A stretch of 64,000 bases of DNA from Liolophura sinensis. Its lineage: Eukaryota > Mollusca > Polyplacophora > Chitonida > Chitonidae. Every line of letters starts with the position of its first letter. Within the stretch, counting starts at the first letter, position 1. A program made the position numbers and the translations under genes. The stretch covers positions 29,844,628 through 29,908,627 of the forward strand of contig NC_088305.1 in NCBI RefSeq assembly GCF_032854445.1, written 5' to 3'. The notes beneath the pieces were generated by a model. That model searched no databases. It saw nothing but the letters and a program-made list of their open reading frames with translations, and was not told where the DNA came from. Of the stretch, positions 1 through 64,000 are shown piece after piece.

Positions 1-300
1 TCCTAAGCCAATTCCACATGTTCTGAAACCAGTTCCACGTAATCTGGAGTCATTACCACATTGTCTCTAGACTATGCCACATGACCTGGAGACAATTCCA
101 CATGATCTGGAGACAATAACACATAATCTGGATACAATTCAACATGATCTGGAGCTATCTCTGCATGATCTGGAGACAATTCAACATGATCTGGAGCCAT
201 CTCCGCATGATCTGGAGCCATCTCCGCACGATCTGGAGCCATCTCTGCATGATCTGGAGCCATCTCCGCATGATCTGGAGACAATTCCATAAGATCAAGC
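1..300. repeat. 21-bp minisatellite in BRCA1 intron
   Basis: About 11-14 units of 21 bp (catgatctggagacaattcc type) that decay toward the window start. Because 21 is a multiple of three, it reads as a 7-residue repeat on both strands. It has no coding context; it lies in the intron before the RING exon. Positions 301-507 show nothing else. Confidence 0.9.
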
Positions 301-507
301 TCATTTCACACAATGTGAAGCTAACTCTGTAACAGCCGGAGCTAATTTCAGATAGAAAAAGTTTGAAGTGTAGTTTTAATTCTTATGTTTGTATCCGAGA
401 CTACCAGAAATTAAACTACCAGCATCCATAGTGAAACTGCTGGAGAGTGCGTTCTGTAAGGTTTCTCTAATGCTCATTGTATGTGCTTTGTGTTTTGCCA
501 TTTTCAG

Positions 508-582
508 GTTTTGTATCACAGAGTTTCTCCACAAGAAGTCATCTGTACCCTGCCCACTGTGCAAGAAACCAGTCACAAGAAG
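508..582 (+). CDS. BRCA1: BRCA1 exon: C-terminal half of RING finger
   Basis: Acceptor ttttcag/G, donor AG/gtgagc. It encodes FCITEFL...CPLCKKPVTRR. The CPLC cysteines match human zinc ligands Cys61 and Cys64. The exon starts on the third base of a codon and ends after two bases, the same phases as human exon 5 (78 bp; here 75 bp). Confidence 0.93.
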
Positions 583-3500
583 GTGAGCATTACTGTTAAA
601 TTACAGCTTTAAATTTACAAGACAAATCAAAATAATCAATGCACAGAACCAAGCTAAGCTTCTACATGTACCTATGGTATCCACAATGACTGAAATCATT
701 ATAACGCAGTCGTCACTTCTGATGTCTAGTCAATTCTGCTTGTCACTCATTTTTCAGTCAGAAATTGGACTCAGTTTTGCAAATCAGCAAAATGGCTTGA
801 GAATAGTTTCATTGCAGTTCATAGGAGAATAAACTGAAACTTCTTTTTAAGATGTTTATAACTGTATTGACATGTATGGTTGCTGATGATATCTGTTGCT
901 GATGATATCTATTGCTGATGATATCTGTTGCTGATGATATCTATTGCTGATGATATCTGTTGCGCACACATGAAAGGCCTGTGTATAACTGATATACGCC
1001 CGGTTTCCCCCCTGTCATATAAGTGAAATATTCTTGAGTACGGCGTAAAACACCAATCAAATAAATATATAACTATAACTGATATACCTAACAAAGACCA
1101 TCGTCTCTGTAAGGGTGTATGTGACATGTGAAACATCTCTGTTGCCCTGTATCTGTCTCTGGTGTTCATCATGACAATATATTGTCATCACCGTGTATCC
1201 ATCACTAGCACACTACTCCCTCCAAATAAAGCAGTCATCCGAACCGAAAAGATTTGCCCCAGGCAATCTTGTAATTGAATCTGGGAAAAAATCAAATCCG
1301 GACAAGGGAGATAATTAGTAATGGCTAGAATAAGCAGAAATCTGAACGGAACTGACAACAGTTGTATGATACAAAATGTACACAAGAAATTCAGGTACCT
1401 GTACTTGTGTTGATTGAGTTACCTGGTTTAATAAAACAATATCAGTCATAAAATTAATTTATCATATTACGAAAATTACATTGATGAAAACTTCAAACCT
1501 GATCAAATCTGGCCAAAAGTGATGCCTAAAGGCATATTTGTGACACTAGTTTTGCCCCTTTTTCCCATGAATATTTTGATATCGGCAAAAAAAAATAGAG
1601 GACACCTCCTCATGTTAATTTGGATAATGTGTCAAATCGATCGGCATAAATTCAAGGGACCACTAGTATTTATATATTATACCTCTTTGATTCTGCATGC
1701 TGGCTTTCTCTCCAGCCGTAAGTGGGAAGGTCTGCCAGCAACCTGCGGATGGTCGTGGGTTTCCCCCGGGCTGTGCCCGGTTTCCACCCACCATAATGCT
1801 GGCCGCCGTCGTATAAGTGAAATATTCTTGAGTACGGCGTAAAAAACCAATCAAAAAAAAAAAAAAAAAAAAATCTTTGATTCTGATTTAATATGCTCCT
1901 AGCTCATAAAAATACATTTATACATGTATATGTATACGTTGTAGTCTTAGACTTCTCATTCATAGCATTACTCAATCGATAAATCTTTAGCTCCAGGCCT
2001 GCCTCTTCTGTGTTATACGTAGGAGTCTGAGTGAGCGGCCCAAATTGGGTGACATTGTGAGTGGCATTCGGAGGCTTATGACAGCCTTCCATACCGATCA
2101 GGAATCATCAGGTGAGTTTCTCGTCCGAAACTTATCTGCTTCTTTGCTCTCACATATTATTCTACCAGGCCTTCAGTCTGATGGGCTCTTTTGGTTTTAA
2201 CAAATGCAGAATAGTGGACCGACTAATAATTGCAGCCGAGTGCAAATGCGATTTTTTCATTTTCTTTTTAGAAGTTTAAACTAATATGTTCTTGTTTTGA
2301 TATTGTTCTACTTTTATATACCGCTGAGTGAAGTTAAGGGACTACACTAGGAATCACGCAGTTTGTCCATATGTCTGTAGATTTTATGCATGCCTCTCCT
2401 CCCCAACTACTGCGCTGATTTCGACCAAACATACCATACATATTGCCTAACGTCTGAACTTGTGCATGCTGAAGTTTAATAACAGTCGGGTAATTATTTT
2501 CATAATTTCACTCGTTTAGGACATTGCGTAGAAGTGGGTTTTGTGTCTTCAGAGTTTGTCTGTGCATCCCCTCCCAAAAAAATCAGTTTTTAAGAAACTT
2601 ACCATACATCTTTATTTCATCTCAACTTGTGCATGCTGAAGTTTAATTACAATAGGGTAATTATTTTCATGATTACTGCCATTCAGGTACTTTTCATGTG
2701 CACTGTATTCTCTTCTGCATGCTACGTCTCCATTCGAACTGGATGTACCTGTAGTGCTGTGCACAGATTGCCCATGAAACAGCCTGTAGGATGCCAAGCT
2801 ATAAAGCAACATGACATGCTGTCATTTCTTTTAAGATTTTCATAGTTTACTTTCTTTTAGCTTTGCAAATGTTAGGGTATGGAAGAGGAGTTTTTCGGAC
2901 ATCCGGATTTTAGTTTATTCTCCGGTCATAATTGTGTTCAAATTGTTTATAACAAGATTCAGACATTTTTATCTGTGTTTATTTGCAACTTCATAAAAGT
3001 ATTATAAGGATAAAGGTGTAGCAGTCAAGGGATTCATATAAGTTCAAATTTTACAAACCGAAACTCAAAAACTGAGGTTTGTTTTTTACCAAATTGAGTT
3101 TAATAAAAATTTACTGACCAATTTGGAGTCCATATTGAGTTAACAAAATTTTACAAACCAAGCTAACTTTTCTGTTGCACTGTATATATATTTCTGATAA
3201 CATCCATGTCACAGCTTGAAATGTAGTACATGGATATACAATTAATAAAGCAACTTATTTGTAAAGATAACATGTGTTCTCTAATTCATATATTTGTTTT
3301 AGAACTTTTCTTTTCATCTTCAAATACTGTTTATTTAATACTGCAGTTTTCTTTTAAATATACTTTTTCTGCTTTATTGTCCATGAGAAAATGGCAGTTT
3401 GTTTAGCTTAACCTTCTGAGTTGAATAGAAGCCAAGACATCTCCTCCGTTAGACACATAATGACCCATTTTATTGTAAAGAGGCTCAGTAGCATGTTGAT

Positions 3501-6500
3501 ATGCAGTGGCTAGGTAATGGAAATTGGATCATGTACAATGCTGTAATGGCCTGAGAAATGGTTTTAATTTGTGTTAGAAAGTTCAGCTGTACAAATTCAT
3601 TTTTCTCACGTTTTTTCAACATTTTGCTACCAACAGTTAAATCCGGTATAGTTGTTTCTGTCATGAATATTTTTTTTGTGTTCTGAAAATATTCCGTTTC
3701 TGATGCCAGACTTGAGCATATGGATCCCTGGTATGTATATATGGAAGTTTGACAGGTTTACTTTTGGTTGTGTTCATCAGCAAATCCATCACAAAGTTCA
3801 CAGAGTGGTCTCCCTTCATCAACAGCTGTCACTCTACAGTCTGGCTCTGCAGGTTGTTTTAAAAGATCTCTAGAGCAACCAAACTCTGCCTCCATACAGG
3901 TAAGACCGGGATATTGAATGAGAGCACAAAATTTGCACAAAACACAAATAACTCTCCACTTGTGCTTCTGTGAAAGCTTTTACAACACTGAAAATATCCA
4001 AGAGTTTTTGTGTGTTTTCATGGACATTTGGACTGAACCCACCAAAAATGGGTTTTTAACTATCATCTTTAGTTTTAAATGTCTTTTATAACAATTATTT
4101 TTTTATTTTGATTTTTGATTGTTTGATTTATTTTTATGTGCCTTTTCCTGCATTGTAATGGCAGATATTTTACACAAAAAAGAACTACTTATATTATATT
4201 TTTATTTGGGCAGTTTCTCTGTTAAATCAAGTTCATCTACTCTTATCTATTCTTCTTCGTGTATTTTTCTTGTTAGGTGATTCGCTGATAATGGCTCCTC
4301 ATGAAAGCTAATGTTTTATATGTTTTGTAAAACCAACGTTAAATAAATTATTGAGGCCTCCATGGACGCGGGCGTTAGCGTGTCAGTGCAGCGCAGTGGA
4401 CCAGGAGCCTCTCACAGATGCGGTCGCTGTGTGTTCATCTCCAGATCATGCTGGCTTCCTCTCTGGGAAGGTCTACCAGCAACCTGCGGATGATTGTCTG
4501 TTTCCTCCTTTCTCTGTCTGGTTTCCTCCTGTCTCTGTCTGGTTTCCTCCCACCACATTGCCGGCCACCATCATATAGGTGAAATGTTTTCAAGCATGGC
4601 ATAAAACACCAAAGAAATAAATAAGTTATGTGATCTTATTTTAGTATTTTTAAAAATTTGGATTAAGACGTCTGTTTTATCATCACTTTGATATTCCATC
4701 TCTTCAGTCTTGCATCACTGTATAAATCTATCCTTTCAGAATGATAAGTCTCTCAGGAACCTACGTCACTCCAAGAGAAGAAAGACCGAGGTCACACATG
4801 TGTTTATTGATGGTAAGCTCTGAATATATCCTTAAAAAACCTGTCTTAATCTACAGCTTTTGTCATTAGAAATTCTTGGCCCTAAAAATAAGCAAAGTTT
4901 TTGTGTTATGAAAGTGTGAGATCCATCATTAAAGGTAAGAAGAAAAGAAAGAGGTCATGTATGTACTGATGGTGTGAAGTTCTTTAAGGAGAAAGCTGTC
5001 ATATTAACCTTCTGTAAGTAGAAATTTGATAAAAAGCCAAAGTTAGGGGCTTTTACGGGCAAGCCAACACCAAAAACTCTAGACATGGAATAAAAATAAA
5101 ACTGAAAAATTTTGATCTTGATGTGTTTTGTTATTTTCCTGTTTTTCAAGGCATTTCAATTAAGTAAATATGTCTTCAACAGGACAAATTGCCAAAACAA
5201 TCTACGTATTCCAATAATTAGATGATTTCCAAGTTTTACTTTCATTACTATACTTTCCTCTGATACTGAGAAAAAATTTAGTCTGCTCGTAAAAAAAAAA
5301 ATAAATTTGGTGTGGCCCTGTGTATTATGAAAATTTACCAAACATAATAGATTACATTTTTAAGTTGATTTATCCATTACCTGTATCTTAACTGCTCTCT
5401 AGGTTTTTTTGTTATCCTTTTACAGATCTCACAGAGCCCTCGGAAGCGGCAGATTTGGTTCAGACCCATGTCAATGTTAGGTAAGTGCTAACATGTACAT
5501 ACATTTAGGATAAGTTTATTGTGGATTATCCTATACCTTTGCAAAAAGTCTGTCATAAAGTTGGTGATTCTGCAACGCTTTAGTTTCGGAAGAATAACTC
5601 CTCCACCTGTTGTCTCATTTTGATATCTTTTCTTGTGCAGGTACACTTTGTGGAACCTCAGATCAGGTTCCAAAAGCCATCAGATAAGATTCCAAAAACA
5701 TTGAAGTGCTTGATTTTTTCTGTTTAATATGATATTGATATATGTTAACATGCTTATTTTGCTATCAGTAGCACTAGTTCATTACTAGCTGTGAAGGAAG
5801 GATTCCCTTCTTCTGGTACTTGCAAAGTGTTGGAGGCACTAAGTGGTTGACGGCTGTCATTAGGCCATCTGTATATTCGTGAAGTTTGGTATGGATCGTG
5901 AAGTTTGGTAGAGATCACTGGCTTTACATCACTATGGCATTCTCCATTTGCCTGAACTCATACTGCAGGTGAAAATCTGTGTGTAACATATCAGAAAGCT
6001 GCTTGCCAAACATCTGTGATCTTGTTTCCTGCGCCCCCTACAACTAGCTGCCTCTGTTTAGGGTAAAAAATGTTCCTGCTTCTCCGATCAGTAAACAATT
6101 CTTCTTGTCTCTGTGTCATGTAAATTTGGGAACATGCTTGTTTTAAATATAACTTACAAGTGAAAGTTTTTTTCTTTTACAGTGGAGGATTTCCTGCGAG
6201 CAGAGTACATGGTAAAAAGTGCGCTAAGAAAGGCAACGTCGCCTCACGTAAGGTAAAACAGTCAAACAGTGATGGAGAACTGACCAGTTTACCAAATCCC
6301 ACAGAGCAAGCTGATGATGGGGAGGGTTCGTGCGAGGTAGAGCTGGTTAGGTACTTAGTGGAAGCTTCCTGTGGCGCACACTCCTCAAGTTCAAATGTCA
6401 CGACCCAGAGGTTAGAGGAGGAGGATCAGGATGAGTCAGATGGAGGATCAGTGTGCAGAGGTAGTTATGAGGAGGAGGAAAGTGTGCAAAGTGAGTCAAA

Positions 6501-9500
6501 CTGCAAGGAATTCGGTGACTGCGCTACAGAAGACAGAGATGATACCCATGATATTGTACATGAAGATGTTGTAATGCTTGAGAAGGGAGATGTTTCTGGC
6601 CATGCTAAACCAGAAAATAACCATGATCAGAACCCCAAACATGGACCAGGGGAAGAGAAGCATACATGCTCTAATGAAAATACGAAATTAAATGCCAAAC
6701 AGTCCAATGACCTTTGTGATCTGGCAGATAGTTTGGATTATGGATTCATGGAGGAAAAGTTTGGCACAGTTTCTCAAACAGGAAGTGTTCCGGGTTCACA
6801 ACCGCCAAAAGTTACAAAACCCATTTCGATTGGGACAAATGTGGCCGCTAAATCTAGTGTACCCTCTGGGGATCTTGAGATCAGTGTTCCTGTACTGGAC
6901 AAGTCAAAGTCCTGCAGAACTTATGCAACAAGGCAGAAGATCAAGAAAGTCTCCAACTGGATGTACAATTTGCCACCAAGTGTAGGAAAGAATTCCGTAA
7001 ATTCTGGCTGTACTTCAGAACCCAGTGTTTCTACAGGTGCATTAAAAAAAAGTGATTTGGCCTTGGAAGGTAATGTGGAGTCTGAGTTGACAACAAAACG
7101 CCCCCTTCTGGCAAGGAGGATATTCAAGAGCAGACAGCTGTGTGCTGTCAAAAGATCAACGCCGCCCAGAGAGGAAATCACAGACCCTAGTGCTGAAGAT
7201 GATCCTTACGTGTTCAAATCTAGCCAGAGAACTCCGAAAAGAGGGAAGAACCAAAAAGGCCGAAAGGGAGGGAAGAGGGCTTCAAGAGGAAGAGTGAAGC
7301 AAAGGGCAAAGGATAGAAAGCCCCAGCTGTGTGTTGTTCAGATGGAAAAGACAGATGCTTCTGTGACATCAGATAATCAAGCTACAACTCCTCAAGTGGT
7401 CTTGGAAACACAACCGTTTGAGATAAATGGCAACCCTGATGAGGATGTATTAAATGGTGAAGAGGAATGCGAATCCATGCAGATCCGCAGGCAAACATCT
7501 GATAAAGTTTCTCCAAAAGCGATGGGCGAAGTGGGTGGAGCGGTTTCAGGTGAAGTTTCAGGGGTGAGTGACAGTGATTCCGCGGTAATTCCTCCTAGTG
7601 TGTTTGTACCGCCACAGAGAAGAGTGCTGAGATCATCTAGGCCGCAGCAACCACTGATACTTAACACTGATTCTTGTGCTGAGGGTAAGAAGATGGGAAA
7701 GCAGAGGAAAAACAGAAAACTGGAAGTTGAAGCAAAGAAGCAAGCTGATCAGAGAGATATGGATAAGCTGATTTCAAAGATTAGCCAGGCTGAGAGTTTT
7801 GAATTATTATTCTCCAGTCAGGATGTTCACAAGCAGATGACTGCAGAGACCAGAAAAAAATCACAAAGATCTACCGAGGACAGAGCTGTTCAAGAGTCTG
7901 AGGCATCCGATGAAGGTGGAAGTAGTTCTCAAGACATAATTAAAGATACACTTGAAACAAATGCTCAGTTAGAATCAACTAAAGGCCCAGGGGATCCCAA
8001 AACAAAATGTTCTTCAGTGCCACCAAAAAAAGTGATATCGTACGAATTGCCATCAATAGCTTCCAGGCAGTCTGCTTCTAGCCCCAAGAATCTGACGCAC
8101 ATTTTGCCCTCAGCAGATGTAATTGCTCCTACTTTATCCAAAATGGGGAAATTGCTCAAGTCCGTACAGGTTAAACGAAAAACACCCTCTACTTCTGCCA
8201 GCCCAGATTTACTGTCTAAACGCCCCGCAGTATCTGATTTTGTAGGGGAGACCTCTGAAGACAGTAGCGTTTCCATCATTTCACCCACTGGGCAGCCAGG
8301 CCAATTAGCTAAAGCATCAACCCCACCCACACAGGTCAGTCCATCAAATCAAACTGGTGAAGTTTACCACAGTTCTGGGGTCTATTCAAAAGTAGCCGAG
8401 GATGAAAACAAACCGGTTCCATCCTCATACAATATGCAGAAACCAACAAATCTTCAAGATGCAACAGGTGGGTTTGTAATCATAATGCTTATGTCCATAC
8501 TTGTAGGCTACTAACTTGTTGATGTTCAATTCATCATCTTTATTGCGGAACATCTTTAATATATAAAATTAAATTTTGTCATTCATGGTGCTTTCTTAGA
8601 ATGTGAAAAGAGGATTAAGTGGTTCTCAGGACAGTGTATTTGTATCTTCTGGTCACAAAGCTTGTTTAATTTTGAAGGCCAGTCTGATCAAGTTTCTTGT
8701 GAACATTATTCTGTGGTTTCACACAGAATTAAATATCTTGACTCGGTTTTATTTATGGACATGCAGTGCATAACGATTGTGTTGATTTGACTGAAAGACT
8801 AACACTCAGTCTGTATGGTGCTACATGTAAACAAGTTAAGCTAGGCATCAAAACAGGCATTTCCATGCCTGTAGAAAGGCATTGTAGGACTAGAACAAGC
8901 ACGACAAAAATGCTTTTTCAGAAGCAGATCAAGCCTAAAATTGAGCCTTTTGATGCCAATACTTCAGGGCAAAGAGAACACTAAAATATAGTTGATATTG
9001 AATTAAAGGCCTTTAAACAATGTTCATGAAATTAGTTTAATTTATTTTTTTTTAGAATTTTTCAACCCAATAAGATGTTTTTTTTTTTTTTAAACATCTG
9101 TAGTGATCCAGAGGATATGAGTGACTTCAAATCCATATTTTTAACTTGACATTTCATGTCAGGGTACATTCAGCGAATACATTCCTAGCATCTACAAGTA
9201 CATATGTATACAGGTGCACCATGGTCTTCCTCCGTTCAATGTTTTAAGAACTGATATCTTCAAGGGGTTATATACTGAAAATGATACTTCATTTTGAGAA
9301 TGCCATCACAGCACTCATGAGCTCATGTGCAGATGAGAAGGGATGGGAAAGGGCCATCACCCACCCACTCATTCTGTGCTTTGAACATGTGTATCATTAG
9401 GTTCCAACTTCTGGAGGGGATAGGAAGGCCTCAGTAATGGGCCGTCTCCCACTCACTCGTTCTGTGCTCTGAACATGTGTATCATTAGGTTCCAACTTCT

Positions 9501-12500
9501 AGAGGGGATAGAAAGGGGTTAGTAATGGGCCGTCTCCCACTAACCTACCTCTTCCATTGGTTGGGATAGTTATGGTGGCAAAATTCGTACTTGCTTTTAT
9601 TATTATTTCACTGTTTTTGTGTGGATTTCATTTGTAAGATTTAAATATTTATAATAAAACTAACAAGTAAACATTTGCTAAACACAGTACCACGGCGCAA
9701 TTTAAGTCCATAGTTTGTGATAGCATTTTCAGGCCCTATACAAACGGGGTGAGCATGTGAAAGTATAAGCACATTCCCGTCCGGTGGATACCTTTGACGG
9801 AGTCAAGTGGAATGTCATTACATAGTAACATAAAATACATGTATATACTGAGAAATCTGTTTTCATTTTCTTTAATTTGCGAATTGTAATTAAACTTTTT
9901 GAGATTTAGAGGTTTCTCCCTTCATGTGAAGGAGTGTAAGCACCCTAGTGAACCTCAGTTCAGATCACCAGCTTTGACCTGATTTATACTGTCCATAATT
10001 TATACTGTCCAAAACATTTCTAGGCGAGGTAGAGGAGAGCCAAAATCATGTTGTGTTGCATGAAGATTAACGGATGGAACAGTTTGTGTGTGAACTTCCC
10101 TGCGTTGAAAATGTACCTGCTTTTTCTGTTGTCATTACTGTTGTTTCCTCTTCATAATAATGTGTAAGTAAACAGTTACATTTTCTATCCACCAAAGCAT
10201 CTGGCGGGGGTAATCTCAATCACAGTTCAGGAAATTATACCAATGTATTCCCAACTACATGCTCAATGGGATACAGTTTTGATGGGGAGAATAGCTATCC
10301 ATACACCTGACTAACCTTTTTTTAAATTTTGGGATCTACCGAATGGTATTTTTCCGTGCCAGCTGAAGGGGCTCCTGTGGGGGCTTCTGATACCTGTGAA
10401 ATGGGATAAACACCAAAGGGGTTCTGTTTGGGATTCTTTCATAACGTACATGAATTGGTTTATAACAAAAATCTTCTGTTGTGGTCATGATTATTATCAT
10501 TTGGCTATTTTAATTTTGGCCCAGCGTGCTTTGAGAAAATTTTATTAGTCTGCATATTTCACACTTTTAAAGTATTTTTACACCTTTGGTGTAGTGGGGA
10601 AAACTTCATCGGTTTATCTGATGAAGTCGGCACTATTGGACATTGGAACAAACTATGCAGAACTGACAAAAGCCCCACACCTCCACATGTAGGTGAAATA
10701 ACCCTAGAATATTTCTTGTCCGGCCAACATCCAGTATCTTATTGGTACTCCTTTAGTAACACCGACTACTGGAGCTAATCTTAAGAAAATTGACCATCTG
10801 TTTCCTCTTTCCATTCGAATCACAAAAAAATGTTGCTTAACTCTCAACTGCTGCCACAAAACTAAAATGTGTGTAAATCTAATTTTGATGCAGTAAATTT
10901 ATCTTTTATGGTTTGTTTATATTTGATGATACATATATCTTCAAACATACTATGCTAAATTGATGTCCTCTCTTTTCTTGTAAATATTGTCTTCTTTGTA
11001 TTAATGTATTATAAACTTAACTGTGATCCTATCACCAAACTACTGTAAATTTATTTGTTTTCCTTTCATTTGTATCTAATTATTTGAGAATTTCTTTGAT
11101 ATGATACATGTAAGTCGATGTGTCTCTTCTGCAAATATTGTAAGATAATGTATTATATAGAGGGCCTCTGGGCAGAACAGTTCTTGAGAACTGACATAGC
11201 TATGTCTACATTTGTATCATAATTACCCTCTGAAAATAAAGTTATACATGCACACACACACACACACCACACACCACACGCACACCACACACCACACACC
11301 ACACGCACACCACACACACACACACGAATGTATTGGGTGTATGATATGACTTTGATGTAGTTTTGTACACAAGTCCATGTTTGTGTACCTATATGATGAC
11401 TGACTGGTCGATCATATTACAGTATTTGTGCACTTTTAATATATGAGGAAAACAGATAAAATCAGTTCTCTTTTGCCTTGTGTTTGTTCAGAAGCCCCAG
11501 CAACCAGCCCAGGATTGTTGTTTTGTACCGAAGACAGTGATAGCAGCTCCACAGAGGACTTGGACATCCACCCAACCTCTGATGAGTACGCCATACCCGC
11601 ACTAGGTAAGTGAGACAATTCCTACACATCTTTTGTGATTCACTTCAGCAAAATGCCAGATGAAAATTCATTTTCCAACATAAAAAAAATAAATCAGGGG
11701 GGCAGAACTCATGCTTTGAAAGCCTGCTTTGCTCGATACCCAAGTGAGGAAAATAATTGAAAGGAATATTAGTCCATCTGTAAGACTTTAACTGGAATGG
11801 GGACCTCCGTGGCTCAGCTGGTTAGTGCTCTAGCGCAGCGTAATGACTCCTGAGCCTCTCACCAATGTGGTTGCCGTGAGTTCAAGTCCAGCTCATGCTG
11901 GCTTCCTCTCCGGCCGTACGTGGGAAGGTCTGCCAGCAACCTGTGGATGGTTGTGGGTTTCCCCAGGGCTCTGCTGCTTTCCACCCACCATAATGCTGGC
12001 TGCCGTTATATAAGTGAAATATTCTTGAGTAGGGCATAAAACACCAATCAAATAAATAATAAATTAATTGAAATGTATTCCAATGCCATTAGATGCAGAG
12101 GAGATCTTAGTTATCAAGAGGAACACAGCAACTACATGTATTTTTAACAATACATGTAGCTTCTGTGAGACACTGTAGGACTGTTTGCTAACTGCTTTAG
12201 AATTGCCTTCACCGTTTGTTTAGTGGGGGTAAGGTTTTTCAGCCAACCATCTTTGCACTTCTGTGACTGGAATTCTTCACCCTTTTTGCATATTTGCAAG
12301 GTGTTTATTCAAGCATATTGTGGAGGCATTATTCTGTGTTAACTGATAAAATTATACTTTCTGTTAAGCCTTGAAATTGTAGGTTTGTCCAACCCAACCT
12401 AAGAAGTTTTTGTACCCAAAATCAGATTTAAAAATGTGCATAAGTTGCACTGAAAGTTGCTCTTTCATGTGCAAAAAGGTTGAGGAGTTAGGGTAATCTG

Positions 12501-15500
12501 TATTGTCTTGTCAGGTTAAGGAAGTCTACAAATCTACACAGGTTAAATGCTCTCTATAGGTTGTCGGCTTGTCGGATACATCACAAGTCTCGTCCAACAT
12601 TATGCCAATGAAGTCACTTGCCTGTAATTTGTCAAGAATGCTTTCCTCCGCGACTTGTTCTATACACTCCTCCATTTCGGAGACAATTTGCGGCCGTTTG
12701 TAGTACTGCTTCACTTTTACACCATTCAAAACTTGCAAGTCCATTAGGTCTCGAAAATTATCAGCGGCAATGTTATTTTTGGCCATCACAAAACAGTTCT
12801 TAGCTGAATCGTTTCGCTGTTCATTTTTTCGTTGTACGTATTTTGGCTGACTTCGCGAACTTTTTTCATGGCCGCATCTGTGTGAGAGCGCATATGTAAA
12901 ATCTTTACAGCCTCGATGTGTTGTTTAGAATCTTGATGGCGGGACAATGCGCTGAGTTGAAAGTTACAACAGCCCTGGTTTGTTGTGAAGGAATTGTCAA
13001 AATTTGCACTTTTACAAGTGTTACATATCATACCCGAGGCCTGGGATTCGGATTTGGCCCTACTCAACCATGGAAATTTCATTTGCCATTCGGTTTGAAA
13101 CGATCGAGTGCAAGCCCGTTTAGGTGCCGATACTGCGTCTGTGTCAGTGTGTGAAGTTTTTTTCAGATTCATCCGGCTCAGGTGATTCAGAATCACGCAT
13201 GACAACAGTGTGGCTAGACTCGGATCCACCGCCGAAAAACTTTGACAACTTGGACTGTTTGCTCATGATTTGCTTTGAATGATAGCACATTTGCTCAGCG
13301 GACCGCTTACACTTTACAGCGCGTGCTGTGTGCATTGAAGCAGTGCGTCAATTCATTGATCCCCCTCTAGCAGCATACGTTGCAATTGTAGGCCACGCAT
13401 GCTATTTTTAGCGCTGGATGTGCCATGTTGCTACCGTAGAACACATGGATGCTGGTTTATGAAAATAACTGGATACATGAATTATTTTAGTGATAAATCA
13501 GCTTCCATGGGCACTTGGATGTGGTTGTAAATTTTGGGGGTTTTTTTTTGTTGCATCCTATGGGAACCCTGCCGATGCATTTTTTGCGTCCAAGTCAAAA
13601 AACACGCGTCAGAGACGCGTGTTTTTTGCGTCCGGTAAATCCCTGGATTACAGTAGTATATGTATGTGTAGAGCTTTAGCAGAACAATGGAGCAGTAGTA
13701 GAATGGTAGAAGCTACATGTAGTGGTGGGTGAGTCATTGCAAAAAATTGATGAAACACAGTGGACATATCTGCCAGTCTGTTTTTTATTTTTTTGGTTTG
13801 ATTTTGAAGGAATAATTTTCAAACCGGGGCTAGATTGAACTGCTCTTTTGTCCTTTCTTCCAGGCAATGTCCATACAATGTCTACGAAAAGTGTGGCAGA
13901 GACATCAAGCCAGTGGTTACCTGCTGTTGAAGAAGCCATTGTGGATGAGGATACATCCACAGAAGCTCAGGAAATACCCCATCTCAGTTCTCATCCTGTA
14001 ACAGATGTGAGTACAAGATTGGAGCAAGACACTGCTGCAGTGCAGTCTGGCATTCATCAGGGTGGCATCCGTGATGATGCACAAGGAAAAGTGGACTCCA
14101 TTCAAAGTGTTTCAGAAAACTGTGTTCCGGAAAGCCCTCTGGTGCTAGATGGGGATTCTGCTCCAAATCACCCAACCCCTACACATGAGAATTCGACACC
14201 AGTAGTTGGGACAGATTCTGTTGATCTGGGTGCCACAGCTGATAAATTGAAGACAAAGAATGATGATGACTTTCTGCAAACTGGGAATGTTGCAGTAGCT
14301 GAAGACAGTCCAAAAGAAGTTCACTATGCCTGTGTTGGCCAGGATGGCAGAGGGACGGAAATGGAAGATAAAAGAAATGAAAACAGGGATATGGACACGC
14401 CAGTTGGAGAAGCAACTGTAGCCATTAAATCTCAGTCAGATGATGGTAGTGCTAGGAACACTCAAGAATTGAAGTCTGGAGACAACATTTTTGACTCTGA
14501 CGTGGACTTACGTTTAGTTTCAGAAAGCTGTGGTGGAAGTCTGTCCAAATCTTGTCATGAAATGGAAAGCCTTACCGTTGTCCCACTATCACTCGTGGAG
14601 GGTTTAGATGAGGAGCCAAAATTGAAGCAGGTATCACTGGAGAACAAGTCTACTGGTTCAGTTGTAGGTGTGCAGTCCAGTACTGGCCACTCAGACTCAA
14701 GCCCTAAAAACACACATCAGAAGATGTCCAGTGCTGTGGTAGAAAGTAGTTCAGGCTTTGTTTCTGTCACTCCTGGAGCCTCGGTTGAGGTAGTACATCC
14801 AATACGCACAAGTTTTAACTGTGCAAGAAATGCTTTGTCCAAGACGACCACAGATGAGACAGCCAGTCCTAAGTCTGCGGAATTCCCTGTCATTCTGCCT
14901 CTGTCTGATGATAGACCATTGTGTTCCATGAGAACAAAGTCATTCAGAAGGAGATCTCCAAGAGTGTCTTACGAAAACCTCGCTCTTTTTTCTCAATCCC
15001 CGACTCAACTGAAGTCTGGTGCAAGTAACTCTGATACCACAATACCTCAGTCCCTGGACGATTGTGCATTTCAGGAAGGCTCAGGTGATAAACCTCAATC
15101 AAATAATTCAGAGCCGTTGGCCAGTGGCGTGGTGAATGAAAATCCTGATTGGAGTCAAAATAAAAGCTTGCCATCGGATACTGCTAAAGATAAAGATGAA
15201 CCTGCAGATCCACAAGCAACATTGTCTCCACAGAAAGAAGATGAGGGCCTGAACGACAATGCTGTTGACACCTGCACAGAAGAAACTTTGCCCCCCAGTA
15301 TGGATCTGGACGATTTGAGTGGCAGTGGGATTCACCCTTCGTCCGTGACCGAACCTCAGTCCTCTGTCGTCCTGGTACAGGACAGCGCTAGGGTCATTCC
15401 ATGCAGTTTAGAACCCCCAGTTTCCAGTGCGCAAGTATCCGTCATGAGGCCTTCTAGGAAAAGAACTCGTAGATCTGCAAAACAGGAAGCTAAAAATTCT

Positions 15501-18500
15501 GATTCTGATTCAGAACTGAAGGAGGAAGAACCCCTCATTCGCAGGGTGAAGCGCACAAGGAGCCAACGAAATCTGGTAAATGGTTCAGGAAGTTTTCTGT
15601 CCGATTCCAGTATCTCTCAGTCCATTCTTACTGAACCAAAGACAAAAGCTCAAGGTAAAAGTCAAACTGCAGAAAACCCTCCAGAGCCAACACAGATCTG
15701 TGAGGATACTCTGAGAGAACAGTCCCCAGAGAGTAGAACATCTTCTGCTAAAACCAAGGGCGCTCATCTTGATGATTCCCTGGTGCTGATCAAGAATCTG
15801 GTCAAGACACAGGCTTTGAAAGCCAAGATGAGCAAAGGCAAGGTTGATAGTCCCAGCAGCTCTGTTGTGGGAAGACCTTGTCAGAACACATGTACTGCGT
15901 CTCAATGTCCAGACAAGGTGAAAAAATTTACACCAGCAGTGGTGTGTGATCATGAAGAAGATTTTGGAGAAGGTCGTAAAGGGAAGGAAGATGATCTCCG
16001 AGTTTTGAGAAGCTCAGCCCAGCCGAGAGATGATGACAGTAAATGTTCTCAGAGAAATGAGTCGCAGCCATATGAAACTGCAAAGGTAGGTACAAGAAAA
16101 AAGAATCGTTTCACTGATGGTCAGGGTGTGAAGGACACATGTGACAATCTTAACGCAGCAACCACAGAGGGTGGAAAACAGTGTTCACCAGATGTTGTGC
16201 TTGGTAGTGGAGAGATTCCTCACCTTGGTCCTGGACAGTCTCCCGTGGAAGAAGTCTCAGAGAAGTCTGAAAAACTGCGCAGAAGCGGAAGACGTCGACG
16301 GGGGAAAGTGATTAAACCAGTGATTGTTGACACTGATTCAGATTCCGACAGCCCCTTTGAACTCACCGATGCGGCTGAGATTGAGGACCAGGAAGATTTG
16401 CCAGAGTTGGAGGTTACCAAGGACCCAAAGCCTGAATCAAGCCAACAGGCACAGGTAGTTATTAACTCAAAGTTTCAGGCCTGGGAAATCAGTGAATTTA
16501 AAACGTGTTTGTCTAACCTTGAAAAGCACATAATAGTAAGATGTTTGAACAGTATACCAAAAGCTGTTGATTTACAAAGGTTTTCCATTCTTGCTTCGTT
16601 ATTTTCATTATTGTGCTTGGTGGGAGGGGGTTGGGTGTACTGAATAATCTTTTCAAATGGAGTCAGCTACATGTTCATAGACAAAGCAAACTACTCTGAT
16701 CAAGTAGAAAATGTTTTCTGTAATTTTATTTTTGAATTGTGGGATACATATCAAAATCTGGTGTTTCCTTTAGGTGTGCTTTGATAGAGAGCAGAATGAG
16801 GGAAATGATGGGTCCAAGCCAAAAAAGAAACCTGTTCGTCCTGTGATCAGTGATGACAGCGATGATCCAGATGATGATGATGATATTGTGAAGCCCGGTG
16901 ATGCTGAAGGTTAGTATCCAAGAGAAATAAGGGAAAGGTTTTATTCAAGTTTCCTGTGATTTCTCTCTCTGTCTTTGACTTACATCCAAACTGACAAAAG
17001 GTTGTTGAAAAGTGAAAAGGTGTGTTGTCATGTAGATGACTATAGGTTGAAATATTGTGTCAGGGATGGAAAACCAATTTAGCTGTTCCAGGTGACCAAT
17101 TAAACCAAAGGGAATGACACTGTAGATAATATGCAGGTACTTGTAGTATCATCCTTGCTGTTGTTTCCTTTGTGAGTTAAGCCATATTGACATGGTATGA
17201 TTTGTCGTATTGAATTTGTCTAGTGGACTGAGAAATGACAGCTGATTTCAGATGATGTGAATTGCTGAATACTACAATGCGTGAAATAGGACTAGTTGAA
17301 TGTGACTGGTTTGACAAATATGTCAGTGCACCTAGTGGTATTTAGTAACACCAGAAGTTCATTACCTAGGAGTATGCAACTTCCCTATACCTAGTCTCCA
17401 CGGCACGGTACACATGTTACATCATCTGTAGAAGCTCGCGACACCTGGTGGAGAAATATGCCAACTTCTTGGGTGGCAATCATTAACTGAATCACAGGAA
17501 ATCCAATTGTAAACGGCTGCTACAAGAACTGGCCGTACCTTAAAACCGAAACTCTGTATTTAAAAACTACAATTTCGATAATCATTGTTGGCATGCAGCT
17601 ATAAACCCATTGACTATTTTTTGATATTTCCAAGCAACTCTAAAACAGTTACTGTCATTGTTGTCTATTTACAAAACACTCCATAGTGGTAAGTTTTTAA
17701 AGTCTATTTCAACACAACTGCACAATGGAGAAAAAAACATATACGGCTGCTCAGGAAAGTTGCATACTTCTAGGTAATGGACTTATAATAACACTAATCT
17801 ATACACGTACATATTTGCAGCAAGATGTAAGAGTTGTCTAAAATATATTTACATTTTCCATTACCAGTTTTCATAAAAATGTGAATGAAATGAAGATTAT
17901 ATGCTTATTTGATTGATATTTCAGCAGAAGACTGCAGTCAGGACAATAAATCTGCCAATCTGACTTCCTCCAGTGCCTTTTCAAGCCAAAGTGAGCTCTT
18001 GTGCACACAGGTAATTTCCACTCAAGACTTCCAGTACATGTATGTAGTATGGAGGAAATGATGCCTCAATCAGTCAACAACTCAGGTTTTGAGTTTTGTG
18101 TTAAAAAAACAAATAAAGAAAAAAAAATGGCTGGGTCACAAGCTGTGATACATGTACATGCTCATTTCACATCATTATTAAAAGCAAGAAACTCGGTTTC
18201 CTCCCACCATAATGTTCGCCGCTGTGCTACTAGTGAAATACTCTTGAGTACAGTGTAAAATTCCGCTCAGATAAATAAATAAATGACAAGCAAGAACACC
18301 ATTCCCACAACAACATCATTAGTGTGTTCCTCTTAGAGCTGCTTGTGACATCTGATAGTGATCAATTTTGCCAAGGTCCAATTGGTTTGTCTGAAAATTC
18401 AAAAAAACACAGAAAGTCTTTCAGCACTATTGTAGTAGAGCCTTGCTGACAGTTACAGTGTAACTGTTGACTTTTTGCTGGCTGCTCACTTTGATCATTG

Positions 18501-21500
18501 AGATCAACAGGTTCAAATCCAATAATCCTGTTTTAATGCTATGGTGCAGGGATTGACCTGTCTTCTTTTATTTGCTGCTCACTATTAAATCCAGAATGTA
18601 TTATCATAGTTAAATGTATTAATTATTGTATTGAACCTGCGGATGGTTGTCTGTTATCATCGGGCTCTGCCTGGTTTCCTCCTACCATAATGCTGGCCGC
18701 CGTTGTATAAGTGAAATATTCTTGAGTACGGCATAAAACGCCAATCAAATAAATAAATAAATAAATAAATTATTGTATTGTCCGTACTTCAAAATTTTCA
18801 AACCTTGGTCTGTAATCATACAGCTTTGCCTGAGTGTTGCACTATTTATTTCATTTCCTCTAGATTCTTGTATCAGTTCTGTCTGAGTGAAGTGTTATGG
18901 AATCAGAATCTTGAATCATTTACGTATGGTTTGTTGTATATCGTTTATCTTATTCAGCAACGCTCCAAGCTTGAGCAGGATGTGGAGAGAATGAAGCAAG
19001 AGATTGAAGCTTTGGAGGCCCAGTTGGCCGCTGAAGACTCTGCTCTGCTGGAGAGCACTGTAAGAGAAGCTAATGTAACTTTGGAAACCAGTCATCTTGA
19101 AAGCATTGTGAGCAAGCCTAGTGAAGTTGAGATGGAGACTAGTAATGCTGATCTCACTGTGAAAGAGCCAGGTGATGTTGAGACAGAGACCAATGATGAT
19201 AACATCACTGTGAGAGAGCCTTGCGAAGTTGACAATGAGACTAGTAAGGCTGGTATGACTGTGGGTGACCATATTGAAGTTGAGATGGAGACCAGTGATG
19301 ATGACATCACTGTGAGAGAGCCTTGCGAAGTTGACAGTGAGACCAGTAAGGCTGGTATGACTGTGGGTGACCATATTGAAGTTGAGATGGAGGCCAATGA
19401 TGTCGAAAGCTCTGTAATAGGGCCTAGTAATCCAGATGACATCCACAAGACAGGCGTTTGTGGGTTGAAGAGGAAACCAGAAAGGATGCCAACAAGTGAG
19501 TTTTTGCAATGATGGTTCTTTAGCCTAATTCCTCAACCGTTTCGCTTATTAAAGAGCAACTTTCAGTGCAATTTATGCACCTTTTTCATTTGATTTTGAA
19601 GACAAAACTTCATTAGTAGGGTTGTCTCATTTCAGGGCTTTACTAAGAGTATAATTTGATCAGTCCACACAGACTAATGTCCTCTGATCGTCCTGAAATA
19701 TACACCTTGCAATTATGCGAAAAGGTTGAAGAATTATGGTAATGGTTGTTCCCGACCTCTGTCTGCAGTTCGTTTCAGCCCATCATGAAACGTTTTTTTG
19801 AGACTTTGGTTTGTAAAATGATTTGTCATTCTGAATTCAAAATAGGTATATGGCTTCACCATGACAATGCTTAGTTTAGCAATGTTTAGTTTGGCAATGT
19901 TTAGTTTGGCAATGTTTAGTTTGGCAATGCTTAGTTTAGCAATGTTTAGTTTGGCAATGTTTTGTTTGGCATTGTTTAATTTGGCAATGCTTAGTTTAGC
20001 AATGTTTAGTTTGGCAATGTTTAGTTTAGCAGTGTTTAGTTTGGCAATGTTTTGTTTGGCATTGTTTAATTTGGCAATGCTTAGTTTAGCAATGTTTAGT
20101 TTGGCAATGTTTAGTTTAGCAGTGTTTAGTTTGGCAATGCTTAGTTTAGCAATGTTTAGTTTGGCAATGTTTAGTTTAGCAGTGTTTAGTTTGGCAATGT
20201 TTAGTTTAGCAATGTTTAATTTGGCAGTGTTTAGTTTAGTAATGTTTCATCCATTTTCAACGAAATAAAGGCCTTTTATCTGTACTTTCATTTTGAACAT
20301 CAGGTTTCAGAATGATTCATTATATTGTATTAAAACTTGGTACATGTGTATGGTCTCGCATAAGCTACTAATGAAATGTGAGTTTCTTGCTGTTTTGTCC
20401 ATTTTTAACCAATTGACAGCTGTTTTCGTTGTGTGATATAACCTGATATACATGTGAAAACACAAATGGACTATTTTGATGGTAGGGAACAAGTATTGCT
20501 TTTATATTCCTCCCAGATGTCTAGTTGCTTTTATCTGTTCTAGCCATAGAAGAAAATTATGACCTCTTGGAGTTCTGATGTAGCAATCACTTTGATTTAA
20601 CATGACTAAGGCATGCGGATATCTGCTAATTGCAAAGTCCTTACTTCAAACCTTGCAGTAGGTGTAATAATGTGACAGTACATGTATGACCCAAATCATA
20701 GAACTTGCACATGGAGACTTACCTGCCACATAAAATATGGGTTCATACATTTTCAGGAGAACTAATTATTTCATTTTCAGCAAGAAATTAATTTATTGCC
20801 CTTTTTTCTGTGCAGAAATTTTCTGTAAATCATTATTTATTTATTTGATTGGTGTTTTACGGCGTACTCAAGAATATTTCACTAATACGACTGCAACCAG
20901 CATTATGGTGGTAGGAAACTGGGCAGAGCCCGGTAAAAAACCCACGACCATCCGCAGGTTGCTTGCAGACCTTCGCACATACGGCCGAAGAGGAAGCCAG
21001 CCTGAGCTGGACTTGAACTCAAAGCGTCCAGTAAATCATGTGGATTTTTAGGGGAAAAGCCTTCCACATTGTTCAAAACTTACTAACGTTTATTCTGTGT
21101 TATAACACAGTCATCGACCCAGGGATTTCACAGAAAAAGGTGACTTATCAAACCACAAAAGCTTTCTCCTATGTGAATTGGAACTTTATGGGCTTACACT
21201 AACAATGCTACCAAGTAAAATACACCCTAGCCCTGGCTTCCTCTCCAGCTGTACGTTGGAAGGTCTACCAGCAACCTGAGGATGGTCGTGGGTTTCCTCC
21301 CATAATGCTGGCCGCTGTTGTATAAGTGAAATATTCTTGAGTACAGCATAAAACACCAACCAAATAAAAAAATAAATACGCCCTAGCCTGTGATGTTCTT
21401 ATAAATAGTACTCCCTCATGCACAACTATTCAAATAGTGAACTGTGGTTTGAAATGCACTGGTTGAAAGCGGGATGTTATGTGACCCCTTTTTAGAAGAA

Positions 21501-24500
21501 TCCTTTTCGTCCTGCACATCATAGACACTGGGTGAAGGGAGTGACATTCTCACTGAGGTACTCTGACTAGAAGCAAGATACCAGTTTGTATACCTGTGTG
21601 TGACTGGTATATTTAATATCTTGAGAAAGTTTTGGTTCATTCACTGCATACTGTAGTGAAATATTTCATGGCCCAGAGGCTTAGAAAGAACTGGCCTTGA
21701 TTCACCTGTGGTTTCTTGTGTTATGTTTTCTTTGGATTTATGAAAATGCAGTAGATATGTAAGTCAGTTTTGCTGGAGGTCATTAGGCAAGAAATTAAAT
21801 AAAAGGAAAGCATAATATATTTGCAAATGTTGAAAAAAAAACTAACCCTTTTTGTGTGATCTTAGGGAATATTGGAGTGGAAGAATATTTAGGCTTTGTA
21901 CTGTTTCTAATTCTGGGAAATTCTGTGCCAAACTGAAACAGTGTGGATTATTGCTTGTCACAGGTTTAAAAACATGTCCACTGGAGGAGGAGAAATGTAG
22001 CCCAAGTAGAGAAGAAGATCGGACAAATAAAGTTCCTCCAACTGATGCCACTGAGATAGATATCCAGTGTATATCATCCAGTCAGGAGAGTGAAGACTTG
22101 TTTTTGAGTCCTCGGTCACCTTCCCCTCCACCATCACTACCAGACACCAACATTAAACCTTCAGCCGTCTCTCAGGTTGTTCTGAAACTCAAGGAGATAT
22201 TTAAGGCAGTATCACCTGGTCATTGTGGCAATAGTCCAAACAAATACAGAGGTTTGAGCCCAGACAGTGCCAAGTCAACACCGCCATGTTCCCCTCGCTC
22301 AGAACGCCCTCTGGTTTCTGCCCAGAAATCTATCTATAAGGATCCCACTTCTGACACCAGTCTGGCAAGTCCGGCAGGATCGAGGGTAAAGGCAGGCCTT
22401 CCCAAACCATTCCAGTCCCCAGCCTTTACTGGTGTTCTCCAGGGCAAGGGCTCTCGTTTTCGGACCCCGCAGAGGTCTAATGTTATGTCACCCCTGGGTC
22501 GCACAACACCCAGCGGGGATGGAAAATCGTCCAGTCGAAGACTCTGTTTTGTAACAACAGGGCTTCACCTGTCTCAGGCTGTAAGTATATGTAACCACTG
22601 CTTTGAGTGGTAAATATTAGGCCTTTCACCCATGAAGCTGATTACCTGGTAACATATTGGGCCTGAAACCCACGTTTTCTCAGAACCCCATTATCTGGTG
22701 ACCAAATTCAAGTCACAGGAAAATGACATAATTTATAATTATTATCTTCGTGTGTTTTCTTTGTGTTTTCAGTGTGTACAGTTTATCTATCATCATGTTG
22801 TTATTCCTCTAAAAATTCCTTTTCTATAAAAAATCATTTCTTTAGACATTATTCTCAAAATTTCCTTTGTATGAAGGTCCTCAGAGCATGGAGGAAACCA
22901 TCTTGCTTTGTCTGATCTCCGACAAACTTCCTCACTGTAAATCTCAGATGAACCAGCTGGACCGAGAATTAAACACAAAACCTTAAATTTCGAGTAGCAG
23001 TTTTCTTCTGAAAGAACCCATCACCTTGTCAGTAAGACCATTTCTAACAGTATACATTTTAAAAATAACGGGGCCTTAGTCTAAATCTGAAAGTGCAAAA
23101 ATGTGCATCTCTTCATTTTCGATTGCAGCAGAGGACACAGAAACTAGCTCAGATGTTCAATATCAAGATACAGCCTAAATTTTCACCAGCAGCAACTCAT
23201 GTGATCGTTAAGACAGGTAAGTATGTGAATGAAAGGGACACATAATGACTGCTGATTGTCTTACACCTCTGTGCAAACCATTGTCTCTCTGGTGCCATAC
23301 ATGTACATGTAAATGTACCACACCCTAGCTGACATTCAGCCTAGTCTTTGCATAGCCTGCACTTGCCTACTACTTGTACAAGCCAATTGGCTACAATTCT
23401 GCTTCCTGCTTTAGTAAGAGGCTTTCACAAGCCAAACATGTTTTTAAATATATAGTGCATGTATGTATATGTAAGCCCTTGACATAGTATTTAGATTTGC
23501 CGTCTGTTTGGTACAGTTGTAACCTCTGAAAGGTTGTGGGTTTACCCGGTTTCCTCCCACCATACATGGCCCGCCATACATGTAGTATATGTGAAATATT
23601 CTTGAGTATGGCGTAAAACACCAATCAAATAAGTAAATAAATAAATGTGGTACGGTTGTCGTGAATATGCATGTAAGATGCATGTGGCATGAATATGTAA
23701 AGATGCATTTGGCTTATATATGTAAAGATGCATTTAGTATGAATATGTAAAGGTGCATTTGGTATGAATATGTAAAGGTGCATTTGGTTATGAACATGTA
23801 AAGACACATTTGGCTTATATATGTAAAGGTGCATTTGGTATGAATATGTAAAGGTGCATTTGGTATGAACATGTAAAGATGCATTTGGCTTATATATGTA
23901 AAAGTGCATTTGGTATGAATATGTAAAGGTGCATTTGGCATGAAAATGTAAAGATGCATTTGACACAAATATGTAGAGATTTCATTTTATGATAATAAGG
24001 ATTTAAAAGATATTAGGAGAGAAAAAATCTTGTGTTAAAGTGCCCTTTTTTGCATGGTCGGTTATGTTTAACACCACAAAATATTTATATTAAATGTTTT
24101 TAATTGTTGATGTTTTATCCACAGTCTCAGAGGACAGTTTGGTGTGTGAGAGGACATTCAAGTACTTCCAGGCAATAGCTCATCATTGCTGGCTCATCTC
24201 TTACCAGTGGGTGGAAGACTGTATAACAGCCAATGAGATCCTTCCTGAGGTAATGTGGTTCAGTCACAAACCCATCTGAGTAGAATTAGTAGCCTTGATA
24301 CTACCTGCTTTCCAAAGAGGCTAGAGCAAGGGAATAGGGGTGGTTGGCTCAATGTCCGTGTAATGCAACTGGGTGCAGTGTCATATCTGTTGTTATCTGT
24401 AGGATACTTCAGTGTGGCAGCACTTTGGCACATGGACTCGCCCTGCCTCAAGAAGACACAGTGCACTATATGTATACACACATCAAGTGATTCCTCATCA

Positions 24501-27060
24501 TCCTATGACTGAAAGATTGTTAGGTATGATGTGAAAACTAAAGCATGCATACATGTATGTGTACATACTACTTGTCATGGCACTCCGCATAAGGGGATAT
24601 GAAATGTACATTCAGTATGGACTCAGTATGGGCTTAGGAGGGTTGTCATGTCTGGTGTCTGTGGCGAGGTATTTTATTGAGGCAGCACTAACAAATATGT
24701 TGATATTGAGATTGGCCTATAACAGGAAGAGTTAAAAATATGAATTATTCATACGAAGAAAAAATAGTGTACCATAAGTGACCTAAAATTTCGTTTCCAG
24801 ATTCCAAGAGTTCTGTTTTTTTTTTTCATAAGGTGTCCTTACGTTTGTTTGGAAGGTACGATGGTATCCTACCTTTCAGCACCAAAGTAATATTTTGTGG
24901 CATTTATTTGCACTTTGTTGGTCGACATTCAAGGTTATTTAGGGTATATAAATATGAAATGAGGAAAAATGAGAATGGATCAAATAAGAAAGCCTGTACA
25001 TAAGCCTAAATGACTGCCTTTGGATTAACCAGCATTCACACGGTGCAATGCATTCTTCCAAAAGATAAAATTCAACATAAATCAATATTTCTGAACTCTA
25101 GTAGTATAGAGGTTGTTTTTCAGTCCACAAATTGCATTTGACAGTTGACAAAAGTCAGTAAGACAAATGGCATCGTGTGAACACAGCTTTACATGACACA
25201 TGCATGTGACTAAGTGCCAGTCATTGTGTTGCAGACGGGGTATGAAATCCAGGGGGACACTGTGAGTGGCCCAAAACACAGAGGACCCCGCAGATCACGA
25301 CTCTACAACAACCCAGTCTTTGCAGATTTTGAATTCTTCTGCAATGGGGATTCCCCTAACCTTCCTCCCAGGTGAGATCTCAGTGGATGTTTTGACTTTT
25401 GGTTTTGAAGTTCTGTTTTACTGGTATAACCTCAGCCACCCCCTCATTCCATGGAAATTCTCCAGTCCTCCTCAAAATTCTCCAGGTGAGTTTTCTACTT
25501 TGAAGTAGAGTCATACACTTTGTGAATTTCTCCCAACTGAATTCTGAACTTTGTGAATTTCCCCTCAACTGAATTCTGAACTTTGTGAATTTCCCAGTTT
25601 AACCTATGTACATGTACTTTGTTAATCCATCCAAAGTGAGTTCATTTCTATCAGATTTCCTCTCTGTGGGTATTGTTTTCTTTTCACTCTGCTAACTGTG
25701 TTCACAGGAGAGTTTCAGAACCTGCTAACTGTGTCTGGTGGGACTGTGGTTACCTCCCCTGATGCACTGGGCGTGGACCCAGAAAAAACACAGCTGATAC
25801 TGGACTTGAATGAAGACCAGCATCCAAGCAACATCAGGCTATTTAATCGTAAGTGTTCCAGGTAACGCATCATTAAGGAAAAGTTTCAGATCAAAGATGA
25901 AATATACCCATTGCCATGTGAGGAAAAAGGTTAACCCTATGGGGATAGGTTTACATATACATGTAAATGTACGAACATAGCCCTATATGCAGCCTGCAAT
26001 CCATGGTTTTCAGTGTGCTGTACTCAACAGATTGATGCTGTTTGCTGTCCCTCACCATGTCTGCATCAAATGGCAGTTTGGTGATATTCTTCACCTTGCA
26101 AACGTGCATTGGACCAGAAATTTTCTCTACAAGACTTACATTTGTTCACAGCTTATGAGCCATGATTTATTGACTTAAATGTTTGACTGGTGTTTTATGC
26201 TGTCTTCAAGAGTATTTCACTGTGACCGTCATGAAGATGGGAGGAAACCAGGCACAGCCTGGAATAAATCCACCACGACCTTCAGCATTTTCAGCCCATG
26301 TTTAAGATTCCTGTATGATCACCCAGCATTAAACGGCGACAGCCATATTTTTCAGAGTAGGCCTCCATATGAAGTAACAAGGGAAATCAAGAAGTTTGAA
26401 GTGTTATCGATTAATTTATTGTCTGATTTATTTGATAGTGTTTTACACTGTACTGAAGAATATTTCACTTATACGACAGCAGCCAGCATTATGGTGGGAG
26501 GAAACCAGGCAGAGCTCAGGGGAAACCCACTAGGTTGCGGACAGACCTTGCCACATACGGCCATTGATTAATTTTGCAGGAATTTGAATTTTAGGTTACG
26601 TACGATACTCAGAAGTTTTGGTCCTTGGCGGGCCAAAAGACAAGGAATATCACTCTGACATGCATCAGACACATTAAACGACAGGGATTACGGACAACCA
26701 TATCAAACAAATATACAAAGCAATAAATATACGGATTACTGAAGGGTTGTAAAGGTAAAAATGTCAATTCAGAATGACAGAAAACCAAACAGTATTACTA
26801 CTGTACCCCACCATTATCCTTGCTTGTGGCTCTCCTTGAGCTGTAAATAGCTGTATTGTGGTTTTTGTGAAGTTTATTCACAGCTTCAAAAATTTATTTA
26901 TTTATTTTTATTTTTATTTCTGACAGGTCTGTACAGAAAATATGGGGTTGTGACTGTCTCCAGAGAGTGGGTGTTTGATACAATAACCCAGTACAAAGTA
27001 CAGCCTCTCCCCCACTACGTTCTCACATCCTTACCAAATATAGAACTGCCGTTTGTCTAG
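508..27060 (+). CDS. BRCA1: BRCA1 orthologue (RING-coiled coil-BRCT DNA repair E3 ligase subunit), 5' exons outside window
   Basis: Exons 508-582, 2023-2111, 3781-3899, 4740-4812, 5426-5480, 6183-8467, 11492-11605, 13864-16454, 16774-16909, 17925-18010, 18958-19495, 21964-22580, 23129-23216, 24125-24249, 25235-25371, 25436-25485, 25708-25848, 26927-27060. Each intron is GT-AG and the phase runs unbroken to the TAG stop, giving 2,483 residues from the first complete codon. What identifies it: the RING end with CPLC, a human-like follow-on exon, a coiled coil preceded by SSQSELLCTQQR, and tandem BRCTs with CERTFKYF and VSREWVFDTITQY. In the family, BRCA1 pairs with BARD1 through the RING to form a nuclear ubiquitin ligase; the coiled coil binds PALB2 and the BRCTs bind phosphopeptides in homologous recombination repair. 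The RING start (about 45 residues and the ATG) is not in the window. The protein is larger than vertebrate BRCA1, mostly in the disordered middle. No AATAAA is seen close after the stop. Confidence 0.93.
878..962. repeat. 18-bp tandem repeat
   Basis: About five copies of ttgctgatgatatctgt/a, intronic. Confidence 0.9.
996..1075 (+). mobile_element. SINE family A, 3' fragment
   Basis: Only the conserved tail remains (gtttcccc..., ataagtgaaatattcttgag, acaccaatcaaataaat). Confidence 0.85.
1690..1875 (+). mobile_element. SINE family A, 5'-truncated
   Basis: Body from gctggctttctctccagc through the tail, ending in a pure poly-A run after caatc rather than the usual AAAT repeats. Confidence 0.9.
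2023..2111 (+). CDS. BRCA1: BRCA1 exon after the RING
   Basis: The acceptor is acgtag and the donor gtgagt; 89 bp, the same length as human exon 6. It reads R-SLSERPKLGDIVSGI and ends AFHTDQESS, matching the human helix region SLQESTRFSQLVEELL...AFQLDTG that packs against BARD1. Confidence 0.92.
2112..3780 (+). other. BRCA1 intron with a diverged direct repeat
   Basis: Two diverged copies, about 168 bp apart, share cttgtgcatgctgaagttta (2459 and 2627) and flanking text from gtttgtc onward. The rest of the intron is A+T-rich with no gene that I can recognise. Confidence 0.6.
3781..3899 (+). CDS. BRCA1: BRCA1 exon (Ser-rich linker)
   Basis: The acceptor is gttcatcag and the donor gtaaga; the phase fits both neighbours. 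It encodes a serine/glutamine-rich linker (NPSQSSQSGLPSS...), 119 bp. Sequence similarity to vertebrates is low here, so support comes from splice sites and frame only. Confidence 0.75.
4352..4625 (+). mobile_element. SINE family A, near full length
   Basis: Diverged tRNA-like head (ggcctccatggacgcgggcg), central body and tail. It contains a local duplication of gtctctgtctggtttcctcc. Confidence 0.85.
4740..4812 (+). CDS. BRCA1: BRCA1 exon (basic linker)
   Basis: The acceptor is cctttcag and the donor gtaagc. It encodes NDKSLRNLRHSKRRKTEVTH and continues VFID; the KRRK cluster could act as a nuclear localisation signal (inference). Placed by phase. Confidence 0.78.
5426..5480 (+). CDS. BRCA1: BRCA1 exon (short linker)
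   Basis: The acceptor is ttttacag and the donor gtaagt; 55 bp, encoding DLTEPSEAADLVQTHVNV. It joins in phase to the giant exon at 6183. Confidence 0.78.
6183..8467 (+). CDS. BRCA1: BRCA1 giant exon I (disordered region)
   Basis: 2,285 bp, about 761 residues, low in hydrophobics and rich in Ser, Glu and Lys. Around 6940 it reads KIKKVSNWMYNLPPS, resembling the KVNEWF motif of human BRCA1. Around 7196 a DDPYVFKSSQRTPKRG stretch leads into a long Lys/Arg tract, a likely nuclear localisation or DNA-contact segment. It ends ACA-G/gtgggt. The open frame runs into the intron to 8514, but the next exon continues in phase only from 8467. Confidence 0.88.
8468..11491 (+). other. BRCA1 intron with tandem duplication and CA repeat
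   Basis: A ~100-bp duplicated segment at 9330-9545 shares gaacatgtgtatcattaggt and ttccaacttct. A (CA)n-type microsatellite with caccaca interruptions occupies 11250-11325. No gene is recognised in the rest. Confidence 0.7.
11492..11605 (+). CDS. BRCA1: BRCA1 exon between the two giant exons
   Basis: The acceptor is tttgttcag and the donor gtaagt; 114 bp. It encodes a Ser/Asp-rich segment (SPGLLFCTEDSDSSSTEDLD...). Vertebrates keep the middle of BRCA1 largely in a single exon 11, so this small exon marks a split of that block. Confidence 0.85.
   Translation, partial: KPQQPAQDCCFVPKTVIAAPQRTWTSTQPLMSTPYPH
11799..12063 (+). mobile_element. SINE family A, full length reference copy
   Basis: The head ggacctccgtggctcagctg resembles a tRNA 5' end with an A box (tggctcagctggttagtg). 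A B-box-like gagttcaagtccagc follows about 85 bp in, then the conserved body and a tail ending acaccaatcaaataaataat. Confidence 0.93.
12267..12496 (-). mobile_element. MITE family 1, copy 1
   Basis: Terminal inverted repeats gaattcttcaccctttttgc and gcaaaaaggttgaggagtta, with internal cactgaaagttgctctttc shared with the copies at 19521 and 28872 (reverse orientation here). Confidence 0.8.
12545..13335 (-). pseudogene. hAT-superfamily transposase remnant
   Basis: Read on the minus strand, it begins MSKQSKLSKFFGGGSES, continues with a TTF/BED-like zinc-finger segment (GMICNTCKSANFD and a later SRHQDSKQHIEA), and reaches the catalytic-region motif FIGIMLDETCDVSDK. Two frameshifts break it, one at the A-run near 13155 and one near 12786, and the C-terminal two-thirds is missing. 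It lies inside a BRCA1 intron, opposite to the gene. The family assignment rests on the DE(S/T)xDVS motif and layout. Clearly non-functional. Confidence 0.8.
13596..13628. repeat. Perfect 15-bp hairpin
   Basis: caaaaaacacgcgtc, loop aga, then its exact reverse complement. The flanks also carry gcgtcc on both sides. It lies 235 bp before giant exon II. Confidence 0.95.
13864..16454 (+). CDS. BRCA1: BRCA1 giant exon II (disordered region)
   Basis: 2,591 bp, about 864 residues, disordered. It contains basic patches (RKRTRRSAKQEAK near 15459; RRSGRRRRGKVIKPV near 16280) followed by acidic Ser-Asp runs (DTDSDSDSPFE) that look like CK2-type sites. It also has many SQ/TQ dipeptides, the usual ATM/ATR targets in this family. 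Donor is CAG/gtagtt. The frame stays open in the intron to 16643, but the phase supports the donor at 16455. Confidence 0.88.
16774..16909 (+). CDS. BRCA1: BRCA1 exon (acidic segment)
   Basis: The acceptor is cctttag and the donor gttagt. It encodes KPKKKPVRPVISDDSDD followed by an Asp run, echoing the basic-then-acidic motif at the end of the previous exon (VIKPVIVDTDSDSD). Confidence 0.87.
17350..17792. mobile_element. MITE-like element with ~24-bp inverted repeats
   Basis: Left end cattacctaggagtatgcaa (17362) and right end ttgcatacttctaggtaatg (ending 17781) are inverted matches with one mismatch, flanked by further agt/act complementarity. The interior is non-coding. It fills most of the intron between 16909 and 17925. 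Confidence 0.75.
17925..18010 (+). CDS. BRCA1: BRCA1 exon before coiled coil (SQ motif)
   Basis: It encodes AEDCSQDNKSA...SSAFSSQSELLCTQ, aligning with human SEDCSGLSSQSDILTTQ. Tandem acceptors (tcag/cag) allow an extra Ala at the start. It ends in phase 0, exactly where the human exon ends before QR. Confidence 0.92.
18190..18283 (+). mobile_element. SINE family A, 3' fragment
   Basis: From cggtttcctcccaccataat to the AAAT tail, diverged. Confidence 0.85.
18632..18770 (+). mobile_element. SINE family A, 3' half
   Basis: From aacctgcggatggttgtctg to a tail of AAAT repeats, ending 190 bp before the coiled-coil exon. Confidence 0.9.
18958..19495 (+). CDS. BRCA1: BRCA1 exon: PALB2-type coiled coil plus 17-residue repeats
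   Basis: It starts QRSKLEQDVERMKQEIEALE. Leu, Val, Met, Ile, Leu and Leu fall at a/d heptad positions (spacing 4,3,4,3,4), matching the human segment [20 protein letters not shown] that binds PALB2. Downstream, seven 17-residue acidic repeats fill 19069-19425. Donor is ACA-A/gtgagt. Confidence 0.92.
19069..19425 (+). repeat. Seven 51-bp (17-residue) coding repeats in BRCA1
   Basis: In-frame units start at 19069, 19120, 19171, 19222, 19273, 19324 and 19375. The consensus is roughly xEVEMETSxxDxTVREP. Units 3-4 and 5-6 alternate (CEVD.ETSKAGMTVGDH then IEVEMETSDDDITVREP), showing a recent 102-bp duplication (19195-19296 with 19297-19398). Confidence 0.95.
19521..19742 (+). mobile_element. MITE family 1, copy 2
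   Basis: Starts cctaattcctcaaccgtttc and ends with the inverted gcgaaaaggttgaagaatta. The interior shares aaagagcaactttcagtgca with the other copies. It begins just after the coiled-coil exon. Confidence 0.85.
19862..20250. repeat. 15-bp minisatellite
   Basis: About 26 units of agtttggcaatgttt/agtttagcaatgttt with higher-order patterning (tttgtttggcattgtttaat recurs). It is open as a Ser-Leu-Ala-Met-Phe repeat on the plus strand, but this is a by-product of the 15-bp period; it is intronic. Confidence 0.92.
20833..21035 (-). mobile_element. SINE family A, minus orientation
   Basis: The tail (tatttgattggtgttttacg) is at the left; the body runs to gagctggacttgaactcaaa. Confidence 0.92.
21230..21378 (+). 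mobile_element. SINE family A, 5'-truncated
   Basis: ggcttcctctccagctgtac through gtgaaatattcttgagtaca and the A-rich tail. Confidence 0.9.
21964..22580 (+). CDS. BRCA1: BRCA1 exon: Ser-Pro-rich linker and BRCT1 start
   Basis: The acceptor is gtcacag and the donor gtaagt. It encodes a Ser-Pro-rich linker (SSSQESEDLFLSPRSPSPPP...) and ends RRLCFVTTGLHLSQA. That end aligns with human RMSMVVSGLTPEE, the first strand of BRCT1, and the exon boundary lies at the same place. An upstream open stretch from 21852 is intron, since the phase only fits at 21964. Confidence 0.9.
23129..23216 (+). CDS. BRCA1: BRCA1 exon: BRCT1
   Basis: 88 bp, the same length as the human exon. It reads QRTQKLAQMFNIKI...AATHVIVKT, aligning with FMLVYKFARKHHI...TTHVVMKT. 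Tandem acceptors (gcag/cag) may make the first Gln optional. Confidence 0.94.
23525..23648 (+). mobile_element. SINE family A, 3' part
   Basis: ggttgtgggtttacccggtt through the AAAT tail; immediately followed by a 25-bp array. Confidence 0.88.
23665..23985. repeat. 25-bp minisatellite
   Basis: About 12 units of gcatttggtatgaatatgta plus aaggt. The minus strand stays open in several frames because the unit lacks stops. Intronic, in the BRCT1 intron. Confidence 0.9.
24125..24249 (+). CDS. BRCA1: BRCA1 exon: BRCT1 core
   Basis: 125 bp encoding LVCERTFKYFQAIAHHCWLI and SYQWVEDCITANEILPE. Arg, Thr, Lys and Phe of RTFKYF match human Arg1699, Thr1700, Lys1702 and Phe1704. It corresponds to two human exons (78 + 41 bp) fused. 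Confidence 0.95.
24350..24520 (+). mobile_element. SINE fragment (family B/C-like 3' half)
   Basis: Shares tggcagcac, catggactcgccctgcc and ctatgactgaaagattgtta with the fuller copies at 37273 and 50370. Confidence 0.65.
25235..25371 (+). CDS. BRCA1: BRCA1 exon: BRCT1-BRCT2 linker
   Basis: 137 bp encoding TGYEIQGDTVSGPKHRGPRR and FADFEFFCNGDSPNLPP, aligning with human [20 protein letters not shown]...LEICCYGPFTNMPTD. It covers two human exons (84 + 55 bp). Confidence 0.93.
25436..25485 (+). CDS. BRCA1: BRCA1 probable 50-bp exon in BRCT2
   Basis: The flanking exons (ending with two spare bases, starting with two) cannot join in frame. This stretch (acceptor aacctcag, donor ccag/gtgagt) has the length and open frame needed. 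It adds SHPLIPWKFSSPPQNSPG before EFQNLLTV. The acceptor has a weak pyrimidine tract, so the 5' boundary is less sure. Confidence 0.65.
25708..25848 (+). CDS. BRCA1: BRCA1 exon: BRCT2
   Basis: The acceptor is gttcacag and the donor gtaagt. It encodes EFQNLLTVSGGTVVTSPDAL and then EKTQLILDLNEDQ. The glycine-rich turn matches human LCGASVV. The position of human Met1775 is Leu here. Confidence 0.93.
26178..26285 (-). mobile_element. SINE family A fragment, minus
   Basis: gactggtgttttatgctgtc ... gatgggaggaaaccaggc; diverged. Confidence 0.75.
26415..26565 (-). mobile_element. SINE family A fragment, minus
   Basis: gaatatttcacttatacgac, agccagcattatggtgggag and the following body; the tail is at 26415. 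Confidence 0.88.
26927..27060 (+). CDS. BRCA1: BRCA1 terminal exon: BRCT2 end and stop
   Basis: It encodes RLYRKYGVVTVSREWVFDTI, then TQYKVQPLPHYVL, and ends NIELPFV-TAG. It aligns with human [20 protein letters not shown]...; REW is the invariant BRCT motif. Confidence 0.96.
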
Positions 27061-27129
27061 CCGTTAATGTTACCAAGTATATGAGCACTACCTAAGCTAA
27101 TTATAACAATGTCCTGGATAACACTTTGA

Positions 27130-28290
27130 AGTTATCATCAGATTGCTTTGTGATTTTGTAAGCATGTGTATGGGCAACAATTTATCCTCAAACTGGTGCA
27201 TTTTTGGGAATCAGGTTGTGATCAAACTGCTTTCTTTATCTGTATGTATGTGGACAATAGGCTATTTTCAATCTGCTTTACATCTTTTGCTCTGCTACAT
27301 ACACATGCATGGGCGTCAGCTCATCATCAAACTGTTTTTTTGGTGTACTGTCATGGCATGGATGTCTTGGAATTGAAAACCAGCAGAATATGACATTTGG
27401 ATATTGCATGCACTTATAGTGTGAGGACATAATGATATCATAGGAGCTTTTTTTTTTATTTGTTGATTTGATTGGTGTTTTACGCCGTTCTCAAGAATAT
27501 TTCACTTACACAACGGCGGCCAGCATTATGCTGGGTAGAAACCGGGCAGAGCCTGGGGGAAACGCATGACCATCCACAGGTTGCTGATAGACCTTCCCAT
27601 GTATAGCCGGAGAGGAAGCCAGCATGAGCTGGACTTGGAACTCACAACAACCGCATTGGTGAGAGGCTCCTTGGTCATTACAGTTTTACAGTACTTTGTA
27701 CATCTACAGGTATATAAGCATCAACTTATCTAGTATTTTACTTCATGTTATCACAAAGGTGCTTCAGCATATGGACACGGAGTTATTCAGGTGTTTTCAT
27801 CAGTAGATAAGGGCCGCAGGTTATCATCATGGTGCTGTCTTCATTTTTACACAAAGATTCCATTTATCATCTACAACTGTTGTTTTTTCATGTGTACATA
27901 TGGGTACCAAGTTATCTTCATGGTTCTGTCTTCATTTGTACACCAAGAACCCATTTATCATCTACGACTGTTGTTTTTTCATGTGTACATATGGATACCA
28001 AGTTATCATCTTGGTGCTGTCTTCATTTGTACACAGAGTCCATTTATCATCTACAACTGTTGTTTTTTCATGTGTACATATAGGTACCAAGTTATCATCA
28101 AGTTGCTGTCTTCATTTGTACACAAAGCACCAACTTATGGTCAGTGATTTTTTTTTTCATGTGTACATATGGGCATTAAGCTATTGTCAAGGTGCTTTCA
28201 TTTGTAAATACGGCAGCCGAATTATCATCAAAGTGCTGTGTGCATTTTTACTTGGTGAGTGTCAAGTTATCATTAGAGGGTTGATGCTGT
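27130..28290. repeat. ~92-bp tandem array downstream of BRCA1, split by a SINE
   Basis: From 27820 to 28140, units of about 91-92 bp (ctgtcttcatttgtacac ... tgttgttttttcatgtgtac) are well conserved. Flanking stretches at 27130-27330 and 28140-28290 hold weaker copies (tatgggca..., atcatcaaactg). A minus-strand SINE (27450-27682) interrupts the array. Confidence 0.8.
27450..27682 (-). mobile_element. SINE family A, near full length, minus
   Basis: The tail tgatttgattggtgttttac is at the left; the body and part of the tRNA-like head run to gaggctccttggtcatta. Confidence 0.92.
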
Positions 28291-28319
28291 AAACATTAAC
28301 TTCATGTAGACATATCGGG

Positions 28320-28612
28320 CAGAATTTTCCAGATAGATGTGATTTGCAGGTAGATGTGATTTCCAGGTAGATTTGATTTGCAGGTAGATGTGATTTGCAG
28401 GTAGATGTGATTTGCAGGTAGATTTGATTTGCAGGTAGATGTGATTTCCAGGTAGATTTGATTTCCAGGTAGATGTGATTTCCAGGTAGATTTGATTTGC
28501 AGGTAGATTTGATTTGCAGGCAGATGTGATTTGCAGGTAGATGTGATTTGCAGGTAGGTGTGATTTCCAGGTAGATGTGATTTCCAGGTAGATGTGATTT
28601 GCAGGGACATTA
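28320..28612. repeat. 17-bp minisatellite
   Basis: About 17 units of caggtagatgtgatttg, with cc/gc and gt/tt variants. The open minus-strand frames are artefacts of the repeat. Confidence 0.93.
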
Positions 28613-28871
28613 TTTGCAGAAGGATAAAAAGTATATCTCAGATTATCAGGCTCAATTCCCGTCATGAATACTTCAGATTGCACTTTGTGTTATTGTTATC
28701 CCGATGTCTAGCTCACACAGACAGTATTAAAGAAACATTCTATTTTAAGGCTAAAGGAGGCCCTTTACATGAACTAAGGTAATACAAAATAATGTTAAAG
28801 TCCGTGCAGAAAGCCTCCAGCTGTATACCTGTAAGTGCAGAATGTTGTTCATGCTTTGATGCAGACAGATA

Positions 28872-29094
28872 TTACCCTAATTCCTCAATCTTTTCGCGTA
28901 TTAAAGAGCAACTTTCAGGGCAATTTATGTATGTTTTTAATTTGATTTTGAAGGCAGAACTACAATGGTTGGATTAGCCAATTTCAGGGCTTTACAAAAA
29001 GTGGAACTTTTATCAGTGTACATAGAATAATGCCCTCAGAAGTTGCTTGAATGAACACTTTACGAACATGAGAAAAGGTTTGAAGAATTACAGT
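28872..29094 (+). mobile_element. MITE family 1, copy 3
   Basis: Starts taccctaattcctcaatctt and ends with the inverted gaaaaggtttgaagaattac. The interior shares aaagagcaactttcagggca and atttcagggctttac with the copy at 19521. Confidence 0.85.
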
Positions 29095-29159
29095 ATTGTG
29101 ACTGACAGATTTAACAGTTGTGGTTTTGGGGTGAACATAACATGTATTGTATTCATTGA

Positions 29160-29650
29160 TTCTAATAGTAGTACATCGCTGATCAACATTGTTATTCCAT
29201 CCTATGTGAACATTGTTCATGTTTAGTAGTACATCGCTGATCAACATTGTTACTCCATCATATGTGAACATTGTTTATGTTTAGCAGCACATCCCTGATC
29301 AACATTGTTACTCCATCCTTTGTGAACATTGTTACTCCATCCTTTGTGAACATTGTTTATGTTTAGCAGTACACCCCTGGTCAACATTGTTACTCCATCC
29401 TTTGTGAACATTGTTTATGTTTAGCAGTACATCCCTGATCAACATTGTTATTCCATTCTATGTGAACATTGTTCATGTTTAGTAGTACATCCCTGATCAA
29501 CTTTGTCATTCCATTCTATGTGAACATTGTTCATGTTTAGTAGTACATCCCTGATCAACATTGTTAATCCATCCTGTGTGAACATTGTTTATGTTTAGTT
29601 GTACATCCCTGATCAATATTGTTACCTAATCTTACGTGAACATTGTTATT
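29160..29650. repeat. 58-bp minisatellite
   Basis: About eight units of acatccctgatcaacattgt / tactccatcctttgtgaaca / ttgtttatgtttagcagt, with sporadic half-unit duplications. Confidence 0.92.
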
Positions 29651-29929
29651 CCATACTTGTATGGTACTGAACCATTCAAGCAAATTCATATTTGTCTTCC
29701 TGAAGGAGGAATGGCCGAATATCAGTTGTCATATAATGGTACAAAGGTTTGTGTTGGGTGTTGTTTGTTCATGGGTACCTTAGGTGACATACAGGGATGA
29801 GCATTCTGTGGGGCGACACGAGACCAGAAATCAGTACCGAGGAAGGTGTCATGTATGGTGTCCCTAGTGTGATGATTTAAAGAAACAGCATCGCCTTTAA
29901 AACCCAAAGGGAAATCAACCAAACGAGCC

Positions 29930-31060
29930 TAATCCAAACACTTCCCTTCGTTTGCCTTTACATCGTTTTGCGAAGTGTAGGTATACCAGCCATAGGATTG
30001 GGTGAAACCGATAGTAAATAAATGGACCGTCCAAAATTAAGAATAGTGTCAGTGCTTCTGTGGAAAACCCAATGCCTGACTGGATTTATATTTTAATTCG
30101 ATTGGAATTAAACGCCGTCATTCAAGAATAACTATATAAACTACCGACGTTTTGAAAGGGATTGACAAACTTCCCTACTTGTGGCGCGAATTTCCATTCG
30201 CAGAGCGAGCTGACAGTGTTATACCATATACTGGTGGAAGGCGAGTTATTTCCAGCAAACTCTCAGACTACCGACACAGCTGTACGATAATTGTGGACTG
30301 TTTGTTGTCGCTAGAGCAGCAGAGGCGGGAGAATCCAAATTATTCTGTTTCAGACGCTGACAGTAAAACGAACAGGCCGTGTGTCCTAGCGGTTGAAAGA
30401 CAAGCACCTTGACCTCTCGACCACGACCCGTGTCCACTGGAAATTATAGAGTGAGTCAGGTGCAGGAGCAGTGTAGATTGTGATTAGAGTCTGTGTCGAA
30501 ACAGACGTGTTTATACAACCCGTCAAGCAAGATGGACGTTCCAGGTCAATTATCGCAAGGTAAATTCCCAAAGAACGACGTATACCACAACCTACAAAAG
30601 AACTAAGAAAGCATATAACATTCGAAAATATTACTGAATCATGCAAAGAGAAACAGTTTTCATTGGTGTTGGAAAGAATGTTTTGGGCGAATGAGTGAAA
30701 TCATTATTCAAATCGTATACCATGCTAGAATAAAATATGATAAAATATGTATCTCAGTTGCGCTTTGATAGCAACTGTTCATATACCTAACGTGATTTAG
30801 TTCAACACGATGAATATACAGCCCCTCGCCCCGGTTTAAGCGGAATGACACAGTCATGAAGCAGATAATTATGCTCGTTATAAAACTTAAGAAACTTGGA
30901 GTGAAGGTGTTTGATGGAATAACCTTGACACACAAGTTTTTGTAGCAATAACTTGTGACGTTGATTGAAATCGTCACATAACACACAATCATGCTCTAAC
31001 AAATGCCAGAAGGCGAGTATTGCAATGGTGAGTTTGCCCTCGTACTGTGGGAACACCGTG
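29930..31060 (-). pseudogene. Reverse-transcriptase retroelement remnant, copy A (Penelope-like?)
   Basis: The minus strand 31056-30802 encodes LAFWHLLEHDCVLCDDFNQR, then [20 protein letters not shown] and KFLKFYNEH. This resembles the C-terminal part of animal retroelement reverse-transcriptase proteins (the 'DFNxRxxLLxxKLLxQGY...FYxRH' block). The remaining ~0.9 kb matches the 3' regions of the copies at 31680 and 59600. No intact polymerase. Assignment to the Penelope-like class is from memory and uncertain. Confidence 0.65.
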
Positions 31061-32505
31061 ACTGTTAGATGTTACTAAGACACACATATTCATGTACTTG
31101 TTATAGCTTCCATAGTGTAATATTTTATTTTACAAAGAGGAACTTTTCCCGTGGCCCACGTGATCCGTGTATGTCAAGACATATCCTATTTTCGAATTTA
31201 TTAACCACTCAGAACAGTTTAGACTGTTGAAAACAGACTTACTAAAAGGTAATACTTGTACCCTGATAGGAGTTTTGATTTAAACAACGTACCACGAATT
31301 TGAAATGATCCAGGGGTTCGCAGTGCTGTGCTGAATTATTCCAACATCCGAAAGCCCTCATGTATTATTCTTCAGGGTACATTTGTGACTATGAATCGTC
31401 CGACTTTACCTACAGCTCATGTAAAGATGTCTAAACGGGTAACTTGAATATTGTAAATAATGATGATCTACGAAGTCTGCTTGTGAGGGGTCCGAAGTAT
31501 AGAGAGCGGAGAAAATATGAGAGCTTATAAGAAACTTGTTCTTTCGGAGCATGAAAACTATGCTGTAAACTGGAGAAGGTAGACACTTGGCTTGAGCCAG
31601 TAAAGAAAAAGGTTGTGTATGAAATCCACCATATCAATACTAAATTAATGATAATGTAACAGCCAAACAAGTTCTGAAGGAATCTACCGTACGAAAGGTA
31701 CTTGGTGACCTTCAGAGAAAATACGCTATTGCGCCTGCAGACAAAGCCCCTAGTAATATATTTTTCTGCAGGAATTATTACGATCAGGTTCTTTTAGAGA
31801 AGCTAAATATCACTACAACTGCCGCAACATCAACAGATTCAGTAACGACCCATACTTTGGAGCAACTATTTTTTTTAAATCAGTCCTTTCTCTTACACAG
31901 GAGTACATGTACAACCCCTCCTTCTCGTTACACTTCACATACCACACCTTTACAGGATTCCAAAAATGCATTAATCCCAATACAAAGCTCGCTTTGTTTT
32001 CGGGTCAAAGTACCAGAGTAGTATCTACTCTCTTAACGAAAGCCCAACAAGAAGTCATTTTGGAAAAAGCACTGTTGTGCAACTGCAAAACATTCAGGCG
32101 TCCTTCTTTAAACTCCAAACGTCTTAAGAACTACACGCTTAAATACCTGCCGTAAAAGCTCATTTCCACTTGGGATTTCTCTACTCTTTCTACTACTATA
32201 ACTGATGCCGATTTAGCTGATAGAATTTCATTACTAAGTGTATCGTTGTTCAGTAAAACTGGTCACCGCTACATTAACCCCAATGGCAAAAAATCCTTAT
32301 TCAGATCTATTTCATAAAATGCGATGTTTCGTTGTTCATCGAGTTGCTCGAATTTCTTATCCATTACATCTATGTGAAATTGGAGGAAACCATATATCAA
32401 CAGTGTATAGATATATATTCCGATAGTACAAATTGTGTCCTCTTTTTGGCTGACCTACACCTGTTGTCGTATGAATCCGACTATATGTAAAAACTGTTAA
32501 AAGTA

Positions 32506-32745
32506 GGGGGTCTCCGTAGCCGATGCAGTTAGCACGCCAGCGCGACGCAATGACCCAGAAACTTTTCACCAGTGTGGTTGTTGTGAGTCCAGCTCATGCA
32601 GTCTTCCTCTCCAGCCGGACGTGCGTAGGTCTGTAAGCAACCTGCGGATGGTCGTGGGTTCCCCCGCTTTCCTCCCACCATAATGTTGGCCGCCATCGTA
32701 TAGGTGACATATCCTTGAGTACGGCATAAAACACCAGTCAAATAA
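32506..32745 (+). mobile_element. SINE family A, full length, nested in retroelement copy B
   Basis: The head gggggtctccgtagccgatg begins the element; the body and tail acaccagtcaaataaat are all present. Confidence 0.88.
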
Positions 32746-33177
32746 ATAACTAAAATATTAAAGAGTAATCCTCACCATGCACGATGTTTCTCATTCACGA
32801 AACGGTGTATTGATCGCCTATATAGCTTTTAACAAACCATACATAGCAAAGGCTGTGAAACCAGTACATGCATCTTTGCTGGATTTAAGGAAAACCTCTG
32901 ACTCTCGGGATAATGCATTTTATCTGGACCTATATTTGTACAAAGACTAAAACGGTTCCCTCCCTCGCAGACTTCACGACAAGAGGGATAGAGTCAGTTT
33001 TGACAATGTTAATTATTCTTACTTGGACAGCAATATACCGAAGGGTCCTACATAGAGCGTGTACATACTTATATCTCACCTTGTAACATTTGTTAAATCC
33101 TGTGAGTTTTGACGATTTCAATGAACGTCACACGTTATTACTGTCAAAACTAATGTGCCAAGATTATTCCATCAAAC

Positions 33178-33378
33178 GCCAGCATTATGGTGGGTGGAAA
33201 CCGGGCACAGCCCGGAGGAAACCCACGACCATCCGCAGGTTGATGCAAGACCTTCCCACGTACGGCCGGACAGGAAGCCAGCAAGAGCTGGACTTGAACT
33301 CACATTGACCGCATTGGTGAGAGACTCCTGGCTCTTTACGCTGCGTTAGCGCGCTAACCAACTGAGCCACGGAGGCCC
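33178..33378 (-). mobile_element. SINE family A, 3'-truncated, nested in retroelement copy B
   Basis: Runs from gccagcattatggtgggtgg to the head complement aactgagccacggaggcccc. It interrupts the reverse-transcriptase reading after QDYSIKR. The usual tail is absent. Confidence 0.9.
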
Positions 33379-33640
33379 CTAGTTTTACAATGAGCTCAGC
33401 ATAACTCCCTTGTAGGTAAATATGGACAGAGCGTGCAAAATCTCTGACACCCTTGTTTCATGCTTGTGTCTTAATTCCGCTTAACCCGCGGCAAGGGCTG
33501 AGAATTTATCGTGGTGAATGAGATCGCCACAATGGATATATGAACAATTGCCTTCAGAGCGCGACTGTCCACTGAGACTCATAATCGGCAACTTATATAT
33601 TAGCATGGTACACGATTTGAATACTGAATACACCCATTCG

Positions 33641-33992
33641 AACCGGCCCCGATAGCACAGTTGGTGTAGCGTCGGTAGCGAGTGGTAGGTCCAGTGTCAA
33701 TCCTGGGTCGAGTCACACCTAAGACTTAAAAAGAGGAAGTTGTAACTTCCTCGCTTCAGCATGAAGGGGACAGTACAACGACTGGTTGACTCGTATCAGT
33801 ATAATGGCTCGGGCGGGGCCGCTTACCTGCCTTCGATAAGGTGCCTCAGTGAAGCACCACTAGATAAAAGAGCGGTGGAAATCCGTCCTGCAACAAGGAA
33901 GCACATTACATACACTCTAAGGATTCCCTCATCATCATATGACTGAAAAATTGTTAAGTACGACATTAAACCCCAAGCACCCACTCACTCAT
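33641..33992 (+). mobile_element. SINE family B, full length with target-site duplication
   Basis: tRNA-like head (ggccccgatagcacagttgg with a box-B-like gggtcgagtcac), body, and end atgactgaaaaattgttaag ... ccccaagcac. It is flanked by ccattcg at 33634-33640 and 33993-33999. Copy A of the host retroelement shows the uninterrupted site near 30680-30700. Confidence 0.9.
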
Positions 33993-34180
33993 CCATTCGG
34001 CTTAAACATTCCTTGTGTCTTTGCAACATAATTGAAAACCCTTGACTGCTTCTATTTGCCTGCTTCCGTCTTAATTTCGTTCTTTATATACTTTCTTAGT
34101 TTTTAGGTGGTTTGTGTTGAACGTCGTTTTGGGAATTTGCGTTGCGATTATTTACCTGGAACATCCATTTTGCTTGAAGG

Positions 34181-36270
34181 TTGGTATACGTCACTGGTCT
34201 ATAGAATTAGTCAAAATGCTGTGCTGTCATGACGTTCAATAATGACACGAAAACAATGCAGACGACCAGGCCTTGGGAATTCTTAATCCACGGACTTAAT
34301 CCTGGTTCATATAAGAATACAATATAAAAGACTACAGCGTATAGAGAGCAATACCAGAGCAGTGACGACAGTGTGATAGTTGGCTACGTGTCACATGTAG
34401 GGGCCTATTCGGTGAAATCCGCACTCGTGCTTTAGTGACCTTTGGAGATTGCGCAACGCATGCGCAGGTGCAGCTGTTAAGGTTTAGCCTATACTCCCTA
34501 TAGCGCATGCGTCGTATGTTCCTTTCCCTTTACATCACTTCCACCAACATACAAACTTGACCTTTGGAGCCTGTGAGACGCACGTAGTCTTGTTTAGGCT
34601 TAACCTCATCACTTGTCTCCTCCGGCGGAACTATATAATCAGCATCCATCAATAAAAATGTCAGGTTTTGGTTAGAATCATGTTGTACGTACTCCAGGTA
34701 AAGAAAATGCATATTTATATCGTATTATTAGAGACAAAAGTTGAGACGGATTGTTTGGATTTTCTGACACCACTTCCCGCCTAATCACGGTGACCCCAGT
34801 GACCTCGGCGTTATTCAAGATTTCTGTACAAAATTTACCAGTGGTGGCAGTGATGCAAAGCGAAAGCTGGGGAGCGACGCATACGTTGTAAAGAGTATGG
34901 GCTTGGCCTCTCCATTGGTGTCCTCGTGGGGAACTATTTAATCAGCATTTATCAATAAAATTGTTTCATCCTTTTAGAGGTAAAGGTTTAAAAAGGGGTT
35001 TTGTATTTTCCGACATCACTAATCACTGCCTCATCACCGTAACCCCAGTGGCTTCGGCATTTTGTTCAAGGTTTCTTTACAAATTTTGCTAGTGGTAGCA
35101 ATGATCTAAAGCGAGCGTAGAGAGCAGTGCATGCGTTTGTGTAGATTAGTCTTATCTCTTAGTCGTTAAAGTAAAAGCTATAACAGATGAGCTCTTGCCG
35201 ATGTTACATTAGCTTTTCTATTTGGTAGGTGACATATGATTTCGTTTTAAAATTCGGTAAAGGAAAAACTATGAGACGTTCCAGAATCATAACCGTGATG
35301 CTGCCCCAAATCCCTAATATTATGTTAACCTTTGCTTAACCCTAATACCTAGTGCTGATCCTAATTTCACCCTAATCATAACTTAATCCCAGTACACAGT
35401 ATTAACCCTAACTAAACCCTAACTCCTAACTTAACCCTAAGTCTAATCTTTACCATTAACACTAAACCGAGTCTAACCCTAAACCTCAGGTGAAAATCCT
35501 GCCTAAAGATCAAAATGTCATGGGCATGTGTGTTTAGTAGAATTAACACAGCCCATGCATCGTGGGAGGGAGTTGTCGGAAGCAAAGTCAATGCAATTAA
35601 CAGTTATTCTCATTGACAAATCCGCTAACTTTTTCATGAGCGCCGAAAACAGGTGGGACTGACAGAAGTGGCATTCAAAGGGTATTTGGAGAAGTGGGCG
35701 AGAATTTCGTTTCGTTTTCAGGTTTAACCTTGAAGAATGACCTTCTCCGTGATCATGTTTCACCGAATGGTTCACCAGTAAACGCTGATGGCTCACTCCG
35801 TCCTGGCATTCCGGTTTCCTAGACCTGATTGCCGTCGCATGCGTGTGAATAGGGCGTTTAACGGGATACAGAATCGATTCTGATTGGTGAATGTGAGAGA
35901 CAGACAAGTCCAGACTATGTCTTGTTTAAAGTGAATTTTAGGTGTGGCAGATTTATTCAAGTCCTAACCAAGGCTGCAATATTTAACCCAAGAAACCCTA
36001 TTTCTACTGTCAGCCAATCATCGTAGATTCTGTATCTCTTTAACACTAATCAAATAAGTAAGATGTCTCTGAGATGGCGATGAATTAAATATTTTTGTGA
36101 GTGTAGCTATGCAGTGAAATTCTGCTTGTCTGACAACTTGGTCACTTTTCCTTAGGATAGGGGAGCCTCTAATGTAAATGCACGGGTTGTACGAATACAT
36201 TCTGAATGATTTTCACCATCTACAATTGTTCGTATTCATGGCGATGTTTTATTATTACTTTATTATACTC
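34181..36270. other. Non-coding interval with ~280-bp duplication and CCCTAA-like stretch
   Basis: Two diverged direct copies at 34618-34890 and 34921-35135 share aatcagcat, accccagtg and ttcaag landmarks. A degenerate (CCCTAA)-like run with several taaccctaa words fills about 35335-35490. A 129-codon minus-strand open stretch at 35518-35907 has no features of a gene. Confidence 0.6.
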
Positions 36271-36490
36271 AGGCCCCGGGATCACGAAGAGATCATAGAC
36301 TTAGGTCAAAACTTTAATCATTAAATTTGGTGTATTCCTTTCCGCCTTTTAGCTGAATTTTGTTGCATAATAACTTACCCAGAATTTACGTTGTCAAGCA
36401 ACGTTTGACCTTCATACCTCAGAAATAACAATTTTAAAATGATTTGTGATTTTGACTTAAGTCTAAGACCGCTTCGTGAGCCCAGGGCTA
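36271..36490. mobile_element. MITE-like element with ~40-bp inverted repeats
   Basis: The left end aggccccgggatcacgaaga...gacttaggtcaaaa and the right end ttttgacttaagtctaagac...cacgaagc-type complement match over about 40 bp with few mismatches; 220 bp total. No coding. Confidence 0.85.
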
Positions 36491-37272
36491 TGTTTTAATA
36501 GGCCTATATTACAATGCAGAAATTAGACCGCGACACTTTAAGAGCTATAAATGTATGTACATTCAAAGTGTACACTGTCACATCTGACCAAAAGCCCTGT
36601 TTACCCGTCAGCAAAACGTACGCTCTAAAGCCAGAGGTGAGCCACCGGCTTTACTAGTACTTCGTTTTAACACGGGGTCGCAGAAGGTTAAGCAAACGTG
36701 ACCTTTGGTGTCCACGTATTCTGGACCCTCTGGTTACACATGCGCAATTGGTGGAACTGAGTTCAGAATTTGCTTCCGAATTGAAGAATGAATGGACACT
36801 GATTGGATAATACTATCACACAGACATTGTAGGATGTTGATACACAGTAAATTTCTGCACTTCTTTTTTGTACCCAGTTAAAATATATCCGAATTTTTGC
36901 CTTTTTTTGATAGTTCTGCAAATTTTTTGCCAGTGTTACTACGTACCCTCCTTGGAGGTTAACAAGGTGAAAAAATGCAGAGCCTTCATTTCCATCACTA
37001 ACAGCTCAAAAAATGGTTGCCATGTTAGTCTGTTTTTATTTTTACATGTAGAGAAAAGTGCCTGCAAGCTGCGTTGCGTGGTATAGCATGGTACCACGCG
37101 AAAGTTAGGGGATATATATTTTGGGGGGTTGAAGATATCAAATTTACTACATTTAAGGAGTTTTTGCGTTCGCACGATTACGTATTGGGTTTTGTAAAAA
37201 CATCCAGGATTTTTTGGCAATGGTTGATAGAGTGATTAAAAAGTGGTACCATAAATTCGCTAGCACTGGACT
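36491..37272. other. Intergenic, nothing recognised
   Basis: A+T-rich; no gene, array or mobile element that I can support. Confidence 0.5.
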
Positions 37273-37570
37273 GGCCCCGATAGCACAGTTGGTAGAGCGT
37301 CTGCTTTTGGAGCGGTAGATCCAGGGTCACTCTTGGGTCGATTCACACCTAAGAGCTTGGCGTTCAGCATGAAGGGGATAGTGCAACAACTGGTTGACCC
37401 TTATCAGTATGATGGCTCTGGGAAGGAGTCCCAGTGAAGCACCACTATATAAAAGAGCGGTTGAAATCCGACCTGCAACAAAGAGGCACATTACATGCAC
37501 TGTAAAGATTCCTTTGTCGTCATATGACTGAAAAATTATTAAGTACGACGTTAAACCCCAAGCACTCACT
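37273..37570 (+). mobile_element. SINE family B, full length
   Basis: The head ggccccgatagcacagttgg with box-A-like and box-B-like sequence (gggtcgattcac) is followed by the body (gcatgaaggggatagtgcaa, caccactatataaaagagcg) and the tail gactgaaaaattattaagta. Confidence 0.92.
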
Positions 37571-39528
37571 AACACTGGAATACCTTGACGATACCGTGTC
37601 GATAACTAAGGCAAATGATTCGAGAACGCTCCGGGAAATGAACAGTTCACATTTAATAGAAAATGAAGAAGGGAATGTATCACAGAGTAATGCAGCAGAT
37701 ATAAACATTTTTAAAAGTTAGCTAAAGTAATAACAATTGTTTTAAACATACTTTATTTGGATCATGGAACAAAAGTAAGCATAATACGGATAGTATTGAT
37801 TCGTTTACATATGTCGAGGCAACTGGTTTACAATAACATAAATTTAACTAATGGGAAGAAAAATGTATATCGTCTACAATTAGATCGCATGGAGGAACCT
37901 CGACGGTTCCAATGGCGATTATTTCTTATCGCTCTACCCGGTGTCGTCCATTGACCGCCGTCATATGAGCGAAATTTTCTACGTCGTAAAAATGTCAAAT
38001 GAAACCAAAATAAATAAAGAAAATGGCTTTTTTTCTCACTGGCTGAGGGAACTATGACGAAGCAAATTTAGCTACCGATAATTGGAATTAAATTAAGTAC
38101 AATTCTAAGTCCAATATTGTATTTCACTTGCAGAATTAATTTCATCAAAAGTACATAAATAAAGATGCTCTCAGCTTCTGTGTATGTACTAGTCAGTAGG
38201 CCGGGATTCAAAGGCGACCTCATTGGTGAGTATGTATAGAGTTCATTCACATACATGCAAATATACACATGCTGAAGGATTCTTCTTTGTCAAGACATTA
38301 GGCTGCCCGCATGTCCACAGCAAGAAAACCAAACATGCCTTTTGTAAATAGCATCAACGTTTCTGATTTCTACCAAGTGAGCTATATCGATTATTGGTTC
38401 AAAATAATACACCAAAATGTACGACAAATCAAATATATGTTCGTCTTCAACAATGACCAATATGTAGTGTCTAATGGAAAGTGAACACAATATCTAATGG
38501 CAATCCTTGTAAATCCGAGCTAAAATTAAAAACACTTTGTTGGGAGTTTAGCAGGTTACTAGGTCATCCTAAAGAACAAAGAACGACGGGCTTGCTAGAC
38601 GGATTTATAAAAGGCAATCTCATTGGTTTATGCCCAGGTGTCGTTCATCCACTGATTTGTGCACAGGGCGTGAGTCCGATGCTGCCTTAGAGTAGACAAA
38701 GGACGAGTTTTATTATCCGCTTTGAAGTGACAGTACCTTACCCTCAAGTGGAATCGATCGTTGTAATCCGTGCCTATATGTATATATAGAAAAATCTGTA
38801 TAGGCTGGTTTAGTATCGATTTTGGTGAACGCATGGAACCAAGTGTCTGCAGCAGTGGTCATTAATAGTAAACTGACCATGTTACAAAACGGCTCCCATG
38901 AGATGGGCTGGTCAGTGTAGAGGTTACGGTTGATCGATACTGGTCAGTGGTTCTATGCTGGTCTGTGGCATTGCAAGTCGAGTGGTCAAAGACGGTGGGT
39001 CATCTAGGTAAGTGTATATTTTGTATAGGACTTATAACAATTTAACTAGGGCACAATGATGTATGGCGGTTCCTAATATATAGAACCAAATTTATACGTG
39101 TAGCTTTGATTTATTTGTTTATTAATTTTATTTCATTGTTGCTTAACTCAAAAACATTCGGCCATTCAATGGCCGCCATTAAGTGGGTGAAGCAAACAGG
39201 AGAAAGGACAGACCTTTGGCAAGCTATAAGTGTGGGTAAGGAAAAATGTTTCTATATACAGCAGCACGTTGTATAAAGATTAGAACAACGATTCCGATGA
39301 AAATAGCGAGTTCGAATCCAGTTTCCGCGGTACATTCCGAAGAGTTTTGGTTCCGCGAAACCATGTCCAGTTTCCTGTACCAATAAACCCGTTATCATCC
39401 AGTGAGAGAAATATTCTTGAGTACAACATTAAACACCAGTTATCGAATAAAATTGAATAAATAAATGCACAGTGAACTCCCAGTACCGGGTACCTTATAT
39501 GTTGTTTCATCATAAATTCTATTGTGCT
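37571..39528. other. Intergenic; only a degenerate SINE piece
   Basis: A diverged family A SINE 3' part lies at about 39330-39470 (gagaaatattcttgagtaca). A possible weaker scrap is at 37955-38020. Otherwise nothing. Confidence 0.55.
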
Positions 39529-39598
39529 ATTTATTTAATTATTTGATTGGTGTTTTGAGCCGTATTCAAGAATATTTCACTTATACGACAGCGGCCAC
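39529..39598 (-). mobile_element. SINE family A, left part of a split copy
   Basis: Tail and gaatatttcacttatacgac agcggcc. The SINE resumes at 40950 (aggaaaccgggcagagccct), so the intervening 1.35 kb lies inside it. Confidence 0.85.
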
Positions 39599-40945
39599 AC
39601 GCAAAAAATTAATCTGTAAAATTTAACAGAAAGTCTTTGTCTGAGTAATGCTACAATGTATTCTGTTATTGCAGCAGATTGTTCCGTCAAATATAACACA
39701 CACATTCTATTAATTCATCATAAAATTCTATTAGACTAACAGGATATTATGTTGAATATGACAGAATATTATGTTACAATAACACAATATTAGGAGTACA
39801 TCCTAGCATCACTCAGACAACAGGCTTTATGTTAAATTTAGCAGATTAATTTTTTTAGAGCAGCATTATTTTGCTACAACAATGCTACAGTGTATTCTAT
39901 TATTGCAGCTGATTATTCTGTTGAATATAACACACACATTCTATTAATTCATCATAAAGATTCTATTAGACTAACAGGATATTATGTTGAATATGACAGA
40001 ATATTATGTTATAATAACACAATATTCTGATTACATCCTAGCACCACTCAGACAACAGGCTTTATGTTAAATTTAGCAGATTAATTTTTTTAGAGCAGCA
40101 TTATTTTGCTACAACAATGCTACAGTGTATTCTATTATTGCAGCTGATTATTCTGTTGAATATAACACACACATTCTATTAATTCATCATAAAGATTCTA
40201 TTAGACTAACAGGATATTATGTTGAATATGACAGAATATTATGTTATAATAACACAATATTCTGAGTACATCCTAGCACCACTCAGACAACAGGCTTTAT
40301 GTTAAATTTAGCAGATTAATTTTTTTAGAGCAGCATTATTTTGCTACAACAATGCTACAGTGTATTCTATTATTGCAGCTGATTATTCTGTTGAATATAA
40401 CACACACATTCTATTAATTCATCATAAAGATTCTATTAGACTAACAGGATATTATGTTGAATATGACAGAATATTATGTTATAATAACACAATATTCTGA
40501 TTACATCCTAGCACCACTCAGACAACAGGCTTTATGTTAAATTTAGCAGATTAATTTTTTTAGAGCAGCATTATTTTGCTACAACAATGCTACAGTGTAT
40601 TCTATTATTGCAGCTGATTATTCTGTTGAATATAACACACACATTCTATTAATTCATCATTAAATTTAGCAGATTAATTTTTTTAGAGCAGCATTATTTT
40701 GCTACAACAATGCTAGAGTGTATTCTATTATTGCAGCTGATTATTCTGTTGAATATAACACACATATTCTATTAATTCATCATTAAATTTAGCAGATTAA
40801 TTTATTTAGAGCAGCATTATTTTGCTACAACAATGCTAGAGTGTATTCTATTATTGCAGCTGATTATTCTGTTGAATATAACACACATATTCTATTAATT
40901 CATCATTAAATTTAGCAGATTAATTTTTTTCGTTCAGCATTATTT
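39599..40945. mobile_element. Foldback MITE expanded into a 235-bp/123-bp satellite, inside a SINE
   Basis: The first unit (39599-~39865) is palindromic: its start (aaaaaattaatctgtaaaat) is inverted-complementary to ttaaatttagcagattaatt near 39832-39851, and the match continues ~60 bp with further weaker pairing toward the centre. The block from ttaattttttta then recurs every 235 bp (39846, 40081, 40316, 40551) and every 123 bp (40674, 40797, 40920). The short unit is the long one with a ~112-bp deletion. Confidence 0.85.
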
Positions 40946-40949
40946 TGCG

Positions 40950-40996
40950 AGGAAACCGGGCAGAGCCCTAGGGAAACCCACGACCATCCGCAGGTT
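40950..40996 (-). mobile_element. SINE family A, right part of a split copy
   Basis: aggaaaccgggcagagccct, then gggaaacccacgaccatccg and caggtt; the continuation of the SINE piece at 39529. Confidence 0.85.
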
Positions 40997-41349
40997 TTCT
41001 ATTGCTTTCACCAATGACTGGGAGTGTATTGGAAGTTTATATGGTTCAGTGAACAATACTCAAGTTATTCATATTCTCAATAGATACGTATGATATACAG
41101 AGGTGAACATTTGTAAAAAGCTGTGTTGGTTGGAAAAAAATATTCAGCGTTTCATGGTGTGACTCTTTTACGTCTGACGTGTACACGTACAATCGAGCCA
41201 ATAAGACGAGCTCAGCTCACCAATCAGTATATTTCCATGTGTATGCATGATTAAAGTGAAAACATTGAGAAAATGTGCCGTCACTTTGATCTAGATTTGA
41301 TTCGCGTAAATGAGTCCCAGATCATAATAATCAGCTTCCGGGCTGCTTT

Positions 41350-41815
41350 TGTCCAGCTGACATTTGTACTTTTGTCCAGCGGACATTTGTACTTTTGTCC
41401 AGCTGACATTTGTACTTTTGTCCAGCGGACATTTGTACTTTTGTCCAGCTGACATTTGTACTTTTGTCCAGTTGACATTTGTACTTTTGTCCAGTTGACA
41501 TTTGTACTTTTGTCCAGTTGACATTTGTACTTTTGTCCAGCTGACATTTGTACTTTTGTCCAGCGGACATTTGTACTTTTGTCCAGCTGACATTTGTACT
41601 TTTGTCCAGTGGACATTTGTACTTTTGTCCAGTTGACATTTGTACTTTTGTCCAGTTGACATTTGTACTTTTGTCCAGCGGACATTTGTACTTTTGTCCA
41701 GCTGACATTTGTACTTTTGTCCAGTTGACATTTGTACTTTTGTCCAGCTGACATTTGTACTTTTGTCCAGCGGACATTTGTACTTTTGTCCAGCGGACAT
41801 TTGTACTTTTGTGCA
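41350..41815. repeat. 23-bp minisatellite
   Basis: About 20 units of cttttgtccagctgacattt plus gta, with a variable dinucleotide pair (agctg/agcgg/agttg/agtgg). Because the unit has no stop in any minus-strand frame, three long overlapping open frames appear; these are not genes. Confidence 0.95.
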
Positions 41816-42129
41816 ATTGACCTATGTACCTTTGCGCAATTGGCCTTTTTTACTCTCTGGCAAAATTTATAGAACCCAGTAGTTTTCTAGCTATGGACTC
41901 CAGAAACTAAATCGATACATTTAACATAATGTAATGTTTTTTGAGTGATGTTAGAATTGATTATGTTACCGTGACATACTGTTATGTTATAGACAACACA
42001 ATTCTACATCACACCAACGTCCAGTTTCCTTCACCCATAAAATTATAATCGCCACCATATACGTGTAAGTGAAAAAATTGCTGAGTATGGCGTTAAAGAA
42101 CACTCGCGTCAATCAAGTTACACTAACAA

Positions 42130-42262
42130 TAGTATTCTTTTGGAATAACAGAAAAAGTCTGTCAAACAGAACAGAACAGCTAGAACCAATAACATAATTT
42201 ATTCTGCCATCGCTGAGAAAACATAGCATTCTGTCGATTTAACAAATTAGTTTTTACAGTGT
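42130..42262 (-). mobile_element. Diverged relative of the foldback element
   Basis: The minus strand reads cactgtaaaaactaatttgt, taaatcgacagaat and gttattgg in the same order as the left arm at 39599. A family A SINE scrap lies just upstream at 42023-42090. Confidence 0.5.
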
Positions 42263-42689
42263 AACGCTATGTACGCATACACTGGGTGTTTAATGAATGT
42301 ATGTTCCCTTCAAATCCTCTGGGTGGCCCTTGAGTCATTTTCACGTTTGTCAATATAAGCATGAGGTCAGATCGAGGTGTTGGTCAATATGTGGCTGTTA
42401 CGTAACTGAGACAACTTAGGCCGATCTTGTATCAATAAAGTATATTGATACCGTGCTGACTTCACGGGTCAGCCGTGGAGGTGTGTTTGTGTGAAGGGTA
42501 TGTATAGCGAGCCTCCCTTGATCGAATGGGGTAGCGCCAGTATAGCAGTATAGTGTGGTATAGCAGGTATATCACATAGCTGGACGTTAGACCCTAAGCA
42601 CGCACTCAATCACAAAGCCGGACGTCTATAACAGTAAGGAAGAGTAAGGTTCATAATTCAATGAACGGCACATAAAGCTAGTTACGTGA

Positions 42690-42915
42690 TTACCGGACCC
42701 ACTGAAACGTCATTACTGGCCTCAGTGAAACGCCATTACCAGGACCACTGAACATCATTACCCGCCCCAGTGAAACGCCATTACCCACCCCAGTGAAACG
42801 TCATTACCCACCCAGTGAAACACCATTACCCACACCACTGAAATGTCATTACCCACCCCAGTGAAACACCATTACCCACCCCACTGAAACGTCATTAGCC
42901 ACCCCACTGAAACTG
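42690..42915. repeat. ~23-bp minisatellite
   Basis: About nine units of cattacccaccccagtgaaa plus cgt/cgc, with small indels. Confidence 0.88.
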
Positions 42916-45900
42916 TTGACCGCTTCTTCCAGAATATGCTTTTGTGTTAAGGGCTCCACCTTGGCCCTTTCGACCAAAGTGTTGTTCTCTCGATAGCCGA
43001 TCGACCCCTGATCCTAAGGAAGTCACAGACCGCAATCCTGCTCTTGCTGGCTCGGCTTCGGCTTTAAGTCAGGAGTTGTTAAGAAAAGTTTTTCAGGTGG
43101 TAGGCCGTTGTCGGCGGTTTCCTCTGGGGACTCTGTTTACCTCCCACCCCGTCTGTCGTCTTGAAAGTGAGAAATTCGTTAGTTCAATAATATCAATCTC
43201 TCCTTGATCAAAAATTATAACACACTGCCTATAATACACATTTGCACAACGAATTACATATTAACGGGCAAAATCCAATTTTTCCCTTACGACCAGAACA
43301 AACGTTAAACCCTAAGCATGCCAGCAAAGATCAGAACCCCGTCGGGAAACGAAACTGATAATCTGAGAAATTGTCAGCACAAAAGCTGGAATAAAAATAG
43401 ACTGCGCATATTAGGCCAGAATTGCTTTAGGCAGGAAGGGTTTTTCTGGGTAATCGTAGGACAGGGACTTAATACTAAATTGCAATTAACATCAATGTAT
43501 TTTCTTTTTGGCCTAATTCTGCTTATGTAAGCCATGGCCTCTTTCAACGTATTCAATCCTTTTCCGCTTAAACGTCCTGGGTTAGTTTTATGGGTAAAGG
43601 AATCCGGTGTGTCTGACGTAAAGCATCGAACTTCAGCATGCTACATGAGAACTATCCTCTATGTGACGTATACACATGCACACCATATTAGGGGGAGACT
43701 TGTGATCTTCACCGGGATCTAGACTGCGCAAATGGCCGCACGATCGATGTTGACCACTTATCGTCACAAGATTCCACAAATCTGTCCAAAGGCTCAAAAT
43801 GGCAAGTTGCCATTATGTTCGGGAAAAGGTAAAATAAAAAGGTGACAATGTGAGGTGATTGTTAAGGCAGATGTATACTTGACAGCACCTGGCGGAGGCT
43901 TCGTCTCTGGACGTTGAGCACGTTATCCCAAGCGTCTTATCACGCGTTATACACAACATAATTATCAGATACTAATATGTTTTTCCTTTGTCTCTTTTGT
44001 TTTGGTTTGTTCAGGAAGGCGTATTTAGCAATTGCTTTCCTCGATGTTTTGTTTAGTATCGGGAAGAAGCACAAAAATCCCAGCAGCGAAAACGGTCTCA
44101 GCAGGGAAAATCTTAAGGTAAATGGTTTATTTCTCTTTGTCCTTTTCTTTTTATCTTTAATTCACTATGCCTTAAATTCAGCTTAAAGCTGGTTAGGGGC
44201 GTGGGTATTTTTTTTTGTTTTGTTTTTTTTGTTTAAAGGTTTAACATTAATTTAAAGTGTTTGGTGCTATATATTATATCTCTAGGCTGATAAAAAAGAT
44301 CAATATTGCTTGGCACCGGAGGATAAACCCAAAGAAACTCAATGAATAGCAGTGACATCCCGTCAAAGACGACCGTTGAAATATGGGGCGAGTGAGATAT
44401 TGCTTACTTTTGTCAATTATAATGACTTCAACAGCAGGTGTGCAAAGACATCTCATCACACTCACTGCTTCTCTGTGTCGCCATGTCAAGCCCATCCGTT
44501 AAGGCAATCTGCGACCGAAAACTCACTGGTTACCGTCATAAATCTTGGATAAACCATATGATAATTCGAAGGCGATGCTAGCGAATGTTGATAAATCTGT
44601 AGATGCCACTAGTGATGGCGAGGCAATCGGAGGGGTCGGAGTGATCGGATGTGTTTTTGGTGCACAAAGACCAGCTGCGGTCAAAACTGATCAGTTCTTA
44701 TGTCGTACATAAATTCTAAGTATTCTTAATTCGTCGGTCTTCCCTTTGTATTGTTTTAATGGTATTGTATGTTAAATGTGATGACAACTCAGTGTTTATT
44801 TTAGACCAGTGACGTCTAAAATATTGCAGTTGACGTCACTGCATTTTTTTGTACCTAATTCTGCTGAAACCATGGTGCTAGGGGACAAGTAATTTGCTTC
44901 TATTTGAACATTTACATGAATAGTTAGAATAAAATCCTAACTGAGGTAAACTGACAAGAGGTCGCATTTCACCAGTTACGCGTGACCATTTGCCAGCTAT
45001 TACACTGTCGTCGCTGTTCTGGTCTTACTCTCTATGTTGTACGTCTATAACTGTATTTTTCATTCTTACAAAGTAAAAGCATGCCAACCTTTGTTGGTGA
45101 ATCCTAAGGGATATTTTTATGACAGAGTGCCTTTGATTTCGCGCAATTACTTGGCTACCGCGAATAAATGACTACTGCGGAGTCTTGTAAGCGTCCAATA
45201 GTCAGTTTAGGTGTGACTGCAAACATTTTGTGGGATGTAATCGAGGTAAATCGACCGCAAATGACCACAAGTAAAAAACAGTGGCGTATCGCAGAGGTCG
45301 TAGGTAGTCTTAGCTCTCGAGGGACTGGGCGTTTAGGGTCTCAATTCCACTGTCGGTCAAGGAATTTTCTAGATTGTCCTTCTTTCATAGTTCATTGTGC
45401 ATTGTTTCACGTGCTTTTCTGTCACTTGCATGAAACTCACAGGAGACCTGAATTGCCATTCTCCGCTATGAGATATGCAACACGTAATGATGATGGCCAA
45501 TAAGTCACCTAACGTCGATGGTTTACACCAGGCAATCGCATAGATGAAAAATTTTTGAAATTGTTCGAAAAGTTGTCACGTAAATGACGGCGTCAACTAG
45601 ATGAGTGAGAAATACACTCTTAACAAGTATCGCAAAATCGTCCCAAGCGTGAAAATCTCCCCATAAACACCGCCTCTTTGGTCGACTGGTGTAAACTTTG
45701 AGGGCTCTTCCAGGTGACACACCTGAAAGCAATACTACCGCCATAACAATACTTGTATATATGGTGTGTGGGTGGGAGATATATTACCCAATAGGTAATT
45801 AGTGAGGATTTCTGCAGTGGTACACAAGCAAACTATGAACTACAAGGGCGCTATCCGGTTCTACCCACAAGGTAAAACCTTTATATACGGGCTGTCAGTT

Positions 45901-45949
45901 TGACTACTCTTAGCATGTTCTTGTACTTTGAAGTACATGTATTGGTTAT
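42916..45949. other. Intergenic; one dispersed repeat copy, no gene recognised
   Basis: A copy of dispersed repeat E lies at about 44845-45065 (aactgacaagaggtcgcatt, ttacgcgtgaccatttgcca). Two inverted tgacgtc words sit at 44809-44840. Open stretches at 42944, 43977 and 45168 lack any recognisable domain. Confidence 0.5.
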
Positions 45950-46500
45950 AGGGTGAAGGTATATCTAGCAGCACGAGGTATCGTTAGTCGTTTGAAGGAA
46001 GTCGCTTGACTACTTTTCCCCGGTAGAATTGAATTGGTTTGGTGTATATATGTGTATCAGGTGAGTATATGAATTTATATCTCTCGAGGTGAGACGGTCT
46101 CATTCGTTTCAAAGAATCTTTTAACCAGTTTTCCCGGTAGATAGCAAGACGTTCTTCATCTAGTGAATTGGTTTGGTGTATTTTTGTACGCAAATGAATA
46201 GATAGGATGAACCTGTATCTAACAACATGATGACACTCTCTCCTTTATACCAACCCTTTATCAAGTTTTCCAGGTTAAAACCAAACGAGATTTACATGCC
46301 AGTTGCATTAAAATATGAAGTGGTCTTTTGATACAATTGGCCTGATGATTATTAACCCGGGGGGCCTATTTTGGTTGATGGCTGGTATACGAATGTCTAC
46401 CTGATGAACCTCTTGTGAAATCAAACATGTAGGCTTGTCCCGTTTATAGGAACACTTTATTACCAAGATTTCCCTTAATCCATCCAGGAAAGTTTTATGT
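45950..46500. repeat. Degenerate ~125-bp tandem repeat
   Basis: Three to four diverged units share gaattggtttggtgtat, ttttccc(c)ggta and a cgaggt/catgatg block spaced about 115-130 bp. The last units are weak. Confidence 0.6.
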
Positions 46501-46734
46501 CAGATTCTTGTAGAAGTGAAAGTGATTTGTATTCTGTATTTTAATCTACATGATCTTCTAAAATTTGTTAAACATCCCAAAAAAGGATTCAGAGTATCCT
46601 ACCTTGATAACGAGTAATAAGGGTTTTTCATCAATTGATGAATAAATCTTCTCGTTCCCGTGACTTGCGCATGTGAAGCATGCACTTGTTCATGGTTTTT
46701 TAGGGCACTTGCTGGCTAATTCTAATGAAGCGTT

Positions 46735-46800
46735 GTTTTATCCACGACCGCTCGGCTCTCCACGACCGCTCTGCTCCCCACGACCGCTCGGCTCTCGACC
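46735..46800. repeat. ~19-bp tandem repeat
   Basis: Three copies of cacgaccgctcggctctc, followed by gaccagtgaggtctc, a 15-mer that is also the core of the array at 53920-54945. Confidence 0.88.
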
Positions 46801-47008
46801 AGTGAGGTCTCGACGCAGACTCGAATGTAGGCCTCGCTTGTTCGGCTTCGGTATGAAATGACCCCTCCGATGCACACGGTTTGTTTAGAATAGATGGTAA
46901 ATGCTGGGGGTTTACGTTGGGCGCCTATAAGCCTAACTCCGTAGTATAAGAGAACAGTAGTCGGTGAAACCAAATTTTATAAATACTGATATTTTCTTGT
47001 TCTTGCAG

Positions 47009-49740
47009 AAATCTGATATTTGTCTGGTAATTTCGCCAGCATGAGGAGATTCCAGCGACTTTCGTGGGACGGAGAAGGGACGCCTAGGACTATATACGAT
47101 GTATGGGACTTCATATCCTCTAAACTCCGCCAGCTGAGGAATTCCCTGAGGGAAATTGATGATCAGTTTTACGGGGGATCAGAGAGGAATTCCTTCGTTA
47201 ACAATGCCAATGCTTCTTTGAAAACACTTCTAACCGACAATGGCTGCTCAACGACAAAAGTGTACAGTAGTTTACTGTGTACACGAGAATTGACGACGTC
47301 AGAGAGACAATCGCAAACTCCGGGGGTGAAAAATGCTCTGGAAGAAGTCTTGCAATTTGTCGAGCGTGTCCAAAATATCTTACCAGAAATGGACGTATTC
47401 AAAACAAATCTCTGCCAAAATGTTTTGCGACATCTGGAAAATTATTGTTACGACTATCATAAATTGGGTACAACGGATGATAGCTTTTATAAGCAGTTGA
47501 GAGTGCGCATTGTCCGCATGAAATATCTCCTGGGAAAATTCGACATCATTGCATCTGGTCTTCGAGGGAATTCGCTTTACTGCCAACACTTTTGCGACGA
47601 TAAATTCTCGGAAGAAATAGCCATAGAATTTGACTGTCAAACGTTTCCTGTGCTGCGGGCATGTCCAGATATGATTCAGAAGCTGTACGTTGCTTGTGAT
47701 ATTGCGCAGGACTGGCTGAGGAGCGATAAAGTCTACTTGGAGGAAATTGAAAAACAGATCGAGACGACGAAACGCTGTATCAAAGAAAAAGAAGATGAAT
47801 ACGAACTGGTCAAGTTGGAATACAGCAAAATATTTTCGTCGCTGAAGCAACGCCAGAACGATTCTGACTACTCCGAATACGCGGATGAATCTATCGGCGA
47901 GGCGAAAAATAGCTTGTGTCGAATGGAAGCCGCGAGGCAACGGCTTCAAATGGAAGTTGTGGCCGTGAGTAAATTATTACTGAATTGTAATGATAGTCTG
48001 AGAATTCGAGGGTTACGCTCCACCGCTAGCCCTAACCCTTCTGACGACGACACCCCCGGGGGTGGGGATGAAGTTGATGGTTGCAATCCGGAGAGAGTGG
48101 GTCTCGCGAGCTCGCGCTACAGAGAGCGCGCCCACCGAGACACGAAAATATACTCCAATAAGCTGCAAGAAATGAAACAACGTCTGTACAAGCTGCAAGC
48201 CAAGATCCGACGAAAACACGAGAATTTGCGAGACTTACAAAGCGCTAGTGCCGAAGTTGAACGCTTAACTCGCAAGCTGAAGTCGGTGGCTAGAAATAAA
48301 TCTCACCGCCAGGAGGAGCTTCACATTCTGAACGATCATCTGCGTCAGCTTGAGAAAATGCTGTCTGACCGTAAATATCCCAAACCCCACCTCATGTCCG
48401 AGAGTTTGGATGAGCCAGACCACCCGACTGCCTTCAGCCTCGATCTGAACAACAGCGGCTCCGAATTTAACTTTCCCAGAAAAGAAGGGGCGCTGTCTTC
48501 AGGTCGGTGTCTTCAAAATTCGTCCGCTTTCTGTTTATATATTCGCCGTTTAACAGGACAAATTTTATTGATTCCGAAAACTTGCTCACTACTTTTTGAG
48601 CCACATCATGATCTACATGATACTAATTGTCATCACCAGAAGTGTTCTTTCCTTCGGTTCTGAAATTAAACTCGCCATCTACGTTTTAACCACTACATTT
48701 TAAGCTTGGCTGAACAGTGGCATTCACAGGTTTAGCAAAACAGTCAAAGAAAGTTTACAAAAATTACCCATAATCTAACGCAAGTCCAGTCGTATTAGTT
48801 GTTTCGGAGGAACACTCAGGGTTCCAACATGATTGAAAGCTTCTACAGAAAGACTGGCCAATGTGCTTCCATTGAATGAAATCCCAAAGAAATCACTTAT
48901 TTCATATTTTCATGATGTGGCCGATTTATTTTTATTTAGAAGGCTTTTCAACTGAAAAAAATTAACAGGAGATAATTTGACAGTTTGAACAATTTTAAAT
49001 TATCTCAAACTGCCAAGTTATCTCAAATCTTTGTCTTTAATACGTTGCACTTCTGCAAGGGTAGTTCCACATGTCTGGTAACAGTATTATAGTTGCGTGT
49101 GGAAAACTTCTACATTTCCACATTACATTTGTTCTTCGTTTAACATCTTGTATTTTCTACCTCATTTAGTCATTCAAATAATGTTTTTGTTCTCAGATCT
49201 ACGGCGAGCTTTTCGACTTGTGAAGAACAACATCGGTTACGCCTGGAAGGATTTGTCTCGTACATTGCCTTACTCTCCTCACAAAGGCCTTACCGAGATA
49301 AACAACGACATCCGGGCAATTGAACATGAGAACCCGGGTCATCTGAAGGAGCAGGCGTACCAGTGTCTGATTCGATGGTACAACCATAATGGCTGTAATG
49401 CCTCTCTGCGAGATCTCACCACGTCTCTGCGAGAAATCGACGAGAATCGGCTTGCCGATAAACTACAGGGCTACATTCCCGATGGAGTCCGCTTAAGTTG
49501 CGAGCTTTCTCCAAGGACTAACGATTCTGGCATTGACTGATAAAACCAGGCTTCCTGTGCAATTTGTTGAACATAAGGCTCGCTTCATGGGAATTTGCTT
49601 CTGTTGAGTTATCCGGAAACGAAGAATTACAATAGTGAACATAGGCCGAAAAGAGTCCGTGATATCTGTTCGGGATTTCACGGCAGAGTCTGTTTTCTAT
49701 CATTTTTAGTACACTAAGCGCATTTGGAATAAAAAAAAAC
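47009..49740 (+). CDS. Coiled-coil protein with C-terminal death domain (601 aa), unnamed
   Basis: Coding exons are 47041-48502 and 49197-49540 (TGA). A 5' UTR splice acceptor (cttgcag) precedes at 47008, an in-frame stop at 47014 lies between, and ATG 47041 has A at -3. Residues ~1-225 are helical with no domain I recognise; ~226-275 and ~359-443 are strong coiled coils. Residues ~490-578 form a death domain (GYAWKDLSRTL, then IEHENPGHLKEQAYQCLIRW, SLREIDENRLADKL), the hydrophobic and Trp pattern of that fold. Death domains form homotypic complexes in apoptosis and innate immune signalling, so a cytoplasmic adaptor is a reasonable inference. I cannot name an orthologue. AATAAA is at 49728-49733, 188 nt after the stop. 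Convergent with asparagine synthetase. Confidence 0.88.
47041..48502 (+). CDS. Death-domain gene, coding exon 1
   Basis: 1,462 bp, residues 1-487. The donor is TCA-G/gtcggt. The frame stays open past the donor to 48663, but only the splice at 48502 joins to the death domain. Codon use and GC are higher than in the flanks. Confidence 0.88.
48970..49025. repeat. Hairpin in death-domain gene intron
   Basis: gagataatttgacagtttga and tcaaactgccaagttatctc pair over 20 bp with two mismatches around a ~16-nt loop. Confidence 0.85.
49197..49540 (+). CDS. Death-domain gene, exon 2 (death domain, stop)
   Basis: The acceptor is gttctcag; the phase fits (G+AT = Asp). It reads DLRRAFRLVKNNIGYAWKDL through the death domain, then a 20-residue tail ending NDSGID. 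Confidence 0.9.
49728..49733 (+). terminator. Polyadenylation signal of death-domain gene
   Basis: AATAAA followed by an A-rich run, 188 nt after the stop codon. Confidence 0.7.
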
Positions 49741-50369
49741 AAAAAACAAACGTGATGCCGTGATTTTAACAATCGTCAGCCATTGCTTTCTGTTTTAGGG
49801 TCGATGTTGTCTTCAGCGAAGCTTTCTGAAGCTTACAGAATCTTTCAAGATAAAAACATGTAGTTGAAAGTCTTTGAATCCAAGCAATTTAGATGACTCA
49901 ATCTTTGTAACAGAGCTTAGAGGGTTTGTCCTCAGCAAACGCAAAGTGGTAAGTTGATTTTTAGATATTTAATAACTATATGTTTTTTTATTTACAATAT
50001 AATAGTATAAAGCTCATGTTTCAGTAATTTTAAGGTGTGTTAGTTTAGGTGGCTGATTGTGTAAAATAATGATGATAATAGTCAACAACTATACATTAAT
50101 AAAAATTAACTATGTGCTATTTCGTCAGTATGGAAGGAGCAGCCGTTTTAAGTAGCAGTTGGCCTGTTGTCCCTGTGTTGCCAGTAGCCAAATGCTATGA
50201 CCCACTGTCAACTGTGATAACCCGAAATCACAAGCTGACTTTTGACGGTCATTTATTGAGGTTAATAAATTTTACATTTTTGTCACCAAACTAGTTTGGT
50301 CACATTTAATTTTTAAAAAACCTGAAGAGACTTAGAAGTATTCTGGTCCAGTCTTACGCCACAAAGCAC

Positions 50370-50770
50370 CCCTTTGGTGGCTTAATTGTTAGAGTCTCCA
50401 CCTCGACGTTGGGAATGTAGGACGGTAAACCGCAAGCACTCACTCACTCGAAGTCGGGAAACGCCGGGATCAAATCCGGGCCGAGTCATATCAAAGACTT
50501 TAAATATGGCGCCTTTTGTTTGGCACTCAACACTTGGAGGTTAAAGCAAAGAATTATGACTGATTGACCTGCTGTCAGTATAATGTGACTGGATCATTGT
50601 CAATGTCTGGTGTCTTCGGCATGATAATTCAGTGGCAGCAGCACATTTGGAAGCATGGACTCGCCCTGCCACAAGAAGAGACGTTATATGTATACACATC
50701 TAATGGCTCCTCGTCGTCAAATGACTGACAGATTGTTAAATACGAGTAAAGCCCCGAACACACATACACA
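50370..50770 (+). mobile_element. SINE family C, near full length
   Basis: A tRNA-like head (cctttggtggcttaattgtt with box-B-like gggatcaaatcc) is followed by catggactcgccctgccaca and the tail tcgtcaaatgactgacagat, related to family B at its 3' end. It is followed by an acacatacacatacatac run. Confidence 0.8.
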
Positions 50771-50919
50771 TACATACACGACAAAGCTTGACCTTGTGTA
50801 ACAAGTGGGCGGGTTACTCAGGCATATGCGCCTATATTCGGACCAATGTCCGTGGCCTAGTGGTTTGTATGCACGGGCAGCAGAATGCCCCAGGGCCCTG
50901 TCACCAATGTGATCAGCTC

Positions 50920-51590
50920 ATTGTGGCTTCCTCTGCAGTCAACGAGTCTGCCAGTAACATGCAGATGGTGACGGTTTCCCACGGGTTCAGCCCGGTTTCT
51001 TCCTACTGTAATGCAGGCTGCCTATATATAAGTGAAATACTCTTGAGTGCCATTCTGGCTTCCTCTGCAGTCAACGAGTCTGCCAGTAACATGCAGATGG
51101 TGACGGTTTCCCACGGGTTCAGCCCGGTTTCTTCCCACTGTAATGCAGGCTGCCTATATATAAGTGAAATACTCTTGAGTGCCATTCTGGCTTCCTCTGC
51201 AGTCAACGAGTCTGCCAGTAACATGCAGATGGTGACGGTTTCCCACGGGTTCAGCCCGGTTTCTTCCTACTGTAATGCAGGCTGCCTATATATAAGTGAA
51301 ATACTCTTGAGTGCCATTCTGGCTTCCTCTGCAGTCAACGAGTCTGCCAGTAACATGCAGATGGTGACGGTTTCCCACGGGTTCAGCCCGGTTTCTTCCC
51401 ACTGTGATGCAGGATGCCTATATATAAGTGAAATGCTCTTGAGTGCCATTCTGGCTTTCTCTGCAGGCGTACCAATCTGCCAGTAACATGCAGATGGTGA
51501 CGATTTCCCACGGGTTTTGCCAGGTTTCTTCTCACTATAATGCAGACCGCCTATATATAAGTGAAGTGCTCTTGAATATGGCTTAAAATT
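50920..51590 (+). repeat. Five tandem 132-bp copies of a SINE A body
   Basis: Units start cttcctctgcagtcaacgag at 50927 and about every 132 bp, run through gtgaaatactcttgagtgcc, and end in a single diverged unit with the last tail piece (cttgaatatggcttaaaat). The units are nearly identical; in frame they make a 44-residue repeat with no coding value. Confidence 0.93.
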
Positions 51591-52075
51591 AAAGACTAAG
51601 TCCATGGTAATGTTGTAACTGGAACGTTCAGTACGGTATTTTGATTTTAAACAATAAATCAAAAACATTTATGGAGTTAACAATGTTCTCTTTCACAAAC
51701 GACCTATAGAGGCCCAAGGAGGTTTCAAAGTTCTCTTTTCAGCAGGAAAATCAAACAGTAAGCCAAGCACATTTGATTCCAAAATCAAAGCTCTTATTTA
51801 CACGAACTTAGCTCTGCGCTTGTTGCAAAAGAGTGTAACACTTTTAAGACAAGCGCACCTGCTGGACTTCCTGACAAACTTACTAACATAAGGCCGCATC
51901 TAAGGTTAAAGTTCGAAAACTTGTGACGAACATGTGAACACTAAGATGACATGGAGATAAGCTCAGGGTGTGCTGTAGCCATGCTCTGTCTCATAGTGTA
52001 CGGCTTGGAAACGAAACTTAAGATCTTTACCATGAGTTAAAAGAAACTAATACGTATAATTTTTCAGATCATTTT

Positions 52076-52081
52076 TTTATT
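52076..52081 (-). terminator. ASNS: Candidate ASNS polyadenylation signal
   Basis: TTTATT on the plus strand (AATAAA on the minus), about 120 nt past the stop. Confidence 0.6.
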
Positions 52082-52199
52082 AAATGGCTAACAATGATGC
52101 ATACAGTTCAGTTATGAGTGTTGTTGTCTTTCAATCTCTGATGATCCTACAGAGTGGACATCAGCAGGCAGATGATCAAAGATGATCACTCCTCACTGA

Positions 52200-52397
52200 T
52201 CACTGTTTGTAATGTTTAAGGGTCCTAGCAGAAGGATCGCTCGCCTCTATCCACCGGGGCATCCAGAAGTACGGGGTAAAGTTAGAGGCTCCAGGGTAGT
52301 GTTTTTCAAATACAGTACGGTAGTAGAACGCCTCCTTGGTCTTGGGTGGATTCACTGGGAACTTGTTCGCCGCGTTCCCCAAGTCTTCTTCGTTCAC
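52200..52397 (-). CDS. ASNS: ASNS exon 9 (C-terminus, stop)
   Basis: [20 protein letters not shown] to [20 protein letters not shown] and YKQ-TGA. Confidence 0.97.
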   Translation of the reverse strand: MNEEDLGNAANKFPVNPPKTKEAFYYRTVFEKHYPGASNFTPYFWMPRWIEASDPSARTLKHYKQ

Positions 52398-55300
52398 CTG
52401 CAAGGACACGAAGAATACCCAAAACATCAAGAGAATACGGTAACATTTAAGGACGAACACACCAATTTAACAGGGAAACAAATAATCTGAGCTCTCCCTC
52501 CATTCTCGTGTCCTCCACTCATACAACTGACCGCCATCGCAGAAGTGAACAATTCTTTAACATGGCGTTAAGCAAGAATCAAACAAGCAAACAAAGAATC
52601 TAAGAGACATGGACACTTACCTGTTGTTGCAGATGGTTCTGAATCATCTCATACCACGGCTTGCTGGTTGCTGATAAGCCATCGCTGAACGCCTCTTTGG
52701 GGCGCCATAGAATCTCGTTCGGAATCAGCCCTTTTTTAGCGAAGGCTGACCTCAGCAGGTACTTCTCGATGCCATTTTTAGGCTGCCTGTCTTCCGCCGG
52801 AAGTGACAAGTAGTACGACGTAAACAGGTGATCCAGGAATGGGACGCGGATCTCTAACCTGTCGGAGCAGAAAGTTACAGAAGGCATTTCAAAGTAAGTC
52901 TTTCCGCTGCGTTCATTTATTACCACGTTGAAAAATGAGTAAACCCAAACGGCAACGTCCTCGAGGTCATGTGACTTAAATGTTTTGAAGTACAACATAA
53001 AAACCCAAGCATACGTACATACATACATACATACATACATACATACATACCAAGCGACAACGAGCTTTGCCACACGGAGGCCTATTTCAAGTGTGACAAA
53101 CCATGCGTGACGGATGATTTAAAATCAACAAATCGGCACCATGGCTCGTTAGGTTCACTGGCAACCGCTTGATGCATACAGACTAGACTCTCCCTGAAGA
53201 GTTGTGCTTACCATATGGAAAATTTCGTCAGATTAACTTACTAGGTAAACTCCAAGTATTCCATTTCTGTCTTCCGAAAAAAATGTTTGCGCTTGAATAA
53301 TTGAAATGGTATTAAGCCCCTAGCAAATCTGGCTGTAAATCATGTCAGCATATATGTTCTTAGTGGAATTAACTTAAAAAAAGGAGCTAAGCAAAACGTA
53401 AACAGCTAAAATAAAACATTTCTCAGTTAAAATTTATCATTTATCTCTCAGTTTGAACGCACAAGAGCTACTTGCGAATGAGAAACAAACATTCATGGTC
53501 TACAAGATACCTTAAGCCCAATGAAAACAAAAGAATTAGTCCAAATAATGTTTTTTTTTTACTTCAGGGCAATCCTTTTTTTCATGATCTTGTGATAAAA
53601 TATTTTAATTTGGGGAAAATCCTACACATCGTTCTTTAAACGCTGTATTCCTCGGTACTAAATCCTCACCCCCAAGCAGCAGTGCTCTTGTCCCCTCTCA
53701 AGACATCAAAGTAATACAGATCCTCCAGAAGTCTCCGACTCTCCGCATCACCGTCTTCCGGCGACGGACTCTTGTGAAAGTAGATGTATCCTTGCGCCAG
53801 TTCGTCTGATCCTTCACCGGAGTAAATCACAACGGTGTCCGTCTTTTCTTTGATGTACTTACTAACTAGATACATACCTGTAACCAAACATACTCGTGTA
53901 AGTATACATGTAATTGTATTCTGGAAGACTCTTAAACCACAGTAGGTCTTTGACCAGTGAGGTCTCTGGTTAGATTAGAAATGTACTGTGGAAGACTCTT
54001 ATACCACAGTAGGTCTTTGACCAGTGAGGTCTCTGGTTAGATTAGAAATGTACTGTGGAAGACTCTTATACCACAGTAGGTCTTTGACCAGTGAAGTCTC
54101 TGGTTAGATTAGAAATGTACTGTGGAAGACTCTTATACCACAGTAGGTCTTTGACCAGTGAAGTCTCTGGTTAAATTAGAAATGTACTGTGGAAGACTCT
54201 TATTCCAGAGTAGGTCTTTGACCAGTGAGGTCTCTGGTTAGATTAGAAATGTACTGTGGAAGACTCTTAAACCACAGTAGCTCTTTGACCAGTGAGGTCT
54301 CTGGTTAAATTAGAAATGTACTGTGGAAGACTCTTATACCAGAATAGGTCTTTGACCAGTGAGGTCTCTGGTTAGATTAGAAATGTACTGTGGAAGACTT
54401 ATTCCAGAGTAGGTCTTTGACCAGTGAGGTCTCTGGTTAGATTAGAAATGTGTTGTGGAAGACGCTTAAACCACAGTAGCTCTTTGACCAGTGAGGTCTC
54501 TGGTTAGATTAGAAATGTACTGTGGAAGACTCTTATTCCAGAGTAGGTCTTTGACCAGTGAGGTCTCTGGTTAGATTAGAAATGTACTGTGGAAGACTCT
54601 TAAACCACAGTAGCTCTTTGACCAGTAAGGTCTCTGGTTAAATTAGAAATGTACTGTGGAAGACTCTTATACCAGAATAGGTCTTTGACCAGTGAGGTCT
54701 CTGGTTAGATTAGAAATGTACTGTGGAAGACTTATTCCAGAGTAGGTCTTTGACCAGTGAGGTCTCTGGTTAGATTAGAAATGTACTGTGGAAGACTCTT
54801 ATACCACAGTAGGTCTTTGACCAGTGAGGTCTCTGGTTAGATTAGAAATGTGTTGTGGAAGACGTTTAAACCGCGATAGGCCTTTGACCAGTGAAGTCTC
54901 TGGTTAGATTAGAAATGTGTTGTGGAAGACGCTTTAACCGCAGTAGGCCTATATCGTTAATGGGTGTAAATAAGTATTATTTCGGTATAAGTGCTTAAAT
55001 GCAATATATCATGTATATACTGATCGTGAAATAAGAAAAGCACATAACTGTACCCGTGGGGAAATCCTTGGTAGAATGTTGCGTGGTATTAAATCGTTGA
55101 CTTCTAGAGTAGCAGGGCGGTATGTATAGTTAATCCATGAATATTTTTTTCAGTGTGAATTGTAAGCCAATTAACCCTCGGAACTAATCACTTAAAAACA
55201 CTCACGCCTGTACGTGATTCTTAACTTTGAAGACCAACAAGATGTTCATCAGTATGTATCACAACCTTAACTGTCCCAATCAACATCTCAGCAAGCCACA

Positions 55301-58300
55301 TCAACGAGGAAGAAACTGAAAGCAGTGCTGTGGGAAAGGCCCCTAAATATGCTGAGCCAGCCTTCACTAATTTTCTTTTTCGAGGTCCAAAAAGGAAAAG
55401 TAAAAGTTATTCAGTGTTCTTTCCACTGACTGTATTCAATTTTGATTTCCAGTGACTTCGGTGGGGATGATCTATATTGAAAGCAAGTTGTTCATTTAAT
55501 TTGATTGATTTTAAACGCCATACAAGCTGGTGGCAGACACGTTTAAGGATGGATGGGAACCGCCCTTCGTATAGTATACCTGACAAATCTATCTATAAGC
55601 CGACCAGAGAAACCTGGATTCGATTCCGGTACCTCTACGACAAGAACATTTATTTATTTATTCGATTGGTGGTTTACGCCCTACTCAGGAATATTTTACT
55701 TGTACGATGGCGGAGTGGTGAGGGTTGGGCTTTCTTGCCAATTTTCAACTGCCCCGTTGGCGCAAAACCTGCGTACCCCCGATACAAATATTATTGAAGA
55801 GTGTATCACTTTACAGCGGAAAATCCATTGATGAAATGCAGCGGAAAGCCAGCCTTAGCGCCTGATTGAATCATTTAGTACGCATTCGTGTAAAGTTATG
55901 TGACATGAAGCAGTGTTGCTTCATATATTCTTTTTTTTTGGTCAATTTTTCTTTGTAACTCATCAAGGTACTTAAGAGTTTCTCTAATATTCGCATCGGT
56001 TCTCTAGCCACAGTAGTTTCTCCTTATATCCTTATATATTATGTTAGGCAAACAGGTTCTCTTACCTACAGACGCCCTGACTGTCGTGATGTCGTACGAC
56101 TCCAAATGGTAGATCACTTTCTCTATAGCGTTCAGGCCGTCTTCCGGTGTCATGACAACCTCGTGGTGCTCCGTACCCAAATAAGACGCAACCTGTGATC
56201 GGTTGAAGGATGAGATTAGCCGATGACTGAACAAACTGATTGGCTATTAATAACGGAACAGATGGTCTGAGAAAACATGGTTTGATTAACATCAGTCAGT
56301 CAATTCGCGGCTATTAGCCAAATCTGTAACACGCATTGTCTCTCGAAGACTAAAGTCTGTTTGTCTTAAAATGGCCGACTAGTTAAATCTGATCTCAACA
56401 GGCTTTTTGCTTTTTTGAACTAGGAAAAGACTCACTGAAATTGTGGAAAACGATTAATTCCTCAGGTTTCCCGCACTTTTGCATGTTTTGATTTTGCTTC
56501 TGTACTTGATAATCCGAATTCCTCCACACACACTTGTACACACGCTTTATTTGTTAAATTCTGCAGACGTACCTTCTTGGCGGCTATTAGGTCTGGACTA
56601 CCTTCCATACCTATGGAAAACGTCTGTATTGGGTAAGATATCCCAGCCTCCCTGGCGTTCTTTACCAGTAATGCGGCCACTAAGCTAGAGTCCAAACCAC
56701 CTATGTACACACACATATAAATGGTTTATTAACTGTAAAAATCATGGAATGACTCTGTGACAACAAAAAAATGGTAAAATAACCCACAGCCATGCATTTT
56801 CTCAGCATCACTGATATTTCTGAGAAGTTTTCATTGATCCCAAGCAAACATGTACTTGAATGAATGATTAAAACATTCGCTTAACGCGAAATGCTGACAT
56901 AATTCGACCTGAGACATGTAATGACTAGCAAACTATAAGGTTGAAGAAACTGGGCTGATTGCAGAGAATTATGCTTTTACCGCTAAAACCCTAACTGAAG
57001 TAAAGTGTGTGACTATTTGCCAACTAGCACATTATCGTCACTGATCTGATTTTGCTCTCTGCGCTGTAGCCGTATTTCACCACTTACGTGTGACTATTTG
57101 CCAACTGTCACACTGTCGTCACAGCTCTGGTTTTACTATCTATGCTGTTTCCGTATTTCACCGGTTACGTGTGACTATTTGCCAACTGTCACACTGTCGT
57201 CATTGTACTCCTTATGCTGTAGTCTTTCATATTAAATGGAATTTTCAGTTTCTCAGGCAAATTCAAATGAGTGTTCAGTTTTCAGTTATTTTAGTTAAGC
57301 TTTTTTTTAGTATCATCAAGCTATCATTTAGTTTATACCACAAAACTGGGAACATCCATACGAAAGTGTTTAAACGCAAGCTTTAGTAAATAACGATGCT
57401 TAGAGTGTTATTTAATTCTAGAAATTTATTTATTTATTTATTTATTTACTTGATTGGTGTTTTACGCCGTACTCAAGAATATATCGCTTATACGACAGCG
57501 GCCAGCATTATGGTGGGAGGAAACCGGGTAGAGTCCGGGGGAAACCCACGATCATCCGCAGGTTGCTGGACGACCTTCCCACCTCTAGAAATTGATGATT
57601 TAAGTGTAAAAAGAGAGTCTTCAATGAAAATATGACCTGTTTTGTAAAGGAATATTGAAAAGGGTTACCCCATCATTCATACCAGAGAGCAGACATCCGA
57701 TCCTGCGCTCTGACAACAGTCTCTTCCGCACGGCAGCTTCCAGCAAGTCTGCTATGTTCTCCAAATTCGTTTTGTCCCCTAAAGGATAAGAGAGGCAAAA
57801 AGAGGAAAATGTTGTTAGGTAGCTGACAAAGAATGAAAGAATCAAATGACAAGACCAGATACGAAAAGGACGGCAAAGTTTTTCTGGCAAGAGTCTGATT
57901 ACAAAATGGTCAAAAATGGAAGGCAGGGAGGAGACGAAAGATACGGGTAAATTCAGCGCTAAATATGAAAAAACAAGCCGGTTTTGGAGCTTTGTCTGAA
58001 AGGTCATGAAATGAGTAAGTACAAAAATTTTTAATAAAATGGAACAATATTTGAAGCAGAAATTCCAAGGATACCAAATATCAGAAAAAATGAAATCGTT
58101 AAATATGCAAAAAAACTGGACAATAACCTGAAGCGCTTAAAAGGATTTTCTGAAGCTCTTAAGTTCGCTCCATTCGACACCTGTTTAACAAAAGATGAAA
58201 ATACACACAAATCCCCAAAGATAATGCAAATGCTAAATGTGTGTGTAGAGCCTGAGGTTTCAAATACGCCTGCGACATCACCTCATACATACCTTTAGCA

Positions 58301-61249
58301 CTGACGACTGTCTTGTACAGAGGCGTTTGACCAATTTTGTGGAACCGAGTCCTCTCTTCAAACGCTGTCTTTCCATTGGCCAGGAGCTGGTAGGTGTCCA
58401 CGTGACCTGGTGGGAAGGGTAAAATCTTGTACCCCGATGAAATTGTCTTCAGTTCTAATTCCTGTAAGCCTGATAACAAAAAAAAACAGACCGATAAAAA
58501 CAGACTGCTAGAAATAAAAGACAGCAAATAGTCTGATGTAAAAGAAGTCTTAGGATAGAAATTATTCTGACCTACGATAATCCGATTTACTTCAGCCAGA
58601 TATCAAACGGATAATTTATTTATTTACTTATTTGATTGGTGTTACGCCAAGAATTCAAGAATATTTCACTTATACGACGACGGCCAGTATTATGGTTGGA
58701 GGAAAACTGGACGGAACGCCGGAGGAACCATCCGCAGGTTTCTGACAGATCTTCCCACATACGGCCGGGGAGGGAGCCAACATGCAAGAGCTAAACTCAC
58801 AGCGACGGCATTGTTGGAGGCTGCTGGGTGATTGCGCAGCACTTGCGTGCTAAGTTCCTCGGCCACAGAGGCCCTCAGAAGCCTGATGGAAAACTACCGT
58901 ATAAATACAGCCTAGTAGAAAATATACTTGATTATATATTTGATTGTTTCAGTCGATCAGCACTAGATAAAGAGCAATGGAAATCCGTCATGCCATAAAG
59001 AGGCACTCATACACTCTAAGGACTCCTTCGTCGTCAAATGACTGAAAAATTGTTAAGTACGATGTTAAACCCCAACCACTCACTCACTCTTCACTGGTTT
59101 AGAAACCGGGTTGCCCGGACTAAACTACCACGCATACGCTTTGTCAGAAAGTTTTCACAAAGCAGTCTTTTTCTTCCCATCTGCTAGAGTGTAAAAATGG
59201 ATTTAAATCTACCACCACAAGCAAATTTTGTGTAGTAATTTTGAACAACGCCAAGGTCAATAGCTTCACGATGGTGAGCTAGGAAATGATGTCAGAAAAT
59301 ATAAAAATAAGACTGTTGACTTAACCTTTGTTTCTATTAATTCTTAATACGCATGTAGGCCTATTCTCTTTTGTGTAAACGTGTGTAAAACATGCTTACG
59401 GACGCAACGGATGTTTGAAGAAATTATGAACCTGAAAGCTGATTATAGGTTCTCAAGAGGACATCAGTGGTGGACATCATCAAGTCTAACAAGCCTAGGT
59501 GCGTCGCACAGGCTCTAAAGGTCTCGCTTGCCTAGTCGGGACAATGATTGCAGAGAGCGGCACATGCGTTGTAATTAGTATCTCATGTAAATATAAGCGT
59601 CAAGTCCGACATTCCTATACCATTCGTAGTCCGTAGGCCCCTAAAGGGCGTTCCAAGTCGATAATCGCAAGATCCATTTACACAACAACGTTTAACACTA
59701 ACTCCCGAAGACAAAGGTATGTAAGAAATTATACAAATAAGAAATAAGGCCGGTAACACACAAGAGAGAAGCGGTCATCAGTTTTCAATGATGTTTTCAA
59801 AGTTCAAATTCGTAGTCCGTGAATGAGTTCCATGTCAAATAACAGTTAAACAAGTATCTCAGTCGCGCTTTCATTGCAACTGTTCATAAAGGCATCATGC
59901 TGGTGTAATTAGCATGGCTAGGCTACCTTTACGGCCCCTAGCCCCAGGTTAAGCGGTATTAGATACAGTTTGAATATGACGAGCGTTACAGGCCCTAACC
60001 GATCAGATTGTGATTCAAACGTAACGGACGATTACTTCTTTCCCGTTATCTCACAAGAGGTGCCATCTATGATGTTACACATGACATACAAGATAGACGG
60101 TTAGACTGGGCAACCAGCGCCATCTATGTTGTTAAATACCATGTACCTGATAGATATGTACATAGGGATAACAGCGCCGTCTATGTGGCTGATCACAATG
60201 CAGATCGCCAGAGATTCTGAACGCTCTGTCCATACCTGCCAACGAGAGTGTTATATTCATTGTAAAATTTGAGAAACTTAGAATGAAGGCGTTTGATGGA
60301 GTATCCTTGACAAACTAGTAACTTGAACTAGCAACTTGTGACGCAGATTAAAGTCATCACAATTAACGCAAGATCTGACAAATGCTACAAGGCGAGATAT
60401 GTATACGCCATATGCAGGACCCTTTGGTATATTGCTATCTAACTAAGGTAAGACTTACCTTTGGCCTCTGAGCAGATTGCCAAGAACCCCGACTCCGTTG
60501 AGAGAGTAAAACACGGACGAATACCAAAGGTGTCCCTTCCAATGAAAACTTTCCTTTTTTCAGTATCCAACAGAATGAAGGCGAACACACCGTCCAGGTG
60601 TTGGGCAGCGAATTCGATCCCGCCATGACAGTAAAGATGGATGATGGATTCCCCGTCACAGCCAGTGCTGTACCGGAAACCAAATTGCCTCTGCAGCTGA
60701 TAAGCAGATTAACATATTCACAAGAATAGGGAGTCTGACAGGGATAGAAGATTATGGGGTGGGGTGAAAATATTTAGTTTATCCAGGAATACTGATGTGG
60801 CAAAACAAATTGCCATTACGGACTAATGAATAATCTCGGACAAATAAAACGCTATAAATAAATGATCAATATTTTCAAAAAATGTATCCAGTCAAACAGT
60901 CAAAAAAGAATTAAATATATCTTAAAAGCCAAATGACATGCAATTAGTGGGGATGTTAGTGGCTTTTAAATCACTCCCAATCCAAAAACAATTGGCTTAC
61001 CAGCCTGAAATTGTAAATTTCGCCGTTGTACAGAAGCCAAACATGAGGGTGAGAGAAGACTCTCATTGGCTGCATGCCTGTCAGGTCATCCATGATAGCC
61101 AATCGGTGGAAGCCCAGACAGCAGTTCATGAAGTGATTGACACTTTCCATACGGAAGCAATCCGGACCGCGGTGGCCTATCTTATGACAGGCATTGCACT
61201 GTACTGACACATCCTCCTCACTCCCAAAAACGGCCCAAATCCCACACAT
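52200..61249 (-). CDS. ASNS: Asparagine synthetase (glutamine-hydrolysing)
   Basis: Nine coding exons on the minus strand: 61249-61001, 60696-60459, 58469-58293, 57778-57683, 56700-56573, 56192-56066, 53877-53670, 52858-52621, 52397-52200. The phases join without a break to give 552 residues (human: 561). It converts aspartate, ATP and glutamine to asparagine, glutamate, AMP and PPi in the cytosol. Visible landmarks are [10 protein letters not shown] with nucleophile Cys2 of the glutaminase domain, HRGPD, YNGEIYN, the PP-loop SGGLDSS (residues 253-259), [19 protein letters not shown] (358-365), [17 protein letters not shown] and the end [12 protein letters not shown] splice acceptor sits one base before the ATG, so there is an upstream 5' UTR exon not located. 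A minus-strand AATAAA lies at 52081-52076. It looks fully functional. Confidence 0.97.
52621..52858 (-). CDS. ASNS: ASNS exon 8
   Basis: [20 protein letters not shown] to [12 protein letters not shown] and NHLQQQ; donor gtaagt. Confidence 0.96.
53010..53052. repeat. (CATA)n microsatellite
   Basis: About nine catacata units, intronic in ASNS. Confidence 0.95.
53670..53877 (-). CDS. ASNS: ASNS exon 7
   Basis: [40 protein letters not shown], to DKSTAAW; donor gtgagg. Confidence 0.95.
53920..54945. repeat. ~67-bp minisatellite in ASNS intron
   Basis: About 15 units of ctgtggaagactcttatacc / acagtaggtctttgaccagt / gaggtctctggttagattag / aaatgta. Variants are ataccacag, attccagag and aaaccacag. 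The variant types recur in a block order, which suggests multi-unit duplications. Confidence 0.95.
54946..56065. other. ASNS intron remainder
   Basis: It contains a minus-strand SINE A fragment at about 55650-55735 (tggtttacgccctactcagg) and a scrap near 55500. Nothing else recognised. Confidence 0.6.
56066..56192 (-). CDS. ASNS: ASNS exon 6
   Basis: [20 protein letters not shown] to [11 protein letters not shown]. Confidence 0.95.
56573..56700 (-). CDS. ASNS: ASNS exon 5 (PP-loop)
   Basis: [20 protein letters not shown] and [19 protein letters not shown]; the ATP-pyrophosphatase loop is completed across the splice. Confidence 0.96.
56985..57230 (+). repeat. Dispersed repeat E, local triplicate
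   Basis: tgtgactatttgccaac with cac(t)gtcgtca and cttatgctgtagtc recurs three times, spaced about 85-90 bp. Single relatives lie at 44940, 61510 and 62000. Confidence 0.75.
57425..57585 (-). mobile_element. SINE family A, minus
   Basis: The tttatttattt tail is at the left; tgattggtgttttacgccgt and agcggccagcattatggtgg through gcaggttgctggacgacctt. Confidence 0.93.
57683..57778 (-). CDS. ASNS: ASNS exon 4
   Basis: 96 bp: [20 protein letters not shown], then [13 protein letters not shown], leading into the PP-loop. Confidence 0.94.
58293..58469 (-). CDS. ASNS: ASNS exon 3
   Basis: [23 protein letters not shown] is the conserved PFxPGH loop; ends YKTVVSAK-G. Confidence 0.93.
58615..58876 (-). 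mobile_element. SINE family A, near full length, minus
   Basis: From tattt tail to tRNA-like head complement (cctcggccacagaggccctc). Confidence 0.9.
58930..59090 (+). mobile_element. SINE family B, 3' part
   Basis: cactagataaagagcaatgg and gtcgtcaaatgactgaaaaa to ccccaaccactcactcac. Confidence 0.85.
59600..60420 (-). pseudogene. Retroelement remnant, copy C (3' part)
   Basis: The minus strand near 60400-60290 reads [16 protein letters not shown], the same reverse-transcriptase block as copies A and B. Outward it matches their 3' regions (gttaagcggtat..., ttgcaactgttcata). It is interrupted by a unique ~200-bp stretch at about 60000-60230. Confidence 0.65.
60459..60696 (-). CDS. ASNS: ASNS exon 2 (glutaminase domain)
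   Basis: [20 protein letters not shown] through [12 protein letters not shown] and GRDTFGIRP to EAKG. The acceptor after ttatcag is chosen because it keeps the spacing of the family. Confidence 0.95.
61001..61249 (-). CDS. ASNS: ASNS exon 1 (start, glutaminase domain)
   Basis: ATG at 61249-61247 right after the acceptor atcag/G. Cys2 is the nucleophile; ends YNFRL in phase 0, donor gtaagc. Confidence 0.96.
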
Positions 61250-61266
61250 CCTGATAACTGCAGAAA

Positions 61267-61365
61267 AGATTTATTTATTTATTTCACTGATGTATTGCGC
61301 CGTACTTAAGAATATTTCACTTATACCACGGCGGCCATCACTATGGTGAGAAGAAACCAGGATGA
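61267..61365 (-). mobile_element. SINE family A fragment, minus
   Basis: atttatttatttatttcact, gcgccgtacttaagaatatt, then agcaccgcgg-type body to gaaaccagg. Confidence 0.8.
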
Positions 61366-62206
61366 AGATTAGAGTAAATTTGTTTCGTTATGTATTTGAT
61401 TGGACGGGTAAGTTTACTCAGTATTTAAATATAACCACAAGACGTCTAATGTTTGCAATCAATACATTTTTTTGCCTAATTCCGTTTGACTTGGTTCTTT
61501 GGGGTGTGGAAACCCAACCATAATTAAACTGACAAAGAGGCCGTATTTCAACGACTACGTGTGACCATTTCCCAACTACCATTGCTTTGATCTTACCTTT
61601 TATGCTGCAGTCTTTGATATCTATATATTTAATGCGATATGCACTTGTTTTCGTTTTTCTTTTTTATCGGTGTTTCTCGCTGTTAAGATGGCGGTAACGT
61701 TAATGGGATGGAGACACCTAGGTATTTAATAATATTTCATTTAGACGATTGGAGTGAAGACTACGGGTGGGTCAAACCAAATACATGAAACATTTCAGGA
61801 TGTTCAAGCAGAACACAGCTTCCAACAGAAGGATTCGAATACGAGACCAAACTGGTCAAAGTCAAGTCACTGTTTCAATGCGTTTATTATATTAAATGTG
61901 AAGTAAACACAGCGTTGCGACTAATTGCCTTTTATGTGTCTAATTCTGCTTTATGCATGGGGGTGGGGCGTGTACTTTGCCACTTCTTAAGCGTACACAT
62001 GAACAGATGGAACCCTAAGTAAGGTAAACTGATAAGAGACTGAATTTCAGCAGTGATTCTAATCTCTGTGGCGATTTGTTAGTTATCACACAGGTGTCGC
62101 TGCTCTAGTTTAATTATTTATACTGTAATCTTGAGCTATTGCATGGAATTCAAGTTTGCTCGAGAGGTTTCTCAGACAACAGCCGTAGGTCGATAGTTCA
62201 AGGGCT
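61366..62206 (+). repeat. Two diverged copies of dispersed repeat E
   Basis: One at about 61460-61650 (attaaactgacaaagaggcc, cgtgtgaccatttcccaact) and one at about 61900-62160 (ggtaaactgataagagactg). This is upstream of the ASNS start; no 5' exon could be fixed here. Confidence 0.6.
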
Positions 62207-62358
62207 AACACTTTCGTCTTGGTGTTTGTTGTGTAACCCGATTCCGCTGAACCTGGTTTTGTACCGAGTCAAACGCGCATTATGGGGATTTGACGAGGTA
62301 CGAAACAGAGTTGACCGGTATCGGGTTACGCAACACTAAAATGAAGACGATAAAGTTT
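62207..62358. repeat. Foldback hairpin, ~45-60-bp arms
   Basis: The left arm tgttgtgtaacccgattccg ... ttttgtaccgagtc pairs with the right arm gacgaggtacgaaac ... cggtatcgggttacgcaaca, around a ~22-nt loop; about 85% pairing. Confidence 0.88.
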
Positions 62359-62499
62359 ATTCTACCCAACAAAATTAAGACAAATTGGGAAAAAAATACA
62401 TTGATCATACTGCGGTTCTCAGCAGAGATCATGAGTTTTAGGCCCAGCAAGCTCGGCCACCGCGTTTGACCTCCATATTTCAACGCCGAGTATGAATGA

Positions 62500-62735
62500 A
62501 GGAGATAGTACAACTACTGGTTGACCCGTATCAGCATAATGGCTCGGGCGGGGCCGCTTACTTGCTTTCGGTGAGTCATCTCATTAAAGCACCACTAGAT
62601 AAAAGAGCGGTGGAAATCTGTCCTGCAACAAGCAGGCACATTGCATGCATACCAAGGATTCTTTAATCGTCATATGACTGAAAAATTGTTAAGTGCGACG
62701 TTAACCCCAAAAGCACTCACTCACTCACTCAGTCA
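62500..62735 (+). mobile_element. SINE family B, 5'-truncated
   Basis: ggagatagtacaactactgg and caccactagataaaagagcg to tgactgaaaaattgttaagt. Confidence 0.9.
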
Positions 62736-62789
62736 ATGATACAACTGGCACCACTCCTCTTTACAGTCTAAGGACACAGAATCCTCATA

Positions 62790-63590
62790 CGCCTCATTAC
62801 AGTCACAGGAAACCCCTTTCCTGTTACATGAGACACCTGATATCACACCTCATTAAAGTCAAAGGAAACCCCATTCCTGAGAGAATCTGACATCACACAT
62901 CATTACACAGGAAACCCTATTCCTGTTATTCCTGTTATGTTAGACACCTGACATCACACCTCATTACAGTCACAGGAAACCCCATACCTGTTACATGGAA
63001 CGCCTGGAATCACACCTCATTACGGCCACAGGAAACCCCATTATTGTTTACATAAGATGTCTGACATCACACCTCATTATGGTCACAGGAAACCCCATAC
63101 CTGTTACATGGAACGCCTGGTATCACACCTCATTACAGCCACAGGAAACCCCATTATTGTTTACATAAGACGTCTGACATCACACCTCATTATGGTCACA
63201 GGAAACAGCATTCCTGTTACATGAGACATCTTTCCTGCTACAAGAGAATCTGACATCACATGTCATTACACAGTAAACCCCATTCCTGTTACAAGAAACA
63301 CCTGACATCACACCTCATTACAGTCACAGGAAACAGCATTCCTGTTACATGAGACACCTGACACCACGCCTTGTTTGTAACAGGAAACCCCATTCCTGTT
63401 AAAGAAAGTGACTGACACACCATCTCATTACAGTCACATGAAACCCCATACCTGTTAAAGAAAGTGTCTGACACAACATCTCATTACAGTCACAGGAAAC
63501 CCCATTCCTGTTACAGAAAGTGTCTGACACAACATCTCATTACAGTCACAGGAAACCTCATTCTTGCTACAGATGACGCCACACATTATT
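62790..63590. repeat. ~56-bp minisatellite
   Basis: About 14 units of cattacagtcacaggaaacc / ccattcctgttacatgagac / acctgacatcacacct, with variants aagaaagtgtctgac and ataagacgtctgac that cluster. Confidence 0.93.
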
Positions 63591-64000
63591 GCAGAACAAA
63601 TTCGTGTTAGACAACACGTCTAACATAAAGCCTTGTCACAGTCGAATGAGATACCCCAGATCAGGTGAAAACCTACTCTCAGGTCGAAGAATTCTAAAGA
63701 AAGGATAGGACATCTGCGTATCCGATGCTTCTCTAGTGCAGAGACCTCTAGCCTTCGGGAGTTCAACACCCTTAGCTCCCCCGATTCCGCCACCTATGGT
63801 ATCAGGACAGGGAGGGACGAATGTAATTCTGTGTATTTTGGGGTGTAAAGTCTTTTTTTGCTGCCAACCTGCCGTTTTTGGTGTACAGGTGCATGCTTGG
63901 TATCAAAATGATGGAAATTGTATAAGTTTTGGGCAGGTTTGAGTTTTACTGATGAAAGTTAGAAATTTTAGGCGAGACGACACAAGGAGATAGGTGTTGA
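63591..64000. other. Window end, nothing recognised
   Basis: No gene or repeat family supported. A 68-codon open stretch at 63736 has no recognisable domain. Confidence 0.5.

Follow-up and report, generated by a model that had tools for sequence, protein, structure and literature searches.

An Intron Layout Shared by Chiton and Human BRCA1, Very Probably Inherited from the Ancestor of Protostomes and Deuterostomes

Introduction

How old is the intron layout of BRCA1, and how much of it was already in place before protostomes and deuterostomes separated? This question is raised by a stretch of 64,000 nucleotides, hereafter the window, on contig NC_088305.1 (G000:C11:29844628-29908627, plus strand) of the chiton Liolophura sinensis, a mollusc and thus a protostome. 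The species received this name by a correction (PMC12441733), and the assembly was built from HiFi reads, as stated in the available part of its description (PMC11068029). The first-pass annotation of the window had described an invertebrate BRCA1 with vertebrate-like exon sizes and phases, and had concluded that the layout is older than the protostome-deuterostome split. Molluscan BRCA1 as such is already known, since an ortholog of up to 2,942 amino acids was reported from the owl limpet Lottia gigantea (V4AQT9; PMC8483008); in the available main text of that paper the words intron and exon are absent. A literature search, with most subscription journals outside its coverage, had no paper on shared BRCA1 and BARD1 introns or their evolution among the matches listed.

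Results and Discussion

Identity and Gene Model

Judged by its sequence, the gene in the window is the BRCA1 ortholog of the chiton. The best PDB match of its RING domain is the human BRCA1 RING (5.8e-26, chain residues 4-96), and the Pfam family zf-C3HC4 is found in the same region (1.9e-11). The BRCT pair is closest to BRCA1 (6.4e-26, 94.5 bits), the best BARD1 match being at 2.6e-8 (37 bits), and both Pfam BRCT and BRCT_2 are matched in the C-terminus. The best PDB match of the coiled-coil stretch is mouse BRCA1 (7k3s), at a weak E value of 0.022. The zinc ligands, the isoleucine preceding C27, and the VCERTxKYF stretch are all conserved; we take the last to be part of the BRCT phosphopeptide pocket, and the roles of the zinc ligands and of the isoleucine are likewise assumed. 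By homology, the RING would form a ubiquitin ligase together with the BARD1 RING, the coiled coil would recruit PALB2, and the BRCT pair would read phosphoserine peptides. In the genome searched (609,464,459 bases in 632 contigs), a BRCT protein search, which was not very deep and did not reach the BARD1 gene, gave five matches, all at the BRCA1 locus, and found no second copy of BRCA1. A genome-wide search with Pfam BRCT gave a list of seven matches, and the BRCT exons of chiton BRCA1 are not among them.

Exons were read from the sequence, except that the first two coding exons were located by a motif upstream of the window and one 114-bp exon by simple scoring of coding potential and splice sites. 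Joined together, the exons give a model of 7,587 nucleotides and 2,528 amino acids in 20 coding exons, with a single, terminal stop codon and GT-AG boundaries in all 19 predicted introns, and thus provide a complete, testable gene model for an invertebrate BRCA1. The RING, coiled coil, and BRCT pair are in the same order as in human and mouse BRCA1, from which the chiton protein differs in its length, in a tandem acidic repeat that follows the coiled coil, and in a predicted insert in BRCT2.

All exons lie on the plus strand, and their human equivalents are given here with sizes in parentheses. The gene begins upstream of the window with exon 2, which has 80 coding nucleotides (80) at C11:29841633-29841712 (-2994..-2915, numbered so that 0 immediately precedes window base 1), and exon 3 of 54 bp (54) at C11:29844253-29844306 (-374..-321, counted likewise). 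The second half of the RING is encoded by the exon 5 equivalent at 508-582, 75 bp (78), phase 2 to 2, assigned by alignment of the RING to human BRCA1, and is followed by the exon 6 equivalent at 2023-2111, 89 bp (89), phase 2 to 1. The next three exons are the equivalents of exon 7 at 3781-3899, 119 bp (140), phase 1 to 0; exon 8 at 4740-4812, 73 bp (106), phase 0 to 1; and exon 9 at 5426-5480, 55 bp (46), phase 1 to 2. The first of them shows weak protein similarity to its human equivalent (its score is reached by 18 in 1000 shuffles), the alignment score of the second is reached by none of 1000 shuffles, and the third is assigned by order and phase only and aligns with the human exon no better than shuffles do (589 of 1000 reach the score). 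As a block, exons 7 to 9 score 47 versus 27.5 +/- 4.9 for shuffles, one of which in 1000 reaches the score; no similarity of this block to human was found by BLASTP.

The central region, encoded in human by exons of 77 and 3426 bp, is divided in the chiton among four exons. A long exon of 2285 bp at 6183-8467, phase 2 to 1, corresponds to human exon 10 and the first part of exon 11. It is followed, within the human exon 11 region, by the predicted 114-bp exon at 11492-11605, phase 1 to 1, the sole candidate above the thresholds in an exon scan of 8468-13960; by a second long exon of 2591 bp at 13864-16454, phase 1 to 0; and by an acidic exon of 136 bp at 16774-16909, phase 0 to 1, which has no human counterpart exon. 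The exon 12 equivalent at 17925-18010, 86 bp (89), phase 1 to 0, ends in ...SQSELLCTQ. The exon 13 equivalent at 18958-19495, 538 bp (172), phase 0 to 1, encodes the coiled coil (QRSKLEQDVERMKQEIEALEAQL) and then an in-frame tandem acidic repeat with a period of 102 bp in 2.9 copies, and is about three times the human size.

In the 3' part, a single exon of 617 bp at 21964-22580, phase 1 to 0, stands for human exons 14, 15, and 16 (127+191+311, together 629). The exon 17 equivalent, which belongs to BRCT1, lies at 23129-23216, 88 bp (88), phase 0 to 1. Further single exons correspond to human 18 and 19 (24125-24249, 125 bp versus 78+41, or 119; phase 1 to 0), to human 20 and 21 (25235-25371, 137 bp versus 84+55, or 139; phase 0 to 2), and to human 22 and 23 (25708-25848, 141 bp versus 74+61, or 135; phase 1 to 1). 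These assignments, like that of the last exon at 26927-27060, 134 bp including the stop codon and equivalent to human exon 24, rest on the BRCT alignment and the gene model; the coding length of the last human exon is, we assume, 125. The acceptors of the exons at 17925 and 23129 both read CAGCAG, so that one codon may be optional at each splice, and the 88-bp size presupposes use of the first AG.

A Predicted 50-bp Exon in BRCT2

The agreement with human phases breaks down at one point of the BRCT region. The exon matching the human 84+55 pair ends in phase 2, not in the human phase 1, and the next acceptor, at 25708, requires phase 1; a model that joins the two directly runs into a stop at codon 2439. 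Because of this phase 2 end, an extra exon without a human equivalent was predicted at 25436-25485, 50 bp, inserting about 17 residues. Its phases, 2 to 1, are exactly those required, and its donor is strong (score 6.1). The acceptor is weak (-0.8), although the accepted acceptor of exon 12 scores equally; the exon lies only 64 bp from the preceding one, and human BRCA1 contains nothing equivalent to the insert. These features would fit a direct junction of the 137-bp exon with the next, the phase conflict then being an error of sequence or assembly, an explanation that we consider rather unlikely. In the alignment, the insert is placed between the human NMPT and DQLEW stretches, a site that we take to be the loop ahead of the first BRCT2 helix. 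The origin of the assembly from HiFi reads (PMC11068029, in its available part) also speaks against a sequence error. The predicted 50-bp exon would resolve the frame conflict, which otherwise implies such an error.

Introns Common to Chiton and Human BRCA1

For comparison we used the 21 coding-intron positions of human BRCA1 as given in the available parts of three papers (PMC3519833, PMC6772163, PMC7370166). Against these positions, 15 of the 21 human introns have a chiton counterpart of equal phase in the same order: for ten the aligned site is identical, for three it is off by at most one codon or the alignment is weak, and for two the agreement is in order and phase only. Four of the exact introns fall in the RING region (2/3, 3/5, 5/6, and 6/7, by alignment) and five in the BRCT region (16/17, 17/18, 19/20, 21/22, and 23/24). 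The 16/17 junction lies four residues beyond the printed alignment, which was extended without gaps; at 21/22 the match is exact on the acceptor side, and the donor belongs to the predicted 50-bp exon, an exon omitted from the protein aligned. The tenth exact intron, 12/13, separates TQ from QR in phase 0 just before the coiled coil, between the exons at 17925-18010 and 18958-19495, and the alignment to mouse BRCA1 7k3s that places it is weak (E 0.022). Human exon 12 ends at Gln1395, according to the accessible part of PMC3519833. In the second tier, junction 7/8 is exact, but in a weak alignment, and 8/9 and 11/12 lie no more than a codon from the human sites; junctions 9/10 and 13/14 agree in order and phase only. 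Four exons are identical in size in the two species, namely those of 80 (coding), 54, 89, and 88 bp.

Several observations of the first-pass annotation are borne out by this comparison: the 89-bp exon after the RING, the 88-bp BRCT1 exon, the phase-0 TQ|QR junction before the coiled coil, and RING-exon phases equal to the human ones, the exon at 508-582 being three bases shorter than in human. Its description of the layout as vertebrate-like is sound for the 15 introns with counterparts and somewhat too strong for the whole gene. Six human introns are missing in the chiton (10/11, 14/15, 15/16, 18/19, 20/21, and 22/23), and four chiton introns are not found in human, three of them in the exon 11 region and one before the predicted 50-bp exon. 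Similarly, the fusion of two pairs of human BRCT exons, 78+41 and 84+55, was correctly recognized (24125-24249 and 25235-25371), but exons 22+23, 14+15+16, and 10+11 are fused as well, giving five fused groups in total.

Introns are known to favour AG|G-like sites, and such sites could have received introns independently in both lineages, in which case the match would say little of its age; one of the coincidences discussed below, a lone BRCT match with BARD1, does have a chance probability of 0.038. Within BRCA1 itself, however, all four RING introns and five of the six BRCT introns share both site and phase with human introns; under the assumption of uniform placement, the chance probability is 2.9e-9 for the four RING introns and 5.8e-10 for five or more of the six in the BRCT region. 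Parallel insertion was rejected on these figures as a general cause, and we regard it as very improbable. Since 15 of the 21 human introns have counterparts, ten of them exact in both site and phase, common descent is far likelier.

The intron layout of chiton BRCA1 was thus very probably inherited, as the first-pass annotation had implied from fewer junctions. Of the 21 human introns, ten or more, and probably fifteen, would already have been present in BRCA1 when the protostome and deuterostome lineages parted, and the differences between the chiton and human genes would reflect later loss or gain of introns within single lineages. The same reading has at least two of the RING introns, and probably one BRCT intron, predating the split between BRCA1 and BARD1. 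Retention of ancient introns between vertebrates and lophotrochozoans is a well-known pattern, of which the chiton BRCA1 introns are a clear example rather than a surprise. On this dating, much of the exon layout behind clinical variant naming would be older than the bilaterian split.

Introns Common to BRCA1 and BARD1

Chiton BARD1 is a separate gene at C11:11471633-11484111, minus strand. In a genome search with zf-RING_6 its exon ranked ninth, behind a RING on C13. The BARD1-type RING family PF14835 scores 52.1 bits with the chiton BARD1 RING (cut-off 35), and BARD1 is the best PDB match both of this RING and of part of the BRCT region. In the chiton as in human, BARD1 is distinguished from BRCA1 as a separate gene with its own type of RING. 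The possibility that the gene in the window is itself BARD1 or another RING-BRCT gene is rejected, within the reach of these searches, as practically negligible. BARD1 too combines a RING with a BRCT pair, and it ranks second among the families matched by the BRCT domains. Yet the best RING and BRCT matches are to BRCA1 (the latter by 94.5 versus 37 bits), BARD1 chains are absent among the best 60 of 107 RING matches, PF14835 reaches only 26.7 bits with the window RING, below the curated cut-off, the coiled coil matches BRCA1 best, though weakly, a scan of four exon frames gave no ankyrin repeat, and the genome carries a BARD1 gene of its own. BRCA1 (29.84-29.87 Mb) and BARD1 (11.47-11.48 Mb) are located on the same chiton contig, C11.

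The two genes nevertheless share introns. Exon 1 of chiton BARD1 ends in phase 2 within the codon of the second zinc cysteine; exon 2, 57 bp long like its human equivalent, likewise has a phase-2 end, located in the codon that follows CEHMLC. Positions of the human BARD1 introns are given in the available part of PMC6877745 (c.158 and c.215 in the RING, c.1903 with phase 1 in the BRCT region). Both RING introns (codons 53 and 72) map exactly to BRCA1 codons 27 and 45, so that BARD1 of human and chiton has phase-2 introns at the second zinc cysteine codon and at the codon after CEHxxC, as does BRCA1. At least two exact matches between the three BARD1 and four BRCA1 RING introns would be expected by chance with a probability of 6.6e-4. 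The third BARD1 RING intron, after the helix, agrees in phase (1) with BRCA1 6/7. Its offset depends on the gapped alignment used: one codon for chiton BRCA1 with human BARD1, three for chiton BRCA1 with chiton BARD1, and six for human BRCA1 with human BARD1, and it falls inside a gap for human BRCA1 with chiton BARD1; zero offset is obtained only by counting without gaps from a hydrophobic residue that is conserved.

A further coincidence was found in the BRCT region, where one exon of chiton BARD1 has a phase-1 end, its final base being the first of the codon that follows ...GKWVLNME. The pair of chiton BARD1 BRCT exons aligns to human BRCA1 (1jnx) up to residue 76 / chain position 70, and when the alignment is carried on over three residues without gaps, the split codon falls on W1718. 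In human BARD1 it corresponds to codon 635, the first codon past the end of the alignment and the site of c.1903, phase 1, as placed by the partly available source above; we take this residue to be W as well. Human BRCA1 intron 18/19 is at c.5152, phase 1, at Trp1718 (PMC3519833, available part). An intron at this codon is therefore present in human BRCA1, human BARD1, and chiton BARD1, and missing in chiton BRCA1. A motif scan did not find the chiton BARD1 exon following the W codon.

Because BARD1 shares the introns at the RING zinc codons, these are probably older than the BRCA1/BARD1 split. For the W1718 codon, the simplest history is an intron that predates the duplication and was then lost in chiton BRCA1; this step is probable, not proven, because a single match of this kind has a chance probability of 0.038. 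What is new here is that BARD1 shares with BRCA1 two zinc-anchored RING introns, plus the BRCT intron kept in human BRCA1, all of which probably predate the duplication. We thus think it fairly likely that some of the intron framework of BRCA1 arose before BRCA1 became a gene of its own, with one BRCT intron and two or more RING introns coming from a single BRCA1/BARD1 ancestor before the animal radiation, and the BRCT intron lost later in chiton BRCA1. BARD1 used as a yardstick in this way helps to separate loss from gain for one BRCT intron: for the fusion at 18/19, the comparison favours loss in chiton BRCA1.

In chiton BARD1, exon 2 forms the final unit of a tandem array with a 78-bp repeat unit and 10.2 copies (TRF), at bases 626-1418 of L010, or C11 about 11480625-11481417, minus strand. 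Eight further copies of the exon in this array are alike in 48 to 50 of its 57 bases. The GTAAGT donor of the real exon 2 occurs in none of the eight, three of them having GTTTGT, and the preceding AG is missing in five.

Surrounding Sequence

Within a BRCA1 intron, at 12526-13262 of the window on the minus strand, open frames match a zinc finger of the C17orf113 type (1.7e-15) and also DUF4371 (0.0095), the latter with a score under the curated cut-off; the combination is presumably like that in domesticated or mobile hAT-like genes. Downstream of BRCA1, at 47017-49540 and 52600-53118, a long open frame that matches no Pfam family is followed by a death domain (3.1e-12), both on the plus strand, and an asparagine synthase stretch (1.2e-16) lies on the minus strand in the same region. 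To our knowledge, none of these downstream genes is a neighbour of human BRCA1. Elsewhere in the assembly, contig C99 contains seven copies of cox1 about 15.5 kb apart, each with an in-frame TGA, a pattern suggestive of a mitochondrial genome concatenated within a single contig.
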